DNA from: Azonexus sp.
GTDB lineage: Bacteria; Pseudomonadota; Gammaproteobacteria; Burkholderiales; Rhodocyclaceae
Reading direction: 5' to 3'
DNA: 64,000 bases
NCBI RefSeq assembly: GCF_023150235.1
Contig: NZ_JAKLLH010000011.1
Location: forward strand, 1-64,000
Translations under genes and position numbers: made by a program
Shown: piece after piece, positions 1-64,000 of the stretch
How the letters are laid out: the number at the start of each line of letters is the position of its first letter
How positions within the stretch are numbered: position 1 is the stretch's first letter
Notes under the pieces: model-generated
What the model was told of the DNA's origin: nothing
Seen by the model: the letters and a program-made list of their open reading frames with translations, nothing else
The model's database searches: none

Positions 1-138
1 GACCAGTTCGTGAATGCATTTGGAATATTGAGGCCGTCATGGAAATTTGGAGCCTCGTTAAATTCATTAAAAACAATGGCTTGCATTTTATCACATGACG
101 GCTTCGGATGGGGTGGGGGGAATCTGACAAAGTAGAAC
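1..138. other. Unidentified sequence interrupting the intron ORF
   Basis: From position 138 leftwards the reading frame no longer resembles a reverse transcriptase. The junction lies beside GAATCTGACAAAGTAGAACT (plus strand), with a run of six G just before it. This could be the terminal part of an insertion sequence whose body lies beyond the window. No transposase or full terminal repeat is visible, so the family cannot be named. Confidence 0.3.
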
Positions 139-1051
139 TAGCCACTGCACTTTTGGCCTCATTGACCATCAGGTGCAGCTTGGCGTACATCCTCCGCAGC
201 AGCGCCATTACCCGCTCACCTGCCTTCTTACTGCGAACATACACGTTCGCGTCGTCGGCGTAGCGCACGAAGCAATGCCCCCGGCCTTCCAGTGCCTTAT
301 TCACTTCATCCAGCAAGACATTCGCCAGCAACGGCGACAGCGGCCCGCCTTGCGGCGTCCCCTGATACCGCGACACGACGACGCCATCCCGCATGATCCT
401 GTTCAGATACGCCCGGATCAGCCGCAATATGCCAGCATCACCAATCCGCTTCTGTAGGCGGCCCAGCAGAATGTCGTGATTGACCCGATCAAAGAATTTC
501 TCTAGATCAACATCCACCACGATTCGGCGTCCCGACTGAACATAGGCTTGCGCACGAACAACCGCTTCCTGTGCGCTGCGCCCCGGTCGGAATCCAAAGC
601 TGTACTCGCTGAAAGTCGAGTCCAGCTGCGGTTGCAAGACTTGCAGCAACGCTTGCTGGATCAGTCGATCCGTCACCGTCGGGATGCCCAGCTCGCGTTC
701 GCCTCCGTCTGGCTTCGGGATCGTCACCCGTCGCACCGGACTGGGTCGGTACGTCCCCTGTAATAGCTGATCACGAATCACCGGCCACGCCGTTCGCAAG
801 TAGCGGGCGGTCTCGGGAATATCCCGGCCATCCACGCCAGCCGCGCCTTTGTTAGCCCGCACCCGTTTCCACGCTTGTTGCAGGTTCTCTCTCGTCAGTG
901 CCGCCAACAGCAACACTGACCCTGTGCTTCCCGTTTCATGTCGCGGGCGTGTCGCTTCGTCGCTGGTGCATGCACGCACGGCTTCACCGTCCGCTACTGG
1001 CACCCGCCCCGGTTCCCCAGGCATCTGACGCAAGGCTTCACACATCGACAT
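139..1051 (-). pseudogene. ltrA: Group II intron reverse transcriptase/maturase, 3'-truncated
   Basis: Reading the minus strand from the ATG at 1051 (preceded by GAAGGAG) gives an intron-encoded reverse transcriptase. Visible motifs in order are NKGAAGVDG, IPKPDGGERELGIPTV, YSFGFRPGRSAQEAV, VDVDLEKFFDRVNHD, the RT4 block GTPQGGPLSPLLANV, and the catalytic YADD in CFVRYADDANVYVRS. Homology stops after NEAKSAVAS near position 138, where family members continue with a KFLGY-type motif, a maturase X domain and often an HNH endonuclease. The frame stays open to the window edge but encodes unrelated residues. The gene therefore looks interrupted by another sequence and the protein is probably inactive. 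Confidence 0.8.
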
Positions 1052-1485
1052 GGCGTAAAACACTCCTTCTCGTTTGGCCCTTCGCTCCAAACCGGCAGCT
1101 ACTACGCCCCGAAGGAAGTCCCCTTGGGGGACGGCCTCTGCTGACTTCTCGCTCCAGATTTAACCGTCGCCCTTTCAGGCACAAGGCGAGATATCCTCAG
1201 GTAAGAACGCACTCCTTCTCTGCACAACCGCCGGATCTACGCCACTTCGCCTTGATCACGAGAGCTTTGCGGTTCCATGCCCGCTCGCCCTGCTCAGCAG
1301 CGCCTTCTATCCGGTTCTTCCCCCTCAAGGGGGGACCGAGGTGTTCATCGGCTCGCAGATTACGTTCCACGCTTCCTCCCCACGCTCGGTCACCCTCACG
1401 CAGTTGCGCTTCACTTCGTTCGTCGTGATCAACTTACGACGGGACTTGCTCCCGCAGGAGTGCGCCCATGCTGGGCGCACAAAGC

Positions 1486-1511
1486 AAAAAGCCCAGTCCG
1501 AAGACTGGGCT
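1486..1511 (-). terminator. Rho-independent terminator after tRNA-Pro
   Basis: On the minus strand the stem AGCCCAGTC-TTCG-GACTGGGCT is followed by a T run. It is a stable tetraloop hairpin 17 nt downstream of tRNA-Pro and would end the transcript of the merR-like gene and tRNA. The group II intron starts 5 nt beyond the T run. Confidence 0.9.
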
Positions 1512-1527
1512 AACTGCTTGATTCCAT

Positions 1528-1605
<78 letters not shown>

Positions 1606-1652
1606 CAAGAGAGAAAGATTATAGCAGGTGTTTCAGAAATTTCAAGCAGAAT

Positions 1653-2066
1653 TCAAAGGCGAAGCATCTCGGCGATCGCGCTCAGCTGCACCCGCAGGTC
1701 GCCGAGCGGGTTTTCCGTCGGTTCCGGTTCCGACTCGGCAAAAGCCAGTGCCGCCTGCGGTGTTTCCAATGCGATCCCACCCTCTTCCAGGCGATTGCGC
1801 GCACCGCTGATGGTGAATCCCTGGTTGTAGAGAAGTTCGCGGATGCGACGGACGAGCAGGACTTCGTGATGCTGGTAGTAGCGGCGGTTGCCCCGCCGCT
1901 TGACCGGCTTCAACTGGGTGAATTCCTGTTCCCAGTAACGCAGCACATGCGGCTTGACGCCGCACAACTCGCTGACCTCGCCAATCGTGAAATAACGTTT
2001 GGCGGGGATCGGCGGCAGGTCTTCCTTGACAGGCGGCTTAGCTGGTCGCTGTTCCATTATAGGCAA
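1653..2066 (-). CDS. MerR-family transcriptional regulator
   Basis: A 137-residue regulator with an N-terminal MerR winged helix. Residues about 24-60 ([25 protein letters not shown]) hold the recognition helix, followed by [21 protein letters not shown] and GFTISGAR. The tail of about 40 residues is low-complexity and carries none of the metal-binding cysteines of MerR, CueR or SoxR. The start overlaps the 3' end of ihfA by 29 bp, so the two are co-transcribed; a second in-frame ATG at 2057 is an alternative start. A short MerR-like gene behind ihfA is a familiar arrangement in betaproteobacteria, but its target is not known to me. Confidence 0.85.
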
Positions 2067-2343
2067 GTTCGACGTCCGACTTCAGTTTCTGACTGGCGTG
2101 GAAAGTCACCACCCGGCGGGCAGTAATCGGGATCTCCTCGCCGGTTTTGGGATTACGACCGGGCCGCTGCGGCTTGTCGCGCAACTGGAAGTTTCCGAAG
2201 CCGGAGAGTTTGACGCCGTCACCAATCTCCAGCGCATTGCGGATCTCGTCGAAAAAAGCCTCGACCATATCCTTGGCCTCACGCTTGTTGAGGCCAACTC
2301 TCTCGAACAGCAGATCAGCAAGTTCGGCTTTGGTAAGCGTCAT
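2038..2343 (-). CDS. ihfA: Integration host factor alpha subunit
   Basis: A 101-residue HU/IHF-family DNA-bending protein. It begins [28 protein letters not shown], carries [29 protein letters not shown], the beta-arm signature with the intercalating proline, and ends in a short tail. IHF-alpha pairs with IHF-beta to bend DNA at recombination, replication and promoter sites. The start at 2343 was chosen because upstream in-frame codons encode nothing family-like. It follows pheT by 16 nt, the classic pheST-ihfA arrangement. Confidence 0.97.
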
Positions 2344-2359
2344 TGTCGTCTTATTTCCG

Positions 2360-4744
2360 TCAGGCACGCAGTTGAGCACCGAATGCCTGTTCGAGACAGG
2401 ACACCAGTTGCTGCATCGCAGCATCAACTTCAGAATCTAGCAAAGTACGTTGAGTATCTTGCATAACTATACGGAAAGCAAGACTTTTCTTGTTTTCCGG
2501 AACCCCTTTGCCGACGTAGAGATCGAACAACTGAACGTCCTTGACCAGCGCCGGCGCAGCATTTTTCAGGCCGTCCAGCAAGGCTTGAAGTTGCAGCGAC
2601 TGGTCCACCACCACCGCCAGGTCGCGGATCACCGGCGGAAATTTGGAGACCTCGACATAGGCCGGCACAGCGGCTGCCTTGAGTGCGGCGAAATCGAGTT
2701 CGAAAAGGACCGGTGCATTCGGCAGGTCGTATTTCTGGACCCACTCGGGATGCAACTCGCCGAGGCAGCCAATCTCGCAACCATCGAGCAGCACACGCGC
2801 GGCGCGCCCCGGATGCAGCGCCGGATGCGCCAGTTTTTCGAAACGCAAGGCGGCTGGGGCAAGCAAGGCTTCCAGATCGCCCTTGACGTCGTAAAAGTCG
2901 ACCTTGCGACCGCCGCTGCCCCAGCCTTCCGGCAAAGCGCCACCAAAGCTGAGACCGGCCAGTTTCCACGGCTGACGATAGCCCACAACCGGAGTCGCCG
3001 CAGCATCGCGGTGGAAAGTACGACCAACCTCGAACAGACGCACACGGGTCTGCTTGCGCTTGAGGTTGGTCACCAGGTTGGCAATCAGGCCACCGAACAA
3101 GTTGGAACGCATCACCGCCATCTGGCTGGCAATCGGGTTGGCCAGGCGGATCAGGTCAAGCTCTTCGCTCTTGGCCGCGAAATCCGCCTCCCATGCCTCT
3201 TCGACGAAGGCAAAGTTAACCACTTCCTGGTAGCCGCGGTCGGCCAGCATCTGGCGGATGCGGTAAGCCGGCCGCTGTGCCTCCGGCTGGCGCTGCATCG
3301 CCATCCGGGCCTGCGGTGCCGGCGCCGGGATGTTGTCGTAGCCGACGAGGCGGGCAATTTCTTCGATCAGGTCCTCCTCGATTTCCATGTCGAAGCGCCA
3401 GGTCGGCGGCGTCACCAGGAAATCGTCGCCTTGGCGAACAAAACTCAGGGCCAGGCCGCTGAAGATGCCGGCGATGCGCTCGGCACCCAGGGCCACGCCC
3501 AGCACCTTCTCGGCACGCGCCGTACGCAGACGCACCGGCGGCCGCGCCGGCAGATCGGCCTTGGCCTCGACGACCGGCCCCGCAGCCCCGCCGCAAATTT
3601 CAAGAATCAGTTGCGTGGCACGCTCGATCGCAGCGCGGGTACCGCCGAAATCGACTCCGCGCTCGAAGCGGTGCGAGGCATCGGAGGCAAAACCGTAACG
3701 CCGGGCGCGACCGGCAATGGCTTTCGGCGCAAAGAAGGCAGACTCCAGGAAGAGCTCACTGGTTTCCAGCGTGATACCGCTTTCTTCGCCCCCCATCACC
3801 CCAGCCATCGCCAGCGGTTTTTCATCGTCGGCGATCATCAGTACATCGCCACTCAAAGCCAGGGTCTGCTCGTTGAGCAACAGCAACTGCTCATCCTCGC
3901 GCGCCATCCGGGCATGCACCGCACCGGAGAGGCGGGTGTTATCGAAGGCATGCAGTGGCTGCCCCAGTTCAAGCATCACGTAGTTGGTGATATCGACCAG
4001 CGCCGAAATGGCACGAATCCCGCTACGCTCGAGGCGGCGCTGCATCCATTCGGGAGTCGCCGCCTTGGCATCGACGCCCTTGATCACGCGGCCGTAGTAC
4101 AGCGGGCAAGCGGCCGGGGCATCGAGCATGACCACGCGGTGATCGGGAATCGTCGGCGCCACTTCAGCAACCTGAGGCAAGACCGTCGCAGCCTCGGTGA
4201 TCGCTCCGACTTCGCGGGCGATCCCTTGCAGCGACAGGCAGTCGGCACGGTTCGGCGTCAGCTTGATCTCGAAGACGTGATCGTCGAGTTCCAGGTGTTC
4301 GCGGATGCTCTGCCCGACCGGCGCATCGGCCGCCAGGATCAGCAGACCGGAAGCATCCTCGGCGATTCCGAGTTCCTTCGCTGAACACAGCATCCCGGAC
4401 GATTCGATGCCGCGCACCTTGGCAACCTTGATCTTGAAATCGCCGGGCAGTTCGGCGCCGGGCAATGCACACGGCACCTTGAGGCCAGCCGCCACATTGG
4501 GCGCCCCGCAAACGATCTGCTGCGGCGTGCCGGCACCGATATCGACCTGGCAGACATTGAGACGATCGGCATCCGGGTGCTTGACGACTTCCAGCACCTG
4601 GGCAACGACGACTTGGTTGAAGGCGGGCGCGACCGGGTCGAGTTCCTCGACTTCGAGGCCGGCCATGGTCAGCAGATGGGACAATTCCTCGCTCGACAAT
4701 GCGGGATTGACGAGGGAACGCAACCAGGATTCAGAGAATTTCAT
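2360..4744 (-). CDS. pheT: Phenylalanyl-tRNA synthetase beta subunit
   Basis: A 794-residue beta chain of full length for bacterial PheT. An N-terminal EMAP-like tRNA-binding domain lies near residues 40-150 ([20 protein letters not shown]), followed by the B3/B4 editing region, the B5 domain, the catalytic-like core and the C-terminal ferredoxin-fold anticodon-binding domain ([17 protein letters not shown]). With PheS it forms the alpha2-beta2 enzyme that charges tRNA-Phe and edits Tyr-tRNA-Phe. It starts 21 nt after pheS and is followed at once by ihfA. Confidence 0.98.
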
Positions 4745-4765
4745 GGGCTTGTCTCGAAAATGGGA

Positions 4766-5818
<1,053 letters not shown>

Positions 5819-5926
5819 CTACCAACAATAGGGCCAAACAGGAAGGGAGCACCGGCAACACGCACGGCATCCCATAGAAACCAGCGGCAACCTGCAGCTT
5901 TCCCACCGGGAGAGCACAGGCACCAA

Positions 5927-5954
5927 CAAAAAAGGAGGCTTGCGCCTCCTTTTT
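5927..5954 (-). terminator. Intrinsic terminator between rplT and pheS
   Basis: On the minus strand a GGAGGC/GCCTCC stem with a 4-nt loop is flanked by A and T runs, just downstream of the rplT stop. It would end or attenuate the infC-rpmI-rplT message before pheST. The A and T runs on both sides would let it act in either direction. Confidence 0.8.
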
Positions 5955-5970
5955 CGTCAAGAGCTTAAGC

Positions 5971-6330
5971 TCAGGCGCCGAGCTTTGCCTTGGCCTGGGC
6001 GGCCAGAGCGGCAAATGCCGGCTGATCGAAGACAGCCAGATCGGCCAGAACCTTGCGGTCGACTTCGATATTGGCCTTCTTCAGACCGTTCATGAAGGTG
6101 CTGTACTTCATGCCCAGCTCGCGAGCTGCCGCATTGATACGGGCGATCCACAGGGAACGGAACTGACGCTTGCGCTGACGACGGTCACGGTATTGGTACT
6201 GACCGGCCTTCATCACCGCCTGCTTGGCGATACGATATACGTTCTTTCGGCGACCGCGGTAACCCTTGGCCTGGGCCAGAACCTTCTTGTGACGGGCGCG
6301 AGCCGTTACACCACGTTTAACTCTAGGCAT
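5971..6330 (-). CDS. rplT: 50S ribosomal protein L20
   Basis: A 119-residue L20. It begins [20 protein letters not shown] and contains [30 protein letters not shown] and the conserved [20 protein letters not shown]20 binds 23S rRNA early in 50S assembly and in many bacteria also represses translation of its own operon by binding the rpmI leader. It lies 11 nt after rpmI. Confidence 0.99.
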
Positions 6331-6341
6331 CTGCTATCTCC

Positions 6342-6539
6342 TTATGCGTAGGGCATCATGGCGCGGACGGAAGCTGCGTCACGCTCGTTGACGGCGGTCG
6401 AACCGCGCAGGTGGCGCTTGTTCTTGGTCGTCTTCTTGGTCAGGATGTGGCGCTTGAAAGCCTGGCCGCGCTTGATGGAACCACCGGCGCGAACCGAGAA
6501 ACGCTTCTTGGCGCTGCTCTTGGTCTTCATCTTGGGCAT
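6342..6539 (-). CDS. rpmI: 50S ribosomal protein L35
   Basis: A 65-residue L35, starting [20 protein letters not shown] and containing [25 protein letters not shown]. The start at 6539 has a good Shine-Dalgarno (AAGGAGCATCAAA-ATG) and matches the family length; an upstream in-frame ATG adds seven residues foreign to the family. It sits between a terminator-like hairpin after infC and rplT, and its roughly 140-nt leader is a candidate L20 autoregulation site. Confidence 0.98.
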
Positions 6540-6644
6540 TTTGATGCTCCTTAATGACATGCTTGCAGGTGGTTTCCGACGGAAACGCTTCCGAACCCGT
6601 AAGCACTTGTATTTAGCTGGCCGTTACCGGACAGCCGGTACTGC

Positions 6645-6669
6645 AAAAACGAACCCGAAAACCGGGTTC
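6645..6669 (-). terminator. Terminator/attenuator hairpin between infC and rpmI
   Basis: A GAACCCG/CGGGTTC stem with a 5-nt loop is followed on the minus strand by GTTTTTG. It sits 11 nt after the infC stop in the rpmI leader, where it could attenuate rpmI-rplT relative to infC. Confidence 0.75.
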
Positions 6670-6679
6670 CTGAAAAATC

Positions 6680-7201
6680 TTACTTTTTCTTGGCCGGGCC
6701 AATGACCATCACCATCTGCCGACCTTCCATCTTGGGCATCTGCTCGACCAGACCCAACTCATCAAGATCGGTCTTGATCCGTTCGAGCTGGCGCATACCG
6801 AACTCCTGGTGGGCCATTTCGCGGCCGCGGAAGCGCAAAGTGACCTTGACCTTGTCGCCTTCTTCCAGGAAGCGCGTCATGTTGCGCAACTTGATCTGGT
6901 AGTCGTTCTCGTCGGTACCCGGGCGCAGTTTGACTTCCTTGACCTGCACCTGCTTCTGCTTGAGCTTGGCCTCGTGCGCCCGCTTGGCTTCCTGGTACTT
7001 GAATTTGCCGTAATCCATGACCCGGCAGACCGGCGGCTTGGCCAGCGGCGCGATTTCGACCAGATCAACCCCGGCCTCTTCCGCCATCTGCAGAGCGACA
7101 CGAACCGTAACAATGCCTAACTGCTCGCCTTCCAAACCCTGGAGACGGATCTCGTGACCCGTGATTTCCTCGTTGAGGCGATGCGTCTTGTTCTGAGCGA
7201 T
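6680..7201 (-). CDS. infC: Translation initiation factor IF-3, AUC start codon
   Basis: A 173-residue IF-3. The N-terminal domain reads [20 protein letters not shown] and the C-terminal domain runs from about residue 85 ([21 protein letters not shown]) to [20 protein letters not shown]-3 binds the 30S subunit and rejects non-canonical start codons. The conserved N-terminus can only be included by starting at the ATC at 7201; the first ATG, at 7135, would remove 22 conserved residues. A rare start codon is the known autoregulatory feature of infC in enterobacteria (AUU in E. coli). It lies 25 nt after thrS with a G-rich Shine-Dalgarno-like stretch. Confidence 0.95.
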
Positions 7202-7226
7202 GGTAAAACCCCCAAAATATCAATAA

Positions 7227-9143
7227 TTAAGCCGTGCCACTCCGCGCAGCGACTTCCCCTCGGAGTCGCTCGATCAGAGCCTCGACCGACAACTGGCCAA
7301 GATCCTGACCACCGCGAGTACGCACGGCTACCAACCCGGCTTCCTTCTCTTTGTCACCGACGACGAGCTGGTAAGGCAACCGGTTCAAGCTATGTTCGCG
7401 GATTTTATAGGTAATCTTCTCGTTACGCAAATCAGCCTCGGCACGGAAGCCCGCTGCATGCAGCTTTTGGGCAACTTCGGCAGCGTATTCGGCTTGTTTT
7501 TCCGAAATATTCAGCACCACCGCCTGAATCGGTGCCAGCCACAGCGGCAAGGCACCGGCAAAGTTCTCGATCAGAATGCCGATGAAACGCTCCAGCGAAC
7601 CAAGGATGGCGCGATGCAACATCACCGGCGTCTTGCGCTCGTCGTTGCCAGCCACATATTCGGCACCGAGACGTCCCGGCATCGAGAAGTCGACCTGCAT
7701 CGTGCCGCACTGCCAGGAGCGACCGATCGCATCCTTGATGTGAAACTCGATCTTGGGGCCGTAAAACGCCCCCTCACCCGGCAACTCGGTCCACTCCAGA
7801 CCGGAAGCACGCAAGCCCTGACGCAAGGCATCCTCGGCCTTATCCCAGATTTCATCGGTCCCGACACGCCCTTCCGGACGCAAGGCCAGCTTGACGGCAA
7901 CGTCATTGAAACCGAAATCGGCATAGACTCGCTTGACCAGTGCATTGAAGGCGGTGACCTCGGATTCGATCTGCTCTTCGGTACAGAAAATATGACCGTC
8001 GTCCTGAACAAAACCGCGCACCCGCATCAATCCGTGCAAAGCGCCGGTCGGCTCGTTGCGATGACAGGAACCAAACTCACCGTAGCGCAACGGCAGTTCG
8101 CGATAAGAGCGCAGGCCGTTATTGAAAACCTGGACATGCCCCGGGCAATTCATCGGCTTGACTGCATAGTCGCGGTTCTCCGACGCGGTCGTGAACATAT
8201 TGTCCTTGTAGTGATCCCAGTGCCCCGACTTTTCCCACAGGGACTTATCGAGAATCTGCGGGCAGCGGACTTCCTGGTAACCGTTATCGCGGTAAACCTT
8301 GCGCATGTACTGCTCGATCTCCTGCCATACCGCCCAACCCTTGGGGTGCCAGAACACCAGACCCGGCGCCTCGTCCTGCATGTGAAACAGGTCGAACTGC
8401 TTGCCCAGGCGGCGATGGTCGCGCTTTTCGGCCTCTTCCAGCATATGCAGATAGGCATCGAGATCTTCCTTCTTCGCCCAGGCCGTGCCGTAGATCCGCT
8501 GCAACTGCTCATTGCGATGATCGCCGCGCCAGTAAGCGCCGGCCACCTTCATCAACTTGAAAACCTTGAGCTTGGCGGTGGTCGGCACGTGCGGACCGCG
8601 GCAGAGGTCGATGAAATCGCCTTCGCGATAAAGCGAAACCTGCTCGCCAGCCGGGATCGCCCCAATCAACTCGGCCTTGTATTTTTCACCCTGACCCAGG
8701 AAAAACTTGACCGCCTCGTCGCGCTCCCAGACCTCGCGGCTGACCGGAATATCCTTTTTCGCCAACTCGGCCATACGCTTCTCAATCGCCTCGAGATCCT
8801 CGGGGGTAAACGGACGCTTGTAGGCGAAGTCGTAGTAGAAACCGTTTTCAACCACCGGACCGATGGTAACCTGCGCCTCCGGGAACAACTCCTTGACCGC
8901 ATAGGCCAGCAAGTGGGCCGTCGAGTGCCGGATGATTTCCAGACCCTCGGCATCGCGGTCGGTGACAATTGCCAGATCGACGTTGCGGTCAATCAGATAA
9001 GAGGTATCAACCAGCACCCCGTCGACTTTGCCGGCCAGCGCCGCACGCGCCAGACCCGCGCCGATGCTGGCCGCCACTTCGGCGATTGTCAGGGCTTGCT
9101 CATAAGAGCGAATGGAACCATCAGGAAGTCGAATATCGGGCAT
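7227..9143 (-). CDS. thrS: Threonyl-tRNA synthetase
   Basis: A 638-residue class II synthetase. It has an N-terminal TGS domain ([16 protein letters not shown]), the editing domain with [16 protein letters not shown] and its zinc-type histidines, a catalytic core with motif 2 ([22 protein letters not shown]) and a C-terminal anticodon-binding domain. It charges tRNA-Thr and clears Ser-tRNA-Thr. The start at 9143 matches family N-termini; an in-frame upstream ATG would read through the terminator hairpin. It is the first gene of the thrS-infC-rpmI-rplT-pheST-ihfA operon. Confidence 0.98.
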
Positions 9144-9160
9144 GACCGGCCTCAAGGCGA

Positions 9161-9191
9161 AAAAAAAGTGCGGGCTGAGCCGCACTTTTTT
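9161..9191 (-). terminator. Bidirectional terminator hairpin between tRNA-Val and thrS
   Basis: A GTGCGG/CCGCAC stem is flanked by an A run and a T run. It lies on the minus strand after tRNA-Val and ends about 18 nt before the thrS start codon, so it could end the tRNA transcript or attenuate read-through into the thrS operon. Confidence 0.7.
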
Positions 9192-9279
9192 GTTAACAAT
9201 GAAGGCTGACTCGTAATTTACGATTTCTGAACTGCATTGCTAGTTCGGAAAGTAGTCACATCAGCCTCATCAGGAATTT

Positions 9280-9356
9280 TGGTAGGCGGTATTGGAATCG
9301 AACCAACGACCTCCACGATGTCAACGTGGCGCTCTAACCAACTGAGCTAACCGCCT
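9280..9356 (-). tRNA. tRNA-Val (GAC anticodon)
   Basis: The minus strand gives acceptor AGGCGGT pairing with ACCGCCT, a D arm AGCTCAGTTGGTTAGAGC, anticodon arm CCACG-TTGACAT-CGTGG with GAC at 34-36, a T arm with GGTTCGATTCC and an encoded CCA. It reads GUC and GUU valine codons and lies upstream of the thrS operon. Confidence 0.95.
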
Positions 9357-9537
9357 AAAGAAGCCCGCATTATAGACCATGCCGAAAATCCGTCAAGAAA
9401 ATTTTCCATAAAATTTCCAAACTCCGCCCTAGAGGAGAATTCCGTGACGGAAGCCGCTATTGCGGAGGGGTGAAACGCCCACATTCTGCTTGCCGCTATA
9501 ATCCAGGCCCGGCCTCATCCTGCCCTCGGTTTTCAAA

Positions 9538-12500
9538 GTGCGCCCCTCTTCCCTGCTTCCGCTTCCCTCCCTTCCTCAACCCGGACAACGCCGCGACCTG
9601 CCGACAGTGGCCGGTGCGGCGGATGCCCTGCTTCTGGCCGAACTCGCCGGGGCACACCAGGGCCGCCTCTTCGTTGCCATCACCGAAAATGCCGCCGATG
9701 CCCAGCGTTTGCTGGAGGAGATTCCCTGGTTTGCGCCGCAATTGCGCGTGCGCCTGCTGCCTGACTGGGAAACATTGCCCTACGACGCCTTTTCTCCGCA
9801 CCAGGATCTGGTTTCGGAACGCCTGGCGACATTGTGGGCAAGCCTGCAGGGAGAGCTGGATATTTTGCTGGTGCCGGCATCGACCGCCGTTTACCGGCTG
9901 GCTCCCCCGGAATTTCTTGCTGCTTACACCTTCGCCTTCAAAAAAGGGGAAACGGTCGACGCCGAGAAATTCCGTACTCAGGTCACGCTGGCCGGGTACG
10001 CCCACGTCACCCAGGTGGTATCGCCCGGCGAATACTCGATCCGTGGCGGCCTGATCGACCTTTTTCCCATGGGTTCGGCGCTGCCTTACCGGCTCGACCT
10101 GTTCGACGACGAAATCGATAGCATCAAGACCTTCGACGTCGATAGCCAGCGCACCCTCTACCCGGTGCCGGAAGTGCGCCTGTTGCCGGCTCGGGAATTT
10201 CCGCTCGACGAACGCGGTCGCACCCGCTTTCGTCAGAAATTCCGCGAGTCCTTTGAGGGCGATCCGGCAAAATCGGGGATTTACAAGGATGTTTCCCAGA
10301 GTATCGCCAGCGCCGGTATCGAGTATTACCTGCCGCTCTTCTTCGAGGAGACAGCCACTCTCTTCGATTATCTTCCCCGGGACGCCCTTTTCATCACCCA
10401 CGGTGATGCCAGCGGAGCGATAGCGGCTTTCTGGAGGGATACCCGTTCGCGCCATACCCTTCTCCAAGGCGACAAATCCCGCCCCCTGCTACCTCCGGAA
10501 GAGCTTTTCCTCAGCGACGAAATTTTTTTCCTCGCTGCAAGAAATTACGGTCGACTGGCCTTGACCGGCAAAAATGCCGAGACAAGCGCGTCGACCGTGA
10601 AACTCCCCGATATCGCCGTCGACCGCCGCGCCGAAGACCCGCTGGGCAAGCTCAGGCACTGGCTGGCCAACAAACCTGGACGCGTGCTGCTGCTTGCCGA
10701 ATCGGCCGGCCGCCGTGAAACCCTGGCCGCGATGCTCGCCGAACACGGTTTAAAGCCAGCGGCCAGCGCCGACTTTGCCGCTTTTGTCGCCGGCGATGCG
10801 CCGCTGGCGCTGGGCGTCGCCCCCTTGCACGCCGGCTTCATGCTCGCCGGCAGCGCCGCCGGCACAGCGCTGAGCTTCATCACCGAAGCCGAACTGTATG
10901 CCGGCGCCCCCCGCCGTAATCGCCGCGAAGCCGCGCGCAAGGCCAGTTTCGACAACTGGCTGAAAGACCTCACCGAGCTCAAGGTCGGCGACCCGGTGGT
11001 GCATGAAAGCCACGGCATCGGTCGCTACCAGGGCCTGATCCGCATGGATCTGGGCAACGGCGAGCAGGAGTTTCTCGAACTGCACTACGCCAACGCCGCC
11101 AAGCTGTTCGTGCCGGTCGCCCAGTTGCACGTGATCTCGCGCTATTCCGGCGCTGAACCGGACGCGGCGCCGCTGCATACGCTCGGTTCCGGCCAGTGGG
11201 AAAAGGCCAAGCGCAAGGCCGCCGAGCAGGCGCGTGACACCGCCGCCGAACTGCTCGCGCTGTATGCCGCCCGCGCCGCGCGCCAGGGCCACGCCTTCGC
11301 CTTCCAGGAAAACGACTACGAGTTGTTTGCCGACGGCTTCGGCTTCGAAGAAACCGCCGACCAGGCGGCCGCCATCGCCGCCGTGATCGAGGACATGAAA
11401 TCGGGCAAACCGATGGACCGTCTGGTTTGCGGCGACGTCGGCTTCGGCAAGACCGAGGTCGCGCTGCGCGCCGCCTTCTGCGCCGTTGCCGGCGGCAAGC
11501 AGGTGGCGGTGCTCTGCCCGACCACCCTGCTCTGCGAACAGCACTACCAGACCTTTGCCGACCGTTTTGCCGACTGGCCGGTCAAGGTCGCCGAGATTTC
11601 CCGCTTCAAGACCGCCAAGGAATCGGCGCAAGCCCTGCAGGAACTGGCCGAAGGCAAGATCGACATCATCATCGGCACCCACAAGCTGATCGGCAAGGAC
11701 GTCAAGTTCAACCGCCTGGGCCTGGTCGTCATCGACGAGGAACACCGCTTCGGCGTGCGCCAGAAGGAAACGCTGAAGGCGATGCGTGCCGAAGTCGATG
11801 TCCTGACCCTGACCGCAACGCCGATCCCGCGCACGCTGGCGATGTCGATGGAAGGCCTGCGCGACTTCTCGGTGATCGCCACCGCGCCGCAAAAACGGCT
11901 GGCGATCAAGACCTTCGTCTCGAAATTCTCCGATGGCATCATCCGCGAAGCCGTGCTGCGTGAATTGAAGCGCGGCGGCCAGGTGTATTTCCTGCACAAC
12001 GAGGTCGACACCATCGAGAACATGCGCGAAAAGCTGGAAAAGCTGGTACCGGAAGCGCGCATCGTGATCGGCCACGGCCAGATGAACGAGCGCGAGCTGG
12101 AGCGCGTGATGCGCGACTTCACCAGCCAGCGCGCCAACCTGCTGTTGTGTACCACCATTATCGAAACCGGGATCGACAACCCGCACGCCAACACCATCCT
12201 GATCAACCGCTCGGAAAAATTCGGCCTCGCCCAGCTGCACCAGTTGCGCGGCCGGGTCGGCCGTTCGCATCACCAGGCCTACGCCTACCTGCTGGTGCAG
12301 GACGAGAAGGCATTGACCAAGCAGGCCAAGCAGCGGCTGGAAGCGATCCAGATGTCCGAAGAACTCGGCTCCGGCTTCTTCCTGGCGATGCATGACCTGG
12401 AAATCCGCGGCGCCGGCGAGGTGCTCGGCGACAATCAGTCGGGCGAAATGCAGGAAGTCGGCTTCAACGTGTTCACCGAGATGCTCAACCGCGCGGTGTC

Positions 12501-13002
12501 GCAGCTACGCCAGGGCAAGACGGTGGAAGCGCTGGACCTGACCCAGCCGCTCGGGATCAGCACCGAAATCAACCTGCGCACCCCGGCGCTGTTACCCGAT
12601 GCCTACTGCCCGGATGTGCACGAACGCCTGACGCTGTACAAGCGCCTGGCCAACTGCGAAAGCGCCGAAGAACTCGACGCGATGCAGGAAGAACTGGTCG
12701 ACCGTTTCGGCGAATTGCCGCTGCAAGGGCAATCCTTGCTGGCGACACACCGTCTGCGCCTCTTGGTCAAGCCCTTGCTGATCCAGAAGCTGGATGCGAC
12801 GACCGACCAGATCACCCTGCAGTTCAGCCCGGAGTTCACGAAGAATCCACCCATCGAGCCGATCAAGATCATCAATTTGATCCAGAAGAACCGGAACTAT
12901 AAGCTGGCCGGACAGGATAAAATTTCTCTTTTGCGCCACTGCCCGGGCCTCAACGACAAGGTAGCGGCGATCAAGGACATGATACGCGAGCTGAGCAAAT
13001 GA
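9538..13002 (+). CDS. mfd: Transcription-repair coupling factor Mfd
   Basis: A 1154-residue Mfd of normal length. The N-terminal UvrB-like module (residues 1-350) is followed by the CarD-like RNA-polymerase-interaction domain (VGDPVVHESHGIGRYQGL, about 480), then helicase motifs: Walker A GDVGFGKTEVALRAAF, the DEEHRFG box, TATPIPRT, QLRGRVGRS, and a C-terminal TRCF domain. It displaces stalled RNA polymerase and recruits UvrA to transcribed-strand damage. The start is a GTG at 9538; a TATAAT at 9497-9502 may be its -10 box. The linker near residue 352 carries a degenerate half copy of the ACGGTCGACCGT palindrome. Confidence 0.97.
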   Translation: MRPSSLLPLPSLPQPGQRRDLPTVAGAADALLLAELAGAHQGRLFVAITENAADAQRLLEEIPWFAPQLRVRLLPDWETLPYDAFSPHQDLVSERLATLWASLQGELDILLVPASTAVYRLAPPEFLAAYTFAFKKGETVDAEKFRTQVTLAGYAHVTQVVSPGEYSIRGGLIDLFPMGSALPYRLDLFDDEIDSIKTFDVDSQRTLYPVPEVRLLPAREFPLDERGRTRFRQKFRESFEGDPAKSGIYKDVSQSIASAGIEYYLPLFFEETATLFDYLPRDALFITHGDASGAIAAFWRDTRSRHTLLQGDKSRPLLPPEELFLSDEIFFLAARNYGRLALTGKNAETSASTVKLPDIAVDRRAEDPLGKLRHWLANKPGRVLLLAESAGRRETLAAMLAEHGLKPAASADFAAFVAGDAPLALGVAPLHAGFMLAGSAAGTALSFITEAELYAGAPRRNRREAARKASFDNWLKDLTELKVGDPVVHESHGIGRYQGLIRMDLGNGEQEFLELHYANAAKLFVPVAQLHVISRYSGAEPDAAPLHTLGSGQWEKAKRKAAEQARDTAAELLALYAARAARQGHAFAFQENDYELFADGFGFEETADQAAAIAAVIEDMKSGKPMDRLVCGDVGFGKTEVALRAAFCAVAGGKQVAVLCPTTLLCEQHYQTFADRFADWPVKVAEISRFKTAKESAQALQELAEGKIDIIIGTHKLIGKDVKFNRLGLVVIDEEHRFGVRQKETLKAMRAEVDVLTLTATPIPRTLAMSMEGLRDFSVIATAPQKRLAIKTFVSKFSDGIIREAVLRELKRGGQVYFLHNEVDTIENMREKLEKLVPEARIVIGHGQMNERELERVMRDFTSQRANLLLCTTIIETGIDNPHANTILINRSEKFGLAQLHQLRGRVGRSHHQAYAYLLVQDEKALTKQAKQRLEAIQMSEELGSGFFLAMHDLEIRGAGEVLGDNQSGEMQEVGFNVFTEMLNRAVSQLRQGKTVEALDLTQPLGISTEINLRTPALLPDAYCPDVHERLTLYKRLANCESAEELDAMQEELVDRFGELPLQGQSLLATHRLRLLVKPLLIQKLDATTDQITLQFSPEFTKNPPIEPIKIINLIQKNRNYKLAGQDKISLLRHCPGLNDKVAAIKDMIRELSK

Positions 13003-14069
13003 CCAATAAACTAGAAAATGTGAATGTTTCCGCCTTCGATGCCATGCCAACGCCGGCGGAAATCCAGGATAAATTGCCGTTGACCGTGAGCGCCGAGACC
13101 ACCGTCGCCCACGGCCGCGAAGTGATGCGCCGCATCCTCGACCGCAAGGATCACCGCCTCTTCGTCGTCGTCGGCCCCTGCTCGATCCACGACCCGGTCG
13201 CCGGGCTCGATTACGCCCGCCGCCTCAAGGCACTCGCCGACGAAGTCTCCGACACCCTGGTGCTGGTGATGCGCGTCTATTTTGAAAAACCGCGCACCAC
13301 GGTGGGCTGGAAGGGCTACATCAACGACCCGTTCATGGACGACTCCTTCCAGGTCAATATCGGCATGGAAAAGGCCCGCGAGTTCCTGTTGGCGGTCAAT
13401 GAACTCGGCCTACCCGCCGGCACCGAAGCCCTCGACCCCTACGGCCCGCAGTACTACGGCGACCTGATCGCATGGACCGCCATCGGCGCCCGCACCACCG
13501 AATCGCAGACCCACCGCGAAATGTCGTCCGGCCTGTCCACCCCGGTCGGTTTCAAGAACGCGACCAACGGCGACCTCACCGTCGCCGTCAATGCAATTCT
13601 TTCCGCCTCGCGCCCGCACTCCTTCCTCGGCATCAACAGCGACGGCCGCGTCGCCATCGTCCGCACCACCGGCAACGCCTACGGCCACGTCGTGCTGCGC
13701 GGCGGCGACGGCAAGCCCAACTACGACACGGTCTCGGTCACCGTCGCCGAGCAGGCGATTGCCAAGGGCAAGCTGCCGGCCAACATCGTCGTCGACTGCT
13801 CGCACGCCAACAGTTCCAAGAAGCCGGAACTGCAGCCGCTGGTGATGAACGACGTAGTCAATCAGATCCGCAACGGCAACAAGTCGCTGGTCGGGGTGAT
13901 GATCGAATCCAACCTCGAAGCCGGCAACCAGGCGATCCCCGCCGACCTCAGCCAGCTCAAGTACGGCTGTTCGGTCACCGACGGTTGCGTCGACTGGGAC
14001 GCCACCGAGAAGATGATCCGCGACGCCGCCGTGATGCTGCGCGACGTGCTGCCCGAGCGTCTGGGCTGA
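12999..14069 (+). CDS. aroG: 3-deoxy-7-phosphoheptulonate (DAHP) synthase, class I
   Basis: A 356-residue type I DAHP synthase that condenses phosphoenolpyruvate and erythrose 4-phosphate in the first step of aromatic amino acid synthesis. Recognisable segments are VVVGPCSIHDP with its metal-binding cysteine, VYFEKPRTTVGWKGYINDP, GARTTESQTHREMSSGLS, GFKNATNGD and VDCSHANSSK. The ATG overlaps the mfd stop by 4 nt, indicating translational coupling. Which aroF/G/H feedback type it is cannot be told by eye. Confidence 0.95.
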   Translation: MTNKLENVNVSAFDAMPTPAEIQDKLPLTVSAETTVAHGREVMRRILDRKDHRLFVVVGPCSIHDPVAGLDYARRLKALADEVSDTLVLVMRVYFEKPRTTVGWKGYINDPFMDDSFQVNIGMEKAREFLLAVNELGLPAGTEALDPYGPQYYGDLIAWTAIGARTTESQTHREMSSGLSTPVGFKNATNGDLTVAVNAILSASRPHSFLGINSDGRVAIVRTTGNAYGHVVLRGGDGKPNYDTVSVTVAEQAIAKGKLPANIVVDCSHANSSKKPELQPLVMNDVVNQIRNGNKSLVGVMIESNLEAGNQAIPADLSQLKYGCSVTDGCVDWDATEKMIRDAAVMLRDVLPERLG

Positions 14070-14081
14070 AGGCCAAAGCCG

Positions 14082-14393
14082 ATGCATCCGGCCAAGGTGG
14101 TCCGCGCGCAGGTCAGAACGCTGACCGACCTGCCCAATATCGGGCCAGCCATGGCCGGCGACCTGCGCCAGCTCGGCATCAATGAGCCGGCACAACTCAA
14201 GGGGCGCGATCCGTTCGCGCTCTACGACCAACTCTGTGCGATCACCGGGCAGCGCCATGACCCGTGCGTGATCGACGTCTTCATCTCGATCACCCGCTTC
14301 ATGGATGGCGCCGATGCACACGCCTGGTGGCACTACACCGGCGAACGCAAAGCCATCCAGCAGCAGCGGGCCGCCACACGCCGAACATCATGA
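14082..14393 (+). CDS. Small helix-hairpin-helix protein (Cdd1-like)
   Basis: A 103-residue protein with an N-terminal helix-hairpin-helix signature (LTDLPNIGPAMAGDLRQLGI, residues 14-33) and a conserved second half (LYDQLCAITGQRHDPCVIDVFISITRFMDG, then WWHYTGERK). This matches the family annotated as pathogenicity locus Cdd1 or mitomycin-resistance-like protein. The fold suggests DNA binding, but no biochemical role is established as far as I know. It starts 12 nt after aroG and its stop overlaps the serB start by 4 nt. Confidence 0.85.
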   Translation: MHPAKVVRAQVRTLTDLPNIGPAMAGDLRQLGINEPAQLKGRDPFALYDQLCAITGQRHDPCVIDVFISITRFMDGADAHAWWHYTGERKAIQQQRAATRRTS

Positions 14394-15229
14394 ATCTGAT
14401 CATCCAGGGCGGCGCCCTGCCGACTTTTCTCCTTGACCGCATTTTTGCCGCCACCGGCGCGTCGACCGTGGAACCGCGTCCGCCGCAGGTGGTGCGCTTG
14501 CTGGGCGCGACGCGCACGCCGGCGTTCGACGAACTGATCCCGCTGATCGAAGCTGAAAAGCTCGACTGGGCTTTTGTCCCCGCCGGCAAGAAGCTGTCCG
14601 ATTTCGGGCTGATCTGCTTCGACATGGATTCGACGCTGATCACCATCGAGTGCATCGACGAACTGGCTGACTTTGCCGGCAAGAAGGCCGAGGTTTCCGC
14701 AGTCACCGAAGCGGCGATGCGCGGCGAGATCGACTACCGCGAGAGCCTGCGCCGCCGCCTGGCGCTGATGGCCGGCCTCGATGCCCGCGTCCTCGCCCGT
14801 GTTTACGGCGAACGCCTGCTGCTCTCCGACGGAGCACGCGAGCTGCTCGAAGCCTGCCAGAACGCCGGCCTGCGCACCGCGATCCTGTCCGGCGGCTTCA
14901 CCTATTTCACCGAACGCCTGCGCATCGAACTCGGTCTCGATTTCGCCACCTCGAACGAGCTGGAAATCGTCGGCGGCAAACTCAGCGGCCGCGTCGTCGG
15001 CGACATCGTCGACGCCAGCGCCAAGGCCCACCACCTGCTGCGCCTGCGCGACGAACTCGGTCTCACCAAGGAACAGGTGATCGCCTGCGGCGACGGCGCC
15101 AACGACCTGCTGATGCTGGCCGAAGCCGGCCTCTCGGTGGCCTTCCGCGCCAAACCGGCGACCCGCGCCAAGGCCGACATGGCGATCAACTTCGGCGGAC
15201 TCGATGCACTGCTCAAGCTGTTCGACTGA
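14390..15229 (+). CDS. serB: Phosphoserine phosphatase
   Basis: A 279-residue HAD-superfamily phosphatase carrying out the last step of serine synthesis. Catalytic motif I is FDMDSTLI (nucleophile Asp plus acid/base Asp), motif II ILSGGFTYF, and motif IV ACGDGANDLLMLAEAG. The cap region has ECIDELADFAGKKAEVSAVTEAAM. The first 75 residues form the small regulatory domain found in many proteobacterial SerB proteins. The start at 14390 overlaps the previous stop. Confidence 0.97.
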   Translation: MNLIIQGGALPTFLLDRIFAATGASTVEPRPPQVVRLLGATRTPAFDELIPLIEAEKLDWAFVPAGKKLSDFGLICFDMDSTLITIECIDELADFAGKKAEVSAVTEAAMRGEIDYRESLRRRLALMAGLDARVLARVYGERLLLSDGARELLEACQNAGLRTAILSGGFTYFTERLRIELGLDFATSNELEIVGGKLSGRVVGDIVDASAKAHHLLRLRDELGLTKEQVIACGDGANDLLMLAEAGLSVAFRAKPATRAKADMAINFGGLDALLKLFD

Positions 15230-15388
15230 AGCGCCGGCCCGGTGACGCGTTATTCCCGTTGCCGAAAGTCCTGGCGGCGGCACTTCTTCCTCGATTGTTT
15301 CTTCCGGCTCGCGGCAAGGAGGCGAAGGGGAGCGAAGGAGAGGGGAGCCGCAAAAGGCCACGGGCTGGCGAGGGAAAATGGGCGTCGA

Positions 15389-15404
15389 TCACGGTCGACC
15401 GTGA
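15389..15404. repeat. ACGGTCGACCGT palindrome, copy 1
   Basis: A perfect 16-nt palindrome (TCACGGTCGACCGTGA) in the serB to CheW/CZB spacer (15230-15480), which otherwise shows no gene. Confidence 0.9.
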
Positions 15405-15480
15405 AAAATGGCAAAAATGCGCTGCCCGGCTTGCGGTTACAATCCCTCGCATCCCTTTCTTCCACGGATTTTTTCCGATC

Positions 15481-16245
15481 ATGAACAGTCGCCCTGGCTC
15501 CGCACTGGAAGTCCTCCTGATCCAGGTAGGCAGCAAGACCTTCGCTCTGCCGCTTGCCGCCGTCCGCTATATAGACCGCATGCCGCCGGAGTTTTGCAGC
15601 AGCGGCGCGGGGGTCGAGGATTATTTCGTCTTCGAGGAAGAAGCCCTGAGCTTCATTTCGCTCTGGGACAGACTCGGACAGGACTCGGCTTACGCCGAAT
15701 ACGATGCCATGCAGCAGATGCTGCCGCAACGTCGCCAGGACCATCTCGACTGGATGTCCGCGCTGGAACACTCCCTGCGTAGCGGCGCCCCTTTCAGCAA
15801 GGCCCGCAATCCGCACGACTGCGCCTTTGGCCAGTGGTTCTACGCCTATCGGCCGAGCGATCGCCGCCTGAGCCTGCTACTCTCCCAGTTCGAGCAGCCG
15901 CACGCCATTATCCACGGCCTGGCCGACCGCCTGCTGGCGATGGTCGATCATGGCCAGCAGGCAGCCGCGCTTGCCGAATTCGAGACGGCCCGCGACACCA
16001 CGCTGGCCACCCTGATGCAGTTGTTCGATTCGGCCAGCCAGTTGATCGTCGAATTGCAGCGCCGCATCGCGGTCATTCTCGGCAGCGGCGAGCAGGCACG
16101 AGCCCTTGGTGCCGATGCCGTGCGGGACATCGTTCTGGTTCCCCCGGAACGTTGCAAATCGCCACACGGCAGCGGGCCGGTCGCCGGCCTGATCCTGCTC
16201 GACGACGGCCACTTGGTGCCGCTCATCGACTGGAAAAGACTCTAA
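15481..16245 (+). CDS. CheW-like domain split by a zinc-binding CZB domain
   Basis: A 254-residue protein, no signal peptide. Residues about 8-34 (EVLLIQVGSKTFALPLAAVRYIDRMP) look like the first strands of a CheW fold and the last about 20 residues (GLILLDDGHLVPLIDWKRL) like its closing strands. Between them, residues about 90-195 form a chemoreceptor zinc-binding domain: a histidine in ALEHSL, the core NPHDCAFGQWFYAY and histidines in QPHAIIH, fitting the usual 3His-1Cys site. CZB domains respond to zinc or hypochlorous acid, so this may be a soluble scaffold-like sensor. The start at 15481 excludes a repeat-bearing leader. No other chemotaxis gene is nearby. Confidence 0.75.
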   Translation: MNSRPGSALEVLLIQVGSKTFALPLAAVRYIDRMPPEFCSSGAGVEDYFVFEEEALSFISLWDRLGQDSAYAEYDAMQQMLPQRRQDHLDWMSALEHSLRSGAPFSKARNPHDCAFGQWFYAYRPSDRRLSLLLSQFEQPHAIIHGLADRLLAMVDHGQQAAALAEFETARDTTLATLMQLFDSASQLIVELQRRIAVILGSGEQARALGADAVRDIVLVPPERCKSPHGSGPVAGLILLDDGHLVPLIDWKRL

Positions 16246-16277
16246 GCACCGTCACCGGGCGCCGCATCGCCCGCGCC

Positions 16278-17057
16278 TCACTCGAAGTCGTGCGCGATCC
16301 GGTAATGCCCGGGGCGCGCCGCATCGGCCACGGCAATGGCGCTCAGCAGTTGACGGAGCGGCGAACTGGCGTCGGGGGCGATCTCGATCCGGGCGTCGAT
16401 GGCCCGCGCCCGTCCTTCGCGCGTCAGGGTGGCTTCGCCGGCCAGACGGAGGGCAGCGGATTCGCGACTGCCAAAGGCAAGACGCCCGCCGCTTGCCGCC
16501 GCAAAGGCCCAATGGACGGTGAGCGGCGGCAGATTCCGCTCCGGAAGAAGATCGAGGACGAGCTCGCTTCCCTCGATCTCTGCCTCGCCGCTCCAGCCCT
16601 CGGCCAGCACATAGTGCCACTGCCCGTGCCGGATGCCGATTCGCCCCGACCAGCCCGAACCCGGCAATCCCGGCCAGATCAGCGGGAAGCGCATTGGCCG
16701 TGTCAGCTGCAGATTCTCGGCCTTCAGCACAATCCCCAGCGGATGCGGAGCCACCCGGATGCTGCCGCCGGCGAGGTCGATACGCCACAAGCCGCTCAGA
16801 ACCCGTTCCGGCCCCCAGCGCACCTCGCCCAGATCGTGCCAGGCAGCGTCGGGCGCGGCGCGCAGGAAGAGGCGCCCTGACCCCTGCCACAGCTGGCCCT
16901 CGGGCACGGCCAGCAGACAGCGTTGCGCACAGCGCGATGCGAGCATTTCGGCAAGAATGCTGGCCGGCAGACGGACGAGGACCAGCAGGAAAAGCGCGCA
17001 AGAAATCAGCAGCGCCTGCCGCCATGCACGCCTCCGCTGCCGGCCGATCCCGTTCAT
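16278..17057 (-). CDS. gspN: Type II secretion system protein N
   Basis: A 259-residue GspN, the last gene of the gsp operon. One N-terminal membrane segment (ALLISCALFLLVLVRLPASIL, about 15-35) is followed by a periplasmic beta-rich domain with WRIDLAGGSIRVAPHPLG and ENLQLTRPM, typical of GspN. Its exact function is not settled and it is absent from some type II systems. The start MNGIGRQ at 17057 overlaps the gspM stop by 4 nt. Confidence 0.85.
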   Translation of the reverse strand: MNGIGRQRRRAWRQALLISCALFLLVLVRLPASILAEMLASRCAQRCLLAVPEGQLWQGSGRLFLRAAPDAAWHDLGEVRWGPERVLSGLWRIDLAGGSIRVAPHPLGIVLKAENLQLTRPMRFPLIWPGLPGSGWSGRIGIRHGQWHYVLAEGWSGEAEIEGSELVLDLLPERNLPPLTVHWAFAAASGGRLAFGSRESAALRLAGEATLTREGRARAIDARIEIAPDASSPLRQLLSAIAVADAARPGHYRIAHDFE

Positions 17058-17578
17058 GGCCGCTCCTGCAGGCTGCGGAATTCGGCCTCGACCTCGATCT
17101 GGCCGCTCTGCCCGGCGACGGCGTTCACCTGGCAGCGGTACAGCGACCAGCGCCGCTCGCCATGCAGTTTCGCCACCCAGTCCAGCCACTGCGCGGCGTC
17201 GACCCGGCCACGGAAAAGCAGCTCGCCCCGGGGGCCGGCCTGCGCGCTGACCTGGGTTCCCAGGGCACGGGCCTGGACGGCCAGTTCCTTCACGCCGACC
17301 TCGGCGAGCCGATCCGGCTTCGCATCCCGCGCCCGCAGCAGGCTGGCCCGCTCGGCCAGGGCACGAACCTGTTCGGCCGTCTGCGCCAGACGCGGCAGCT
17401 GCTGCCGCAGCTTTTTTCGCTCATGATGCAGCACCCAGGCGGATTGAAGGCAGAGCGAACCCAGCAGCACCAGCGCCAGTATCTGCAGAATGCGCCGTTC
17501 GCGCGGATTCCGCTGCGCCCAAAAACGCTGCCCGGCCGGCCACGCCGGAAGAGCACCATGCTGGCGATTGTTTGTCAT
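17054..17578 (-). CDS. gspM: Type II secretion system protein M
   Basis: A 174-residue GspM. A short cytoplasmic N-terminus with RNPRERRILQILALVLLG leads into a single membrane span (about 29-48), then a periplasmic coiled coil (HERKKLRQQLPRLAQTAEQVRALAERASLL) and a ferredoxin-like domain. It binds GspL in the inner-membrane platform. The start at 17578 overlaps gspL by 4 nt; an upstream ATG would extend into gspL without family resemblance. Confidence 0.9.
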   Translation of the reverse strand: MTNNRQHGALPAWPAGQRFWAQRNPRERRILQILALVLLGSLCLQSAWVLHHERKKLRQQLPRLAQTAEQVRALAERASLLRARDAKPDRLAEVGVKELAVQARALGTQVSAQAGPRGELLFRGRVDAAQWLDWVAKLHGERRWSLYRCQVNAVAGQSGQIEVEAEFRSLQERP

Positions 17579-18798
17579 CGTCCCTCTCCCGTGCTCAGCG
17601 TCACTTCCAGCATTCCTTCCCGCCGTTCCTGGCCACAGTGCAGGCCGGCGGCACGGCATGCCACGAGCAGTTCATCGACATCCGTGCCGGCCTCGCCAGC
17701 CAAGCGCGCCCGCAAGCGGCCATCGCCGTAATCGAGAGCGAGCAGGCGTCCGGCCAGGGCCGGCGCTTCGGAAAACGGGGCGAGCAAATTCAGAAAATCT
17801 CCCGCCCCCAGGCGCCCTTGCGCGCTTTCCAGGGCGTCAACATGGCGTTGCAACTGCAAGACGGCGTCCACCTGCGCGCCGCCGGGGAAAATCCGGGCAA
17901 ATTCACGGTCGACCGTGAATTTGTACTCTTTTGCCTGGTAAGCCATCCACCCCCAGTCAGCCAGGGCAGCGAGCAAGGCCAGGGCCAGAAAGCCGAGGGC
18001 GAGGAAGGCCGGGTAACGCAACTGCCGACGCCAGGCCGGCGCCCGCGCCGGAACCGCGAGCGGGCCGTAGAGAAAGCCGGCACCGCCGGGCGGCAAGCGT
18101 TGGGGCGCGGCCAGTAGTTGCAGTGTCTGGCGGTCGGCGGCCGCCAGCTCCGCGAGCAATTCCGCCTCGGTGCCGCCCTCGCTTCCACCCTCGTCCGCCA
18201 GGTAGCCGCAGCGGAGCGGAAAATCCACGCCAGCCCCGGCCAGCGCACTCCGCCAGGCGCCGAGCTCGGCAACGGCAATCGCCATGCCCCCCGGCTCGGG
18301 AAAACGGATATTCAGCCTGCCGCCCACCCACATCGCCTCGCCGGCGGGCAAGGTAAAAATCAGCGGCCAGGCGCTGCGCACGTACAGCCCGAGTTCGCCC
18401 AGGCGCTGGCACAAGGCATGCAGACGGGCCTGGGCCAGCACCCCCACCATCCGCGCCGCGCCGGCCGGTTGCGCTCCCTCGTCGAGAACCACGAAGGACA
18501 GTCGCGCCGGGTCGTCGAGAAGGTCGTCTTCGAGCACGGCCGCCAGGACTTCCGGCGACTGCGCCCGATTTCCCGCCGGGAGGACGGCCGCATGCACGGC
18601 AACCTGGATGCCGGCAAGCAGCAGATCGCAAGGCAGCCCCTGCGTCTCGCCGTCGGCCGAGGCCGGCGGGCGCGGCCACGACTCCGGGCCGCCACAGCCG
18701 CTTTCCAGCGTTCGCCCCCGCTCGTCGCGCAATATCCACGGGCATTCGCGCCGTGGATCGGGCCAGTCATCGGGAACGATCAGGGTAAGGGTCGGCAT
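17575..18798 (-). CDS. gspL: Type II secretion system protein L
   Basis: A 407-residue GspL. The cytoplasmic actin-like domain (residues 1-250) normally recruits the GspE ATPase; a membrane span (FLALGFLALALLAALADWGW, near 272-291) precedes a periplasmic ferredoxin-like domain. Just after the span, residues KFTVDREF are encoded by a perfect 24-bp palindrome (17899-17922) of the repeat family described here, so the repeat is translated in frame without breaking the gene. The start overlaps gspK at 18798. Confidence 0.92.
   Translation of the reverse strand: MPTLTLIVPDDWPDPRRECPWILRDERGRTLESGCGGPESWPRPPASADGETQGLPCDLLLAGIQVAVHAAVLPAGNRAQSPEVLAAVLEDDLLDDPARLSFVVLDEGAQPAGAARMVGVLAQARLHALCQRLGELGLYVRSAWPLIFTLPAGEAMWVGGRLNIRFPEPGGMAIAVAELGAWRSALAGAGVDFPLRCGYLADEGGSEGGTEAELLAELAAADRQTLQLLAAPQRLPPGGAGFLYGPLAVPARAPAWRRQLRYPAFLALGFLALALLAALADWGWMAYQAKEYKFTVDREFARIFPGGAQVDAVLQLQRHVDALESAQGRLGAGDFLNLLAPFSEAPALAGRLLALDYGDGRLRARLAGEAGTDVDELLVACRAAGLHCGQERREGMLEVTLSTGEGR
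17899..17922. repeat. ACGGTCGACCGT palindrome, copy 2, inside gspL
   Basis: A perfect 24-nt palindrome centred between 17910 and 17911, with AAATTC and GAATTT outer arms. It is read in frame as KFTVDREF just after the GspL membrane span. Confidence 0.95.
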
Positions 18799-19730
18799 TA
18801 TCGGTTCGAGATCCAGAGAATTCGCGGCTGCGGTAAATGTGGCTGGCGCTGGAGCAGGCTCTGCAGTTGGCTTCGGCTGCGGGCACCGCTCACCTGCACG
18901 CGGGCAAGAAAATACTGGCTGACGGTGGTCAGATCCACGAGTGCGGCCAATTGCGCCTTGTCGCCCAGGCGCCGGCGGAATTCGGCGACATCGCGAAAAG
19001 GCAGGCCGACCCGCTGCCGGGTCAGGTTGCGCGCGGCATCGAGATCCAGGCCCGGCAGAACGGCAAACAGCACCTCGGCGCCGGCCGTATTGACATTGAT
19101 CGCCTGGCTGCCGGGCAGGACGGTCGCGTGCGCCGCCAATTGCCCCATCGCCTTGCCGGCATAGCCGGGAACCCCGGCCAGGTCACCCCAGAGCAGAAGC
19201 CGCCGGCGTGACTGGCCGCTGGCCTCGGCCTGGGTGGCGGCCGCCGCCTCCGGCCTTGCCGCCAGATGGCGGAGCAAGGCATCGGCCAATGCATCGGGCA
19301 GGGCAAGCGCGGACAAGAGACGCCGATAGGCAGCGAGGGCGCTCTTGTCGACCACGCCGCCGGCGAGCACCAGGTTATTGAGATTGAATCGCCCTTGCAG
19401 GTCGGCGATCCGCCCGGAAACTTCCTTGTCTCCCTGGCGCAGGGGCGGCAGGATACGCGCCCATTCCTCATCCAGGGTATCGATGGCGGAACGACGGGCA
19501 TCGACCCCGAGCACGACCCGGCAAAAATCGAGTGCCGCATGGGCAAGAGCCGTCGCCTGATCCTTTTCCCGCATCAGCGCGACGCTTTCGATCCAGTGAT
19601 CCATGCGTTGCAGCAGCCAGGTCGCCGTGGTCGCCGCCAGCGCCACGACCAGAATCGCCGTGACCACCGCCCCGCCCTTCTGCTGCGGTCGACGCGGAAA
19701 AATGCGGAAAATGCGCTTGCCGGAAAGCAT
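18798..19730 (-). CDS. gspK: Type II secretion minor pseudopilin K
   Basis: A 310-residue GspK. After a basic leader (MLSGKRIFRIFPRRPQQKGGAVVTAILVVAL) the prepilin hydrophobic stretch begins near residue 20, and a large periplasmic domain follows with GRFNLNNLVLAGG, INVNTAGAEVLFAVLPGLD and ARVQVSGA. GspK forms the pseudopilus tip with GspI and GspJ and lacks the usual Glu5, as here. The start at 19730 lies 1 nt after the gspJ stop. Confidence 0.93.
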   Translation of the reverse strand: MLSGKRIFRIFPRRPQQKGGAVVTAILVVALAATTATWLLQRMDHWIESVALMREKDQATALAHAALDFCRVVLGVDARRSAIDTLDEEWARILPPLRQGDKEVSGRIADLQGRFNLNNLVLAGGVVDKSALAAYRRLLSALALPDALADALLRHLAARPEAAAATQAEASGQSRRRLLLWGDLAGVPGYAGKAMGQLAAHATVLPGSQAINVNTAGAEVLFAVLPGLDLDAARNLTRQRVGLPFRDVAEFRRRLGDKAQLAALVDLTTVSQYFLARVQVSGARSRSQLQSLLQRQPHLPQPRILWISNR

Positions 19731-19731
19731 C

Positions 19732-20337
19732 TCAACCCGCCGCCGGCAAATCGAAGATGCGCTCGATACGGCGTCCGTCCGGCAGGACCAGCTCGAAGCG
19801 AATGGCGCGCGGCAAATCGCCGCCCTGTGCGCTCGTGCTCCACGTCCGGCGCCACGTGCCATGGCGGTCGAGACAGGCCATATCGATCTGGCGCAAACCG
19901 TCGAGCAGGCGCAAACGCCTTACGGCGGCAGTTTCCTCGCGCCCCGACCAGAGCAGCAACCAGAGCGTGCCGCCGTCACCGCCGTCGCCCTCTTCCCAAC
20001 GATAGGCCACCCGCTGCGCCTCGCCCGTCGTCCAGGCCGGGCGCACGAAGCTCAGTTGCCCGCTGCGACGCCCTTGCTCATCAGCCGCGCTCAATTGCCA
20101 GAAAGCCGCGTCACTGCCGGGCGAGAGCGCCGGCGGCAAGGCCTGGCGCAAGTCGTTTCCGATGCGCTCGAAGGCCGCGGCCAGCGTCTGCCACTCATCG
20201 GCATGCTGCCCCAACCGGGCGGAAGCCAGGCGAACCTGGTCGAGACCGCGATAGCCGAGCACGCCGACCACCGCCAGCAAGGTGACGGCAACAAGCACCT
20301 CGATCAGGCTGAAACCTCCTGCCCGCCCCGGTCTCAC
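19732..20337 (-). CDS. gspJ: Type II secretion minor pseudopilin J
   Basis: A 201-residue pseudopilin. The prepilin peptidase site is RAGGFSLIEVLVAVTLLAVVG with Glu5 of the mature chain. The body has QADEW-like helices and ends QIDMACLDRHGTWRRTW and AIRFELVLPDGRRIERIFDL. The start is a GTG at 20337 overlapping the gspI stop (GTGA); every upstream ATG lies inside gspI in another frame. It belongs to the GspI-J-K tip complex. Confidence 0.92.
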   Translation of the reverse strand: MRPGRAGGFSLIEVLVAVTLLAVVGVLGYRGLDQVRLASARLGQHADEWQTLAAAFERIGNDLRQALPPALSPGSDAAFWQLSAADEQGRRSGQLSFVRPAWTTGEAQRVAYRWEEGDGGDGGTLWLLLWSGREETAAVRRLRLLDGLRQIDMACLDRHGTWRRTWSTSAQGGDLPRAIRFELVLPDGRRIERIFDLPAAG

Positions 20338-20711
20338 AAGCCCCCCACGAAACTGTTCAGTTGTGCCAGGGGCTGCGAGCTTCCCGCCGCATGCACCCGG
20401 ATCTCGACGCGACGAAACATCTCCTGCGGCATGGCGCCGACCGTCATCTGCCAGGCGAAGCGTTCGCCGCCCAATTCGGTCTCGCCTCTTTCCTCGCCGG
20501 GTGGCGGCACCTGGCGCGTCGCCCGCAACGAGGCGAGGCGGTTTTCCGCCACCCAAGCCGCCAATTGCCGCGAACGCAGGGCGTCGGCCGTATCCGAGCT
20601 GCCGACCCCGGCCCGTATCGCGGCCACCAGGCCAATGGCCAGGATCGCCAGGGCGACGAGAACCTCGATCAAGGTAAAGCCCGCCAGCGGCAGGCGAGTG
20701 CGCGGACTCAT
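20334..20711 (-). CDS. gspI: Type II secretion minor pseudopilin I
   Basis: A 125-residue pseudopilin beginning MSPRTRLPLAGFTLIEVLVALAILAIGL, with the Gly-Phe cleavage site, Glu5 and the characteristic later motif LAAWVAENRLASLRA. GspI nucleates the pseudopilus tip. The start at 20711 overlaps the gspH stop by 4 nt. Confidence 0.95.
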   Translation of the reverse strand: MSPRTRLPLAGFTLIEVLVALAILAIGLVAAIRAGVGSSDTADALRSRQLAAWVAENRLASLRATRQVPPPGEERGETELGGERFAWQMTVGAMPQEMFRRVEIRVHAAGSSQPLAQLNSFVGGL

Positions 20712-21223
20712 GGCATTTCCCGCACGCTGACCAGGCCGCTGACCCCGCCTTCGAGCAACCACTGCCGACCCGCTCCCCGGAGATGCAGGACGAACAGGGT
20801 GGGCTGAGCGGAAAAAACCACCCGCCCAGAGACGGGCATGGCCATGCCCTCCACCTCGAGGGCCTGCACCGAGAGATCCTGGGGCAAGGACGGCGGGGGC
20901 TGGGAGGTGCCGCCGACGGGCAGCCAGCCTCCGACCCCGCTCCCTTCGGCGCCGGGGAGCGCCTGCCAGACTTTTCCCTGGTCGGCATCGATGCCCCAGG
21001 CGTGATCGCGTCCGCTGCCACGGGCCTGCAAGCCCGCCCAGGCGGCTTGTGCCGCGAGTTGCTCGACCGCCCGGCGCTGCCCGGCCAGACCCTCGTCGGG
21101 CAAGGTCACGACCACCGCTCCCGCCAGAATGCCGACGATCACCAGCGCCACCAGGATTTCAAGCAGCGTGAAGCCGGCTTCCGCGCCATGCGGCCCGCTA
21201 CTGCCAGTTGCCGATATCGGCAT
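20708..21223 (-). CDS. gspH: Type II secretion minor pseudopilin H
   Basis: A 171-residue pseudopilin with EAGFTLLEILVALVIVGILAGAVVV (cleavage after Gly, Glu5) and a C-terminal beta-rich domain resembling GspH. The start at 21223 (MPISATGSSG) overlaps the end of gspG by 26 bp; a longer in-frame start at 21271 cannot be excluded. It is thought to join the main pseudopilus to its tip. Confidence 0.9.
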   Translation of the reverse strand: MPISATGSSGPHGAEAGFTLLEILVALVIVGILAGAVVVTLPDEGLAGQRRAVEQLAAQAAWAGLQARGSGRDHAWGIDADQGKVWQALPGAEGSGVGGWLPVGGTSQPPPSLPQDLSVQALEVEGMAMPVSGRVVFSAQPTLFVLHLRGAGRQWLLEGGVSGLVSVREMP

Positions 21224-21662
21224 CGGACCCCTCGCCGCCGGCCACGCCATCCGCGCCGAAGCTGAAGACATCGATCTCGCCGCGCAGGCCGGGATTCAGG
21301 AACTGGTACGGCTGGCCCCAGGGATCGAGCGGCAGGCGTTCGATGTAGCCGCCCTGCTTCCAGCCCTCGGGAACCGGTGCCTGCTGCGGCTTGCTTACCA
21401 GTGCCTGCAGACCTTGTTCGGTCGTCGGGTAGCGGCGGTTGTCGAGCCGATACAGCTTGAGTGCCTGCGCCAGCGAGGCGATATCCTGGCGCGCGGCCAC
21501 TACCCGCGACTCGTCGGGGCGGCTCATCACCTTGGGTACGACCAGCGCGGCCAGGATGCCGAGAATGACCACGACGACCATGATTTCGATCAGCGTGAAT
21601 CCGCGCTGGGTCGGCAGGTTTCCGCCATGGCGCGGAAGAGGATTGAAAAGTTGCTTTTTCAT
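21198..21662 (-). CDS. gspG: Type II secretion major pseudopilin G
   Basis: A 154-residue major pseudopilin: QRGFTLIEIMVVVVILGILAALVVPKVMSRPDE, then ALKLYRLDNRRYPTTEQGLQALV and YIERLPLDPWGQPYQFLNPG, and a C-terminal DADIGNW, all classic GspG. Its start codon and the 7-nt stretch ATGAAAA are shared with the end of the 169-bp hairpin element immediately upstream, so its Shine-Dalgarno (GGAG) lies inside that element. Confidence 0.97.
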   Translation of the reverse strand: MKKQLFNPLPRHGGNLPTQRGFTLIEIMVVVVILGILAALVVPKVMSRPDESRVVAARQDIASLAQALKLYRLDNRRYPTTEQGLQALVSKPQQAPVPEGWKQGGYIERLPLDPWGQPYQFLNPGLRGEIDVFSFGADGVAGGEGSDADIGNWQ

Positions 21663-21824
21663 CGTAAGACTAACTCCGGTTTGAAACCCCGCCCTTCAGG
21701 GCGGTGGGAGCCGGCCCCGGCCTGAAGGCCGGGGTTTCAGGCGACCGTTTCGGGAGGGGATGCAAACCCCTTCCAAAACATGTTTGACCGACAGGCATGA
21801 ATGCCTGTCGCTAATTTCTTGCTC
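21656..21824 (-). mobile_element. 169-bp multi-hairpin element, copy A (IS200/IS605-derived-like)
   Basis: This minus-strand element fills the whole gspF-gspG spacer, from the gspF stop codon to the gspG start codon. It contains three strong hairpins with TC or TTCA-type loops: GACAGGCAT/ATGCCTGTC, CCCCGGCCT/AGGCCGGGG and CCGCCCT/AGGGCGG, plus an AGGGG/CCCCT-type pair. It matches copy B at 58052-58220 in inverted orientation with four differences over 169 positions by my reading. The GC hairpins resemble the 3' region of IS200/IS605 elements. It has no coding capacity. Confidence 0.8.
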
Positions 21825-23025
21825 ATCGCAATAATTGGTTGATTTCCAGTATCGGTTGCAATATCGCCAGCACGATCACCAGCACGAGAACCCCCATTCC
21901 CAGGATCAGCATGGGTTCGAGCAAACTCATGCTCAGGCTGAGACGGTTGCCCACCTCTTCCGCCTGCTGGCTGGCGGTTTTGTCCAGCATCTGGCCGAGA
22001 CGGCCGCTGGACTCGCCGCTGCCGACCATATGCACCAGCATCGGCGGGAAGAGCCTGGCCTCGGCCAAGGCCCGCCCCAGCGTCATGCCCTCGCGCACCT
22101 GCTCGGCAATACGCTCGAGCGCCAGGCGGCAGGGAAGCAGCCAGACGACCTCCCTGGCGGCCTGCAGCGCGGGCAGCAGGGGAACGCCGCTTCCGACCAG
22201 GATGGCGAGGGTCTGCGCCAGGCGCGCGCTATCGAATCCGAGAAGCAGCGCCCCGACAAACGGCAGGCGCAGGAGTTGCCGATGCCACCGCAAGCGCCAT
22301 GCCGGCAGGAGCGAGAGGCGGCGAAAACCCCAGATCGCCGCCGCTCCGGCCAGCAGCAGCCCGGGCCAGGCCGCACGCAGGAAACTGCTGCAGGCGATCA
22401 GGGCTTGCGTCAGCCAGGGCAAGGTCTGCTTGCCATTCTGAAAAACGGCCACCACCTGCGGCACCACGTAAACCATCAGGGCCGCGATCACCAGGCTGGC
22501 CACCAGCACGACCACCAGCGGATAGGCCAACGCCTGGATGATGCGCTGGCGCAGGGCACTGCGTTTTTCCAGATGGTCGGCGAGGCGGTTCATCACCTCT
22601 CCCAGGCGGCCGCTCTGCTCGCCGGCGGCGATCAAGGCGCAATACAGGGTATCGAAGGCTGAAGTATGGCTCGCCAGCGCCCGGCTCAAGGACTGGCCGG
22701 CAAGCAGGGCCTCGCGTACCTCTCCGAGCACGAAGCGCAGCCGTGGCTCGCTGCTTTGCTCGATGAGCACCGCCAGCGTCTGTCCGATCGGAATGCCGGC
22801 CTCGAGCAAGGTCGCCCACTGTCGCGTCAGGATCACCCGCTCACTGCTGCGCAGACCGGCTTGCCGGGAGTGGCCCGCCGGGCTCGCCAGCGGCGAGTCG
22901 ACGGAAAGAGGCGTCAAGCCCTGCTCGCGAAGCAAGCTGCGGGCCTGGCGCGGCGTTTCCGCCACGATTTCCCCGGACAGCTCGCGGCCGTCCAGCGCCA
23001 GGGCGCGGTAACGAAAGCTGCTCAT
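21823..23025 (-). CDS. gspF: Type II secretion inner-membrane platform protein F
   Basis: A 400-residue GspF. The N-terminus MSSFRYRALALDGRELSGEIVAETPRQARSLLREQG and two T2SSF repeats (TRQWATLLEAGIPIGQTL near 65 and LAQTLAILVGSGVPLLPAL near 270) are diagnostic, with three membrane spans, the last ending at EINQLLR. It is the central polytopic platform protein driving pseudopilus assembly. Its stop codon coincides with the first bases of the downstream hairpin element. Confidence 0.97.
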   Translation of the reverse strand: MSSFRYRALALDGRELSGEIVAETPRQARSLLREQGLTPLSVDSPLASPAGHSRQAGLRSSERVILTRQWATLLEAGIPIGQTLAVLIEQSSEPRLRFVLGEVREALLAGQSLSRALASHTSAFDTLYCALIAAGEQSGRLGEVMNRLADHLEKRSALRQRIIQALAYPLVVVLVASLVIAALMVYVVPQVVAVFQNGKQTLPWLTQALIACSSFLRAAWPGLLLAGAAAIWGFRRLSLLPAWRLRWHRQLLRLPFVGALLLGFDSARLAQTLAILVGSGVPLLPALQAAREVVWLLPCRLALERIAEQVREGMTLGRALAEARLFPPMLVHMVGSGESSGRLGQMLDKTASQQAEEVGNRLSLSMSLLEPMLILGMGVLVLVIVLAILQPILEINQLLR

Positions 23026-23071
23026 GCCCCAAGCTTCGTCAAGGCCGGCGCGGCGATGGAGAAAAGCATGC

Positions 23072-24568
23072 TCATGCGTCCCTGGTTACCCGCAACAATT
23101 CTTCCCAGGAGGTTTCTCCGGCGATCAGCCAGCGCAGGGCATCGTCGCGCAGGAGGCGCAGTTGCCCCTCCGCGATGGCCGCGCGGCGCAGCTCGGCCTC
23201 GTCGCCGCGATGGTGGATCGTCGCGGCCAGCGCCGGGCTGATTTCCAGCAACTCATAGATGCCGATCCGCCCGGCGTAGCCGGTGTGGGCACATTCGCGG
23301 CATCCGACGGGATGATGAAGCTGGCGCACCGCTGCCGGCAGCCCGAGGGCGGGATCGACCGGTGCCGCGCGCCGACAGTGCGGACACAGGCGCCGGACCA
23401 GGCGCTGTGCCAGAACCGCCTGCAAGCTGGAAGAGAGGAGAAAGGGCTCGACCCCCATGTCGGTCAGGCGGGTAATGGCGCTAGCGGCATCGTTGGTGTG
23501 CAGGGTCGCCAGTACCAGATGCCCGGTCAGGCTGGCCTGGACGGCAATCTGCGCCGTTTCGGCATCGCGGATCTCACCGATCATCACCACATCGGGATCC
23601 TGACGGAGAATGGCGCGCAGGGCGCGGGCAAAATCCAGTTCTACCCTGGCGTTGACCGGAATCTGCCCGACGCCGGGCAAATCGTATTCGACCGGATCTT
23701 CGACCGTCATGATGTTCAAGCGGCGGGCATCCAGGCGCGAGAGCGCGGCGTAGAGGGTGGTCGTCTTGCCGGAACCGGTCGGCCCGGTGACGAGAACGAT
23801 CCCGTGCGGCTGGGCGATCAGGCGATCCATGCGCGCCAGGGTATCTCCGGCCATGCCGAGACGCTCCAGGTCAAGCCGCGCCGGATCCTTGTCGAGCAGG
23901 CGCAGAACCACCCGCTCGCCATGCGTCACCGGCAAGGTGGATACCCGCACATCCGTTCCCCGCCCGGCGATGCGCACGCTCAGGCGACCATCCTGCGGCA
24001 GGCGTTTTTCCGCGATGTCCAGGCTGGCCATGATCTTGATGCGCGAGACCATGGCCGCGTGCAGGGCACGATTGGGGCGCACGATGTCGCGCAACATGCC
24101 GTCATGACGAAACCTGACCACCGACTGCCGTTCGTAAGGTTCGATGTGGATATCGGAAACGCCCTCCCGCGCGGCCTGTGTCAGCAGGGCGTTGATCATG
24201 CGGATGATCGGCGCCTCGTCCTGGCGGTCGAGCAGATCCTCGACCGGCGGCAGGGTTTCCATCAGGCGCGAGAGATCCATGTCCTGATCGATGTCGCTAG
24301 TCACCTCGGCCAGGGTCTGGTCGCCCTGGGCATAGATCGCCGCCAGACGCCGCTCGAACTCGTCGGCCGCCAAGGGCACGGGCGTGCCGGCGATCCGGTG
24401 GCTGCGCGCCACCTCGGCCAGGGCCGCCCACGGCAGGCGCCCGTTTTCCGGCGAGCGGTACCAGATCGGGCCATTTTCGCCGTTGACCGTAAGCGTGGCG
24501 ATGATCCCGTGCCGACGGGCAAAGGCATACGGCAGGCGCGGGGTCCAGCCCTCGTGGCCCATCTTCAC
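23072..24568 (-). CDS. gspE: Type II secretion ATPase E
   Basis: A 498-residue secretion ATPase. It carries Walker A (GPTGSGKTTTLYAAL), the Asp box (TVEDPVEYDLPG), Walker B with DPDVVMIGEIRDAETAQIA, the His box (TGHLVLATLHTND) and the tetracysteine zinc motif CPHC and CREC near residues 395-445. It powers pseudopilus extension from the cytoplasm, docking on GspL. The start at 24568 overlaps gspD by 4 nt. Confidence 0.97.
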   Translation of the reverse strand: MKMGHEGWTPRLPYAFARRHGIIATLTVNGENGPIWYRSPENGRLPWAALAEVARSHRIAGTPVPLAADEFERRLAAIYAQGDQTLAEVTSDIDQDMDLSRLMETLPPVEDLLDRQDEAPIIRMINALLTQAAREGVSDIHIEPYERQSVVRFRHDGMLRDIVRPNRALHAAMVSRIKIMASLDIAEKRLPQDGRLSVRIAGRGTDVRVSTLPVTHGERVVLRLLDKDPARLDLERLGMAGDTLARMDRLIAQPHGIVLVTGPTGSGKTTTLYAALSRLDARRLNIMTVEDPVEYDLPGVGQIPVNARVELDFARALRAILRQDPDVVMIGEIRDAETAQIAVQASLTGHLVLATLHTNDAASAITRLTDMGVEPFLLSSSLQAVLAQRLVRRLCPHCRRAAPVDPALGLPAAVRQLHHPVGCRECAHTGYAGRIGIYELLEISPALAATIHHRGDEAELRRAAIAEGQLRLLRDDALRWLIAGETSWEELLRVTRDA

Positions 24569-26799
24569 TGCTCGGCCGCCAGGGGACGGTCGGCCCGCAC
24601 ATCCATGGCCGGCAGTTCGGGAATGCCGCCGCGCTCCGACAACGCGGCATCGGCCTGGCGCTGGTGATTCTGCTGCTCGAGCATGCGCCGGTAGCGGTCG
24701 TCGGCGATTTCCCGGTAGCTGCCTTCGTCGTAAATGATGCGGGGCCGCAGGAAAACCATCAGGTTGGTCTTCTTGCGGCTGCGGTTTTCATAGCGGAAAA
24801 GATTGCGCAAAACGGGAACGTCGCCGATAACCGGCACCTTCTCCTCGTTATTGCCCATGCTGTCCTCGATCAGGCCGCCGAGAACGATGATTTTTCCGTC
24901 ATCGACCAGCACGCTAGATTCCAGCGAGCGCTTGTTGGTGGTCGGCCCCGAGGCGCTGCTGGCGGTGCCGGGCTGCACCGACGAGGCCTCCTGGTAAATC
25001 TGGACGCGGATCACGCCCCCCTGCGTAATCTGCGGGCGAACCTTGAGGGTCAGGCCGACATCGCGCCGCTCGTAGGTCTGGAAAGGCGTCACGCTGCTGC
25101 TGTTGCCCACCGTGCTGAAAGAGCCGGTGACGAAGGGCAGGTTCTGACCGATGACGATCTTTGCCTCCTCGTTATCCAGGGTCGTGATGCTGGGGGTGGA
25201 CAGGATGTTGCCGTTGGCCTCGGTTTCCAGGAAACGAGCCAGCAAGCCGAGATTGGTGATGGTTCCCAGGCCGGGAATATTGATCTGCCCATCGACCAAG
25301 CCGAAATTGAAGCCCTTGCCGACGCTGCCGATATTCACGGCGCTGGAAATGATGTTCTTGCCACTGCCACCGAAATTGGTACCGCCTATCGCCTTCAGTC
25401 CTTCCTTGCCGACACCGCTCAGATCCTGCCACTGGATACCGAATTCAGCCGCCCGCTCGGCAGTCAGCTCGACGATGAGGGCCTCGATGTGGACCTGAGC
25501 GCGGCGTCGATCGAGCAGGGCAACCACGTTCTGCAAGTTGTTGAAGACGCTCTCCGGCGCGACGACGATCAGGGAATTGCTGGCGGTATCGGCCTGGATC
25601 GAACTGCCGGCAAGCAAGCCTGCGGCGGTCTGCGCCGTCGCCAGGCCGGTGGAAGCACTGCTCCCACCCCCCGAGAGAGCGGCGGTCGCCCCGATGGCGG
25701 CTACGGCGGCGCCCGAAGCGGCATTCACGGTCGACGTGGCCGGGGAGCCGGAAAGCACCGACGCCGCACCGGCGCCGGGTTCGCCACCGAGAATGGCGCG
25801 CAACATCTGGGCCATGCGCGCAGCATCCGCATGCCGGAGCGGAATGACGCGGATATTCCCCAGCCCGGAATCCGGCGTATCCATGCCGGCCAGCAAATGA
25901 ATGGCCTTGGCCAGCGCACCCGGATGGTCGGCCCGCAGGATCAGACGGTTACCCCGGTGATCGGCCACCGCCACCACGCTGCCGCCGCTGGCCCCCGGCA
26001 CGGGAACAGCGAACAGGCGATTCAGGTTCTGCGCCGCCTCGACCGCCGATATGTGGCGCAGCGGAATCACCATCGGCGCATCGCCGTGAGCAACGTCGAC
26101 CGAGGCAATGATGCGTTCGAGGCGTCGCAGATTGTCCGCCGTATCGGTCACGATCAGGGTATTGCTGGCGACATTGGCGCTGATCGACTGACTGGCTCCG
26201 ACCAGGGGCTTGAGCGCGGCAAGCAGTTGCGGCGCGGATTCGTGGCGGATATGGAATACCTGCGTCAGCACCTGCTCGCCGGCCACGCCCGCGGCCAGAC
26301 CAACGCCGCCGCCCTGCGCCTTGGCCTCGGACTCAGGAAGTATCTTGGTCAGGTGCCGGCCTTCGACCACCGCGTAGCCCTGCAGGCGCAAGGCCGAAAT
26401 CAGCACTTGGTAGGCCAGGTCGCGCGTTACCGGGCGTCCGGAGACGATATTGATCGTTCCCTTGACGCGAGGATCGAGAACGAAGTTGCGCCCGGTGATC
26501 TGGCTGATGGCCTTGACCGAAGCCTCGATATCGGCCCCGACGAAATTGAGGGTGAAATCTTCTCCCCCGGTTTCCCGGCCGGCGGCGGCAGCGGCCGGCG
26601 CCAGGAGCACGGCGGCGCCGAAGCAGGCAACCCCCAGCCAATGCCGCAAACGACTGATCGCGACGTCCTTCCGCCGAGTGCCGAAAGCATCGATGACCGC
26701 CTCAACCGGATTTGAAGACTTTAATCGACGAAATGACAACAAAAGCGAAACTTGATTACATATCGTTGGTTTCAATGACTTTCCTGACTTCGACACCAT
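24565..26799 (-). CDS. gspD: Type II secretion outer-membrane secretin D
   Basis: A secretin of up to 744 residues. After a signal peptide (HWLGVACFGAAVLLAPAAAAAG) come N0 (DFTLNFVGADIEASVKAISQITGRNFVLDPRVKG), N1-N3 repeats and the secretin core with VPVIGDVPVLRNLF near the end. The N3 loop is a long Gly/Ser/Ala-rich insertion (about SGSPATSTVNAASGAAVAAIG). The ATG at 26799 overlaps gspC by 44 nt and gives an unusually long leader of about 70 residues; a TTG nearer the signal peptide is possible, so the start is uncertain. It forms the outer-membrane channel. Confidence 0.93.
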   Translation of the reverse strand: MVSKSGKSLKPTICNQVSLLLSFRRLKSSNPVEAVIDAFGTRRKDVAISRLRHWLGVACFGAAVLLAPAAAAAGRETGGEDFTLNFVGADIEASVKAISQITGRNFVLDPRVKGTINIVSGRPVTRDLAYQVLISALRLQGYAVVEGRHLTKILPESEAKAQGGGVGLAAGVAGEQVLTQVFHIRHESAPQLLAALKPLVGASQSISANVASNTLIVTDTADNLRRLERIIASVDVAHGDAPMVIPLRHISAVEAAQNLNRLFAVPVPGASGGSVVAVADHRGNRLILRADHPGALAKAIHLLAGMDTPDSGLGNIRVIPLRHADAARMAQMLRAILGGEPGAGAASVLSGSPATSTVNAASGAAVAAIGATAALSGGGSSASTGLATAQTAAGLLAGSSIQADTASNSLIVVAPESVFNNLQNVVALLDRRRAQVHIEALIVELTAERAAEFGIQWQDLSGVGKEGLKAIGGTNFGGSGKNIISSAVNIGSVGKGFNFGLVDGQINIPGLGTITNLGLLARFLETEANGNILSTPSITTLDNEEAKIVIGQNLPFVTGSFSTVGNSSSVTPFQTYERRDVGLTLKVRPQITQGGVIRVQIYQEASSVQPGTASSASGPTTNKRSLESSVLVDDGKIIVLGGLIEDSMGNNEEKVPVIGDVPVLRNLFRYENRSRKKTNLMVFLRPRIIYDEGSYREIADDRYRRMLEQQNHQRQADAALSERGGIPELPAMDVRADRPLAAEQ

Positions 26800-27367
26800 G
26801 ACTGCCGACCGTCGCCGGCAGCCCCGCCGCCGAGCCCCCGGCCCCGCGACGCAAGGTAATTTCAAATTGGGAACGCACCGCCCCGCCACCCTCAAAAACA
26901 ACGCCTTCCGGCCCGACACGGAGCAGACGCAAGCCCGGGCGCAACTCCTCGCCCACCGCAAGCAGCCGACTCCCCTCCCCTTCGCTGCGCAGTACGGCCC
27001 AGGCAGTACCAAGCTGGCCCGGAGGCCTCGCGGCGGATGCCGGAGGCGAGACCACGCCAAGCAATTCAATCCCATTGACATTATTGACCGAAGCAGCCTG
27101 CCCCTCTCCTCCATGCCCCCCCGCGAAGAGTGGGCCACGGTTCAGGCGCGCGGCCACCTCGCCGGGATCACGCTCGGCAAAATGAAGCGGCAAGGGGCTT
27201 TGTACGGCGAAAATAGGGGCAATCAAGCCGGCGCAGAGCCAGATTCCAAGCCCGGCAACGCCGAGCGTCAGCCCCCCCGTCACCAAGGATGGCAAGCGTT
27301 CCGGCCACATCTTTCCGATTGCGCGGCACTGCTCCCGCCATGCAGGCAAATTGCCGCTCATTGCCAC
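26756..27367 (-). CDS. gspC: Type II secretion protein C
   Basis: A 203-residue GspC, first gene of the operon. One membrane span (GGLTLGVAGLGIWLCAGLIAPIF, about 31-53) precedes the homology-region domain (GIELLGVVSPPASAARPPGQLGTAWAVLR, then VGEELRPGLRLLRVGPEGVVFE). No PDZ domain follows the HR domain; the chain ends in a Gly/Ala linker and a short tail. It connects the inner platform to the secretin and selects substrates. The upstream 328 bp are shared with the divergent redox operon. Confidence 0.9.
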   Translation of the reverse strand: MAMSGNLPAWREQCRAIGKMWPERLPSLVTGGLTLGVAGLGIWLCAGLIAPIFAVQSPLPLHFAERDPGEVAARLNRGPLFAGGHGGEGQAASVNNVNGIELLGVVSPPASAARPPGQLGTAWAVLRSEGEGSRLLAVGEELRPGLRLLRVGPEGVVFEGGGAVRSQFEITLRRGAGGSAAGLPATVGSHGVEVRKVIETNDM

Positions 27368-27638
27368 ACCCCGATATAAAAATCAAAAACAAGACAAATT
27401 CAAAAAAATCATCTTTAAAACCAGAAAACTCAGCTTGAGCACGGCAGCCAATCCCCGTCCCGGAGTCTTCCGGCCACGGCCAAAACCTCGCACCGCCCCC
27501 CGCGAGCAGACGAGACTATAGCAAACGAAAACGCCCACCCAGTGCGGCATTTAGTCGCATTCCCAAGCGCGCAAATGCTCTTTAGCATTCCGGCCACCTT
27601 GGAAACGAGGGTATTTTTCACGACCTGGCGGGCATTTT

Positions 27639-27652
27639 TTGACGCAAATCAA
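27639..27652. promoter_or_regulatory. Candidate FNR/Anr-type box
   Basis: TTGACGCAAATCAA differs from the FNR consensus TTGAT-N4-ATCAA at one position. It is centred about 50 nt before the start codon of the diheme lipoprotein gene, within the 27368-27695 divergent spacer. The sequence that follows (TTTAAAAATTAAT) could hold a -10 box. The rest of the spacer is AT-richer than its surroundings and shows no gene. Confidence 0.55.
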
Positions 27653-27695
27653 AAATCTGTCCGTTCTTGCAGTTTAAAAATTAATGGGGTAAATC

Positions 27696-29894
27696 ATGCG
27701 ATCTAAATTTCGCATCAAAGCACTTGCCGCGTTGACCGCCATCGTCATCGCGGGCGGGCTCAGCGGTTGTCTGGATGGCGGCGGCGATTCCGGTAGCAGC
27801 GCCAGCAGCGGTTCCAGCAGTGGCAACACGGGCGGCTCCACCGGTGGCAGCACCGGCGGTTCCACGGGCGGTTCGACGGGGGGATCCACCGGCGGTTCGA
27901 CCGGCGCCAGCGGCGGCCTGGCCGCGCAAACCGGGCAGCAGTCCTATCTCTTCTTCGGCAACACCAATCATCAGAAGCTGGGTAGCGTCACCAATATCCG
28001 CATTTTCGACCCGGCCAAGCCGAGCACGATCCTGACCGGAAGCGACGACATCATGGCCGTCTCCACCGGGCGGCCGCAGCCGACCACGGCGCTGACCGGT
28101 TTTTCCGCGGCTGACAACAGCTACACCGACCTGTTCATGGACAAGGTGTACTACGTCAAGGGCGGCTCGCCGAAGGTGGCCAGCCTGAAGATGACGGTCA
28201 CGCACAACGACACCACCCACAACGACGATCTCTCCAAGCCGACCGAAAGCGCGCACGGCAACGCTTCCGGCCTGACCAATCCGGCTTACACCGAAATCTT
28301 CTACATGGGCGTCAAGCGTTTCCTGACCGCGACCAACGCCAACAACAAGAGCGTCATCGTCTTCCCGTCGGCCGACAGCACCAACAGCCCCGAGGATTTC
28401 AGCAACAAGACCCTGCTTTCCGTCTTCTATCCCGCCTGGGGCCAGGCGGCTTCCGGCATCGTGGTCTATGACAAGAACACGAAGAAGTTCCAGAAGATGA
28501 CGCCCTCCAAGGCCGGTTGCTCGGCCTGCGGCGAAGATGCCACCAATGCCACCTTCACCGATTTCACCGGCCTGAGCGTGGCATCCAGCTACGCCTTCCT
28601 CGGCGACATCGCCGGCACCACCCAGAGCGCGCTGATTGCCGACGGCAAGCTTTACGTTCTGGATCGCGCCACGATGGCGATCACGGAAAAGAGCGTCAGC
28701 CCGAAGAACACGAGCACCACGCTGGCCAACCTGCTGGGCACCAGCGGCAAGGGTTCGTACAAGTTCAGCGGCGATAGCGCCTACTATGTCCTCAAGGGCA
28801 GCGACAACATCGCCAACATCTACCGGGTGAATGCCAAGACCGGCGAGTTGACACAGCTGACCAAGGATCACGGCGCTTCCGGGACGATCCCGAGCAAGTT
28901 CCTGGCCGCCACCGACGAGTGGATCTTCTACGGCACCGACGGCCTGACCCTGGCGGTGAAGAAGTCCGCGGACAAGGTGTCGCCGACCCTGCTCTCGGAA
29001 AACACCAAGACCCACGGCCAGCGTTATCCGTTCAACTTCGGTATCGGTGCGGATTACCTGTACCAGACCTACGACGTGAACACGACCACCGGCAAGACGA
29101 CCTACCATGCCTGCGTATTCAGCGGGGCCGGCGTCAATACCTGCAAGGACAACAGCTTCTGGGGCGCGGTGACCGCCGCGCGCAAGGGCAAGCTGAACTT
29201 CACGTCCGACTACCGTTACACGCCGTATGCCTATGTCCGCGTCGACGATACCGACGACTTCGGGGGTGGCTCGCTGAAGGTGGTCGATCCGGCCAAGCCG
29301 CTCGACGGCGGCTTTGAAGTCGGCAAGGTTCCCACCTACAACTTCAACACCTTCATGCACGGTTATTACTACCTGAACTCGATGGTGGACAGTAACGGCT
29401 ACGTCGTGATCTACGGAAAGCGCGATGACAATTTCGTCGGCGACGCCTTCCTGCTCAACCTGAACAAGGCGGGCAGCGTGGTCAACCTGAGCAATGAAGT
29501 GGCACCGTCTTCCGCTCTGATCAACAGCGGCGATCTGCATTGCCACGGCCGCTACTGCTCGGTCTGCCACAATTTTGCCGGTGGCAAGATCTACGGCGAC
29601 AAGGCGGGCAGCGTCGAGGCCACGGGCTACAACATCAAGTTCGAGTTTGCCGACGGCAGCAGCAAGCTGGCTCGCCTGGGCAAGGGCAAGGGCGAAAACT
29701 TCAGCCTGCTGCACAGCGACATCAAGGGTGACTTCACCCCGGTCGTGGTCAGCGCCGCCGACGGTTCCGAGATCAAGCGTGGCGCCAAGCAAGGACACGC
29801 CGGCCTCTCGTATGCCAACTGCGACTGGTGTCATGCCCGTTCGGGCGACACCCTGCGCTACGGCGCACCGTCCGTGATCAACACGGTCAAGTAA
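27696..29894 (+). CDS. Surface-type diheme c lipoprotein
   Basis: A 732-residue secreted lipoprotein I cannot name. The signal peptide ends in a lipobox (AGGLSGC, Cys about 26), then a Gly/Ser/Thr linker with six TGGS repeats (about 45-70). The body (about 85-630) is a Thr/Asn/Asp-rich beta-type domain with recurring hydrophobic-strand patterns suggesting a propeller, and two cysteines in CSACGED. The C-terminal 120 residues carry two heme c sites, CHGRYCSVCHN and NCDWCHARSG, each CxxCH. The linker plus lipid anchor fits display on the outer face of the outer membrane. It is the first gene of the tlpA-DUF4266-DUF3570-apbE-dsbD cluster. Confidence 0.85.
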   Translation: MRSKFRIKALAALTAIVIAGGLSGCLDGGGDSGSSASSGSSSGNTGGSTGGSTGGSTGGSTGGSTGGSTGASGGLAAQTGQQSYLFFGNTNHQKLGSVTNIRIFDPAKPSTILTGSDDIMAVSTGRPQPTTALTGFSAADNSYTDLFMDKVYYVKGGSPKVASLKMTVTHNDTTHNDDLSKPTESAHGNASGLTNPAYTEIFYMGVKRFLTATNANNKSVIVFPSADSTNSPEDFSNKTLLSVFYPAWGQAASGIVVYDKNTKKFQKMTPSKAGCSACGEDATNATFTDFTGLSVASSYAFLGDIAGTTQSALIADGKLYVLDRATMAITEKSVSPKNTSTTLANLLGTSGKGSYKFSGDSAYYVLKGSDNIANIYRVNAKTGELTQLTKDHGASGTIPSKFLAATDEWIFYGTDGLTLAVKKSADKVSPTLLSENTKTHGQRYPFNFGIGADYLYQTYDVNTTTGKTTYHACVFSGAGVNTCKDNSFWGAVTAARKGKLNFTSDYRYTPYAYVRVDDTDDFGGGSLKVVDPAKPLDGGFEVGKVPTYNFNTFMHGYYYLNSMVDSNGYVVIYGKRDDNFVGDAFLLNLNKAGSVVNLSNEVAPSSALINSGDLHCHGRYCSVCHNFAGGKIYGDKAGSVEATGYNIKFEFADGSSKLARLGKGKGENFSLLHSDIKGDFTPVVVSAADGSEIKRGAKQGHAGLSYANCDWCHARSGDTLRYGAPSVINTVK
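27828..27905 (+). repeat. 12-bp coding repeat (TGGS)6
   Basis: Six tandem 12-nt units encode Thr-Gly-Gly-Ser next to the lipobox of the diheme lipoprotein. The units vary at third positions, so the protein linker rather than the DNA seems conserved. Unit number could vary by slippage. Confidence 0.85.
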
Positions 29895-29913
29895 GCAGGA
29901 ATCATCAGCAACG

Positions 29914-29944
29914 AACTCCCGGTGCGCGACGCCGGGAGTTTTTT
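29914..29944 (+). terminator. Intrinsic terminator after the diheme lipoprotein gene
   Basis: A perfect AACTCCCGG/CCGGGAGTT stem with a 9-nt loop followed by TTTTTT lies 20 nt after the stop codon and 17 nt before the tlpA start. Partial termination here would make the lipoprotein more abundant than the downstream accessory proteins. Confidence 0.85.
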
Positions 29945-29960
29945 CGTTCAGGGAAAAGAC

Positions 29961-30458
29961 ATGAACAAATTCTGGCAAAAAGCCGCGTTGACCGTGGCAG
30001 CGACCCTCGCCATCGGCGCTGCGCATGCAGCGGCGCAAGTCGGCAAGGAAAGCCCGGCCTTCTCGCTGCTCACCGACGCCGGTCAGATCAAACTCTCCGA
30101 CCTCAAGGGCAAAGTGGTCTACGTCGACTTCTGGGCCTCCTGGTGCGGCCCCTGCCGCGCCTCCTTCAAGTGGTTGAACGAGGCTCAGGAAAAATACGCC
30201 GCCAAGGGTCTGGTGATCGTCGGCATCAACGTCGACAAGGACAAGGCGGCGGCGGCCGAATTCCTCAAGGAAAACCCGGCCAAGTTCCGCATCGCCTACG
30301 ACCCGGAAGGCAAGGCGGCGGAAAGCTACCAGCTCAAGGGCATGCCCAGCACCTTCTTCATCGACCGCAAGGACGTCGTGCGCCTGACGCACGTCGGCTA
30401 CCGCATCAAGGACAAGGAAGCCCTGAGCGCGGAACTCGAAAAATTGTTGGCCGAGTAA
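29961..30458 (+). CDS. TlpA/ResA-type periplasmic thioredoxin
   Basis: A 165-residue exported thioredoxin-like protein. A signal peptide (KAALTVAATLAIGAAHAAA) precedes the fold, with KVVYVDFWASWCGPCRASF holding the WCGPC active site and the cis-proline in GMPSTFFID. Such proteins reduce periplasmic disulfides, often apocytochrome CxxCH thiols, using electrons from DsbD; a DsbD gene closes this cluster. The start at 29961 gives a clean signal peptide; an earlier ATG would add residues encoded by the terminator. The substrate may be the diheme protein or the cysteine-rich DUF4266 protein. Confidence 0.9.
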   Translation: MNKFWQKAALTVAATLAIGAAHAAAQVGKESPAFSLLTDAGQIKLSDLKGKVVYVDFWASWCGPCRASFKWLNEAQEKYAAKGLVIVGINVDKDKAAAAEFLKENPAKFRIAYDPEGKAAESYQLKGMPSTFFIDRKDVVRLTHVGYRIKDKEALSAELEKLLAE

Positions 30459-30483
30459 GCCGGCAATCAGGAAAGGTGAGGCA

Positions 30484-30705
30484 ATGAAGACATACACACT
30501 GCTCGTCGCTGCGGCGATCGGCATGCTTGCCAGCGGTTGCGCCCTCAAGCCGGTGCAACCCTGGGAAAAGAACATCCTGGCCCGCGAGGAGATGCAATTG
30601 ACGCCGGATCGGACCGAGGATTATCTGGACGGACACATTTACTCCAGCCGCGAATCCGCTTTCGGCGGCAAGGGCGTGGGCGGAGGAGGCTGCGGATGCA
30701 ACTGA
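30484..30705 (+). CDS. DUF4266 small lipoprotein
   Basis: A 73-residue lipoprotein: signal peptide MKTYTLLVAAAIGMLASGC with the lipobox cysteine, the family segment LKPVQPWEKNILAREEMQL, SSRESAFGGKGVGGGGCGCN and a Gly/Cys tail. The C-terminal CGC could bind a metal or be a thiol substrate for the adjacent TlpA; this is inference. The gene overlaps DUF3570 by 10 nt, and the pair is a recurrent unit with ApbE in other bacteria, as far as I recall. Confidence 0.85.
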   Translation: MKTYTLLVAAAIGMLASGCALKPVQPWEKNILAREEMQLTPDRTEDYLDGHIYSSRESAFGGKGVGGGGCGCN

Positions 30706-31943
30706 ACGACAAGATGAAGGAAGGCGCAAGCCACGTCGGCGCCCTGCTCTCGGCCGCCACCTGCGCCCTGCTCGCGGCCACACCGGCTCTCGCCAACGAC
30801 GCCGGTGACAAAGCTTGGCGCATCGACGCCGGCGTCATGCACTACTCGGAAAACGACCGGATCACCGTCAATGAAGCCAAGACCGGGCTGCGCTATCAGA
30901 TCAACGAAGACGTCGGCGTCGGCGTGCGTTACGGCTACGACGCGGTCAGCGGCTCCTCACCGACCGGCGCGGTCAAGGTGCAGAGCAAATCGGGGGCTTC
31001 GGGCAGCAGCTATCTCGCCCGCTTCGAGGCCAAGCGCCAGTCGGTCGGCCTCGATTTCGACACCCTGCTGCCGACCGGTTCGCGCCTGACCCTGAATGGC
31101 GACCACTCGACCCAGGAAACCTACGAGTCCACCGGTGTCGGCGCGACCATCGCGCACGATTTCAACAACCGGAACACGACCCTGGTGGCCGGCATGGGCT
31201 ACAGCGTCGATACGGTTCAACCCAAGGCCGGGCTGCATTACGGCATGGGCTGGGTATCCGAAGGCAAGGTCTGGAAAAAGGACGATCAAAAGGAGCAACT
31301 CGATCTCCAGGTCGGCCTGACCCAGATCCTGACCCCGACCACCCTGGCCCAGGTCAATTTCGTGCATAGCCGGGCCGCCGGTTACATGAGCAATCCCTAC
31401 AAGATCATCAGCGTCGTCAATGCCATGACGGGGTCGACCGGTGATTACGATTCGCTCTACGAATACCGTCCGCGCGAACGCGACATCAATACCTTCCACA
31501 CCCAGATCAATCAGGCCATAGGCAATAGCGTGGTCTATCTCTCCTACCGCTACTTCCAGGATGACTGGGATATCAAGGCGCATACTTTCGAGATCAAGTT
31601 GCGGCAGCCGCTGACCAACAGCCTGTACATCCAGCCCTCGGTGCGCTACTACGAGCAAAGCGCGGCTTCTTTCTACCGCTCGATGCTGACCAATGTCGAA
31701 GCGGCGAATCTGCCGAAATATGCCAGTGCCGATTACCGGCTGGCCAAGCTAAATACCCTGTCGCTGGGGATCAAGCTCGGTTACAAGTTCTCCTTCGGCG
31801 GCGAACTGGCGGCTCGGGCGGTGTACATCAAGCAGGATGGCGACGAGCGTCCCGGCGATGCGGTGGGTATCCAGCGTGCCGAGGGGGTCTTCCCCGAGTT
31901 GCGTGCCCGCTTCATTGACCTGAGCTTCACCATGCCGTTCTGA
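30696..31943 (+). CDS. DUF3570 outer-membrane beta-barrel protein
   Basis: A 415-residue protein with a signal peptide (ALLSAATCALLAATPALA) and an alternating strand pattern throughout, ending in the aromatic C-terminus DLSFTMPF typical of outer-membrane barrels. Segments such as GVGVRYGYDAVSGSSPTG and SLGIKLGYKFSFGGELAARAVY match DUF3570. Residues about 84-90 read DAVSGSS, similar to but not identical with the ApbE flavinylation motif Dxx(S/T)GA(T/S). It could be a porin-like conduit for the surface lipoprotein; function unproven. Its stop overlaps the apbE start. Confidence 0.85.
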   Translation: MQLNDKMKEGASHVGALLSAATCALLAATPALANDAGDKAWRIDAGVMHYSENDRITVNEAKTGLRYQINEDVGVGVRYGYDAVSGSSPTGAVKVQSKSGASGSSYLARFEAKRQSVGLDFDTLLPTGSRLTLNGDHSTQETYESTGVGATIAHDFNNRNTTLVAGMGYSVDTVQPKAGLHYGMGWVSEGKVWKKDDQKEQLDLQVGLTQILTPTTLAQVNFVHSRAAGYMSNPYKIISVVNAMTGSTGDYDSLYEYRPRERDINTFHTQINQAIGNSVVYLSYRYFQDDWDIKAHTFEIKLRQPLTNSLYIQPSVRYYEQSAASFYRSMLTNVEAANLPKYASADYRLAKLNTLSLGIKLGYKFSFGGELAARAVYIKQDGDERPGDAVGIQRAEGVFPELRARFIDLSFTMPF

Positions 31944-32857
31944 TGTCGCGTTCTTCGACCGCGCATCGCGAAATATCCCTCGTCCGCCACGACGAGGGGT
32001 ATTTCGCCCTTCATTACCAGGCGCTGGGTGGTCCGTGCGAGGTGCTTTTCGACCACGACGACCCGGCGGCGGTACGCCTGGCCGCGAGCCAGGCAGCGGC
32101 GGAAACCTGGCGAATAGAGGAGAAATTCAGCCGTTATCGCAAGGACAGCGTGGTCGGTCGCATCAACGCGGCCCAGGGGAGCGAAATCCGGCTCGACGAC
32201 GAAAGCTGTGCCTTGATCGACTATGCCCATGCCTGCCACGCCTTGAGCGACGGACGCTTCGACATCACCTCGGGTGGCCTGCGCCGGGTATGGCGCTTCG
32301 ACGGAAAGGGCAAGCTGCCGTCGCCCCGCGCGGTGGCAGCCTGTCTGCCGCTGATCGGCTGGGACAAGCTTCGCTGGCGGCGCCCCAGCCTCTGGCTGCC
32401 CAAGGGGATGGAAATCGATCTCGGCGGAATTGGCAAGGAATACGCCGTCGACCGTGTTGCGCAAGGCCTGCAGGCGGCGGGAATGGCGCATGCGCTGATC
32501 AATTTCGGCGGCGATCTGCGCGTTACCGGGCCACGCCGCGACGGGCGCCCCTGGATGATCGGCATCGACGATCCACGGGCCACCGGGGTCGGCATCGTCT
32601 CGGCACAGAGCATCGCACACGGCGCCCTGGCGACCAGCGGCGATGCTCGCCGCTTCATCGTCGCCCGGGGCCGGCGTTACGGCCACATTCTCGATCCGCG
32701 CACCGGCTGGCCGGTTCCCGACGCACCGCGTTCCGTCAGCGTCCGGGCCGCCACCTGCCTCGAGGCGGGAATGATGGCCACCTTCGGCATCCTCAACGGG
32801 GCGGATGCGGAAGCTTATTTGCAATCACAAGGGGTAGTTCATTATGTTGTCAGATAG
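31943..32857 (+). CDS. apbE: ApbE-like FAD:protein FMN transferase without signal peptide
   Basis: A 304-residue ApbE-family enzyme, which attaches FMN to a Ser or Thr of target proteins using FAD and Mg. Visible family blocks are EIDLGGIGKEYAVDRVA, LINFGGDLRVTG, ATSGDARRF and HILDPRTGWPV with its metal-binding residues. Most ApbE proteins are exported lipoproteins, but here the ATG at 31943 begins SRSSTAHREISLVRHDEGYF, with no signal peptide and none in frame upstream, so the enzyme is probably cytoplasmic. Its target is not evident. The stop overlaps dsbD by 14 nt. Confidence 0.88.
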   Translation: MSRSSTAHREISLVRHDEGYFALHYQALGGPCEVLFDHDDPAAVRLAASQAAAETWRIEEKFSRYRKDSVVGRINAAQGSEIRLDDESCALIDYAHACHALSDGRFDITSGGLRRVWRFDGKGKLPSPRAVAACLPLIGWDKLRWRRPSLWLPKGMEIDLGGIGKEYAVDRVAQGLQAAGMAHALINFGGDLRVTGPRRDGRPWMIGIDDPRATGVGIVSAQSIAHGALATSGDARRFIVARGRRYGHILDPRTGWPVPDAPRSVSVRAATCLEAGMMATFGILNGADAEAYLQSQGVVHYVVR

Positions 32858-34640
32858 ATTTGGAGTGGGCAGACGACTCCTGGCCACCGGCGCCCTTCTG
32901 GCCCTGACCGGAAGTCCGGCCTGGGCCACGGTCGAAGAGCCGCTCGATCCGGAACAGGCATTCCGGATGGCGGCCCGCATCGACAGCGGGGGCAAGGGCC
33001 TGGAGGTCAACTGGCAGATCGCCGACGGCTATTATCTTTACCGCAAGCGCCTCAGTTTTTCGGTCAGTGGCGAAGGTTCGTGCGCCACGACCACCATTGA
33101 CCTGCCAAGCGGCAAGATCAAGGACGACGAGAATTTCGGCAAGGTGGAAATCTACCGCCAGACGCTGAGCGCGAAAATCGAGGTTCCCGGCTGCAAGATC
33201 CGCGAAATCGAAGTTGGTTACCAGGGTTGCGGCGATATCGGCGTCTGCTTCCCACCGGTCAGCAAACGCATCGCCCTGGATGGCGAGCCTGTTGCGCCCG
33301 TCGCGTCCGTGCCGCTGGCCGGCGAGCAAGCCAGCAGCGCATCGACGGGGGACGGAGAAATCGCCGATCTGCTGCAAGGCGGCAATCTCTTCCTCATCCT
33401 GGTCAGTTTTCTCGGCTTTGGCCTCGCCCTGTCGCTGACCCCCTGCGTTTTCCCGATGATCCCCATTCTCTCCGGCATCATCGTCCAGCAGGGTGCCGGC
33501 GTCTCGCGCACGCGGGCAGGCGTGCTCTCCGGGGTATACGTCCTCGGCATGGCGGTGACCTATACCCTGGCCGGCGTTCTCGCCGGACTCTCGGGAACGA
33601 TGATCTCGGGCCTGCTGCAGAATCCCTGGGTGCTCGGTTCCTTCGCCGCCCTTTTCGTCGTGCTTTCGCTATCGATGTTCGGTCTCTTCGAGTTGCAGAT
33701 GCCGGCCTGGGTACAAAGCCGCTTTTCCTCGGCCAGCAACAGCGGTGGCTCGGTCGGCGGCATCGCGCTGATGGGGGCGCTGTCGGCGCTGATCGTCGGT
33801 CCCTGCATTGCTCCCCCGCTGGCCGGCGCCCTGCTCTACATCGCCAAGACCGGCGATGCGGCGCTCGGCGGCATGGCCCTGTTCACCATGGCCATTGGCA
33901 TGGGCATTCCCCTGATGCTGGTTGGCGTCTTCTCGCGCGCCATCCTGCCGAAAGCCGGTGGCTGGATGAACCTGGTGACCCGCATTTTCGGTGTGGCCAT
34001 GCTGGCAACGGCGATCTGGATCGTCTCACCGGTCGTTCCCAAATGGCTGCTGATGCTCAGTGTCGCCATCCTGCTGATCGGCTGTGCCATTTACCTGCAC
34101 GCCCTTGACCCGCTGCCGGCCACCGCCAGCGGCTGGGCTCGCCTGTGGAAGGGCGTCGGAGTGGCGATGCTGGTTCCCGGCTGCATCCTCCTGGTCGGAT
34201 TGATGGGGGGCTCGCGCAGCCTGCTGCAACCGCTGGACTTCCTGCACTCCGCACAGGCGGCCGAAGGCGCGAAACCCGGCAAGCCCCACTTCGAGCGCAT
34301 CGTTTCCAGCCGCGAACTTGACGAACGGCTAAAACGCGCCAGTAGCCCGGTGATTGTCGATTTCTACGCCGACTGGTGCGTCAGCTGCAAGGAACTGGAA
34401 GCGGAAACCTTCGCCGATCCGGAGGTGCAGCGCCTCTTCGGGAGCTACACCCTGGTGCAGATCGACATGACCGACAACACCCCGGATCAACAGGCCCTGC
34501 TCAAGCGTTTCGGCTTGTTCGGCCCGCCGGCGGTGCTTTTCTTCGGCCCGAATGGCGTGGAACAGAAAGAGAAGCGGGTCATCGGCTACCTGCCTCCCGC
34601 CCAATTCAAACCTCGTCTGGATAGCCTCCGGCAAAGTTGA
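32844..34640 (+). CDS. dsbD: Thiol:disulfide interchange protein DsbD
   Basis: A 598-residue three-domain DsbD. The signal peptide (LLATGALLALTGSPAWA) leads to the periplasmic alpha domain with CGDIGVCFPP, then eight membrane spans with the paired cysteines in LSLTPCVFPMIPIL and VGPCIAPPLAG, and a C-terminal thioredoxin gamma domain with DFYADWCVSCKELE. It moves electrons from cytoplasmic thioredoxin to periplasmic partners, presumably the TlpA of this cluster. The start at 32844 overlaps the apbE end. Confidence 0.97.
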   Translation: MLSDRFGVGRRLLATGALLALTGSPAWATVEEPLDPEQAFRMAARIDSGGKGLEVNWQIADGYYLYRKRLSFSVSGEGSCATTTIDLPSGKIKDDENFGKVEIYRQTLSAKIEVPGCKIREIEVGYQGCGDIGVCFPPVSKRIALDGEPVAPVASVPLAGEQASSASTGDGEIADLLQGGNLFLILVSFLGFGLALSLTPCVFPMIPILSGIIVQQGAGVSRTRAGVLSGVYVLGMAVTYTLAGVLAGLSGTMISGLLQNPWVLGSFAALFVVLSLSMFGLFELQMPAWVQSRFSSASNSGGSVGGIALMGALSALIVGPCIAPPLAGALLYIAKTGDAALGGMALFTMAIGMGIPLMLVGVFSRAILPKAGGWMNLVTRIFGVAMLATAIWIVSPVVPKWLLMLSVAILLIGCAIYLHALDPLPATASGWARLWKGVGVAMLVPGCILLVGLMGGSRSLLQPLDFLHSAQAAEGAKPGKPHFERIVSSRELDERLKRASSPVIVDFYADWCVSCKELEAETFADPEVQRLFGSYTLVQIDMTDNTPDQQALLKRFGLFGPPAVLFFGPNGVEQKEKRVIGYLPPAQFKPRLDSLRQS

Positions 34641-34668
34641 AGCGCAAGCGCTGGACCATGCAAGCGAA

Positions 34669-34704
34669 GGGGAGGAGCGCCCACGGCGTCTCCTCCCCTT
34701 TTTT
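34669..34704 (+). terminator. Terminator of the diheme/DsbD operon
   Basis: A GGGGAGGAG/CTCCTCCCC stem followed by TTTTTT, 29 nt after the dsbD stop. The remainder of the 34641-34997 gap holds an AT-rich tract and a DnaA-box-like hairpin, but no gene. Confidence 0.88.
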
Positions 34705-34949
34705 CCTTCCGGCACCGGTTTGGCGCAAGGCCCCGCAGCCGGACTTGACAAGCAGGATTTACGCACAAGCCGGCCCCGCGGCCATGAGCGGCGGCGATAA
34801 CCGGACACACGTGGCGAGCCTGCCGCAGCGCCAAGCAACAATCCTTTGATAATCAATTGCTTGCATTTTTTGCTCAACTTTGCGGCAGAGCAGCAAAAAG
34901 CCTTGTGCCAGCGTGACTTAGCGATACGCTCCACGACTCGCCCACAGAC

Positions 34950-34972
34950 TTATCCACAGCTTTTGTGGATAG
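34950..34972. promoter_or_regulatory. Inverted pair of DnaA-box-like 9-mers
   Basis: TTATCCACA (consensus DnaA box) at 34950-34958 faces TGTGGATAG at 34964-34972 with a 5-nt spacer; an AT-rich stretch lies at about 34838-34885. The same bases could form a small hairpin behind the DUF2325 gene, so a role as a convergent terminator is possible. No dnaA, dnaN or parAB is nearby. Confidence 0.4.
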
Positions 34973-34997
34973 GCCGGATTTTCCCGCCTTCCGTCGC

Positions 34998-36302
34998 TCA
35001 GACCTCGAGCGCCTGAGCCCGTCCCGCGGCATCGACCACCTTCTCAAAACTCGACACACCGCCGGTCTTGACGAACATGCAGGGCTTGCCGCTGCGCTTG
35101 CAGATATCCTTGACCCGCCAATAAGCGTTATGGCTGATGCAACCAGCCTGACAAATGACGATATCGGCGGCGGCAAGAACGCTGTCGATGCGATGAAAGC
35201 TCTCCTCGATCCCGCCATCGTGGTGCATGAAACGCCCCCCGGACTGCTCGACCACCTCGCGGTAGGAATGCACGGTCCGTGAACGTCCGCCCACGCAGAG
35301 CACGCATTTGCCACCGAGATCCGCGGCCGGCAGTGGCGGGGCCGCTGCCTCGTCGCCGCCGCTCAGGGCGGCCAGGCTTTCTTCGGCAAAACTGGCGTAA
35401 TCGCGCAGCCGGGTCAGTTCCGCCGCCTGCTCGTCGATCCGGGCACGCAATTGCGTGACCTGCTCGCGGGCGAAATCGCGTTGCTGCGCCAGCATGCGGC
35501 GCTCGGCCAAGTCCGGCAATTCGGCCTGCAGGGCCGCCAGTTCGCGCTGCAAGCCCATACCCCAGGCTTCGCGGGCGGCCAGTTCGGCCTGAATCTCACT
35601 CAACTGCTGGCGCAGCCCCTGCTGCACCGCTGCCTGCTCCTGGCGCAGCGCTTCGACATCGGCCTGCGCCTGCTGCAACTGGCGGCGCAAGTCGGCATTC
35701 CCGGATTGCAGCCCCTGCAACACGCGCAGATCGGCGCGCGTACCGCTACCGACCTGGTGCTGCAGCATGTGGATATCGCCATAGACCTCCTGCTCCAGGC
35801 GCGTGTCGCAGGCGGGATGGGTCCATACCGCCCACAAGGCGGCGGGAACCCGGCTTCCTTCAACCAGGGCGCGCTGCCAGGCGGCACGCAGTTCGTGATT
35901 GGTCTTGAAGGCGGCAAACTGCTTCAAGGTCAGCTGATAGCGTTTTTCCAGGGCCTTGTGCAGCAGTTCCGCCAGCCGACCACGTTCCTCGCAAGCGCCG
36001 ACGGCCGTCGTATGCAGCGTGAAATCGGAAGTATCGTGCGGAAAGTGCATCACCTTGGACATCAAGGCCCGCAATTCATCGCAGCCAAAGCAAGCGCCAA
36101 TCACCGGGCAATGGAATTTGTGCGGAACTTCCCACAACTTGCGCCGCCGCGAACCGCTGGCACGCAGCAGCGGCGGTTCGGCCAGCGGCGGCTCGCTCAT
36201 TTCAGCCCCCAGTCCGGCCACGAAATGCCGCTTGCCACCGCCAAAGGCGCCGCCAGCCACATGGAAAGGAAATCCAGGATCGTCTTTTCTGGTTACGGGC
36301 AT
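34998..36302 (-). CDS. DUF2325 coiled-coil protein
   Basis: A 434-residue soluble protein. The first 170 residues include CPVIGACFGCDELRALMSK and a histidine/cysteine-bearing region; residues about 190-320 are a long coiled coil rich in Gln, Arg and Glu; the C-terminal about 100 residues are the DUF2325 domain (CVLCVGGRSRTVHSYREVVEQSGGRFMHHDGG, ICQAGCISHNAYWRVKDICKRSGKPC). DUF2325 function is unknown to me. The start at 36302 removes an upstream leader that encodes a palindrome copy. It follows the 88-residue ORF by 5 nt. Confidence 0.8.
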   Translation of the reverse strand: MPVTRKDDPGFPFHVAGGAFGGGKRHFVAGLGAEMSEPPLAEPPLLRASGSRRRKLWEVPHKFHCPVIGACFGCDELRALMSKVMHFPHDTSDFTLHTTAVGACEERGRLAELLHKALEKRYQLTLKQFAAFKTNHELRAAWQRALVEGSRVPAALWAVWTHPACDTRLEQEVYGDIHMLQHQVGSGTRADLRVLQGLQSGNADLRRQLQQAQADVEALRQEQAAVQQGLRQQLSEIQAELAAREAWGMGLQRELAALQAELPDLAERRMLAQQRDFAREQVTQLRARIDEQAAELTRLRDYASFAEESLAALSGGDEAAAPPLPAADLGGKCVLCVGGRSRTVHSYREVVEQSGGRFMHHDGGIEESFHRIDSVLAAADIVICQAGCISHNAYWRVKDICKRSGKPCMFVKTGGVSSFEKVVDAAGRAQALEV

Positions 36303-36307
36303 CGGTT

Positions 36308-36574
36308 TCACCTCAATTCGCCGATTTCCACGGTCGACCGTGGAAAAATCAGTTTTTCGTCCATCCGGCAAGCCGCGACGATGCGCGGATCGAGCCGGGT
36401 TTCCAGGCGACGGCTGGCGCGTTCGCACAATTCCCGCGTCACGGTGTCGATATCCTTGTCCTCGCTCAGGCAATCGAGGAGCCGAATGGCATGCCGCGCC
36501 GAATGCGGGCAGCCGGTTTCGTCATGAATCAGCAGCTGGCTCAATACGCCAGCCCAGAGTGGGGGTGTCGGCAT
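36308..36574 (-). CDS. Small protein of unknown function (88 aa)
   Basis: An 88-residue ORF with no family I recognise. It is helical and charged in its second half (LLDCLSEDKDIDTVTRELCERASRRLETRLDP) and has cysteines in GCPHSARH, LLDCL, ELCER and AACRMDE. Its C-terminal LIFPRSTVEIGELR is encoded through palindrome copy 3. A Shine-Dalgarno (GGAGGAAAGTGCA-ATG) supports translation, and it sits 5 nt before the DUF2325 gene in one operon. Confidence 0.65.
   Translation of the reverse strand: MPTPPLWAGVLSQLLIHDETGCPHSARHAIRLLDCLSEDKDIDTVTRELCERASRRLETRLDPRIVAACRMDEKLIFPRSTVEIGELR
36325..36346. repeat. ACGGTCGACCGT palindrome, copy 3
   Basis: A perfect 22-nt palindrome with TTTCC and GGAAA outer arms. 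It is translated in frame as PRSTVE near the end of the 88-residue protein. Confidence 0.95.
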
Positions 36575-36616
36575 TGCACTTTCCTCCTACGGATTTGCAG
36601 CATGGATGACTCAGGC

Positions 36617-36685
36617 TCAGAGATGTGCCAGCGCCCACCAGAGCAGGCTGGCAGCAAAAGTAACGTGCAGGGTCAGGCTGCTCAT
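36617..36685 (-). CDS. Possible 22-aa hydrophobic peptide
   Basis: A tiny ORF encoding MSSLTLHVTFAASLLWWALA plus HL, one potential membrane helix. GGGAGA stands 5 nt before its ATG, and it lies 15 nt downstream of the S4 paralog stop and 42 nt before the 88-residue ORF. Good Shine-Dalgarno and operon position support it; no family is recognised. Confidence 0.4.
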   Translation of the reverse strand: MSSLTLHVTFAASLLWWALAHL

Positions 36686-36700
36686 GACGGTCTCCCGGTT

Positions 36701-37324
36701 TCAGGTTCGGGTGGCGTAATACTCGACCACGCGCTGGAGATCGAGCGGAAAAGGTGCCGCGCTCTCGCCATCGGGCAGGTGTGCCAGGCGAGCTTGCAGG
36801 TTCTGGGCGTCGAAGGCGATCCACTCCGGGCGATCCAGCGCCGGATCGGCCAGCGCCGCGCGCAACACATCGAGGCGGGCGGAGGTTTCGCCGGGGCCGA
36901 AGGCATCGCCGACGCGCACGCGAATCGACGGAATCGTCACCCGGCGCCCGTTGAGAACGATGTGACCGTGACTGACCAGTTGCCGCGCCGCCGGAATGGT
37001 GGGCGCAAAACCGGCACGGAACACCAGGTTATCGAGGCGACGCTCAAGGAATTCGACAATCTTGCCGCCGGTGGTCGCACCGCGTTGACGCTTGGCATCG
37101 AGCACGACACGCCGCAACTGGCGCTCGGAAACGCCGTAGTTGTAGCGCAGCTTCTGCTTTTCCATCAATTGCAGCCCGAACTCGGACTTGCGCCCCGCGA
37201 GCTTGCGGGCGCCGTGCTGCCCCGGCGGCTGCGGACGCTCCTGCATGCTCTTGCGAGCCAGGCCAGGCAGATCGACGCCCAGCGCACGCATGACCTTGAG
37301 ACGGGGACCGGTGTAACGCGACAT
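36701..37324 (-). CDS. rpsD: 30S ribosomal protein S4 paralog without cysteines
   Basis: A 207-residue S4-family protein: MSRYTGPRLKVMRALGVDLPG, PPGQHGARKLAGRKSEFGLQLMEKQKLRYNYGVSERQLRR, then the S4 RNA-binding domain FLERRLDNLVFRAGFAPTIPAARQLVSHGHIVLNGRRV. It lacks any cysteine, so it is the zinc-free type. The context is wrong for the housekeeping gene, which normally lies between rpsK and rpoA; this is probably a second copy expressed under special conditions. Shine-Dalgarno GGAGTTG precedes the ATG. It heads the group with the small ORFs and DUF2325. Confidence 0.9.
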   Translation of the reverse strand: MSRYTGPRLKVMRALGVDLPGLARKSMQERPQPPGQHGARKLAGRKSEFGLQLMEKQKLRYNYGVSERQLRRVVLDAKRQRGATTGGKIVEFLERRLDNLVFRAGFAPTIPAARQLVSHGHIVLNGRRVTIPSIRVRVGDAFGPGETSARLDVLRAALADPALDRPEWIAFDAQNLQARLAHLPDGESAAPFPLDLQRVVEYYATRT

Positions 37325-37463
37325 GAATTCAACTCCAGTAATTGTTTGATATCGTCAAGTGAAGGAGCGCCACGAGAAAAGGTGGCACCCCCAGGAAAAA
37401 GGCCGATGTCGCGAAGGGATGGAAAAAGCGAAAGGGGGGTTCATCGCGACATCGGCACCCAAC

Positions 37464-37931
37464 TCAATGCAGGCACGGCCCCGGCGAACTGGCCGGACAG
37501 TGATCGAAGGCGACCGAAGCCGGATGACATTGCACCTGCAGCCAGCCGGCAAGCACGCCCGCCAGAGCCTCGCGCAGGGGCTCGGCCATGACCTCGGGCG
37601 CAGCCGCCGCCGCTTCCAGATGCATTTGCAGCGCGGCCGTCTTGTTTGGCGTCGCGCCGCGCAGCGCCGAGGAGGAAAGTAGCGTCAGGATTGCCGCCAG
37701 CCGCAGATCCAGCGGCAACTCGGGAATCTCGAACAGGGTTTCGCCGACGGCCACGATCAGAACCCCCGGAATAGCCACAAAGGCCAGAAAGCGCCAAAAA
37801 AGACCAGCATCGCAACACTCCTTGCCACGCAAACACGGCGCAGGAAATAAACCGGCGACGCTTGCGCGGGGTTGAATCCGGAACCCGCCCGAGAGATCGA
37901 GCGGGATTCGGCTAGACATCGAAAAGGACAC
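37464..37931 (-). CDS. Small membrane protein of unknown function
   Basis: Up to 155 residues from a GTG at 37931 (or ATG at 37919). A hydrophobic helix (FWRFLAFVAIPGVLIVAVGETLF, about 46-68) is followed by an Ala/Leu-rich helical region (LRLAAILTLLSSSALRG, AEPLREALAGVLAGWLQVQC) and a Cys/His tail (FDHCPASSPGPCLH). Third-position GC supports this frame downstream of about residue 45, but the first 45 residues are doubtful. An overlapping 17-residue ORF MLVFFGAFWPLWLFRGF with a strong AGGAG is an alternative product. Fur-like boxes lie upstream. Confidence 0.45.
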   Translation of the reverse strand: MSFSMSSRIPLDLSGGFRIQPRASVAGLFPAPCLRGKECCDAGLFWRFLAFVAIPGVLIVAVGETLFEIPELPLDLRLAAILTLLSSSALRGATPNKTAALQMHLEAAAAAPEVMAEPLREALAGVLAGWLQVQCHPASVAFDHCPASSPGPCLH

Positions 37932-37967
37932 GCTGGCTGGCTGGCAAAAAGTGCGGGCTGGCTTTGT

Positions 37968-37982
37968 TGAGAAACATTCTCA
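37968..37982. promoter_or_regulatory. Fur-like box 1
   Basis: TGAGAAACATTCTCA is an inverted repeat matching the 7-1-7 Fur pattern (TGATAAT-N-ATTATCA) at most positions. It lies 37 nt upstream of the start of the small membrane protein gene. Confidence 0.45.
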
Positions 37983-38008
37983 TATAAACAAAGCGCATCG
38001 TCAATAGA

Positions 38009-38023
38009 TGCGAATGGTTATCA
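38009..38023. promoter_or_regulatory. Fur-like box 2
   Basis: TGCGAATGGTTATCA matches the 7-1-7 Fur pattern at 11 of 14 positions by eye. Together with box 1 it sits in the 189-bp divergent spacer before nosF, so it could affect either direction; the minus-strand operon is the likelier target. Confidence 0.45.
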
Positions 38024-38070
38024 ACAAACTTTTTTACACACCATGGGCGCCGCCGGCAAGGACGGTCTTT

Positions 38071-38113
38071 TTGATCCAGGTTCAATGTGCCGCACTCGCC
38101 CCGATCCTATAAT
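38071..38113 (+). promoter_or_regulatory. Candidate nosF promoter, nearly leaderless
   Basis: A perfect TATAAT (38108-38113) ends 7 nt before the nosF ATG, predicting a transcript that begins at or next to the start codon. An inverted repeat TTGATCCAGGTTCAA (38071-38085) is centred about 42 nt before that start, the usual place for an FNR/DNR-type activator, but its spacer is 5 rather than 4 nt. Confidence 0.4.
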
Positions 38114-38120
38114 TCGGCGC

Positions 38121-38987
38121 ATGATCGAATTCAAGAACGTAGCCAAGACTTTCCGCCGCGCCCGCGTGCTCGACGGAGTCTCACTGAACATCGGCCTCGG
38201 CGAGCGCATCGCGCTGATCGGCTCCAACGGTGCCGGCAAAACGACGCTGATCCGCTGCCTGCTTGGCGAATACACCCATGACGGCGAGGTCCGCATCGAT
38301 GGCCTCGACCCACGCAGCCACCGCACTGCCGTGCTCGGCAAGATCGGTTTCGTGCCGCAGTTGCCGCCGCCGCTGAAAATGCCGGTCGGGCAGTTGATCG
38401 ATTTCTCGGCCTCGCTGTGCGGCACCGATCCCGCCCGCATCCACGCCATTGCTCAGCGCCTCGGCCTCGACCTCGCGGCCATTCTCTCGCGCCAGTTCGT
38501 GCGCCTTTCCGGCGGCATGAAGCAGAAACTGCTGATCGCCATTGCCCTCGGCCGCGACGCCAAGGTATTGGTGATGGACGAGCCCGCCGCCAACCTCGAC
38601 CCGGAAGCGCGCAAGATCTTCTTCGACCTGCTCGCCGAACGTCTCGACGATACGACCATGCTGATTTCCAGCCACCGCCTCGACGAAGTCTCGGCACTGG
38701 TCAATCGCGTCGTCGAAATGGACATGGGTCAGGTCGTGCTCGACGACAAGGTGGCCGACGATGTCTCGCTGACCGGGCGCCTCGCCTGCCGCATCGTTCT
38801 CAAGCGCTTCGAGCCGGCATTTGCCAAGGCGCTGGATGGCTGGAATTTCAGCAGCGATGCCGATCAGCTGAACTGGCAGGGTGAAATAGCCGGCCCGGAT
38901 CGGCTGCGCTTCCTCGGCATCGTCTCGCGCTATACCGCACTGGTCGGCAATCTATCGCTGGCTGAAACCGGTGGCGACGCCGTCTGA
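38121..38987 (+). CDS. nosF: NosF-type ABC transporter ATPase
   Basis: A 288-residue ABC ATPase: Walker A GSNGAGKTTLIR, Q-loop FVPQLPPPLKMPVG, signature LSGGMKQKLLIAIAL, Walker B VLVMDEPAANLDPEA and switch histidine in ISSHRLDEV. The MPVGQLIDF segment after the Q-loop and the neighbours nosL and nosY identify NosF, part of the NosDFY complex that matures the copper centres of nitrous oxide reductase. The start at 38121 gives the usual N-terminus (MIEFKNVAKTF) but has no Shine-Dalgarno. Confidence 0.9.
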   Translation: MIEFKNVAKTFRRARVLDGVSLNIGLGERIALIGSNGAGKTTLIRCLLGEYTHDGEVRIDGLDPRSHRTAVLGKIGFVPQLPPPLKMPVGQLIDFSASLCGTDPARIHAIAQRLGLDLAAILSRQFVRLSGGMKQKLLIAIALGRDAKVLVMDEPAANLDPEARKIFFDLLAERLDDTTMLISSHRLDEVSALVNRVVEMDMGQVVLDDKVADDVSLTGRLACRIVLKRFEPAFAKALDGWNFSSDADQLNWQGEIAGPDRLRFLGIVSRYTALVGNLSLAETGGDAV

Positions 38988-38998
38988 GGTCCATCCGC

Positions 38999-39496
38999 AT
39001 GTGCCAGCCTCACCGTCGACACGCCTTGCGACGCCTGGGTAGCCTGGGGCTCGCCCCTTTTCTGCTGACACCGCTGACGCTGGCCCTGACGGCCTGCAAC
39101 AAGAACGAGGACATCGTCGAAGGCATGGCCCCGATGAAGTTCGACCGCGACACCTGCGTGCGTTGCAGCATGGCGATCTCCGACCGCCGCTTTGCCGGCC
39201 AGATTCGCGGCGGCCCCAGGGATACGGTTTTCAAGTTCGACGATGTCGGCTGCCTCGTCTTCTGGCTGCGCGACAAGGCCGAAACCTACCCCTGGATGGC
39301 CGAAGCCACGACCCGGATGTGGATTTCCGACCTGGCGAGCAAGCCGGGGAGCATGATCTGGCACGACCCGCGCCAGGCACATTACGTGCACAAGGTCTCG
39401 CCGATGGGTTACAACTTTGCCGCCGTTGCCGCGCAACAAGCCGGCAGCGTCGATTATCCGGGCATGCGCGAACGCGTGCTCGCCAAAGGAAAATAA
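38999..39496 (+). CDS. nosL: NosL copper-chaperone lipoprotein
   Basis: A 165-residue lipoprotein. A twin-basic, hydrophobic leader ends in a lipobox (LTAC, Cys about 33); the NosL signature follows as FDRDTCVRCSMAISDRRFAGQI, with the Cys/Met copper ligands, and FKFDDVGCLVFWL, WISDLAS and SPMGYNFAA. NosL binds Cu(I) and supplies it for the nitrous oxide reductase CuZ centre. It starts 11 nt after nosF. Confidence 0.93.
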   Translation: MCQPHRRHALRRLGSLGLAPFLLTPLTLALTACNKNEDIVEGMAPMKFDRDTCVRCSMAISDRRFAGQIRGGPRDTVFKFDDVGCLVFWLRDKAETYPWMAEATTRMWISDLASKPGSMIWHDPRQAHYVHKVSPMGYNFAAVAAQQAGSVDYPGMRERVLAKGK

Positions 39497-39498
39497 AG

Positions 39499-40326
39499 AT
39501 GAAGCAATTGTGGCTGACGGCCCAGCTCGACATCGTCGAATCGCTGCGCGCCCGCTGGTTCCAGATTTACACCCTCGTGTTCGGCGGCATCGTCGCCCTG
39601 CTCTTCCTGTTCGGATTGACCGAATCGCGCGTGCTCGGCTTCATCGGCCTCTCGCGCCTGCTCGTCACCTACATTCAGCTGACGATGGCGATCCTGCCCA
39701 TTTTCGTCCTGATCACGACCGTGCGCTCGGTGGCCGGCGACCGCGAGGCCGGTGTCTTCGAGTACCTCCTGTCGCTCCCGGTCGGGCTCGGCGCCTGGTT
39801 CTGGGGCAAGATTCTCGGCCGTTACATCGTCGTCTTCACCCCGGTTTTTGCCGCCATGCTCGGCGCCGTGCTTTGGGCGGCCATCAGCGGCGTCGAGATT
39901 CCCTGGGACATGTTCGGCTATTACACCGCGCTGCTCGCCGTAATGGCTGCCTGCTTCCTCGGCATCGGCATGCTGCTTTCCTCGCTGGCGCGCACCACCG
40001 ACATGGCTCAGGGCGCGGCCTTCATGGTCTGGCTGGTCCTGCTGCTCTTCCTCGATCTGATCCTGCTCGGCGTCATGATTCAGGGCAAGGTCTCGCCGGA
40101 AATCGCGGTCACCCTGGCGCTGGCCAACCCGCTGCAGGTCTTCCGCACCGCCGCCCTGGCCCTGTTCGACCCGCAACTGATCGTTCTCGGACCCTCGGCC
40201 TACGTCATTCTCGACCTCTTCGGCAGCTTCGGCTACAAGGTTTTTGCCCTGGTTTACCCGGCCCTGCTGGGTGCGCTCAGCGCCACGGCCGGTTACTTCA
40301 TCTTCCGTCGCGGTGATCTGCCTTGA
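39499..40326 (+). CDS. nosY: NosY-type ABC transporter permease
   Basis: A 275-residue permease with six predicted membrane spans (for example YTLVFGGIVALLFLFGL, VTYIQLTMAILPIFVLITT and AAFMVWLVLLLFLDLILLGV). TTVRSVAGDREAGVFEYLLSLP and ANPLQVFRTAAL are typical of NosY. It pairs with NosF in the inner membrane. The start at 39499 is 2 nt after the nosL stop; the order F-L-Y differs from the common D-F-Y-L. Confidence 0.93.
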   Translation: MKQLWLTAQLDIVESLRARWFQIYTLVFGGIVALLFLFGLTESRVLGFIGLSRLLVTYIQLTMAILPIFVLITTVRSVAGDREAGVFEYLLSLPVGLGAWFWGKILGRYIVVFTPVFAAMLGAVLWAAISGVEIPWDMFGYYTALLAVMAACFLGIGMLLSSLARTTDMAQGAAFMVWLVLLLFLDLILLGVMIQGKVSPEIAVTLALANPLQVFRTAALALFDPQLIVLGPSAYVILDLFGSFGYKVFALVYPALLGALSATAGYFIFRRGDLP

Positions 40327-40826
40327 ACAAAAGACGCTTCCTCGCCGGCCTTTTCTGCCTTTGCTGCCTGTCGACCGTGAATGCGGCCGACGAGCAGCCC
40401 TCGGCGGCGCCGCTCTTCGCGGCAACGCTCAGCGATATCGACGACAAGCCGGTTGCGCTCGAACGCTTTCGCGGCAAACCGCTGATCGTGAACTTCTGGG
40501 CGCGCTGGTGCGGCCCCTGCCGGGCCGAAATCCCGGAATTGATCAAGTTTCGCCAGGCACACAAGGGCAAGCTTGAGGTGCTTGGCATCGGCATCGAGGA
40601 CAAGGCCGAGCCAGCCAGGGAATTTGCCAAGGCCTACGAGATGGACTACCCGGTCTTCGTCGCCAAGGATCAGGGCATCCCGCTGATGAAGGAACTCGGC
40701 AACAGCCGTGCCGGCTTGCCCTACACCCTATTCATCGACCGCCACGGCCAGGTCGTTCAGCGCAAGATGGGTACCGTCAGGAAAGCCGACCTGGAAGCCA
40801 TCGAGGCGACGCTGTTCAGGAAGTAA
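40323..40826 (+). CDS. TlpA-type periplasmic thioredoxin of the nos group
   Basis: A 167-residue exported thioredoxin-like protein from a TTG start at 40323 that overlaps the nosY stop. The signal peptide is RRFLAGLFCLCCLSTVNAAD; the active site is NFWARWCGPCRAEIP and the cis-proline lies in GLPYTLFID. A role in keeping NosL or nitrous oxide reductase cysteines reduced is plausible. Bases 40370-40380 in the signal peptide are a half copy of the palindrome. Confidence 0.9.
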   Translation: MNKRRFLAGLFCLCCLSTVNAADEQPSAAPLFAATLSDIDDKPVALERFRGKPLIVNFWARWCGPCRAEIPELIKFRQAHKGKLEVLGIGIEDKAEPAREFAKAYEMDYPVFVAKDQGIPLMKELGNSRAGLPYTLFIDRHGQVVQRKMGTVRKADLEAIEATLFRK

Positions 40827-40874
40827 TCCGGGCCGGGGCCAGACCCCTGCCCCTTGAACGACTCCCGATACTGG

Positions 40875-40924
40875 CGGAAAAAACTCGTTTTTCACGGTCG
40901 ACCGTAAAAAAACCGGTTTTTCCG
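40875..40924. repeat. ACGGTCGACCGT palindrome, copy 4, in a composite hairpin
   Basis: The 12-nt core is at 40894-40905. Around it TTTTT pairs with AAAAA, and an outer CGGAAAAA (from 40875) pairs with TTTTTCCG (to 40924), giving a long stem after the last nos gene. It could end transcription in both directions. Confidence 0.85.
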
Positions 40925-40939
40925 GTCTGTTCCCGCCCT

Positions 40940-40979
40940 CCTCGCTTTTCCCTCGCTTTTCCCTCGCTTTTCCCTCGCG
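40940..40979. repeat. 11-bp tandem repeat, 3.6 units
   Basis: CCTCGCTTTTC is repeated three times and followed by a partial fourth unit, in the 40827-41080 spacer. There is no sign that it is coding. Confidence 0.85.
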
Positions 40980-41080
40980 ACGCCGACGACCTCGGAGTGG
41001 CGCCGCATCGACAAGCGACGAACAAACCCGGCGTTATCGGCGATAATCGCGGTTTTGACTGACTGCACCGGAAGCTGCCC

Positions 41081-42283
41081 GTGAATGCGCCCGTGAATCC
41101 CCGCCTCGATCTGCTGCAACCCTATCCGTTTGAAAAGCTGCGCGCCTTGTTTGCCGGCGTGACGCCGAATCCGCAGTACAAGGAAATCAAGCTCTCCATC
41201 GGTGAGCCGCAACATGCGACCCCGGCCTTCATCATGGAGGCGCTGGCCAAGGGCCTGGGCGGCCTGGCCAATTACCCGGTCACCGCCGGCGTGCCGCAGC
41301 TGCGCACCGCCATCGGCCGCTGGTGCGAGCACCGTTACGGCATCGAACTCAACCCGGATAGCGAGATCCTGCCGGTCAATGGTTCGCGCGAGGCGCTGTT
41401 TTCCTTCGCCCAGACGGTGATCGACCCGAGCCGTGGCTATACGCCCATCGTCGCCAGCCCCAATCCCTTCTACCAGATCTACGAAGGTGCGGCCTACCTG
41501 GCCGGCGCCGAGCCGCGCTTCCTCAACAATCTGCCGGAAAACGATTTCGCCTTCGATTACGCGCAGCTCTCGGAAGCCGAATGGCAGCGCGTGCAGTTGT
41601 TCTACGTCTGCTCGCCGGGCAACCCGACCGGCAAGGTGCTGTCGCTTGACGACTGGAAGACGCTGTTCGCGCTGTCCGACAAATACGGTTTCATCATCGC
41701 CTCCGACGAGTGCTACTCCGAAATCTACTTTGACGAAAACGAGCGCCCGATTGGCGGGCTACAGGCGGCCAAGCTGCTCGGCCGCAATTTCGACCGGCTG
41801 GTGATGTTCTCCAGCCTGTCCAAGCGCTCCAACGTGCCCGGCATGCGTTCCGGTTTCATCGCCGGCGACGCCAAAATCCTCAAGCAATACCTGCTCTACC
41901 GCACCTACCACGGTTGCGCGATGCCGCCGCCGGTGCAGACCGCGTCGATTGCCGCCTGGCAGGACGAGGAACACGTCGCCGAGAATCGCCGCCTTTACCG
42001 CGAGAAGTTCGCGGCAGTGACGCCGCTGGTCACCGAAGTGCTCGGCACCGCGCAGCCCGACGCCGGTTTCTACCTGTGGGCCAAGACCCCGATTGCCGAC
42101 ACCGACTTCGCCCGTGGCCTGCTCGAACACTATAATGTGGTGGTTCTGCCCGGCAGCTTCCTCGCCCGCGAATCCGACGGCGTCAATCCCGGCGCCGGCT
42201 TCGTCCGCATCGCGCTGGTTGCCTCGCTCGAAGAGTGCCTTGAGGCTGCCGAGCGTATCCGCACCTTTTGCCGATCCCTATAA
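41081..42283 (+). CDS. dapC: Succinyldiaminopimelate transaminase
   Basis: A 400-residue class I aminotransferase: NGSREALFSFAQTV, CSPGNPTGKVL, SDECYSEIYFDE and the PLP lysine in SSLSKRSNVPGMRSGF. It makes N-succinyl-LL-2,6-diaminopimelate from the keto substrate in lysine and peptidoglycan synthesis. The GTG at 41081 gives the family N-terminus (NPRLDLLQPYPFEKLRALF). dapD, the preceding step, lies 51 nt downstream, which supports DapC over other transaminases. Confidence 0.95.
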   Translation: MNAPVNPRLDLLQPYPFEKLRALFAGVTPNPQYKEIKLSIGEPQHATPAFIMEALAKGLGGLANYPVTAGVPQLRTAIGRWCEHRYGIELNPDSEILPVNGSREALFSFAQTVIDPSRGYTPIVASPNPFYQIYEGAAYLAGAEPRFLNNLPENDFAFDYAQLSEAEWQRVQLFYVCSPGNPTGKVLSLDDWKTLFALSDKYGFIIASDECYSEIYFDENERPIGGLQAAKLLGRNFDRLVMFSSLSKRSNVPGMRSGFIAGDAKILKQYLLYRTYHGCAMPPPVQTASIAAWQDEEHVAENRRLYREKFAAVTPLVTEVLGTAQPDAGFYLWAKTPIADTDFARGLLEHYNVVVLPGSFLARESDGVNPGAGFVRIALVASLEECLEAAERIRTFCRSL

Positions 42284-42334
42284 CCAACGCCTCGCGCAAG
42301 CAAATGCGCAATTACTTGTTACAGAGAGCCCAAC

Positions 42335-43150
42335 ATGACCCATCCCCTGCAAAGCACCATTGACGACCTCTGGGAACGCCGCACCGAGCTGAACCCGCAA
42401 TCGACCGAAGCGATCAAGATCATCGAATCGGTGATCGCCGACCTCGACGCCGGCAAGCTGCGGATCGCCGAGAAGGTAAACGGCGAGTGGATCGTCAATC
42501 AGTGGGCCAAGAAAGCCGTGCTGCTGTCCTTCCGCACCCGCGACAACCGCGTCCAGGAAGCCGGCGACGTGCGCTTCTACGACAAGGTCGATACCAAGTT
42601 CCAGGGCTGGAGCGAAGACCGGTTCCAGGCCGGCGGTTTCCGCGTCGTGCCGGGCGCCTTCGCACGCAAGGGCTCGTTCATCGCCAAGAACGTCGTGCTG
42701 ATGCCGTCCTTCGTCAATATCGGCGCCTACGTCGATGAAGGCACGATGGTCGACACCTGGGCCACCGTCGGCTCCTGCGCGCAGATCGGCAAGAACGTGC
42801 ACCTCTCCGGCGGCGTCGGTATCGGCGGCGTGCTCGAACCGATCCAGGCCGGCCCGGTGATCATCGAAGACAACTGCTTCATCGGCGCCCGTTCGGAAGT
42901 CGTCGAAGGCGTTGTGGTCGAAGAAAACTCGGTCCTCGGCATGGGCGTCTATCTCGGCCAGAGCACCCCGATCTACGACCGCGCCACCGGCGAGATCAGC
43001 TATGGTCGCGTCCCCAGCGGTTCGGTGGTGGTCAGCGGCAACCTGCCCAAGGGCGACGGCGCTTACAGCATGTACGCCGCGATCATCGTCAAGCGCGTCG
43101 ATGCCCAGACCCGTTCCAAGACCAGCATCAACGAACTGCTGCGCCCCTGA
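42335..43150 (+). CDS. dapD: Tetrahydrodipicolinate N-succinyltransferase
   Basis: A 271-residue left-handed beta-helix acyltransferase. The N-terminal helical domain ([16 protein letters not shown]) leads to hexapeptide repeats ([57 protein letters not shown]). It succinylates tetrahydrodipicolinate using succinyl-CoA. It forms an operon with dapC and is followed by a strong terminator. Confidence 0.97.
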
Positions 43151-43171
43151 GCCACCGCTGCGACATGAACA

Positions 43172-43209
43172 ACGGGCCGGGTGCGCAGCAGCGACCCCGC
43201 CCGTTTTTT
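43172..43209 (+). terminator. Terminator after dapD
   Basis: An ACGGGC/GCCCGT stem with additional GGGT/ACCC pairing is followed by TTTTTT, 21 nt after the dapD stop. The remaining sequence before pilU (43210-43336) holds no gene. Confidence 0.85.
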
Positions 43210-43336
43210 GCTGCCGCAGCGACCTGTTCTCTGACCCGTTCCCCGATTCGTTTCCCGACGCCGACCTGAACCGGGCCGACAGCCACCTCCGGCACCTCGG
43301 TACCATCCCCTCAACCGCAAACCGCCCTCTGCCGCC

Positions 43337-44494
43337 ATGATCCTCGACAAACTGTTCCAGTTGATGGCCGACAAGCAGGCCTCCGACATCTTCATCTCGG
43401 CCGGCGCGGCGATCCATATCAAGATCGGCGGCGTCTCGATGCCGGTGAACCAGCAAGTAATGGTTCCCGAAATGATCGAGAAGATGGCCTACGAACTACT
43501 GACGCCGGCACAGATCCAGGTCTTCGAGGAAAAGCTGGAGATGAACCTGTCGGTCGGCATTCCGAATGTCGGCAACTACCGGATCAACATCTTCCGCCAG
43601 CGCGGCGCAGTGGCGATGGTGGTCCGCTACATCCCGGCGACGATCCCGGCGCTGAGCGAACTCGGCGTGCCGGCGGTGCTGCCCGAACTGATCATGGAAA
43701 AGCGCGGCCTGATCCTGGTCGTCGGCTCGACTGGCTCGGGCAAGTCGACGACCATCGCGGCGATGCTCGACCACCGCAACACGCATTACTCGGGCCACAT
43801 CCTGACTGTCGAGGACCCGGTCGAATTCGTCTTCTCGCACAAGAAATCGATCGTCAACCAGCGCGAGATCGGGCTTGACACCCTGGACTGGAATTCGGCG
43901 CTGAAGAGCGCAATGCGTCAGGCACCGGACTGCATCCTGATCGGCGAAATCCGCGATAAGGAAACCATGCAGGCGGCGATTGCCTACGCCCAGACCGGCC
44001 ACCTCTGCGTCGCCACGCTGCACGCCAACAACAGCTACCACGCGCTCAACCGCATCATCAGCTTCTTCCCGCTGGAGAACCGGCCGGCGCTGTTTCTCGA
44101 CCTCTCGGTCGCGCTCAAGGCGATCATTTCGCAGCGCCTGGTCAAGCAGCCGGACGGCAAGCGCGTGCCGGCCTGCGAAGTGCTGCTCAACACCCGCTAC
44201 ATTTCCGAACTGATCGAAAAAGGCGAGGTGCAGCAGATCAAGGAAGCCATGGAGCAAACTCTGGCCCCCGGTTCCCAGACTTTCGAGCAAGACCTTTTCC
44301 GCCTTTACCGCGAAGGCATCGTCAGCTTGGACGAAGCCTTGGCCAACGCCGATTCGCCGACCAATCTGTCGTGGCTGATCAACAACTCCGACCAGAGCGC
44401 CGAACTCGCCAACGGTGTCGAAGCCGCCCCCGGCGGCAAAGGCGAAGGCGCTTCGTTCAGCGAATTCAAGCTCGAAGTAAAGGGCGCGGGCTGA
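43337..44494 (+). CDS. pilU: Type IV pilus retraction-type ATPase PilU
   Basis: A 385-residue PilT/PilU ATPase. The N-terminal PAS-like domain (KLFQLMADKQASDIFISAGAAIHIKIGG) is followed by Walker A (VGSTGSGKSTTIAAML), Asp box (TVEDPVEFVFSHKKS), Walker B with DCILIGEIRDKETMQAA and His box (HLCVATLHANN). The acidic, extended C-terminus and SHKKSIVNQRE favour PilU over PilT. It assists PilT in pilus retraction. No pilT is in the window. Confidence 0.88.
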   Translation: MILDKLFQLMADKQASDIFISAGAAIHIKIGGVSMPVNQQVMVPEMIEKMAYELLTPAQIQVFEEKLEMNLSVGIPNVGNYRINIFRQRGAVAMVVRYIPATIPALSELGVPAVLPELIMEKRGLILVVGSTGSGKSTTIAAMLDHRNTHYSGHILTVEDPVEFVFSHKKSIVNQREIGLDTLDWNSALKSAMRQAPDCILIGEIRDKETMQAAIAYAQTGHLCVATLHANNSYHALNRIISFFPLENRPALFLDLSVALKAIISQRLVKQPDGKRVPACEVLLNTRYISELIEKGEVQQIKEAMEQTLAPGSQTFEQDLFRLYREGIVSLDEALANADSPTNLSWLINNSDQSAELANGVEAAPGGKGEGASFSEFKLEVKGAG

Positions 44495-44597
44495 AGCCGG
44501 CCGCGCCGGCCGGAGGTTCCGCCGCGCTCGCCCCCATGCCGCGCCGCCCCTCGCCGCCCGCCGGGCGAGCCGGTAGAATCCGCTGCCCGGCCATTTC

Positions 44598-44607
44598 CAC
44601 GGTCGAC
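44598..44607. repeat. Degenerate half copy of the palindrome upstream of parE
   Basis: CACGGTCGAC is one arm and centre of the palindrome; the other arm has decayed (TCCG). It lies 24 nt before the parE start. Confidence 0.5.
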
Positions 44608-44630
44608 TCCGTTTTTTTGTGATTTTGCCC

Positions 44631-46592
44631 ATGACCGATTATTCAGCCGCCTCGATCCGCGTTTTAAAAGACCTTGAACCCGTCAAGGAACGCCCCGGCA
44701 TGTACACCCGCACCACCTGCCCGACCCACATCGTGCAGGAGGTGATCGACAACGCCGCCGACGAAGCGCTGGCCGGCTTTGCCAAGCGGATTGCGGTGCG
44801 GATCGCCGCCGACGGCCTGATCGAGGTGTCCGACAACGGCCGTGGCATCCCGGTCGACATCCACCCCGAGGAAGGCAAGCCAGCCGTTGAACTGGTGTTC
44901 TGCAAGCTGCACGCCGGCGGCAAGTTCAACAAGAAGGAATCGGGCAACGCCTACCGTTTCTCGGGCGGCCTGCACGGCGTCGGCGTTTCGGTCACCAATG
45001 CGCTGTCCACGCTGCTCGAAGTCGAGATCAAGCGCGGCGGCGGCGTCCATCGCATCGTGTTTTCGGAAGGCTTTGTCACCGAACCGCTGACCCGGATCGG
45101 CGAGGTCGGCCCGCGCACCAGCGGCACCACCGTGCGCATCCGCCCCAACGGCAAGTATTTCGACTCGCCCAAGATCAATCTCGCCCAACTGGAGCACCTG
45201 CTGCGTTCCAAGGCGGTGCTGATGCCGAATGTCACGGTCGACCTTGAAATCGAGGCCGAAAACGCAGCGCCGATCAAAAAGACCTGGTGCTACCAGAACG
45301 GCATGGCCGACTATCTCGGCGAGCTGATGGCCGGAACGCCGGTGGCGCCGATTTTCGTCGGCGAGAAGTACGTCACCAGCGACAACGGCTTTGCCATCGG
45401 CGAAGGCGCCGGCTGGGCGCTGGCCTGGTTCGAGGAAGGCGGCGGCAAGCCCGAATCCTACGTCAACCTGATCCCGACCCTCGACGGCGGCACTCACGAA
45501 GCCGGGCTCAAATCCGGCGTCTTCGAGGCGGTCAAGGCCTTTGCCGAACATCACGCGATCCTGCCGGCCAAGGTCAAGCTGGCCCAGGACGACGTTTGCG
45601 GGCGGATGACCTTCCTGCTTTCGGCCAAGGTCCTCGACCCGCAATTCCAGGGCCAGACCAAGGAAAAACTGACCAGCCGCGATGCCTACAAGCTGGTCGC
45701 GCAAATGGTCCGCGACCCCTTCGAGCTGTGGCTCAACAGCCACGCCGAGCACGGCAAGAAGATCGCCGAACTGGCGATCAAGGCGGCGCAGAACCGGATG
45801 AAGTCGGCGCAGAAAGTCGAGAAGAAAAAATCTTCCGGCATCGCCACCCTGCCCGGCAAGCTGACCGACTGCGAATCCGACGATCTCGGCCGCAACGAGA
45901 TTTTCCTGGTCGAGGGCGATTCCGCCGGCGGCTCGGCCAAGCAAGGGCGCGACAAGGAAACCCAGGCGATCCTGCCGCTGCGCGGCAAGGTGCTCAACAC
46001 CTGGGAAGTCGACCGCGACCAGTTGTTCAAGAACAACGAAGTGCACGACATTTCGGTCGCCGTTGGCGTCGACCCGCACGGCCTGGAAAAAATCGACGAG
46101 GTCGATCTCTCCGGCCTGCGCTACGGCCGCATCGTCGTGATGTCGGACGCCGACGTCGACGGCAGCCACATCCAGGTACTGCTGTTCACCCTCTTTCTCA
46201 AGCACTTTCCGGCGCTGGTCGAAAAAGGCCACATCCACGTCGCCCAGCCGCCACTGTTCCGCGTCGACGTCGAAGCGCGTGGCCAGACCAAGAAAATCTA
46301 CTGCCTCGACGAAGCCGAAAAGCAGCAGACCCTGCACAAGCTTGGCGAAGAAGGCGTCAATCCCAACAAGATCAGCGTCTCCCGCTTCAAAGGCCTGGGT
46401 GAAATGAACCCCGACCAGCTGTGGGAAACCACGCTCTGCCCCGACACCCGCCGCCTGGTCCCCTTCCAGGCCGACCGCGCCACGCTGGTCGAGATGGCCA
46501 ACACCTTCAACCTGCTGATGGGCAAAGGTGAAGCCGCCGGCCGCCGGGCCTGGATGGAAAAAGACGGCGGCCTGGTCGAGGCCGACGTGTGA
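44631..46592 (+). CDS. parE: DNA topoisomerase IV subunit B
   Basis: A 653-residue type IIA topoisomerase ATPase subunit. GHKL motifs are EVIDNAADEALAG, VSDNGRGIPVDIHPE and GGLHGVGVSVTNALS; the TOPRIM domain has LVEGDSAGGSAKQGRDKETQAILPLRGK and MSDADVDGSHI. The segment ILPLRGKVLNTWEVDRDQL and the length under 660 residues indicate ParE rather than GyrB. With ParC it decatenates daughter chromosomes. The start at 44631 fits family N-termini. Confidence 0.93.
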   Translation: MTDYSAASIRVLKDLEPVKERPGMYTRTTCPTHIVQEVIDNAADEALAGFAKRIAVRIAADGLIEVSDNGRGIPVDIHPEEGKPAVELVFCKLHAGGKFNKKESGNAYRFSGGLHGVGVSVTNALSTLLEVEIKRGGGVHRIVFSEGFVTEPLTRIGEVGPRTSGTTVRIRPNGKYFDSPKINLAQLEHLLRSKAVLMPNVTVDLEIEAENAAPIKKTWCYQNGMADYLGELMAGTPVAPIFVGEKYVTSDNGFAIGEGAGWALAWFEEGGGKPESYVNLIPTLDGGTHEAGLKSGVFEAVKAFAEHHAILPAKVKLAQDDVCGRMTFLLSAKVLDPQFQGQTKEKLTSRDAYKLVAQMVRDPFELWLNSHAEHGKKIAELAIKAAQNRMKSAQKVEKKKSSGIATLPGKLTDCESDDLGRNEIFLVEGDSAGGSAKQGRDKETQAILPLRGKVLNTWEVDRDQLFKNNEVHDISVAVGVDPHGLEKIDEVDLSGLRYGRIVVMSDADVDGSHIQVLLFTLFLKHFPALVEKGHIHVAQPPLFRVDVEARGQTKKIYCLDEAEKQQTLHKLGEEGVNPNKISVSRFKGLGEMNPDQLWETTLCPDTRRLVPFQADRATLVEMANTFNLLMGKGEAAGRRAWMEKDGGLVEADV

Positions 46593-46656
46593 GCGACTTG
46601 GCCGCCAGCCGCGCGCCGCGCTAGACTGCCCGACACCTCTGCCGCCTCCGCTCATC

Positions 46657-48003
46657 ATGACCCAGCCCGCCTCCACCAACTACCAAGTGCCCACCGAGCT
46701 TTACGACGTACTCAGCCAACTGCACTATGAAGAGGGCCTGCCTGCCGATGACCCGCGCTATGTAGATACCCTGGCTGCCCGCAACAGCCAGGATTTGTTT
46801 CAGCGCCTGGCCAAGCGCTTTGGTTACTGGCAAGAAAAAAACATGGTGGTTGCGACACAGAAAACACACCTGCTGTTCTTCGGCCACATCGGCAGCGGCA
46901 AAACCACCGAACTCCGCCATTACGCGCAGGAATTCAATCGCTCCGGGCTCTATTGCGCGCTTGAGGTCAACGTCAACGAACGGCTGGACCGCAACAATTG
47001 CCAGTTCCCCGATTTGCTGCTGGCCATGGCGCAAAGCCTGCTCGAAGTCCTCCATGAAGAAGGCATCCTGCTCGGCGATGCGCAACTCCAGCCCCTGCTC
47101 GACTGGTTCAAGCGCACGGTCGAAACCCGTATCGGCGAACATGCGCTGCACGGCGAAGTAAAAACCGGCGCGGAAAGCAAACTCAGCCTGCTCGGCCTGG
47201 GCAAGCTGTTTGCCTCGGCAACCGCCTCGTTCCGCACCGGCGCCACCTACCGCAACGAAGTCCGCGATGAAATCCGCAACAGCTTCGGCCAGTTGGCAGA
47301 GGCCTTCAACGATTTCCTGCGTGTTGCCGAGCAAGCACTGGAAGCCGAGCGCGGCGTTAAACGCATCCTCTTCATCCTCGACGGCACCGACAAGCTGCGT
47401 GATGAAGACTCCCGCCGCCTGTTCGAACTCGATATTGCGCAGATGCAGCAAATCGACACACTGGCCCTCTACACCGCCCCGCTGCACCTGGCCTACGACG
47501 GCAACGTCGGCAGCCGGATCGAACACATGATCCTCCCGATGATCAAGCTGTACGCGCAGGACGGCAGTGAGCAAGCCAGCGGCTGGGAGGCGCTCAGCCA
47601 GATTCTGTTGCGCCGCGCCGACCGCAGCCTGTTTGCCGACAACCAGGTCATCCGCACGCTGGTCGAACACAGCGGCGGCCACCCGCGCGAACTGCTGTGT
47701 CTGCTCAAATATTGCTGCGAAATTGCCGACGACCGCATCGACTCGGCGACCGCCGAGCAGGCGATTGACGAATTGGCCGCCGAATACCGCCGCTTCCTCG
47801 AACCCGAGGATTACACCCTGCTTGCCGCCCGCGATCAGGACAAAATCCACGGCGGCAACGACGAGCGCGGCAAAAAGCTGCTCTACAAGCTGGCGCTGCT
47901 CGAATACAACCACGGCAGCTGGCAACGCTCGCACCCGGTCATCCGCCGCCTGGAAGGCTATCAGCGTGCCAAGCAGGCCGCCGCCGATGTCGCCGGCAAC
48001 TAA
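46657..48003 (+). CDS. P-loop ATPase of unknown function
   Basis: A 448-residue soluble NTPase I cannot assign. Walker A is FGHIGSGKTTELRHYA (residues 75-90) and Walker B RILFILDGTDKL (236-247), with a helical insert between them (QSLLEVLHEEGILL, GEVKTGAESKLSLLGLGKLFASATA). SGGHPRELLCLLKYCCE near 380 resembles the sensor-2/winged-helix part of STAND and AAA ATPases. The C-terminus (KLALLEYNHGSWQRSHPVIRRLEGY) looks like a small wHTH domain. It overlaps the next gene by 17 nt, so the two form a two-gene unit. A STAND-like signalling or defence role is inference. Confidence 0.75.
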   Translation: MTQPASTNYQVPTELYDVLSQLHYEEGLPADDPRYVDTLAARNSQDLFQRLAKRFGYWQEKNMVVATQKTHLLFFGHIGSGKTTELRHYAQEFNRSGLYCALEVNVNERLDRNNCQFPDLLLAMAQSLLEVLHEEGILLGDAQLQPLLDWFKRTVETRIGEHALHGEVKTGAESKLSLLGLGKLFASATASFRTGATYRNEVRDEIRNSFGQLAEAFNDFLRVAEQALEAERGVKRILFILDGTDKLRDEDSRRLFELDIAQMQQIDTLALYTAPLHLAYDGNVGSRIEHMILPMIKLYAQDGSEQASGWEALSQILLRRADRSLFADNQVIRTLVEHSGGHPRELLCLLKYCCEIADDRIDSATAEQAIDELAAEYRRFLEPEDYTLLAARDQDKIHGGNDERGKKLLYKLALLEYNHGSWQRSHPVIRRLEGYQRAKQAAADVAGN

Positions 48004-48958
48004 CAGCAACGAGCCGGACTTTTGCGGCTACCTGCAACGGCAGCTGCTCGGCTGCGAACTGCCGCCGGCACAGCAAACCAGCTACCGCCGCCTGCTCACC
48101 ACCGCCCTGCACGGCGCACCGTTCCAGTTCGTCCTGTGCGAGATTTTTGACCAAACCCGGCGCGACCGCCTGATCGAGATCATCGACCAGGCCGCGGCCA
48201 CCGCCGGCCTGAGCAGCCACCGCATCGACTGCCGCGAACTCCCCGACAGCGCCGGGCTTGAGGTGCTGGAAGCGCTGCTGAACGATCTCGCCGCCCGGCA
48301 CACCATCCTGCACCTCTGCGGCTTTGATCACTGGCTCAGCCGGGAACGCTGGCAGGCCTTGAACATCCGCCGCGACGCCATCGCCGCCCGCTGCCGCGCC
48401 AGACTGCTGTGGTGGCTGGACCCGGACAGCGTCCGCCAGTGCGCCCTCGAAGCCCCCGACCTGTGGGCCTGGCGCAGCGGTGTTTATGACTTTACCAATA
48501 CCACCCCGCCCACCCTCCCCACCCAGGCCAGCTACGCCCCGACCATCGACCCGCGCTCGACACTGGAACGCACCCAGCGCATCGGTCAGATCAAAGCCTG
48601 GCTGCAACAGAATCCTCCTGACGAACTGCGCCTGCCCTTGCTTGATGAATTGGCCACCCTGCTGCAGGACTTTGGACAACTCGATGAGGCACTACGCATC
48701 CGCCTCAATGAAGAAATGCTGGGCTACGAAGAACTCGGGGACGTACACAGTCTTTTGATGACCGAAGCCAATATCGCAATCACGCTGATCAAGCGCGGCC
48801 ACTCCCAAGACCTCCCTGAAGTTCGCCGCCGCCTGCAGCGGGCGCTCGAACTCGCCGAGCAGATGCAACTCCCCAAGGAAATCTCGACCATCCACCAATA
48901 TTTGGACAACCTGCCTGCGCCGCGCCGGAAAAAAGCCAAAAAACACGGTCGACCGTAA
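47987..48958 (+). CDS. Partner protein with C-terminal TPR-like helices
   Basis: A 323-residue protein translated from the ATG at 47987, overlapping the ATPase. The first 165 residues contain PFQFVLCEIFDQTRRDRLIEIID, ILHLCGFDHWLSRERWQALNIRRDAIA and LLWWLDPDSVRQCALEAPDLWAWRSGVYDF, a block I associate with N-termini of STAND/TPR signalling ATPases. Residues about 215-300 form TPR-like helix pairs (LLDELATLLQDFGQLDEALRIRLNEEMLG). The last residues KKHGRP and the stop codon are encoded by palindrome copy 5. No catalytic site is visible. Confidence 0.72.
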   Translation: MSPATNSNEPDFCGYLQRQLLGCELPPAQQTSYRRLLTTALHGAPFQFVLCEIFDQTRRDRLIEIIDQAAATAGLSSHRIDCRELPDSAGLEVLEALLNDLAARHTILHLCGFDHWLSRERWQALNIRRDAIAARCRARLLWWLDPDSVRQCALEAPDLWAWRSGVYDFTNTTPPTLPTQASYAPTIDPRSTLERTQRIGQIKAWLQQNPPDELRLPLLDELATLLQDFGQLDEALRIRLNEEMLGYEELGDVHSLLMTEANIAITLIKRGHSQDLPEVRRRLQRALELAEQMQLPKEISTIHQYLDNLPAPRRKKAKKHGRP

Positions 48959-48973
48959 AAACCGGCTTTTTTC
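48928..48973. repeat. ACGGTCGACCGT palindrome, copy 5, in a composite hairpin
   Basis: The core is at 48945-48956. An outer 10-bp stem, GAAAAAAGCC with GGCTTTTTTC, encloses it. It provides the stop of the partner gene and lies between two convergent genes, a natural bidirectional terminator position. Confidence 0.9.
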
Positions 48974-49829
48974 ACCGTGCCGGCGATGGTCGAGCCTGCA
49001 GGCTGCGGCGTGCGAGGAGCAGGTCTTCCCAGGCCTTGGCCTTGTCCGGGAGATTGCGCAGCAGGTAGGCCGGGTGGTAGGTGACAATGGTCGGGATGCC
49101 TCGGTATTCGCGTACCTGCCCGCGTAGCGAGGCCAGGGTTTTGTCTTCGCGCAGCAGGCTGTGCACTGCCGCCTTGCCGAGCAGGACGATGATCTTGGGC
49201 TGGAGCAGGGCAATCTGGCGTTCGAGGAAGGGGCGGCAAGCCGCCATTTCGCCAGTTTCCGGCGTGCGGTTGCCGGGTGGACGGCATTTCACCGCATTGG
49301 CGATGTACACCTTTTCGCCACGCTTGAGATCGATGGCTGCAAGCATGTTGTCGAGTAATTTGCCGGCCTGGCCGACAAAGGGTTCGCCACGAGCATCCTC
49401 CTCGGCACCCGGCCCCTCGCCGATGAACAGCCAGTCGGGATGGCGGTCGCCAACACCGGGGACCGCCTGCTGGCGCTGCTGACAGAGGCCGCAGGCGCGG
49501 CAAGCGGCGATCTGTTGCAGCAATTCCGGCCAGTCCGCCGTGTCGACCGTGTGCGGCACGGGTTGTCCACTCACGGTTGCGGCCGGGTTGTCGATAGGCG
49601 CCGGGAGCGTGACGGGAACGGCCGCTGGGTTGTCGATGAGCGCCGCTGGCGTGACGGGAGCGGCTGCCGGGGCAGCAGCGCTTTCCGTGGCCGGCGGCTG
49701 GTGGCGACTGGCGGGAGAACTCTCGGCGGAAGAGGTTGCGGCTGCGGGGATTTCATCCACTGCCTGGCGCAAGACCCAGATCGGCCCGATTCCCATTTCC
49801 TGCAACATCTGCTCGCGGCTCAGGCTCAT
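48972..49829 (-). CDS. Uracil-DNA glycosylase, family 4 (Fe-S type)
   Basis: A 285-residue glycosylase. After an Ala/Pro-rich linker (residues 30-95) comes the family 4 core: ACRACGLCQQRQQAVPGVG with iron-sulfur cysteines, GEGPGAEEDARGEPFVGQAGKLLDNML, NAVKCRPPGNRTPETGEMAACRPFLERQ with the remaining cysteines, and TYHPAYLLRN. It removes uracil from DNA. It overlaps rimI by 4 nt. Confidence 0.93.
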   Translation of the reverse strand: MSLSREQMLQEMGIGPIWVLRQAVDEIPAAATSSAESSPASRHQPPATESAAAPAAAPVTPAALIDNPAAVPVTLPAPIDNPAATVSGQPVPHTVDTADWPELLQQIAACRACGLCQQRQQAVPGVGDRHPDWLFIGEGPGAEEDARGEPFVGQAGKLLDNMLAAIDLKRGEKVYIANAVKCRPPGNRTPETGEMAACRPFLERQIALLQPKIIVLLGKAAVHSLLREDKTLASLRGQVREYRGIPTIVTYHPAYLLRNLPDKAKAWEDLLLARRSLQARPSPAR

Positions 49830-50287
49830 GCCAGTTCCTTGTCGAAAATCAGGGCATCCTCGCGCCCGCTGGCGGCCGGGTAGTAGGCCTTGCGCATGCC
49901 GATCTGACGAAAGCCGAATTGGCGGTAGAGATCGACGGCGCGGCCGTTGCTTGGCCGGACTTCGAGAAAGAGGCGCACGGCGCCGTAGCGGCGGGCATTG
50001 TCCATCACCCGAGAGAGAAGTCTTGCCCCGTGGCCTTGCCCCTGGTGAGCGCGGGCCACCCCGATATTGAGCAGGTGTGCCTCGTCAATCACCAGCATCG
50101 CTACCGAAAAACCGACCAACTCCCCCTCGACCAGACAGACCCAGACACTGTGACCGATCTTCAGCGAGTCCGAAAAATTGCCGCGCGACCAGGGAAAGGC
50201 CTGTAAGTCGGCCTCCAGCCGCGCCACCTGGTCGAGGTCTGTTTCCTGCATCGGCCGGAACTCTGCCGGCGCTTGCCCCAAGCTCAC
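49826..50287 (-). CDS. rimI: Ribosomal protein S18 alanine N-acetyltransferase
   Basis: A 153-residue GNAT acetyltransferase: MQETDLDQVARLEADLQAFPWS at the N-terminus, the acetyl-CoA loop VARAHQGQGHGARLLSRVMD and LFLEVRPSNGRAVDLYRQFGF. It acetylates the N-terminus of S18. It overlaps tsaB by 4 nt, the usual tsaB-rimI pairing. Confidence 0.93.
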   Translation of the reverse strand: MSLGQAPAEFRPMQETDLDQVARLEADLQAFPWSRGNFSDSLKIGHSVWVCLVEGELVGFSVAMLVIDEAHLLNIGVARAHQGQGHGARLLSRVMDNARRYGAVRLFLEVRPSNGRAVDLYRQFGFRQIGMRKAYYPAASGREDALIFDKELA

Positions 50288-50994
50288 GCCTTTCCTCCCT
50301 CGGCCAGCCGCTCGGCCACGGTTTTAGCCACCTTGTCGCGAATGTAGAGCGGCGCGGCCAGGGCGGCATCGATGCCCTCGCCCCGCGCCAGGCGGGGTGC
50401 GGCCAGGGCGGCGACAATGGCTGCTCGCGGCAGGATGCCGTCTTCCACGGTCAACCCGGCGGCGAGCAGATTTTCCCGCAATCGGGGATAAGCCGCCGGG
50501 GCATTGCCGCAGGCATGCCAGCCGGCACGATTGCCGAGATCGATGTCTTCCGGGCGCTGCACACGCAGGGTGGCTCGCGCCCAGGGGCTTTCCGTCGTCG
50601 CAGAGCGGGTGCCGGGATAGGCGCCGACATAAACCTCGCCCATGCGCGCATCGAGCAGGGCCAGCAGCGGGCGATCCCCGGCCTCGCGGCTGTCGGCGGC
50701 CATGGCTTCGAGACTGACGACGGGCAACAGGGGCGTCGCGGCGGGCATGGCCAGCCCCTGTGCCGCGGCGCAGGCGACGCGCAGACCGGTGAAGGCTCCC
50801 GGGCCGCAGCCAAAGGCAATGGCGTCGAGATCATTCACGGTCGACGCTGCCTCGGCCAGCAATTCGCCAACCAGCGGCAGGAGGGTTTCCGAGTGCGGCC
50901 GCCCCGGCGGGCAGACGCGTTCAAGCACCTCGCCATCGCGCCAGAGGGCGCAGGTGGCGAATTCGGTGGAGGTTTCCAGGGCAAGGATCAGCAT
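50284..50994 (-). CDS. tsaB: tRNA t6A synthesis protein TsaB
   Basis: A 236-residue ASKHA-fold protein: MLILALETSTEFATCALWRDG, HSETLLPLVGELL, and IAFGCGPGAFTGLRVACAAAQGLA. It scaffolds TsaD and TsaE in forming N6-threonylcarbamoyladenosine at position 37 of ANN-decoding tRNAs. An ATG three codons earlier (51003) is equally possible. A half copy of the palindrome lies at 50834-50845 within TVND. Confidence 0.94.
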   Translation of the reverse strand: MLILALETSTEFATCALWRDGEVLERVCPPGRPHSETLLPLVGELLAEAASTVNDLDAIAFGCGPGAFTGLRVACAAAQGLAMPAATPLLPVVSLEAMAADSREAGDRPLLALLDARMGEVYVGAYPGTRSATTESPWARATLRVQRPEDIDLGNRAGWHACGNAPAAYPRLRENLLAAGLTVEDGILPRAAIVAALAAPRLARGEGIDAALAAPLYIRDKVAKTVAERLAEGGKA

Positions 50995-51021
50995 GCCCGG
51001 CATTTTACCGGAGTCGCCCGC

Positions 51022-53400
51022 TCAGGTCGCCGCTGGCAACCACTTGAGCAGGGTGCGTACCAGTTGCCGGGGTTGCACCGGCTTGCCGACGTGGTCGTTC
51101 ATGCCGGCCGCGAGGCAGGTGCCCCGGTCCTCGGCAAAGGCGTTGGCGGTCAGGGCGACGATCGGTGTCGCCTTGTTCAGCGAATGGGCGCGAATGGCGC
51201 GCGTGGCATCGAGACCGTTCAGGCGCGGCATCTGCATGTCCATCAGGATCAGGTCGTAGACTTCGCGCCCGGCCAGGTCGACCGCCTCCTCGCCGTCGCA
51301 GGCGAATTCGACGGCAAAGCCGTAGTCGGAAAGCATGCAGGCGGCGACTTCGCGATTGATCGGCTCATCCTCGACCAGGAGCAGGCGCCGTCCGTCGGCG
51401 CGCTGCCGCAGTTTTTCCTCATCGTCGGTCGAATGGCTTTCCACCACGGGCGCGGCTTCCTTGCCTCTTCCCTGCTGAAGTAAAGGCAGGATGAAATGGA
51501 AGCGACTACCCACGCCCGGCTGGCTGGAAAAATCGATCTCGCCCCCCATCAACATGACCAGGCGCTTGCAAATGGCCAGGCCAAGGCCGGTACCGCCGTA
51601 TTTTCGGGTCATCGAGCCGTCCGCCTGCTCGAAAGCGGAAAACAGGCGCCCCGCATCCTCGGCGGCGATCCCGATTCCGGTGTCGCTGACCTCGAAACGC
51701 AGGCGGCAGGGGCTGTCCTCGAGCGCGGAGAGCGCCTCGACGCGCAGCGAAACACTTCCCTGCCCGGTAAATTTGATGGCATTGCCGAGCAGGTTGATCA
51801 GGATCTGCTCGATCCGGAAAGGATCGCCGACGAAATGCCGGCCCGCCAATCCAGGACCGATCGAGCACTGCAATTGCAGGCATTTGTCGGCCGCCCGACC
51901 GGCAACCAGGCCGCAGACGCTGTCGAAGAGCTGATCGAGGCGGAAAGAGCGCATTTCGAGTTGCAGGCGTTCGGCCTCGATCTTGGTCAGATCGAGAATG
52001 TCGTTGATCACGCCGAGCAAATGGTGCGAGGCATGGTCGATCTTGCCCAGTTGTTCGCGCAGTTGCGCATCCCGCGCATGCTGCAAGGCAATCCCGGTCA
52101 GCCCCATGATCGCGTTCATCGGTGTTCGCAGTTCGTGGCTCATGTTGGCCAGGAAGGCCGTTTTCGCCCGACTGGCCGCCTCGGCGCTTTCCTTGGCCAC
52201 CAGCAAGTCGGCCGTCCGGGCCTCGACCAGCGCCTCCAGGTCTTCCCGGTGGTGGCGCAACTCCTCTTCCACCGCTTTACGCCCGCTGATGTCGCGCACG
52301 ATACCGAGAGCGTGCCAGCGGCCGGAAACGAGAACCGCCGAGACCGACAGCTCGATCGGAAAGACCTCGCCGCCCCGGCGCCGGGCAAGGGTCTCGAAGG
52401 TCTTGCCGATCAACGGACCGCGACCGTCGCGCGCGAACGCCGCCAGCCCCCGGCGGGCCTCCTCCAGCTGGCCCTCCGGCGCAAGCAGGAGGTGCATGTC
52501 GCGGCCCAGAACCTCCTCGGCGCAATGCCCGAAAACCGTGCTTGCCGCCGGATTCCAGAAACTCAGGCGACCATCGGCATCGATCATCATCATCGCATCC
52601 TGAGCCGAAGTCGTGATCAGGCGAAATTTTTCCTCGCTTTCGGCGAGTTCGCGGGTACGCTCGGCAATCATCTCGTGGAGATGGGTCTGGTGCCGACCCA
52701 GTTCGCGCCCGGTAGCCTGCAACTGCCCGATCACTTCGCGCACGTGGCGGATGAAGGGATGGAAGATGAGCAGGGCCTCCAGCAGCAGGAGCAAGAGCGT
52801 CAGCAGCCAAAAAGCCGTTTCCGCCCGTTGCAGGTCGGCAATCGCGGTCTCTCCCTCGAGCTGGTACTGGCGCACCATCGCATCGAGTTCCCGCAACAGG
52901 CGATTGGGGGCCAGGGCAGTGATATAGCGCAGGGAGGCGTGATCGGGGGTCAAGGCCGCATCCGGCAACAACAGGAGTTCGTCGACAGCCGTCAGATACG
53001 CCTTCACCGTCGAATCCAGCGCGGTATCCGGGGCAAAATACATCGCCCTCACCGTCGGCGACATGCTCGCCGGCAAGCCCAGTTCCGGATCGCCCCGGGT
53101 CAAGCCGCGATGCGAACGCGCCATCAGCTCGGCGGCTTCGCGCAGACGCTCGCGTATGCCCGGCCTGTCCTCGACCCCCGCCGCCGCCAGCAGATTGGCA
53201 AAGAGGGCGGTACGCTGGCTGAGCATGCGCTGCCGCCCGCTGACGTTGACCACGGCCGCCGTGCTCTCCTGGCTCTTGATCACCAGATGCAGGCTGAACC
53301 AGGCCGCGGTAGACAGGGAAGCGACAAGCACCAGCGCAATGACATAACGCCAGGTCAAGGACCGGGCCACTTTCAGTTCGCGCCGCGCATCATCGACCAT
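51022..53400 (-). CDS. Hybrid sensor histidine kinase with PilJ-like sensor
   Basis: A 792-residue membrane kinase. A first span (about 17-39) leads to a periplasmic sensor with VVNVSGRQRMLSQRTALFANLL, the PilJ/NarX-type signature, then a second span (about 195-215), a PAS domain (ITTSAQDAMMMIDADGRLSFWNPAA), HisKA with the phospho-acceptor FLANMSHELRTPMNAIMG, HATPase (DTGIGIAAEDAG, GGTGLGLAICKRLV) and a C-terminal receiver (LLLVEDEPINREVA, ILMDMQMPRLNG). No Hpt domain is present. The start at 53400 excludes a long upstream extension antisense to the TonB-like gene. The ligand is unknown. Confidence 0.92.
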   Translation of the reverse strand: MVDDARRELKVARSLTWRYVIALVLVASLSTAAWFSLHLVIKSQESTAAVVNVSGRQRMLSQRTALFANLLAAAGVEDRPGIRERLREAAELMARSHRGLTRGDPELGLPASMSPTVRAMYFAPDTALDSTVKAYLTAVDELLLLPDAALTPDHASLRYITALAPNRLLRELDAMVRQYQLEGETAIADLQRAETAFWLLTLLLLLLEALLIFHPFIRHVREVIGQLQATGRELGRHQTHLHEMIAERTRELAESEEKFRLITTSAQDAMMMIDADGRLSFWNPAASTVFGHCAEEVLGRDMHLLLAPEGQLEEARRGLAAFARDGRGPLIGKTFETLARRRGGEVFPIELSVSAVLVSGRWHALGIVRDISGRKAVEEELRHHREDLEALVEARTADLLVAKESAEAASRAKTAFLANMSHELRTPMNAIMGLTGIALQHARDAQLREQLGKIDHASHHLLGVINDILDLTKIEAERLQLEMRSFRLDQLFDSVCGLVAGRAADKCLQLQCSIGPGLAGRHFVGDPFRIEQILINLLGNAIKFTGQGSVSLRVEALSALEDSPCRLRFEVSDTGIGIAAEDAGRLFSAFEQADGSMTRKYGGTGLGLAICKRLVMLMGGEIDFSSQPGVGSRFHFILPLLQQGRGKEAAPVVESHSTDDEEKLRQRADGRRLLLVEDEPINREVAACMLSDYGFAVEFACDGEEAVDLAGREVYDLILMDMQMPRLNGLDATRAIRAHSLNKATPIVALTANAFAEDRGTCLAAGMNDHVGKPVQPRQLVRTLLKWLPAAT

Positions 53401-53586
53401 TGCATCCCCCCGGCATTGCGGATCGTAGGGTCGGCCACGCCGGCCAGGCCCCTGAAATATGGAAACCGCCCCGATTCTACTACCAAGCAACAGGGTTATT
53501 CCCACTCCGGCACGACGCCGCCTTCCAGGCACCGGAATGGGGCATTTTATTGACAAACAAATAAAAATCGAGGCACGATCCGTATC

Positions 53587-54249
53587 ATGACCAATAAATA
53601 CAACGCTCGCCGGGAACGTCGGCGTTGGCTGCTCGCCGTGACAACTTCCCTCGGCCTGCACCTGCTCTGGCTGCGCCCCTTGCAGCGGGCGGCCGCTCCC
53701 GTGGCCGCGCCGGCTCCGGGACTGCAACTGCGCCTCGTCCCGCCGCCGGTCGCCGATGCGGAAGCGCGCCCCCCGCCGGCGAGCCAAACTCCGCCACGCC
53801 AGCCCCTGCCCCGAAGCGAGCGAGCGGCTTCCGCCGTCCACGGCAACGGAAAAGCCCGTGCCGAGCACCCCGGCCATGGCGAACATCGTGCCGACCGCCT
53901 CCCACAAGCCGCCCCTCCGCCGGACATCCTCCTCGCAGCCTACCGGCTGGCGCTCTACCGCGCCCTGCCCGAACGCTGCCGGCAGCTTGGGCATTACGCC
54001 GGCGAGTGGCGAGGCCTGGCCAGCGTCGAACTGGCAATCACCGAGCCGGGGCAATGCACGGCCAGCGCCGACCGCCACCTGCCGCCGGCACTGGCGGCGG
54101 AGCTGGAACAGCTGACGCGGGCGGCAAGTATCGTGGCCCCGCCGCCACCGGCCCTGCGGCAAGCGGGGCTGCGCCTGGCGCTGGGCTACCTGATCCAGGC
54201 AAGGGTCAACCCCCAAAATACCGAAAAAGGCGGCGCCATCGGCGACTGA
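53587..54249 (+). CDS. TonB-like periplasmic-spanning protein
   Basis: A 220-residue protein with an N-terminal anchor (RRRWLLAVTTSLGLHLLWL), a Pro/Ala-rich spacer (about 35-105) and a C-terminal globular region (LLAAYRLALYRALPERCRQLGHYAGEWRGLASVELAI, then GLRLALGYLIQA). The layout and the WxGxxxVxxxI-like strand match TonB C-terminal domains, though the usual VxVxFxIxxdG block is diverged. No exbBD is adjacent. A TTGACA at 53550-53555 may be its -35 box. It is divergent from the kinase gene. Confidence 0.65.
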   Translation: MTNKYNARRERRRWLLAVTTSLGLHLLWLRPLQRAAAPVAAPAPGLQLRLVPPPVADAEARPPPASQTPPRQPLPRSERAASAVHGNGKARAEHPGHGEHRADRLPQAAPPPDILLAAYRLALYRALPERCRQLGHYAGEWRGLASVELAITEPGQCTASADRHLPPALAAELEQLTRAASIVAPPPPALRQAGLRLALGYLIQARVNPQNTEKGGAIGD

Positions 54250-54332
54250 CACGCATCGTCCGGCCGCTGCGTAAACTGCTTCAACCGCTTTTTCAAGGCT
54301 AAAATCGCCTTCCTTTCGCCCGGAGTCCGCGC

Positions 54333-55592
54333 ATGCGCATCCTGCACACTTCCGACTGGCACCTGGGCCAGCATTTCATGGGCAAAAGCCGCCAGGCCGA
54401 GCATACGGCGCTGATCGACTGGCTGCTGGCGCAGCTTGCCGTCGTGGAGATCGATGCGGTGATTGTCGCCGGCGACATTTTCGACACCGGCACGCCCCCC
54501 TCTCACGCCCGCGAACTCTACTACCGGCTGGCACTCGGGGTAGCCGATGCCGGCGTCGGCCTATTGCTGCTCGGCGGCAATCACGACTCGCCGGCGGTAC
54601 TTGGAGAAAGTCGCGAACTGCTCGCACGGCTGGGCGTCATCACCCTGGCCAACGCCGATGTCGCAGCCGGGGTAAAGCTTCTCCACCGTCGTGACGGCAG
54701 TCCCGGCTGCATGGTTTGCGCCGTCCCCTTCATCCGCCCCCGCGAGGTGATGCTCAGCCAGGCCGGGCAAAGCGCCGATCAGAAACAGCAGTCGCTGCAA
54801 CAGGCGATTGCGGCGCACTATGCCACGGTCTACGCGGCCGCCAGGCAAAAAAGCGAGGCCCTCGCCAGCGCTGCCGGGCAACGCTTGCCATTGATCGCCA
54901 CCGGCCACTTGACCACCGTCGGTGCCAGCTGCAGCGAATCGGTACGCGAAATCCACGTCGGCAGCCTCGAGGCTTTCCCGACCTCGGCCTTTCCACCCGT
55001 CGATTACATTGCCCTCGGCCACATCCACCGGCCGCAGCGTGTCGCCGGCCTCGAGCATGTCCGCTACTGCGGCTCGCCCTTGCCACTGAGTTTCGACGAG
55101 TGCGATCAAACCAAGGAAATGCTCATCGTCGATCTCGATGCCGACGGCCTCCGTACCGTGACACCGCTGCCCGTTCCCTGCTTTCAGCCCTTGGCGACCC
55201 TGCGCTCGACCCTGGCCGATCTGCCGGCCGCGCTGGCAACGGCCGTGGGCAGGGCCGACGCCAACGGTCGCCTGGAGATTCCCGGCCGGCCACCGCTGTG
55301 GCTGGAAATCGCCATCATCGGCGAATCCGGCCAGGCCGATCTGCCGGCGCGCGTTCAGGCGGCCTGCGCCGCCTGGCCGGTCGAAGTGCTGCGTATCCGC
55401 CGTATCTGCGAAGCCAACGTGGGAATCGAGCGCCAGGCGCTGGAAACCCTGGACGAATTGACGCCGGAAGAGGTATTCAGCCGCCGCCTGCAGCAGGAAA
55501 AAGCCAATGGCCTGGACGACGAAGGCAGCGAAGCACTACACCGGCGTTATGCCGAAATCGTCGCCGAGCTGAGCAGCCCGGAAGCCGCTTGA
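54333..55592 (+). CDS. sbcD: SbcCD nuclease subunit D
   Basis: A 419-residue metallophosphoesterase. Motifs are MRILHTSDWHLGQHF, VIVAGDIFDTGTPP, LLLGGNHDSP, ATGHLT and YIALGHIHRPQ, together the Mre11-type nuclease site, with a C-terminal capping domain. SbcCD cleaves hairpins and cruciforms and degrades DNA ends. sbcC, its partner, lies 2.6 kb downstream, not directly adjacent as usual; an Rrf2 gene and ccoG lie between. Confidence 0.96.
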   Translation: MRILHTSDWHLGQHFMGKSRQAEHTALIDWLLAQLAVVEIDAVIVAGDIFDTGTPPSHARELYYRLALGVADAGVGLLLLGGNHDSPAVLGESRELLARLGVITLANADVAAGVKLLHRRDGSPGCMVCAVPFIRPREVMLSQAGQSADQKQQSLQQAIAAHYATVYAAARQKSEALASAAGQRLPLIATGHLTTVGASCSESVREIHVGSLEAFPTSAFPPVDYIALGHIHRPQRVAGLEHVRYCGSPLPLSFDECDQTKEMLIVDLDADGLRTVTPLPVPCFQPLATLRSTLADLPAALATAVGRADANGRLEIPGRPPLWLEIAIIGESGQADLPARVQAACAAWPVEVLRIRRICEANVGIERQALETLDELTPEEVFSRRLQQEKANGLDDEGSEALHRRYAEIVAELSSPEAA

Positions 55593-55643
55593 GCGCCGGG
55601 TAGCCGTGCACTGGCCTGCCCCCCCGCCACGGCAGGGCAATTT

Positions 55644-56168
55644 TCAGACCGGATCACGGTCGACCGTGTTTTCCGGCCGATTTTCTCCCCCTCCCGCCAC
55701 CGCCGTGGTCGGGCGCATCGCACGGCGATTGCCAATCGCATCGACCGGCACGCGCAGGATTTCGTGCTGCTGCGGCGAAAGCAGATCGGCCAGGGTCTGC
55801 CGGTCCAGGCTACCAAGAAAGGCATCCAGCGCATTGCCGAGTACCGCCCGCAGGCGGCAACTGCCGGTCAGCAGGCAGCGGCTTTCGCCGGCAAAGCACT
55901 CGACCAGGGCCAGATCGCTTTCCATGTCGCGCACCACCTGCCCGATTCCGATCCGCGCGGCCGGCCGCGCCAGTCGCAAACCGCCCCCCTTGCCGCGCAA
56001 ACCCTCGACATAGCCATTGCGGATCAGTTGATTGACGATTTTCATCAGGTGGCTGCGCGACACCTCGAAACGCCCGGAAATTTCCTGGATGGTCGCCAGG
56101 CGATGCTCGTTGGCCCCGAGATAAATGAGGACGCGCAAGGCATAATCCGTGTGCAGGGTGATATGCAT
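55644..56168 (-). CDS. nsrR: Rrf2-family repressor, NsrR-like
   Basis: A 174-residue Rrf2 protein. The winged helix is LHTDYALRVLIYLGANEHRLATIQEISGRFEVSRSHLMKIVNQL, followed by GKGGGLRLARPA. The three iron-sulfur cysteines are in VECFAGESRCLLTGSCRL, the spacing of NsrR rather than IscR. NsrR senses nitric oxide through its cluster and represses detoxification genes. The last residues (ENTVDRDPV) are an extension encoded by palindrome copy 6. It is divergent from ccoG. Confidence 0.85.
   Translation of the reverse strand: MHITLHTDYALRVLIYLGANEHRLATIQEISGRFEVSRSHLMKIVNQLIRNGYVEGLRGKGGGLRLARPAARIGIGQVVRDMESDLALVECFAGESRCLLTGSCRLRAVLGNALDAFLGSLDRQTLADLLSPQQHEILRVPVDAIGNRRAMRPTTAVAGGGENRPENTVDRDPV
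55655..55668. repeat. ACGGTCGACCGT palindrome, copy 6
   Basis: A perfect 14-nt palindrome (CACGGTCGACCGTG) in the 3' end of the nsrR-like gene, read in frame as TVDRD. An outer CCGGA/TCCGG pair encloses it. Confidence 0.92.
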
Positions 56169-56217
56169 ATCCGGTACGGAGGAATTGGGATGGCAGAGTA
56201 TACGCGGCGGCGACGAG

Positions 56218-56229
56218 AAGATTCATCTT
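56218..56229. promoter_or_regulatory. Candidate NsrR operator
   Basis: AAGATTCATCTT is an inverted repeat resembling the NsrR half-site (AAGATGYATTT-like). It lies 50 nt upstream of the nsrR-like start in the spacer shared with ccoG. Confidence 0.35.
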
Positions 56230-56458
56230 TTTTGCCTCTTACCCGCGCCCCAGCGCAAGCCAGCGGCGCATGCCCGCCCACGGCAGTTGCTCCGCTTGGC
56301 CGCGCAAGCTACCATAAAGAGGAGTTTTGGATTCATATTCAAACCTACCCCCAGCCTCCTCGCCCGCGGGCGTCTCCTGGCATTTTTCCGGCACTTTCCC
56401 GCCATTCCTTCCTCTTTTTTCCGCCCCGCCGTCCGGGGTATTGACCGACAGGACTGCC

Positions 56459-57868
56459 ATGTCTCCCGCCCAAGCACCGAGAAAGATCATCGAAATCAAG
56501 CCCGTCGGCGACCCTGAGGCCAAGGTTTACCCCCGCTCGGTGGACGGTCCCTTCACCCGCTGGCGCTGGTTTTTCGTCTGGCTGACCCAGATCATCTTCT
56601 ACGGTCTCTGCTGGATTCCCTGGGACGGTCGCCAGGCGGTGCTGTTCGACATCGATGCCCGCAAGTTCTACCTCTTCGACCTGGTGCTCTGGCCGCAAGA
56701 CACCATCTATCTGGTGATCCTGATGATCATCAGCGCGCTGGCCCTCTTCCTGTTCACCGCCGTCGCCGGACGGCTCTGGTGCGGCTATGCCTGCCCGCAA
56801 ACGGTCTATACCGAGATCTTTCTCTGGATGGAGCAGATGATCGAAGGCGACAGGCCGCAGCGGATCAAGCTCGACGCCCAGCCGTGGAACGCCCGCAAGA
56901 TGGGTATCAAGGGCGCCAAGCACCTGGCCTGGACCCTGTTCGCGCTATGGACCGGAATCACCTTTGTCGGCTACTTCGTGCCGATCCGTGAATTGCTCGG
57001 CGAACTGGCCAGCTTCAGCGCCGGCGCCTGGTCGCTGTTCTGGGTACTGTTCTACGGCTTCATGACCTATGGCAACGCCGGTTTCCTGCGCGAGCAGATG
57101 TGCCGCCAGATCTGCCCCTACGCCCGCTTCCAGTTCGTGATGCTCGACCCGGATACGCTGATCATCGCCTACGACGACAAACGCGGTGACCCGCGCGGCG
57201 CCCGCCCCAAGGGCACCGACCCGAAGGCCGCCGGACTCGGCGACTGCGTCGATTGCGGCATCTGCGTCCAGGTCTGCCCGACCGGGATCGACATCCGCGA
57301 AGGCCTGCAGAACGAGTGCATCGGCTGCGCCGCCTGCATCGACGCCTGCGACCAGGTAATGGACAAGCTCGACTACCCGCGCGGCCTGATCCGCTATTCG
57401 ACCGAAAATGCCATCAGCCAGCGCTACACCCTGAGCACCGTACTGCGCCGGGCGATCCGCCCCCGTGTGCTGATCTACGCGCTGCTGCTGAGCGTGCTGA
57501 CGGCGGCCACCGCCTGGTCGCTGGCCACCCGCCCGCTGCTGCGCGTCGAAATCCAGAAGGACGACCGCACCGCGCTCGCCCGCGAGGCCGACGACGGCCT
57601 GATCGAAAACACCTTCCGCCTGCGCATTCTCAACGCCAGCCACCTCGAACGCGAGCTCGAAGTGGCACTGACGCAGGATAGCGGCCTGCAACTGACGGGC
57701 GAAACCGTACTCACCGTTCCGGCCGGGGAATACGGCGCACTGACCCTGACCGTCCGCGCCGAGCCCGGTAGCCTGCCGCAAGGCCCGAACCGCATCGATT
57801 TCCAGGTCAGCGACCGCAAGGACCGCCAGATCAATGCCAGTGAAAAATCCAGATTCTGGATGCCGTGA
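56459..57868 (+). CDS. ccoG: Cytochrome oxidase assembly protein CcoG
   Basis: A 469-residue FixG/RdxA-type membrane ferredoxin. Several spans (FFVWLTQIIFYGLCWIPW, LVILMIISALALFLFTAVAG) surround the motifs GRLWCGYACPQTVYTEIF and QMCRQICPYARFQ; two 4Fe-4S sites follow (CVDCGICVQVCPTGIDI and CIGCAACIDACDQVM). The C-terminal Ig-like domain is periplasmic. CcoG reduces copper for cbb3 oxidase assembly. No ccoNOP genes are here. The start at 56459 was chosen by family length. Confidence 0.94.
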   Translation: MSPAQAPRKIIEIKPVGDPEAKVYPRSVDGPFTRWRWFFVWLTQIIFYGLCWIPWDGRQAVLFDIDARKFYLFDLVLWPQDTIYLVILMIISALALFLFTAVAGRLWCGYACPQTVYTEIFLWMEQMIEGDRPQRIKLDAQPWNARKMGIKGAKHLAWTLFALWTGITFVGYFVPIRELLGELASFSAGAWSLFWVLFYGFMTYGNAGFLREQMCRQICPYARFQFVMLDPDTLIIAYDDKRGDPRGARPKGTDPKAAGLGDCVDCGICVQVCPTGIDIREGLQNECIGCAACIDACDQVMDKLDYPRGLIRYSTENAISQRYTLSTVLRRAIRPRVLIYALLLSVLTAATAWSLATRPLLRVEIQKDDRTALAREADDGLIENTFRLRILNASHLERELEVALTQDSGLQLTGETVLTVPAGEYGALTLTVRAEPGSLPQGPNRIDFQVSDRKDRQINASEKSRFWMP

Positions 57869-57956
57869 CCCCCGGCGCCTCGGGGACGGGACATGCGAAA
57901 AATCCGCGTCATCCGCCCCCGAAGCGCTTTTTCCTTGCTGATTTTCGCGATTTACC

Positions 57957-57968
57957 ACGGTCGACCGT
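57957..57968. repeat. ACGGTCGACCGT palindrome, copy 7
   Basis: The 12-nt core with TTAC before and AA after, in the 57869-58213 spacer after ccoG. The rest of that spacer is the 169-bp element; no gene is seen. Confidence 0.9.
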
Positions 57969-58051
57969 AATATTGGCCTTTTTTCTCTGCCCGCCATCGC
58001 CAGGGCTCTCCGGCTCTCGAGCCCGGCGACGGCCGACCTGACCGCGTTTTC

Positions 58052-58220
58052 GAGCAAGAAATTAGCGACAGGCATTCATGCCTGTCGGTCAAACATGTTT
58101 GGGAAGGGGTTTGCATCCCCTCCCAAAACGCTCGCCTGAAACCCCGGCCTTCAGGCCGGGGTCGGCTCCCACCGCCCTGAAGGGCGGGGTTTCAAACCGG
58201 AGTTAGTCTTACGATGAAAA
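58052..58220 (+). mobile_element. 169-bp multi-hairpin element, copy B
   Basis: The plus-strand copy of the element at 21656-21824, here ending on the sbcC start codon (ATGAAAA shared). It begins GAGCAAGAAATTAGCG, holds the GACAGGCAT/ATGCCTGTC, CCCCGGCCT/AGGCCGGGG and CCGCCCT/AGGGCGG hairpins and ends ACCGGAGTTAGTCTTACG before the ATG, which supplies sbcC with a GGAG Shine-Dalgarno. Confidence 0.8.
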
Positions 58221-61200
58221 TCCTCCGCCTGCGCCTGAAAAACCTCAATTCGCTGAAGGGCGAATGGGCCATCGACTTCACCCAGCCGCCGTTTGCCGAC
58301 AACGGCCTGTTCGCCATCGTCGGCCCGACCGGCGCCGGCAAATCGACGCTGCTCGACGCGATCTGCCTCGCGCTCTACCACCAGACGCCCCGGCTGAAGA
58401 CCATTTCGACCGGCGACAACGACCTGATGACGCGGCACACCGCCGACTGCCTGGCCGAGGTCGAATTCGAGGTCAAGGGCGCCCATTACCGCGCTTTCTG
58501 GAGCCAGCGCCGCTCCCGCGACAAGGCCGACGGCGCGCTGCAGGCGCCCAAGGTGGAACTGTGCACCGGCAATGGCGAAATCCTCGCCAGCCAGAGCAAG
58601 GAAAAACTCGAACGGATCGCCCGAATCACCGGCCTCGATTTCCCCCGCTTCACCAAGTCGATGCTGCTTGCGCAAGGCGGGTTTGCCGCCTTCCTCAACG
58701 CCAGCGCCAACGAGCGCGCCGAACTGCTCGAAGAGCTGACCGGCAGCGAAATCTACGGCCAGATCTCGCAGCGCGTTTTCGAGCGTGCCCGCGAAGCACG
58801 CGAACGCGTCGCGCAACTGCGCGCGCGTGCCGACGGCGTCGAACTACTCACACCGGAAACGCGCCAGGCCAACGAAAACACTACCGCGACCCTGGCCGAA
58901 CGCCAGCAAACCCTGCTTCTACACTCGCAAAACCTGCAGGCGCAACGCCAATGGCGGCTCGACCTGGGCCGCGCCGAGCAAGCCCGGCTCACCGCCAGCG
59001 AACGCCTGCACGCCGCGCAGGCAGCCGCCCAGGCCGCCGCCCCGGCGCTCACCCGGCTCGCCGCCAGCGAACCGGCGCTCCGGCTGCAACCGCTGCACGC
59101 CCGCTGGCAAGACGCCGAACGGGCGCTGGCCGACAACCGGCGGCAAGCCGCCGAGATCGCCGCGCAACGTGTAGCGCATGGCCGCCAGCAAGGCACGGCC
59201 GCGATGCAAGCCGGCCACGCCGCCGCCGAACTCGCCGCCCTCGCCGCCGGACAATTGCAGGTTCTGCATGGCGAACGCCAGGCGCTGGAAGAATTTTTCG
59301 TCGCCCAGGCCCGACGCGGCCAGCTCGGCGAACGCCTCGACGGCTGGCAGCGCGACTTCGCCAGCCGCCACAAGCTGCAGGCGCGCGCCGCCGAACTCGC
59401 CGCCGAAGCCCGGCAGCTCGCCACCCAACGGGAACAACGGCAAGCCGCGCGAGCGCAGCAGCAAACCACGGTCAACCGCGCCGAACAGGCAAAAACCGCC
59501 GCCGACGCAGCGCTCGCCAGCGGCGAACGCGAACAGGCGCAGCGCCTCGCCGGGCGCCCCCTGGCCGACTGGCGGCAAGCTGCGCAACAGGCCCGCCAGG
59601 CGCAACAGGTCTGGCAGCAGCTCGGCGAGCTCGGCCGCCAGCGCCACGAGCTGACCGCCGCCGGCAACCGCCTCCGGGACCAGCGCCAGGCCGGCGAACA
59701 GGCACTGGCCGCGCTCGAAAGCCAGCTCGCCGGCTTGCGCCAGCGCTACAAGCTGCAGGCCGAGGCCGTCGCCGACAAGAAAAAGCTGCTCGAACAGGAG
59801 CAGCGGATCAAGGACCTCGACGCGCTGCGCCGCGACTTGCAGCCCGACAGCCCCTGCCCGCTCTGTGGCTCGACCCGGCACCCGGCGGTCGCCGCCTACG
59901 CCGCGCTCGACCTCGGCGCCACCGCCACCGCACTGCAGGCGGCCGAAAACGCACTCGAACAGACCCGCGAGGAAGGCAACCGCGCCAAGGAAAAGCTCGC
60001 CGCCCAACAAGCCAGCCTCAAAGGCTGGCAGGAACAGCAGAGCGACCTCGACCGCCGCCTGGCACGCTGGGAGGACAACTGGCAGGCCCAGGCCGGGCAA
60101 CTGATGGCGAGCGATGCCGGCGCTGTGCCGGCCAGTGCAGCGGCCAGCGCGGCGGGCGGCGAGATCAACGCCGTCGTCGCGGCCACCGACCTTTGGCGCG
60201 ACCCGGCGGCACTGGCACAGGCCACCGCCGCCGCCGAGCAGACCGCCCAGGTGCGACAGCAGGCGCTGCAAGCCGCCGAGGCCGGCGAACAAGCGCTGCA
60301 ACAAGCCCGCCAGCAGGCTGCCCAGGCCAGCCAGGCGCAGCTTGCGGCAAGCGCCGCGCTGGCCTTGCTCGACCAGGAACTGCAAGGCCTCGCCGAGCGT
60401 CAGGCGGCCAACGCCAAGGCCGGCGCCGATGGCGCCCGCGAACTCACGGCTCTCGACGCGCAGCTGGCGGCGCAGCTCGCCGCCGCCGGCCAGACCCCGC
60501 CAGCCGACCCCGGCCCGGCCGGCAATGCCGCCTGGCTCGCCGAACGCCAGGCCGAATGGCGCGACTGGCAAGAGCGCCAACAACGTCGGCAAACGTTGGC
60601 CGAACGGCTCGTGCGGCAGCAAGGCGCGGCCACCGCGGCGCAAGAGGAAGCCGAACGCTGGCAGGCGATTGTCGCGACGCTAGCAGCGGCCGATTTTTCG
60701 TTATTTTCACGGTCGACCGTGGAAATAACGAAAAACCACGGCGAACCGAGCCAAAGCGCCCCGATGGCTACGAAAAGCCCTGGCAAAACCACGGAAAACA
60801 CCGCCGAGGAGCGCACCTGCCGCGACACCGCCACCGAACAACTAGCCGAACAACTGGCCACCGCCGCTGCCGACTACGCCGCCGCGACCCAGGCGCTGGC
60901 CGCCAGCGATGGCCGCGGGCAGCAACTGGCCGAACAGCAAGCCGCCCTGCACGCCGCGCTCGACGCTGCCGCCAGCGCCTGGCAGCAAGCCCTCGCCGTC
61001 AGCCCTTTCGCCGACCTCGCGGCGTACGCCGCCGCGCTGCTGGCGCCGGAAGAACGACTGGCGCTGCAAAGCCTGAAGGAAGAACGCGAACAGGCACTGA
61101 AGCAGGCCGAAGCCCTGCACGCCGCCGCCGGCGAACAACTGGCCCGGCTGCAGGCGGCTCCGCCACCGGGTGCAGCCGCAGACGCCGGCACGGAAGACGG

Positions 61201-61888
61201 CGAGATCGCCCCGCCCGCCGAACTAGCCGAACTCGAACGGCAAATCGCCGGCCTCGACGGCGAGCGCCAGCAGCTCGCCGAGCAGCTTGGCAGCCTGCGC
61301 GCCCTGCTCGCCCGCGACAGCGAACTGCGCCAGGGCCAGCAGGCGCTGTTCGCCGAGATCGCCGAACAGACCCGCGACAGCGACCTCTGGCAGCAGCTCG
61401 ATGGCCTGATCGGCTCGGCCAAGGGCGACAAATTCCGCCGCTTCGCGCAAGGCCTGACCCTCGACCACCTGCTGCTGCTCGCCAACCGTCACCTGCTCCG
61501 CCTGCACGCCCGCTACACCTTGCGCCGCAAGACCGGGGGCGAACTCGAACTGGAAGTGGTCGACAACTGGCAGGGCGACGTCGCCCGCGATACCCGCACC
61601 CTCTCCGGCGGCGAAAGTTTCCTGGTCAGCCTGGCGCTGGCGCTGGCGCTGTCCGACCTGGTCAGCCACAAGACCTCGATCGACTCGCTGTTCCTCGACG
61701 AAGGTTTCGGCACCCTCGACGGCGATACGCTGGAAATCGCGCTGACCGCACTCGACACGCTCAACGCCAGCGGCAAGACGATCGGCGTGATCAGCCACGT
61801 CGATGCGCTGAAGGAGCGGATTCCGGCGCAGATCCGGGTGGACAAGGGCGGCGGCATCGGCCACTCGCGACTCAGCATCGGCGGCTGA
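58214..61888 (+). CDS. sbcC: SbcCD nuclease subunit C
   Basis: A 1224-residue SMC-like ATPase. The N-terminal Walker A is [26 protein letters not shown]; long Ala/Gln/Arg-rich coiled coils flank the zinc hook CPLCGSTRH near residue 550; the C-terminus has [19 protein letters not shown] and Walker [13 protein letters not shown]. With SbcD it opens hairpins and palindromic DNA. Residues about 830-840 ([12 protein letters not shown]) are encoded by a 42-bp near-perfect palindrome, a linker insertion absent from typical SbcC. Its first codons and Shine-Dalgarno belong to repeat element B. Confidence 0.95.
60694..60735. repeat. ACGGTCGACCGT palindrome, copy 8, 42-bp palindrome inside sbcC
   Basis: Two 21-nt arms meet between 60714 and 60715 with one mismatch (a T-G pair): TTTTTCGTTATTTTC to the left of the core mirrors GGAAATAACGAAAAA to the right. 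It is read in frame through sbcC. Confidence 0.95.
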
Positions 61889-61946
61889 ACGCAAAAGGCA
61901 CCGCCGCCGGGATCCACCTGCAAACCTCTTTGCTGACCTTCCAGAT

Positions 61947-64000
61947 TCAGTAGCGTTCCAGCGCCGCCAGGGAAGTGGCAACCACCGCCAATTCGTCGAG
62001 CACGCCCTGCAACCCGCTCGCCAGCCGGCTTTCGTCGCCGTCCCGCAGCAGGCGTTCGAGCGCGGCCGCGCTTTCGCCCACGCCCGTGGCGCCAAGAATC
62101 AGCGAAACCCCTTTCAGGGAATGCGCCAGCCGGATGCAGGTCAGGCAGTCGCCGTCGTCTTCGGCCCGCCGGTAATCGCGGACAAAGTTGAGCACGTGGG
62201 TATCGCGATATTTCTTCAACACCCGCAGGTACAGCGGCAGCTTGCCGCCGGTTTGCGACAGGCCGAGCGCCAGCTCGATTCCGGCAAAGCTCGGCATCGT
62301 CTCCATGCCCGCCGGCGCTGCTTGCTGCGCCGCGCCGCTCTCGCCCGGGCTGGTCGCCGCCAGCGAGGGGAAGAAGTGCAGCAACTGGCGATAGATGTCT
62401 TCGAGGCGGAAGGGCTTGGCGATGTGCGCGTTCATCCCGGAAAAATGGCAACGCGCCTTATCCTCGAACGAGGCATTGGCCGTCAGCGCGACAATGGGCA
62501 GGCGGACGCACTCCGGCCGCGTACGCAGGATCTGCGTCGCTTCGTAGCCGTCCATGATCGGCATCTGGCAATCCATGAGCACGATGTCCGGGCGTCCGGC
62601 GGCGACGGCGGCCACCGCCTGCTGTCCATTTTCGGCAAAGCGGACCCGCAGTCCCACCGAGGCGAGCAATTCGCCGATCACTTCGCGATTGACGTCGATA
62701 TCCTCGGCCACCAGGATATCCAGCTCGCGGAAAGCCGCCCAGTTCTGCAAGCCGGTACCGCGACGCTCGGATGCGAGAACCGGTTCGCGGCTCAGCCCCA
62801 GAGCATTGGAAAGCTCGACGTAGAGCTGACGCGCCGACACCGGCTTGGCCAGCAGGCTGTCGATGCGACCGACGAGATCGCGCAACTCCTCATGATGGCT
62901 GTAGGCGGTCACCAGGATCATCGGCGGCGCCTTGCCGTCACCGCTCTGCAAGGCGGCACGCAGGCGGTCGATGGTTTCCAGACCGTTGATGCCCGGCATT
63001 TTCCAGTCGATGAAGGCGGCGAGGAAAGGCAGGCCGGAATGCGCCCTGACCGCCTGCAGTGCCGCCTCGCCGCTATCGGCCGTGATCACCGGCAACCCCA
63101 GGTGGCCGATGATTCTGGCAAGGATTTCGCAGGAAACGCGATGATCGTCGACGACCAGGACCGGACGGTCGCGCTGCTCGGCAAGTTTCGCCGCCAGGGC
63201 GGCGATGCCGGAGCGACGGTCGGGACGAAGATTGCCGAAGCAGGCATGAAAATGGAAGGTACTCCCCCGACCAAGCTCGCTTTCGACGCCGATGCGCCCG
63301 CCCATCTGCTGCACGATCAAATGGGAAATCGCCAGCCCGAGGCCGGTGCCGCCGTATTTGCGGGTGGTCGACGCGTCCGCCTGCGAAAAGGGCTGGAAGA
63401 GTTTTTCACATTGCTCGGGCGCCAGGCCGATCCCGGTATCCTCGACCGAAAACTCCAGTTCCACCGATTCGGCGGTCACGCGCTTGTCCCGCACCCGGAC
63501 GACAATGCGCCCGCCCGCCGAGAACTTGATCGCATTCGACACCAGATTGATCAACACCTGCCCCAGCCGCATGGGGTCGCCGATCAATACCCGGCTGTCG
63601 TTCTCGATGTCGTAATTGAGTTCGATCCCCTGTTGCTCGGCACGCAAGGCGAGAACCGCCGACAGCTGATCGAATACATTTTCAAGAACGAAGGAGGTTT
63701 CCTCCAATTCCAGCTTGCCGGCCTCGATCTTGGAAAAATCGAGAATCTGGTTGATCACATGCAGCAGCGATTCGGAAGCCAGCTTGATCTTGGACAAATA
63801 CCTGGACTGGCGCTCGTTGAGCTCGGTTTTCAGGCAGAGGTCGAGCATGCCGATGATCGCGTTCATCGGCGTTCGGATTTCGTGGCTCATGTTGGCAAGA
63901 AAACGGCTCTTGCTCTCGGTCGCCGTTTGCGCCTGCTGCCGCAAACGCTGAGCCTCCTCCTCGCGCTGCCGGATCACGGTAATGTCGGCCAGCGTCTCGA
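61947..64000 (-). CDS. Hybrid sensor histidine kinase with two receivers and Hpt (5' end outside)
   Basis: At least 684 residues, open to the window edge, where ETLADITVIRQREEEAQRL looks like the end of a PAS domain plus helix. Then HisKA (FLANMSHEIRTPMNAIIG), HATPase (EDTGIGLAPEQCEKLF, GGTGLGLAISHLI), receiver 1 (VLVVDDHRVSCEIL, FIDWKMPGINGLE), receiver 2 (ILVAEDIDVNREV, VLMDCQMPIMDGYE) and a C-terminal Hpt (CIRLAHSLKGVSLILGA) with the transfer histidine. This is a BarA/EvgS-type phosphorelay kinase. It converges on sbcC with a 58-nt gap. The input domain lies beyond the window. Confidence 0.93.
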   Translation of the reverse strand, partial: ETLADITVIRQREEEAQRLRQQAQTATESKSRFLANMSHEIRTPMNAIIGMLDLCLKTELNERQSRYLSKIKLASESLLHVINQILDFSKIEAGKLELEETSFVLENVFDQLSAVLALRAEQQGIELNYDIENDSRVLIGDPMRLGQVLINLVSNAIKFSAGGRIVVRVRDKRVTAESVELEFSVEDTGIGLAPEQCEKLFQPFSQADASTTRKYGGTGLGLAISHLIVQQMGGRIGVESELGRGSTFHFHACFGNLRPDRRSGIAALAAKLAEQRDRPVLVVDDHRVSCEILARIIGHLGLPVITADSGEAALQAVRAHSGLPFLAAFIDWKMPGINGLETIDRLRAALQSGDGKAPPMILVTAYSHHEELRDLVGRIDSLLAKPVSARQLYVELSNALGLSREPVLASERRGTGLQNWAAFRELDILVAEDIDVNREVIGELLASVGLRVRFAENGQQAVAAVAAGRPDIVLMDCQMPIMDGYEATQILRTRPECVRLPIVALTANASFEDKARCHFSGMNAHIAKPFRLEDIYRQLLHFFPSLAATSPGESGAAQQAAPAGMETMPSFAGIELALGLSQTGGKLPLYLRVLKKYRDTHVLNFVRDYRRAEDDGDCLTCIRLAHSLKGVSLILGATGVGESAAALERLLRDGDESRLASGLQGVLDELAVVATSLAALERY

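Follow-up and report, generated by a model that had tools for sequence, protein, structure and literature searches.

A recurrent palindrome in a betaproteobacterial genome doubles an oriented motif, a probable DNA-uptake signal of its genus

Known uptake sequences and the oriented motif

A 2025 paper gives Neisseriaceae and Pasteurellaceae as the only two families with known self-specific DNA uptake (PMC12616744). In the papers used for comparison (PMC12616744, PMC1626085, PMC3630211 and PMC13020248), a density of about 1 per kb is cited for both the Pasteurellaceae USS and the Neisseriaceae DUS; DUS is described as having eight dialects, a conserved CTG core and no flanking motifs, and terminator-forming inverted pairs are cited for the uptake sequences of Neisseria and Haemophilus. 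Among the matches listed in searches of open-licence PMC papers by title and abstract start, no paper on uptake signals in the group treated here was found, and none of the matches listed for the letter strings of the motif was relevant by title.

The window analysed is a stretch of 64,000 nucleotides from Azonexus sp., in which a sequence-only reading had claimed eight copies of a 12-nt palindrome, ACGGTCGACCGT. All eight were found (Table 1), and the palindrome is a minority, doubled form of a longer oriented motif. The unit consists of a core, [C/T/G][A/G]CGGTC[G/A]AC, followed on its 3' side by two A/T stretches about one helical turn apart, of which the nearer (about +13 to +17) is weak and the farther (+24 to +27) strong. 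In the own genome, the core takes the form CACGGTC[G/A]AC, and the weak A/T stretch lies about 15 nt further. Among 130 non-palindromic sites picked by the core alone, A or T occupied positions +24 to +27 in 87, 93, 92 and 81% of cases against a background of 37%, and on the 5' side of the core the A/T share peaked at 66%, at position -4; in five motif-rich genomes, the tract at +24 to +27 was 77-82% A/T. GTCGAC being self-complementary, a few additional matches are enough to make one unit into a pair of overlapping units in opposite orientation; 32 of 33 palindromes carry at least three A/T out of four at the tract distance on both sides. In the own genome, the pattern YRCGGTCRAC-N15-WWWW occurs 581 times forward and 550 times in reverse, compared with 0 and 2 for the reversed control; about 1,100 units are thus spread across both strands of 3.4 Mb. 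A 454 kb sample contained 163 strand-sites, and five simulations under an order-4 Markov model gave 0-3.

The closest known system is the USS of Pasteurellaceae (Hin type AAGTGCGGT, Apl type ACAAGCGGT[C]). Shared with USS are hundreds to more than 1,000 copies in both orientations, placement in coding and non-coding DNA without insertion, dialects and inverted pairs. In core and 3' side the likeness is partial: GCGGT lies inside the [T/C]GCGGTC dialects of the genus, the own dialect having ACGGT instead, and of the two A/T segments, spaced by about a helical turn as in USS, only the one at +24 to +27 is strong. The motif differs from USS in that its first A/T tract, besides being weak, lies at a greater distance from the core, the core extends as GGTC[G/A]AC, the host genus is betaproteobacterial and outside Pasteurellaceae, and palindromic double sites made of overlapping units are present, with an excess between genes. 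Neisseriaceae are a family of Betaproteobacteria, the class to which the host genus also belongs. With DUS (GCCGTCTGAA and dialects), the motif has genome-wide repeats, dialects and inverted repeats in common, whereas its core, CGGTC[G/A]AC, is unrelated and accompanied by 3' A/T tracts. The density here, about 0.31 loci per kb, is roughly a third of that cited for USS and DUS.

Table 1. Motif sites and a pilus gene in the window (palindromes are two overlapping opposite motifs; single oriented sites comprise core and A/T tract)
Feature	Position	Strand	Context
ACGGTCGACCGT palindrome	15391..15402	.	intergenic
Palindrome	17905..17916	.	within ORF 17575-18798(-), T2SS protein L-like (24.6 bits, slightly below the Pfam cut-off of 25.5)
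Palindrome	36330..36341	.	within short called ORF 36308-36544(-)
Palindrome	40894..40905	.	intergenic
Palindrome	48945..48956	.	at stop codon of ORF 47987-48958(+), towards which the uracil-DNA-glycosylase-family gene 48972-49829(-) converges
Palindrome	55656..55667	.	final codons of Rrf2-family gene 55644-56168(-), convergent with SbcD-like gene 54333-55592(+)
Palindrome	57957..57968	.	intergenic; upstream FixG-like gene, downstream SbcC-like gene
Palindrome	60709..60720	.	within SbcC-like gene 58214-61888(+)
Single oriented site	10546..10574	+	in mfd; retained in G181
Single oriented site, TGCGGTCGAC form	19684..19712	+	
Single oriented site	44598..44626	+	directly upstream of parE; retained in G181
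Single oriented site, CACGGTCAAC form	50446..50474	+	
Single oriented site	50836..50864	+	
Single oriented site	59467..59495	+	in SbcC-like gene; G030 orthologue also motif-bearing
Single oriented site	5211..5239	-	
Single oriented site	10571..10599	-	in mfd; in G181 core and A/T tract identical, spacer diverged
Single oriented site	13060..13088	-	not retained in G181
Single oriented site	14442..14470	-	retained in G181
Single oriented site	29968..29996	-	
Single oriented site	32428..32456	-	
Single oriented site	40351..40379	-	
PilT/PilU family type 4a pilus ATPase	43337..44494	+	TIGR01420, 421 bits (cut-off 319)

Enrichment, arms and placement

The enrichment claimed for the window extends to the whole genome, in which ACGGTCGACCGT far exceeds other palindromes: 236 copies were counted against 1 for a reversed control pattern, and 454 kb (13% of the genome) held 33 copies with 0.11 expected under an order-3 Markov model, the runner-up 12-nt palindromes occurring 3 times each in the same sample. 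Allowing up to two mismatches to ACGGTCGACCGT, the window gave 16 matches, compared with a mean of 2.9 and a largest value of 8 in 100 dinucleotide shuffles. GGTCGACC alone was counted 90 times, with 48 expected; its counts in four relatives, where motif copies are mixed with coding background, were left out of the evidence.

The outer arms had been said to vary between copies and nevertheless to pair, and a pairing excess beyond composition was indeed observed at arm positions 1-12. Across the 33 copies, positions 1-6 were paired in 126 of 198 cases (permuted-arm mean 101.6) and positions 7-12 in 93 of 198 (69.6), values reached in none of 2000 permutations for either segment; in these copies, no significant excess was seen at positions 13-19 (P 0.09) or at positions 20-30 (P 0.60). 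Perfect arms extend up to 17 bp past the 12-mer, and measure at most 2 bp in 22 of the 33. Regarding the cruciform or dyad-symmetric site proposed from these arms, the part that stands is a real repeat family under selection, predicted to be probably protein-binding. A plain dyad-symmetric site is unsupported, since the majority of sites occur singly and have a direction, given by the strong A/T tract that flanks them on one side, and a binding site limited to the palindrome was rejected on the same observations. GTCGAC is of the type of sequence recognised by methyltransferases, and its presence in the core would suit a methylation- or restriction-related sequence maintained at high frequency; this explanation is highly improbable, because it leaves the orientation and the fixed-distance 3' A/T tracts unexplained and the excess of GGTCGACC alone is just about twofold.

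Placement was examined in the 13% sample, with stretches of four relatives added for the coding and polarity tests. In that sample, itself 87.4% coding, 94 of 117 single sites lie in coding sequence, 40 of them sense and 54 antisense. The palindromes are shifted to intergenic DNA: 19 of 33 are non-coding, and of these, 9 separate convergent genes, 9 tandem genes and 1 a divergent pair. This intergenic preference, the convergent pairs and the paired arms of up to 17 bp would be expected of transcription terminators or other gene-end RNA hairpins. However, the 10 nt that follow the core contain at least six T in only 2 of 33 palindromes, in contrast to the terminator-forming pairs of Neisseria and Haemophilus; several palindromes stand right after a separate GC hairpin and T run (e.g., L017, L010 and L020), and most motif copies are single and within genes. 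A plain terminator was rejected on the rarity of the T run, terminators as an account of the motif are quite improbable, and any terminator role is likely to be secondary at most.

A short oriented motif in hundreds of copies could also be a polar recombination or segregation signal of the Chi or KOPS kind. Such signals have very little probability here, as orientation is mixed: judged by local orientation runs, strand polarity was absent in nine stretches, where + and - alternate approximately as by chance, and sites within genes point both ways in the numbers given above. A Chi- or KOPS-type motif was rejected on these local runs, in which orientation does not behave as if it followed replication. 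The sites of the 13% sample are spaced more evenly than random: the ratio of gap variance to the squared mean is 0.65, compared with 0.985 in simulations (P 0.003), and the longest gap between sites is 11.2 kb (P 0.006).

Distribution and turnover among relatives

Copy number is bimodal across 76 genomes of the genus, with 40 rich genomes (380-1673 copies) and 36 poor ones (5-137), and among 118 genomes sampled from other genera none exceeded 18 copies, the highest count; the presence in relatives that the sequence-only reading had proposed for examination is thus confirmed within the genus. The core occurs in the dialects CACGGTC, GACGGTC and [T/C]GCGGTC, the CACGGTC form accounting for 908 of 1138 sites in G000 and 21 of 909 in G121. 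On a single-gene tree, the motif set was gained or lost wholesale at least 10 times within the genus. In 100 kb each of the poor genomes G034, G180, G185, G207 and G171 (about 2-3% of each, and 5 of the 36 poor genomes), no rival overrepresented 9- or 10-mer of like strength appeared among the 12 highest-ranking ones listed, so no alternative dialect was seen in those five samples.

When 318 coding sites were queried, 60 orthologous pairs spanned a site. No gap was present at the site in 32 of 39 rich-to-poor pairs, none of the 39 keeping the motif, or in 17 of 21 rich-to-rich pairs, which shows that these coding sites arise mostly by base changes and not by insertions. The mini-mobile element considered in the sequence-only reading is therefore unsupported. 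Hundreds of palindromic copies would be compatible with a miniature element of the REP, MITE or Correia type, whereas the 33 copies have no common sequence beyond the core and A/T tracts, and the rich-to-poor pairs are mostly ungapped at coding sites; a REP or MITE element was rejected for want of an inserted unit with a shared body, and the probability left to this class is negligible.

Against the rich sister G181, four of five covered sites of the window are kept, and against each of the poor genomes G180, G182 and G187, none of four. Rich-rich comparisons in both directions keep the site in 12 of 28 cases, 8 of these 12 coming from the G000-G181 pair, and many sites are unshared with more distant rich genomes. 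A per-position substitution profile, built on 19 ungapped rich-rich comparisons, is no more than suggestive.

The conservation of motif parts in a sister species, the even spacing, the 236 palindromic places and the phased A/T tracts would all be in keeping with sites bound by a protein of chromosome organisation or segregation (nucleoid-associated, SlmA-, Noc- or MatP-like, or condensin-loading) that bends DNA via the A/T tracts. SlmA, Noc, parS and MatP sites are far fewer and position-restricted; the palindromes resemble them in being palindromic, sequence-specific and repeated, and the motif departs from them in consisting mostly of single oriented sites inside genes, pointing both ways. 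About 1,100 sites and wholesale loss or gain at least 10 times ill suit an essential chromosome function. Such a protein is an unlikely explanation, and the nucleoid or replication role suggested in the sequence-only reading fits worse than uptake.

Uptake machinery, proposed mechanism and implications

The own genome contains type IV pilus genes (prepilins and the PilT/PilU family) and comEC, with a ComEC reading frame of 870 aa, and its contig C12 carries two adjacent minor-pilin-like genes. The PilT/PilU ATPase of the window, an enzyme of pilus retraction, is presumed to be part of the uptake machine. A ComEC family match was obtained in all but 1 of the 40 rich genomes (39) and in 32 of the 36 poor ones, so the presence of comEC does not separate the two classes among the 76 genomes. 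Interrupted, partial or frame-changed copies of the gene occur in both classes, in rich G002 and G008 and in poor G034, G017 and G207, and the gene runs into contig ends in rich G018 and poor G006; in G018 it may be whole, since its two pieces, each cut off by a contig end, share about 40 residues. In G002, comEC contains a 33.7 kb element that carries a serine-recombinase gene and has zero sites, compared with about 6 expected from the average density of that genome, a difference in favour of the uptake explanation. The two C12 minor pilins, FimT and its neighbour, do not separate the classes either, having relatives in rich and poor genomes alike; FimT matches are weak, partial or missing in many rich genomes (none in G030), and searches with these two pilins and the N_methyl family single out no receptor. 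A DUF3570 query gave no match in 19 relatives.

Beyond the established anatomy, counts, distribution, dialects and conservation of the motif, we infer uptake, a receptor and a preference: the motif is probably a DNA-uptake signal for natural transformation in this betaproteobacterial genus. The core would be bound at the cell surface by a receptor that is probably a minor type IV pilin, and the phased A/T tracts would help the duplex to bend or kink. Marked DNA would then be pulled through the outer membrane by the retracting pilus (PilT/PilU), and one strand would be passed inside by ComEC, after which the DNA could recombine. A preference for marked, kin-derived DNA would keep the marks in place. 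Palindromes would gather where coding constraint is low, between genes and at gene ends, and paired arms at such places may double as hairpins. The arm pairing beyond the core requires a second, hairpin-like cause, and this counts against an account by uptake alone. Further points against uptake are the distribution of comEC and of the pilins over both classes, the low density, the weakness and position of the first A/T tract, the rarity of T runs after palindromes and the many sites unshared between distant rich genomes.

With somewhat less assurance, we favour the wider proposal that the genus has a third, independently evolved DNA-uptake signal system, with dialects, at least 10 wholesale gains or losses among about 70 species, a palindromic label readable from both sides, and a function as a gene-flow gate between species. 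The genus, with its 40 marked and 36 unmarked species, marked and unmarked close neighbours and graded dialects, provides a natural experiment on gain, loss, receptor co-evolution and gene-flow barriers, and bears on the origin and rarity of self-specific uptake and on the reader of the label. The motif may also aid laboratory transformation of these bacteria. If the wider proposal is true, the likeness to the gammaproteobacterial USS in GCGGT core and helically phased A/T tracts would suggest that one physical rule, common to both, governs the gripping and kinking of DNA by a pilus receptor and the outer-membrane pore.

The palindrome and the oriented motif

All eight exact copies of ACGGTCGACCGT that the sequence-only reading had reported in 64 kb were found at its coordinates, and 236 copies were counted across the 3.42-Mb genome (50 contigs), against one for a reversed-letter control. 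In a sample made up of the window and 20 further stretches, 454 kb or 13% of the genome in all, 33 copies were observed versus 0.11 expected under an order-3 Markov model. Unbiased k-mer counts of this sample placed non-palindromic strings among the most enriched, including CACGGTCGAC, with 140 copies on both strands where 10.2 were expected, and CACGGTCAAC, with 49 where 3.4 were expected. Alignment of 130 non-palindromic ACGGTC[AG]AC sites, picked by the core only, revealed C at -1 in 83% and two A/T-enriched stretches, a weak one around +13 to +17 and a strong one at +24 to +27 (87, 93, 92 and 81% W, A or T; background 37%), with a W maximum of 66%, at -4, on the 5′ side of the core. YRCGGTCRAC-N15-WWWW has 581 forward and 550 reverse matches genome-wide, versus 0 and 2 for the reversed control; the sample contains 163, versus 0-3 in five order-4 Markov simulations. 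The 12-nt palindrome is two such oriented units overlapping head to head via the self-complementary GTCGAC; at least three of four positions at the right distance are A/T on both sides in 32 of the 33 palindromes, and all four on both sides in 16.

The earlier observation that the differing arms of the palindrome still pair holds beyond composition. Pairing is significantly above that of permuted arms at arm positions 1-12 in the own genome (33 copies) and 1-6 in the related genome G030 (25 copies), and the five copies in the related genome G181 show no significant excess. Because of this pairing, some copies are true long inverted repeats, which may serve secondarily as hairpins or have arisen by template switching. 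A T-rich run follows only 2 of the 33 palindromes, so most of them do not look like classical terminators. The window and stretches L005-L024 of the own genome also contain another palindrome, AAACATGTTT (9 versus 0.26 expected), and repeat families with GTTAGTCTTA (9) and AGATTCAACC (24), strand-summed.

Placement and origin of the sites

Genes in the sample were called with a simple home-made codon-usage caller (393 genes, 87.4% coding), by which 94 of 117 single sites lie in coding sequence, 40 along the gene and 54 against it, and palindromes are shifted toward non-coding DNA (19 of 33). Nine of these 19 lie between convergent genes, nine between tandem genes and one between divergent genes, the respective intergenic lengths being 14.5, 22.8 and 13.0 kb. 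Site orientation alternates about as by chance along nine stretches, which argues against a replication-polar motif. The 142 loci, with a mean spacing of 3.2 kb, are distributed more evenly than expected by chance: the ratio of gap variance to squared mean is 0.65 (0.985 in simulations, P 0.003), and no gap exceeds 11.2 kb (simulated mean of the longest gap, 17.3 kb; P 0.006).

Regarding the origin of the sites, 318 coding sites were queried, and 60 orthologous pairs (at least 45% identity) spanned a site. Among 39 pairs between motif-rich and motif-poor genomes, 32 have no gap, four keep the core and none keeps the full motif; among 21 rich-to-rich pairs, 17 have no gap and six keep the motif. 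As most pairs are gapless at the site, most sites arose by base changes within existing codons, and passages of PMC1626085 describe the same for the Haemophilus USS (uptake signal sequence). At the DNA level, four of five covered window sites are kept in the rich G181 (88-94% identity), and none of four in each of the poor G180, G182 and G187. At site 10571, G181 shares the core and the A/T tract, and the spacers differ (GCGCTTGTCTC versus GCCGCAGGATC), which is direct evidence of selection on both motif parts. Summed over stretches, 12 of 28 single sites are kept rich-to-rich, both directions counted (8 of 12 between the own genome and G181), versus 7 of 94 rich-to-poor, two sets that differ in relatedness; when the rich G030 is compared with the poor genomes next to it, G182 and G187, at about 86% identity, 5 of 26 are kept.

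Motif-rich and motif-poor relatives

The exact palindrome recurs in relatives: in a 60-genome set including the own genome, it is frequent in G030 (120) and G018 (27) and has 0-7 copies in the remaining genomes of the genus, and the oriented motif is far wider. RCGGTCRAC-N15-WWWW is bimodal among 76 genomes of the genus, several of the compared genomes being incomplete: 36 have 5-137 copies, 40 have 380-1673 and none falls between. The CACGGTC form accounts for 908 of 1138 copies in the own genome, 872 of 1148 in G181, 651 of 775 in G002, 466 of 1345 in G030, which also uses GACGGTC, and 21 of 909 in G121; [T/C]GCGGTC is preferred in G029, G031 and G008. In a family sample of 121 members (three from this genus), the 118 from other genera reach a maximum of 18 copies (G090), followed by 12 (G165), with the rest at about control level. 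Seven of the motif strand-sites of G090 lie within 20 kb (L280, G090:C38:35001-55000), suggesting DNA imported from a motif-rich species. Copies in the poor G182 look clustered on contigs C10, C14 and C25 among the matches listed, as would be expected for imported patches.

A tree from one gene, Mfd, covered 70 genomes out of the 76; it was built by a quick method and has many weak forks. On it, the rich and poor states require 14 changes, at least 10 of them on well-supported branches, versus 23.5 with shuffled labels. The own genome and G181 are rich sisters close to a poor group, with a weak join, and the rich G030 is placed among the poor G182, G006, G190 and G187. Other repeats were seen in these relatives: overlapping 10-mers, among them GAGCTGCCTA and CACTGCCGGA, present about 76 times in G030 (L025-L044), probably a CRISPR repeat array, and CACGTGAAAC eight times in 100 kb of G008 (L060-L064; both strands, 0.1 expected), possibly parS-like sites.

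Import machinery and likeness to uptake signals

In the own genome, ComEC is represented by an 870-aa frame, and there are 15 prepilin-like matches. Two of these matches, L068 and L078, stand side by side on contig C12 and look like minor pilins; PilE-type (L068) and FimT/FimU-like (L078) are our own labels, and no NCBIfam model passed its cut-off for either except the general prepilin signal. Profiles of L068 relatives match structures of PilA (8tum, 9laa) and of the minor pilin PilE (4noa) along the mature domain, and those of L078 relatives match FimU (4ipu) likewise. Neither pilin separates rich from poor genomes by presence, nor does ComEC, for which 39 of the 40 rich genomes and 32 of the 36 poor ones have a match. 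The comEC gene is interrupted, partial or frame-changed in the poor G034, G017 and G207 and the rich G002 and G008, and runs into contig ends in G018 and G006. In G034, which has only 32 motif copies, comEC lies in two different frames (L271, G034:C1:1958001-1962000); the G034 proteins compared are 67-95% identical to those of the rich G029 and G008.

Window genes and comEC elements
Feature	Location	Strand	Remark
Type II secretion-like cluster	window 16278-26649	-	four prepilin-like genes at ~19.7-21.7 kb
PilT/PilU-family ATPase	window 43337-44494		
Element in comEC	within G002:C33:108001-146000 (L267-L268)		
Element in comEC	within G207:C1:2217001-2253500 (L269-L270)		

In G002 and G207, two species, a 32-34 kb integrative element lies in comEC at the identical residue (about 337-340); its first gene encodes a large serine recombinase, in which Resolvase, Recombinase and zinc-ribbon domains score above cut-off. 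A mobile element thus appears to target and interrupt this DNA-import gene. The comEC piece found in G017 also starts at residue 337. The G002 element lacks the motif, of which about six copies would be predicted from the mean density in that genome; this fits foreign DNA.

The motif traits appear close to the set described for the Pasteurellaceae USS in passages of PMC1626085 and PMC12616744: an oriented core of about 10 nt, here with about 1,100 copies in both directions inside genes; two 3′ A/T segments one helical turn apart; dialects and even spacing; no copy in a mobile element; and enrichment of inverted pairs in the DNA between genes. GCGGTC is common to the [T/C]GCGGTC dialects and the commonest Apl-type 10-mer, ACAAGCGGTC, as given in passages of PMC1626085. 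PMC12616744 gives Neisseriaceae and Pasteurellaceae as the only families known to have self-specific DNA uptake. A 2026 survey of terminators across thousands of genomes (PMC13020248), in which such motifs were also sought, describes them in these two families. The present motif is therefore classed as one that would work like a USS, and as a member of neither known family.
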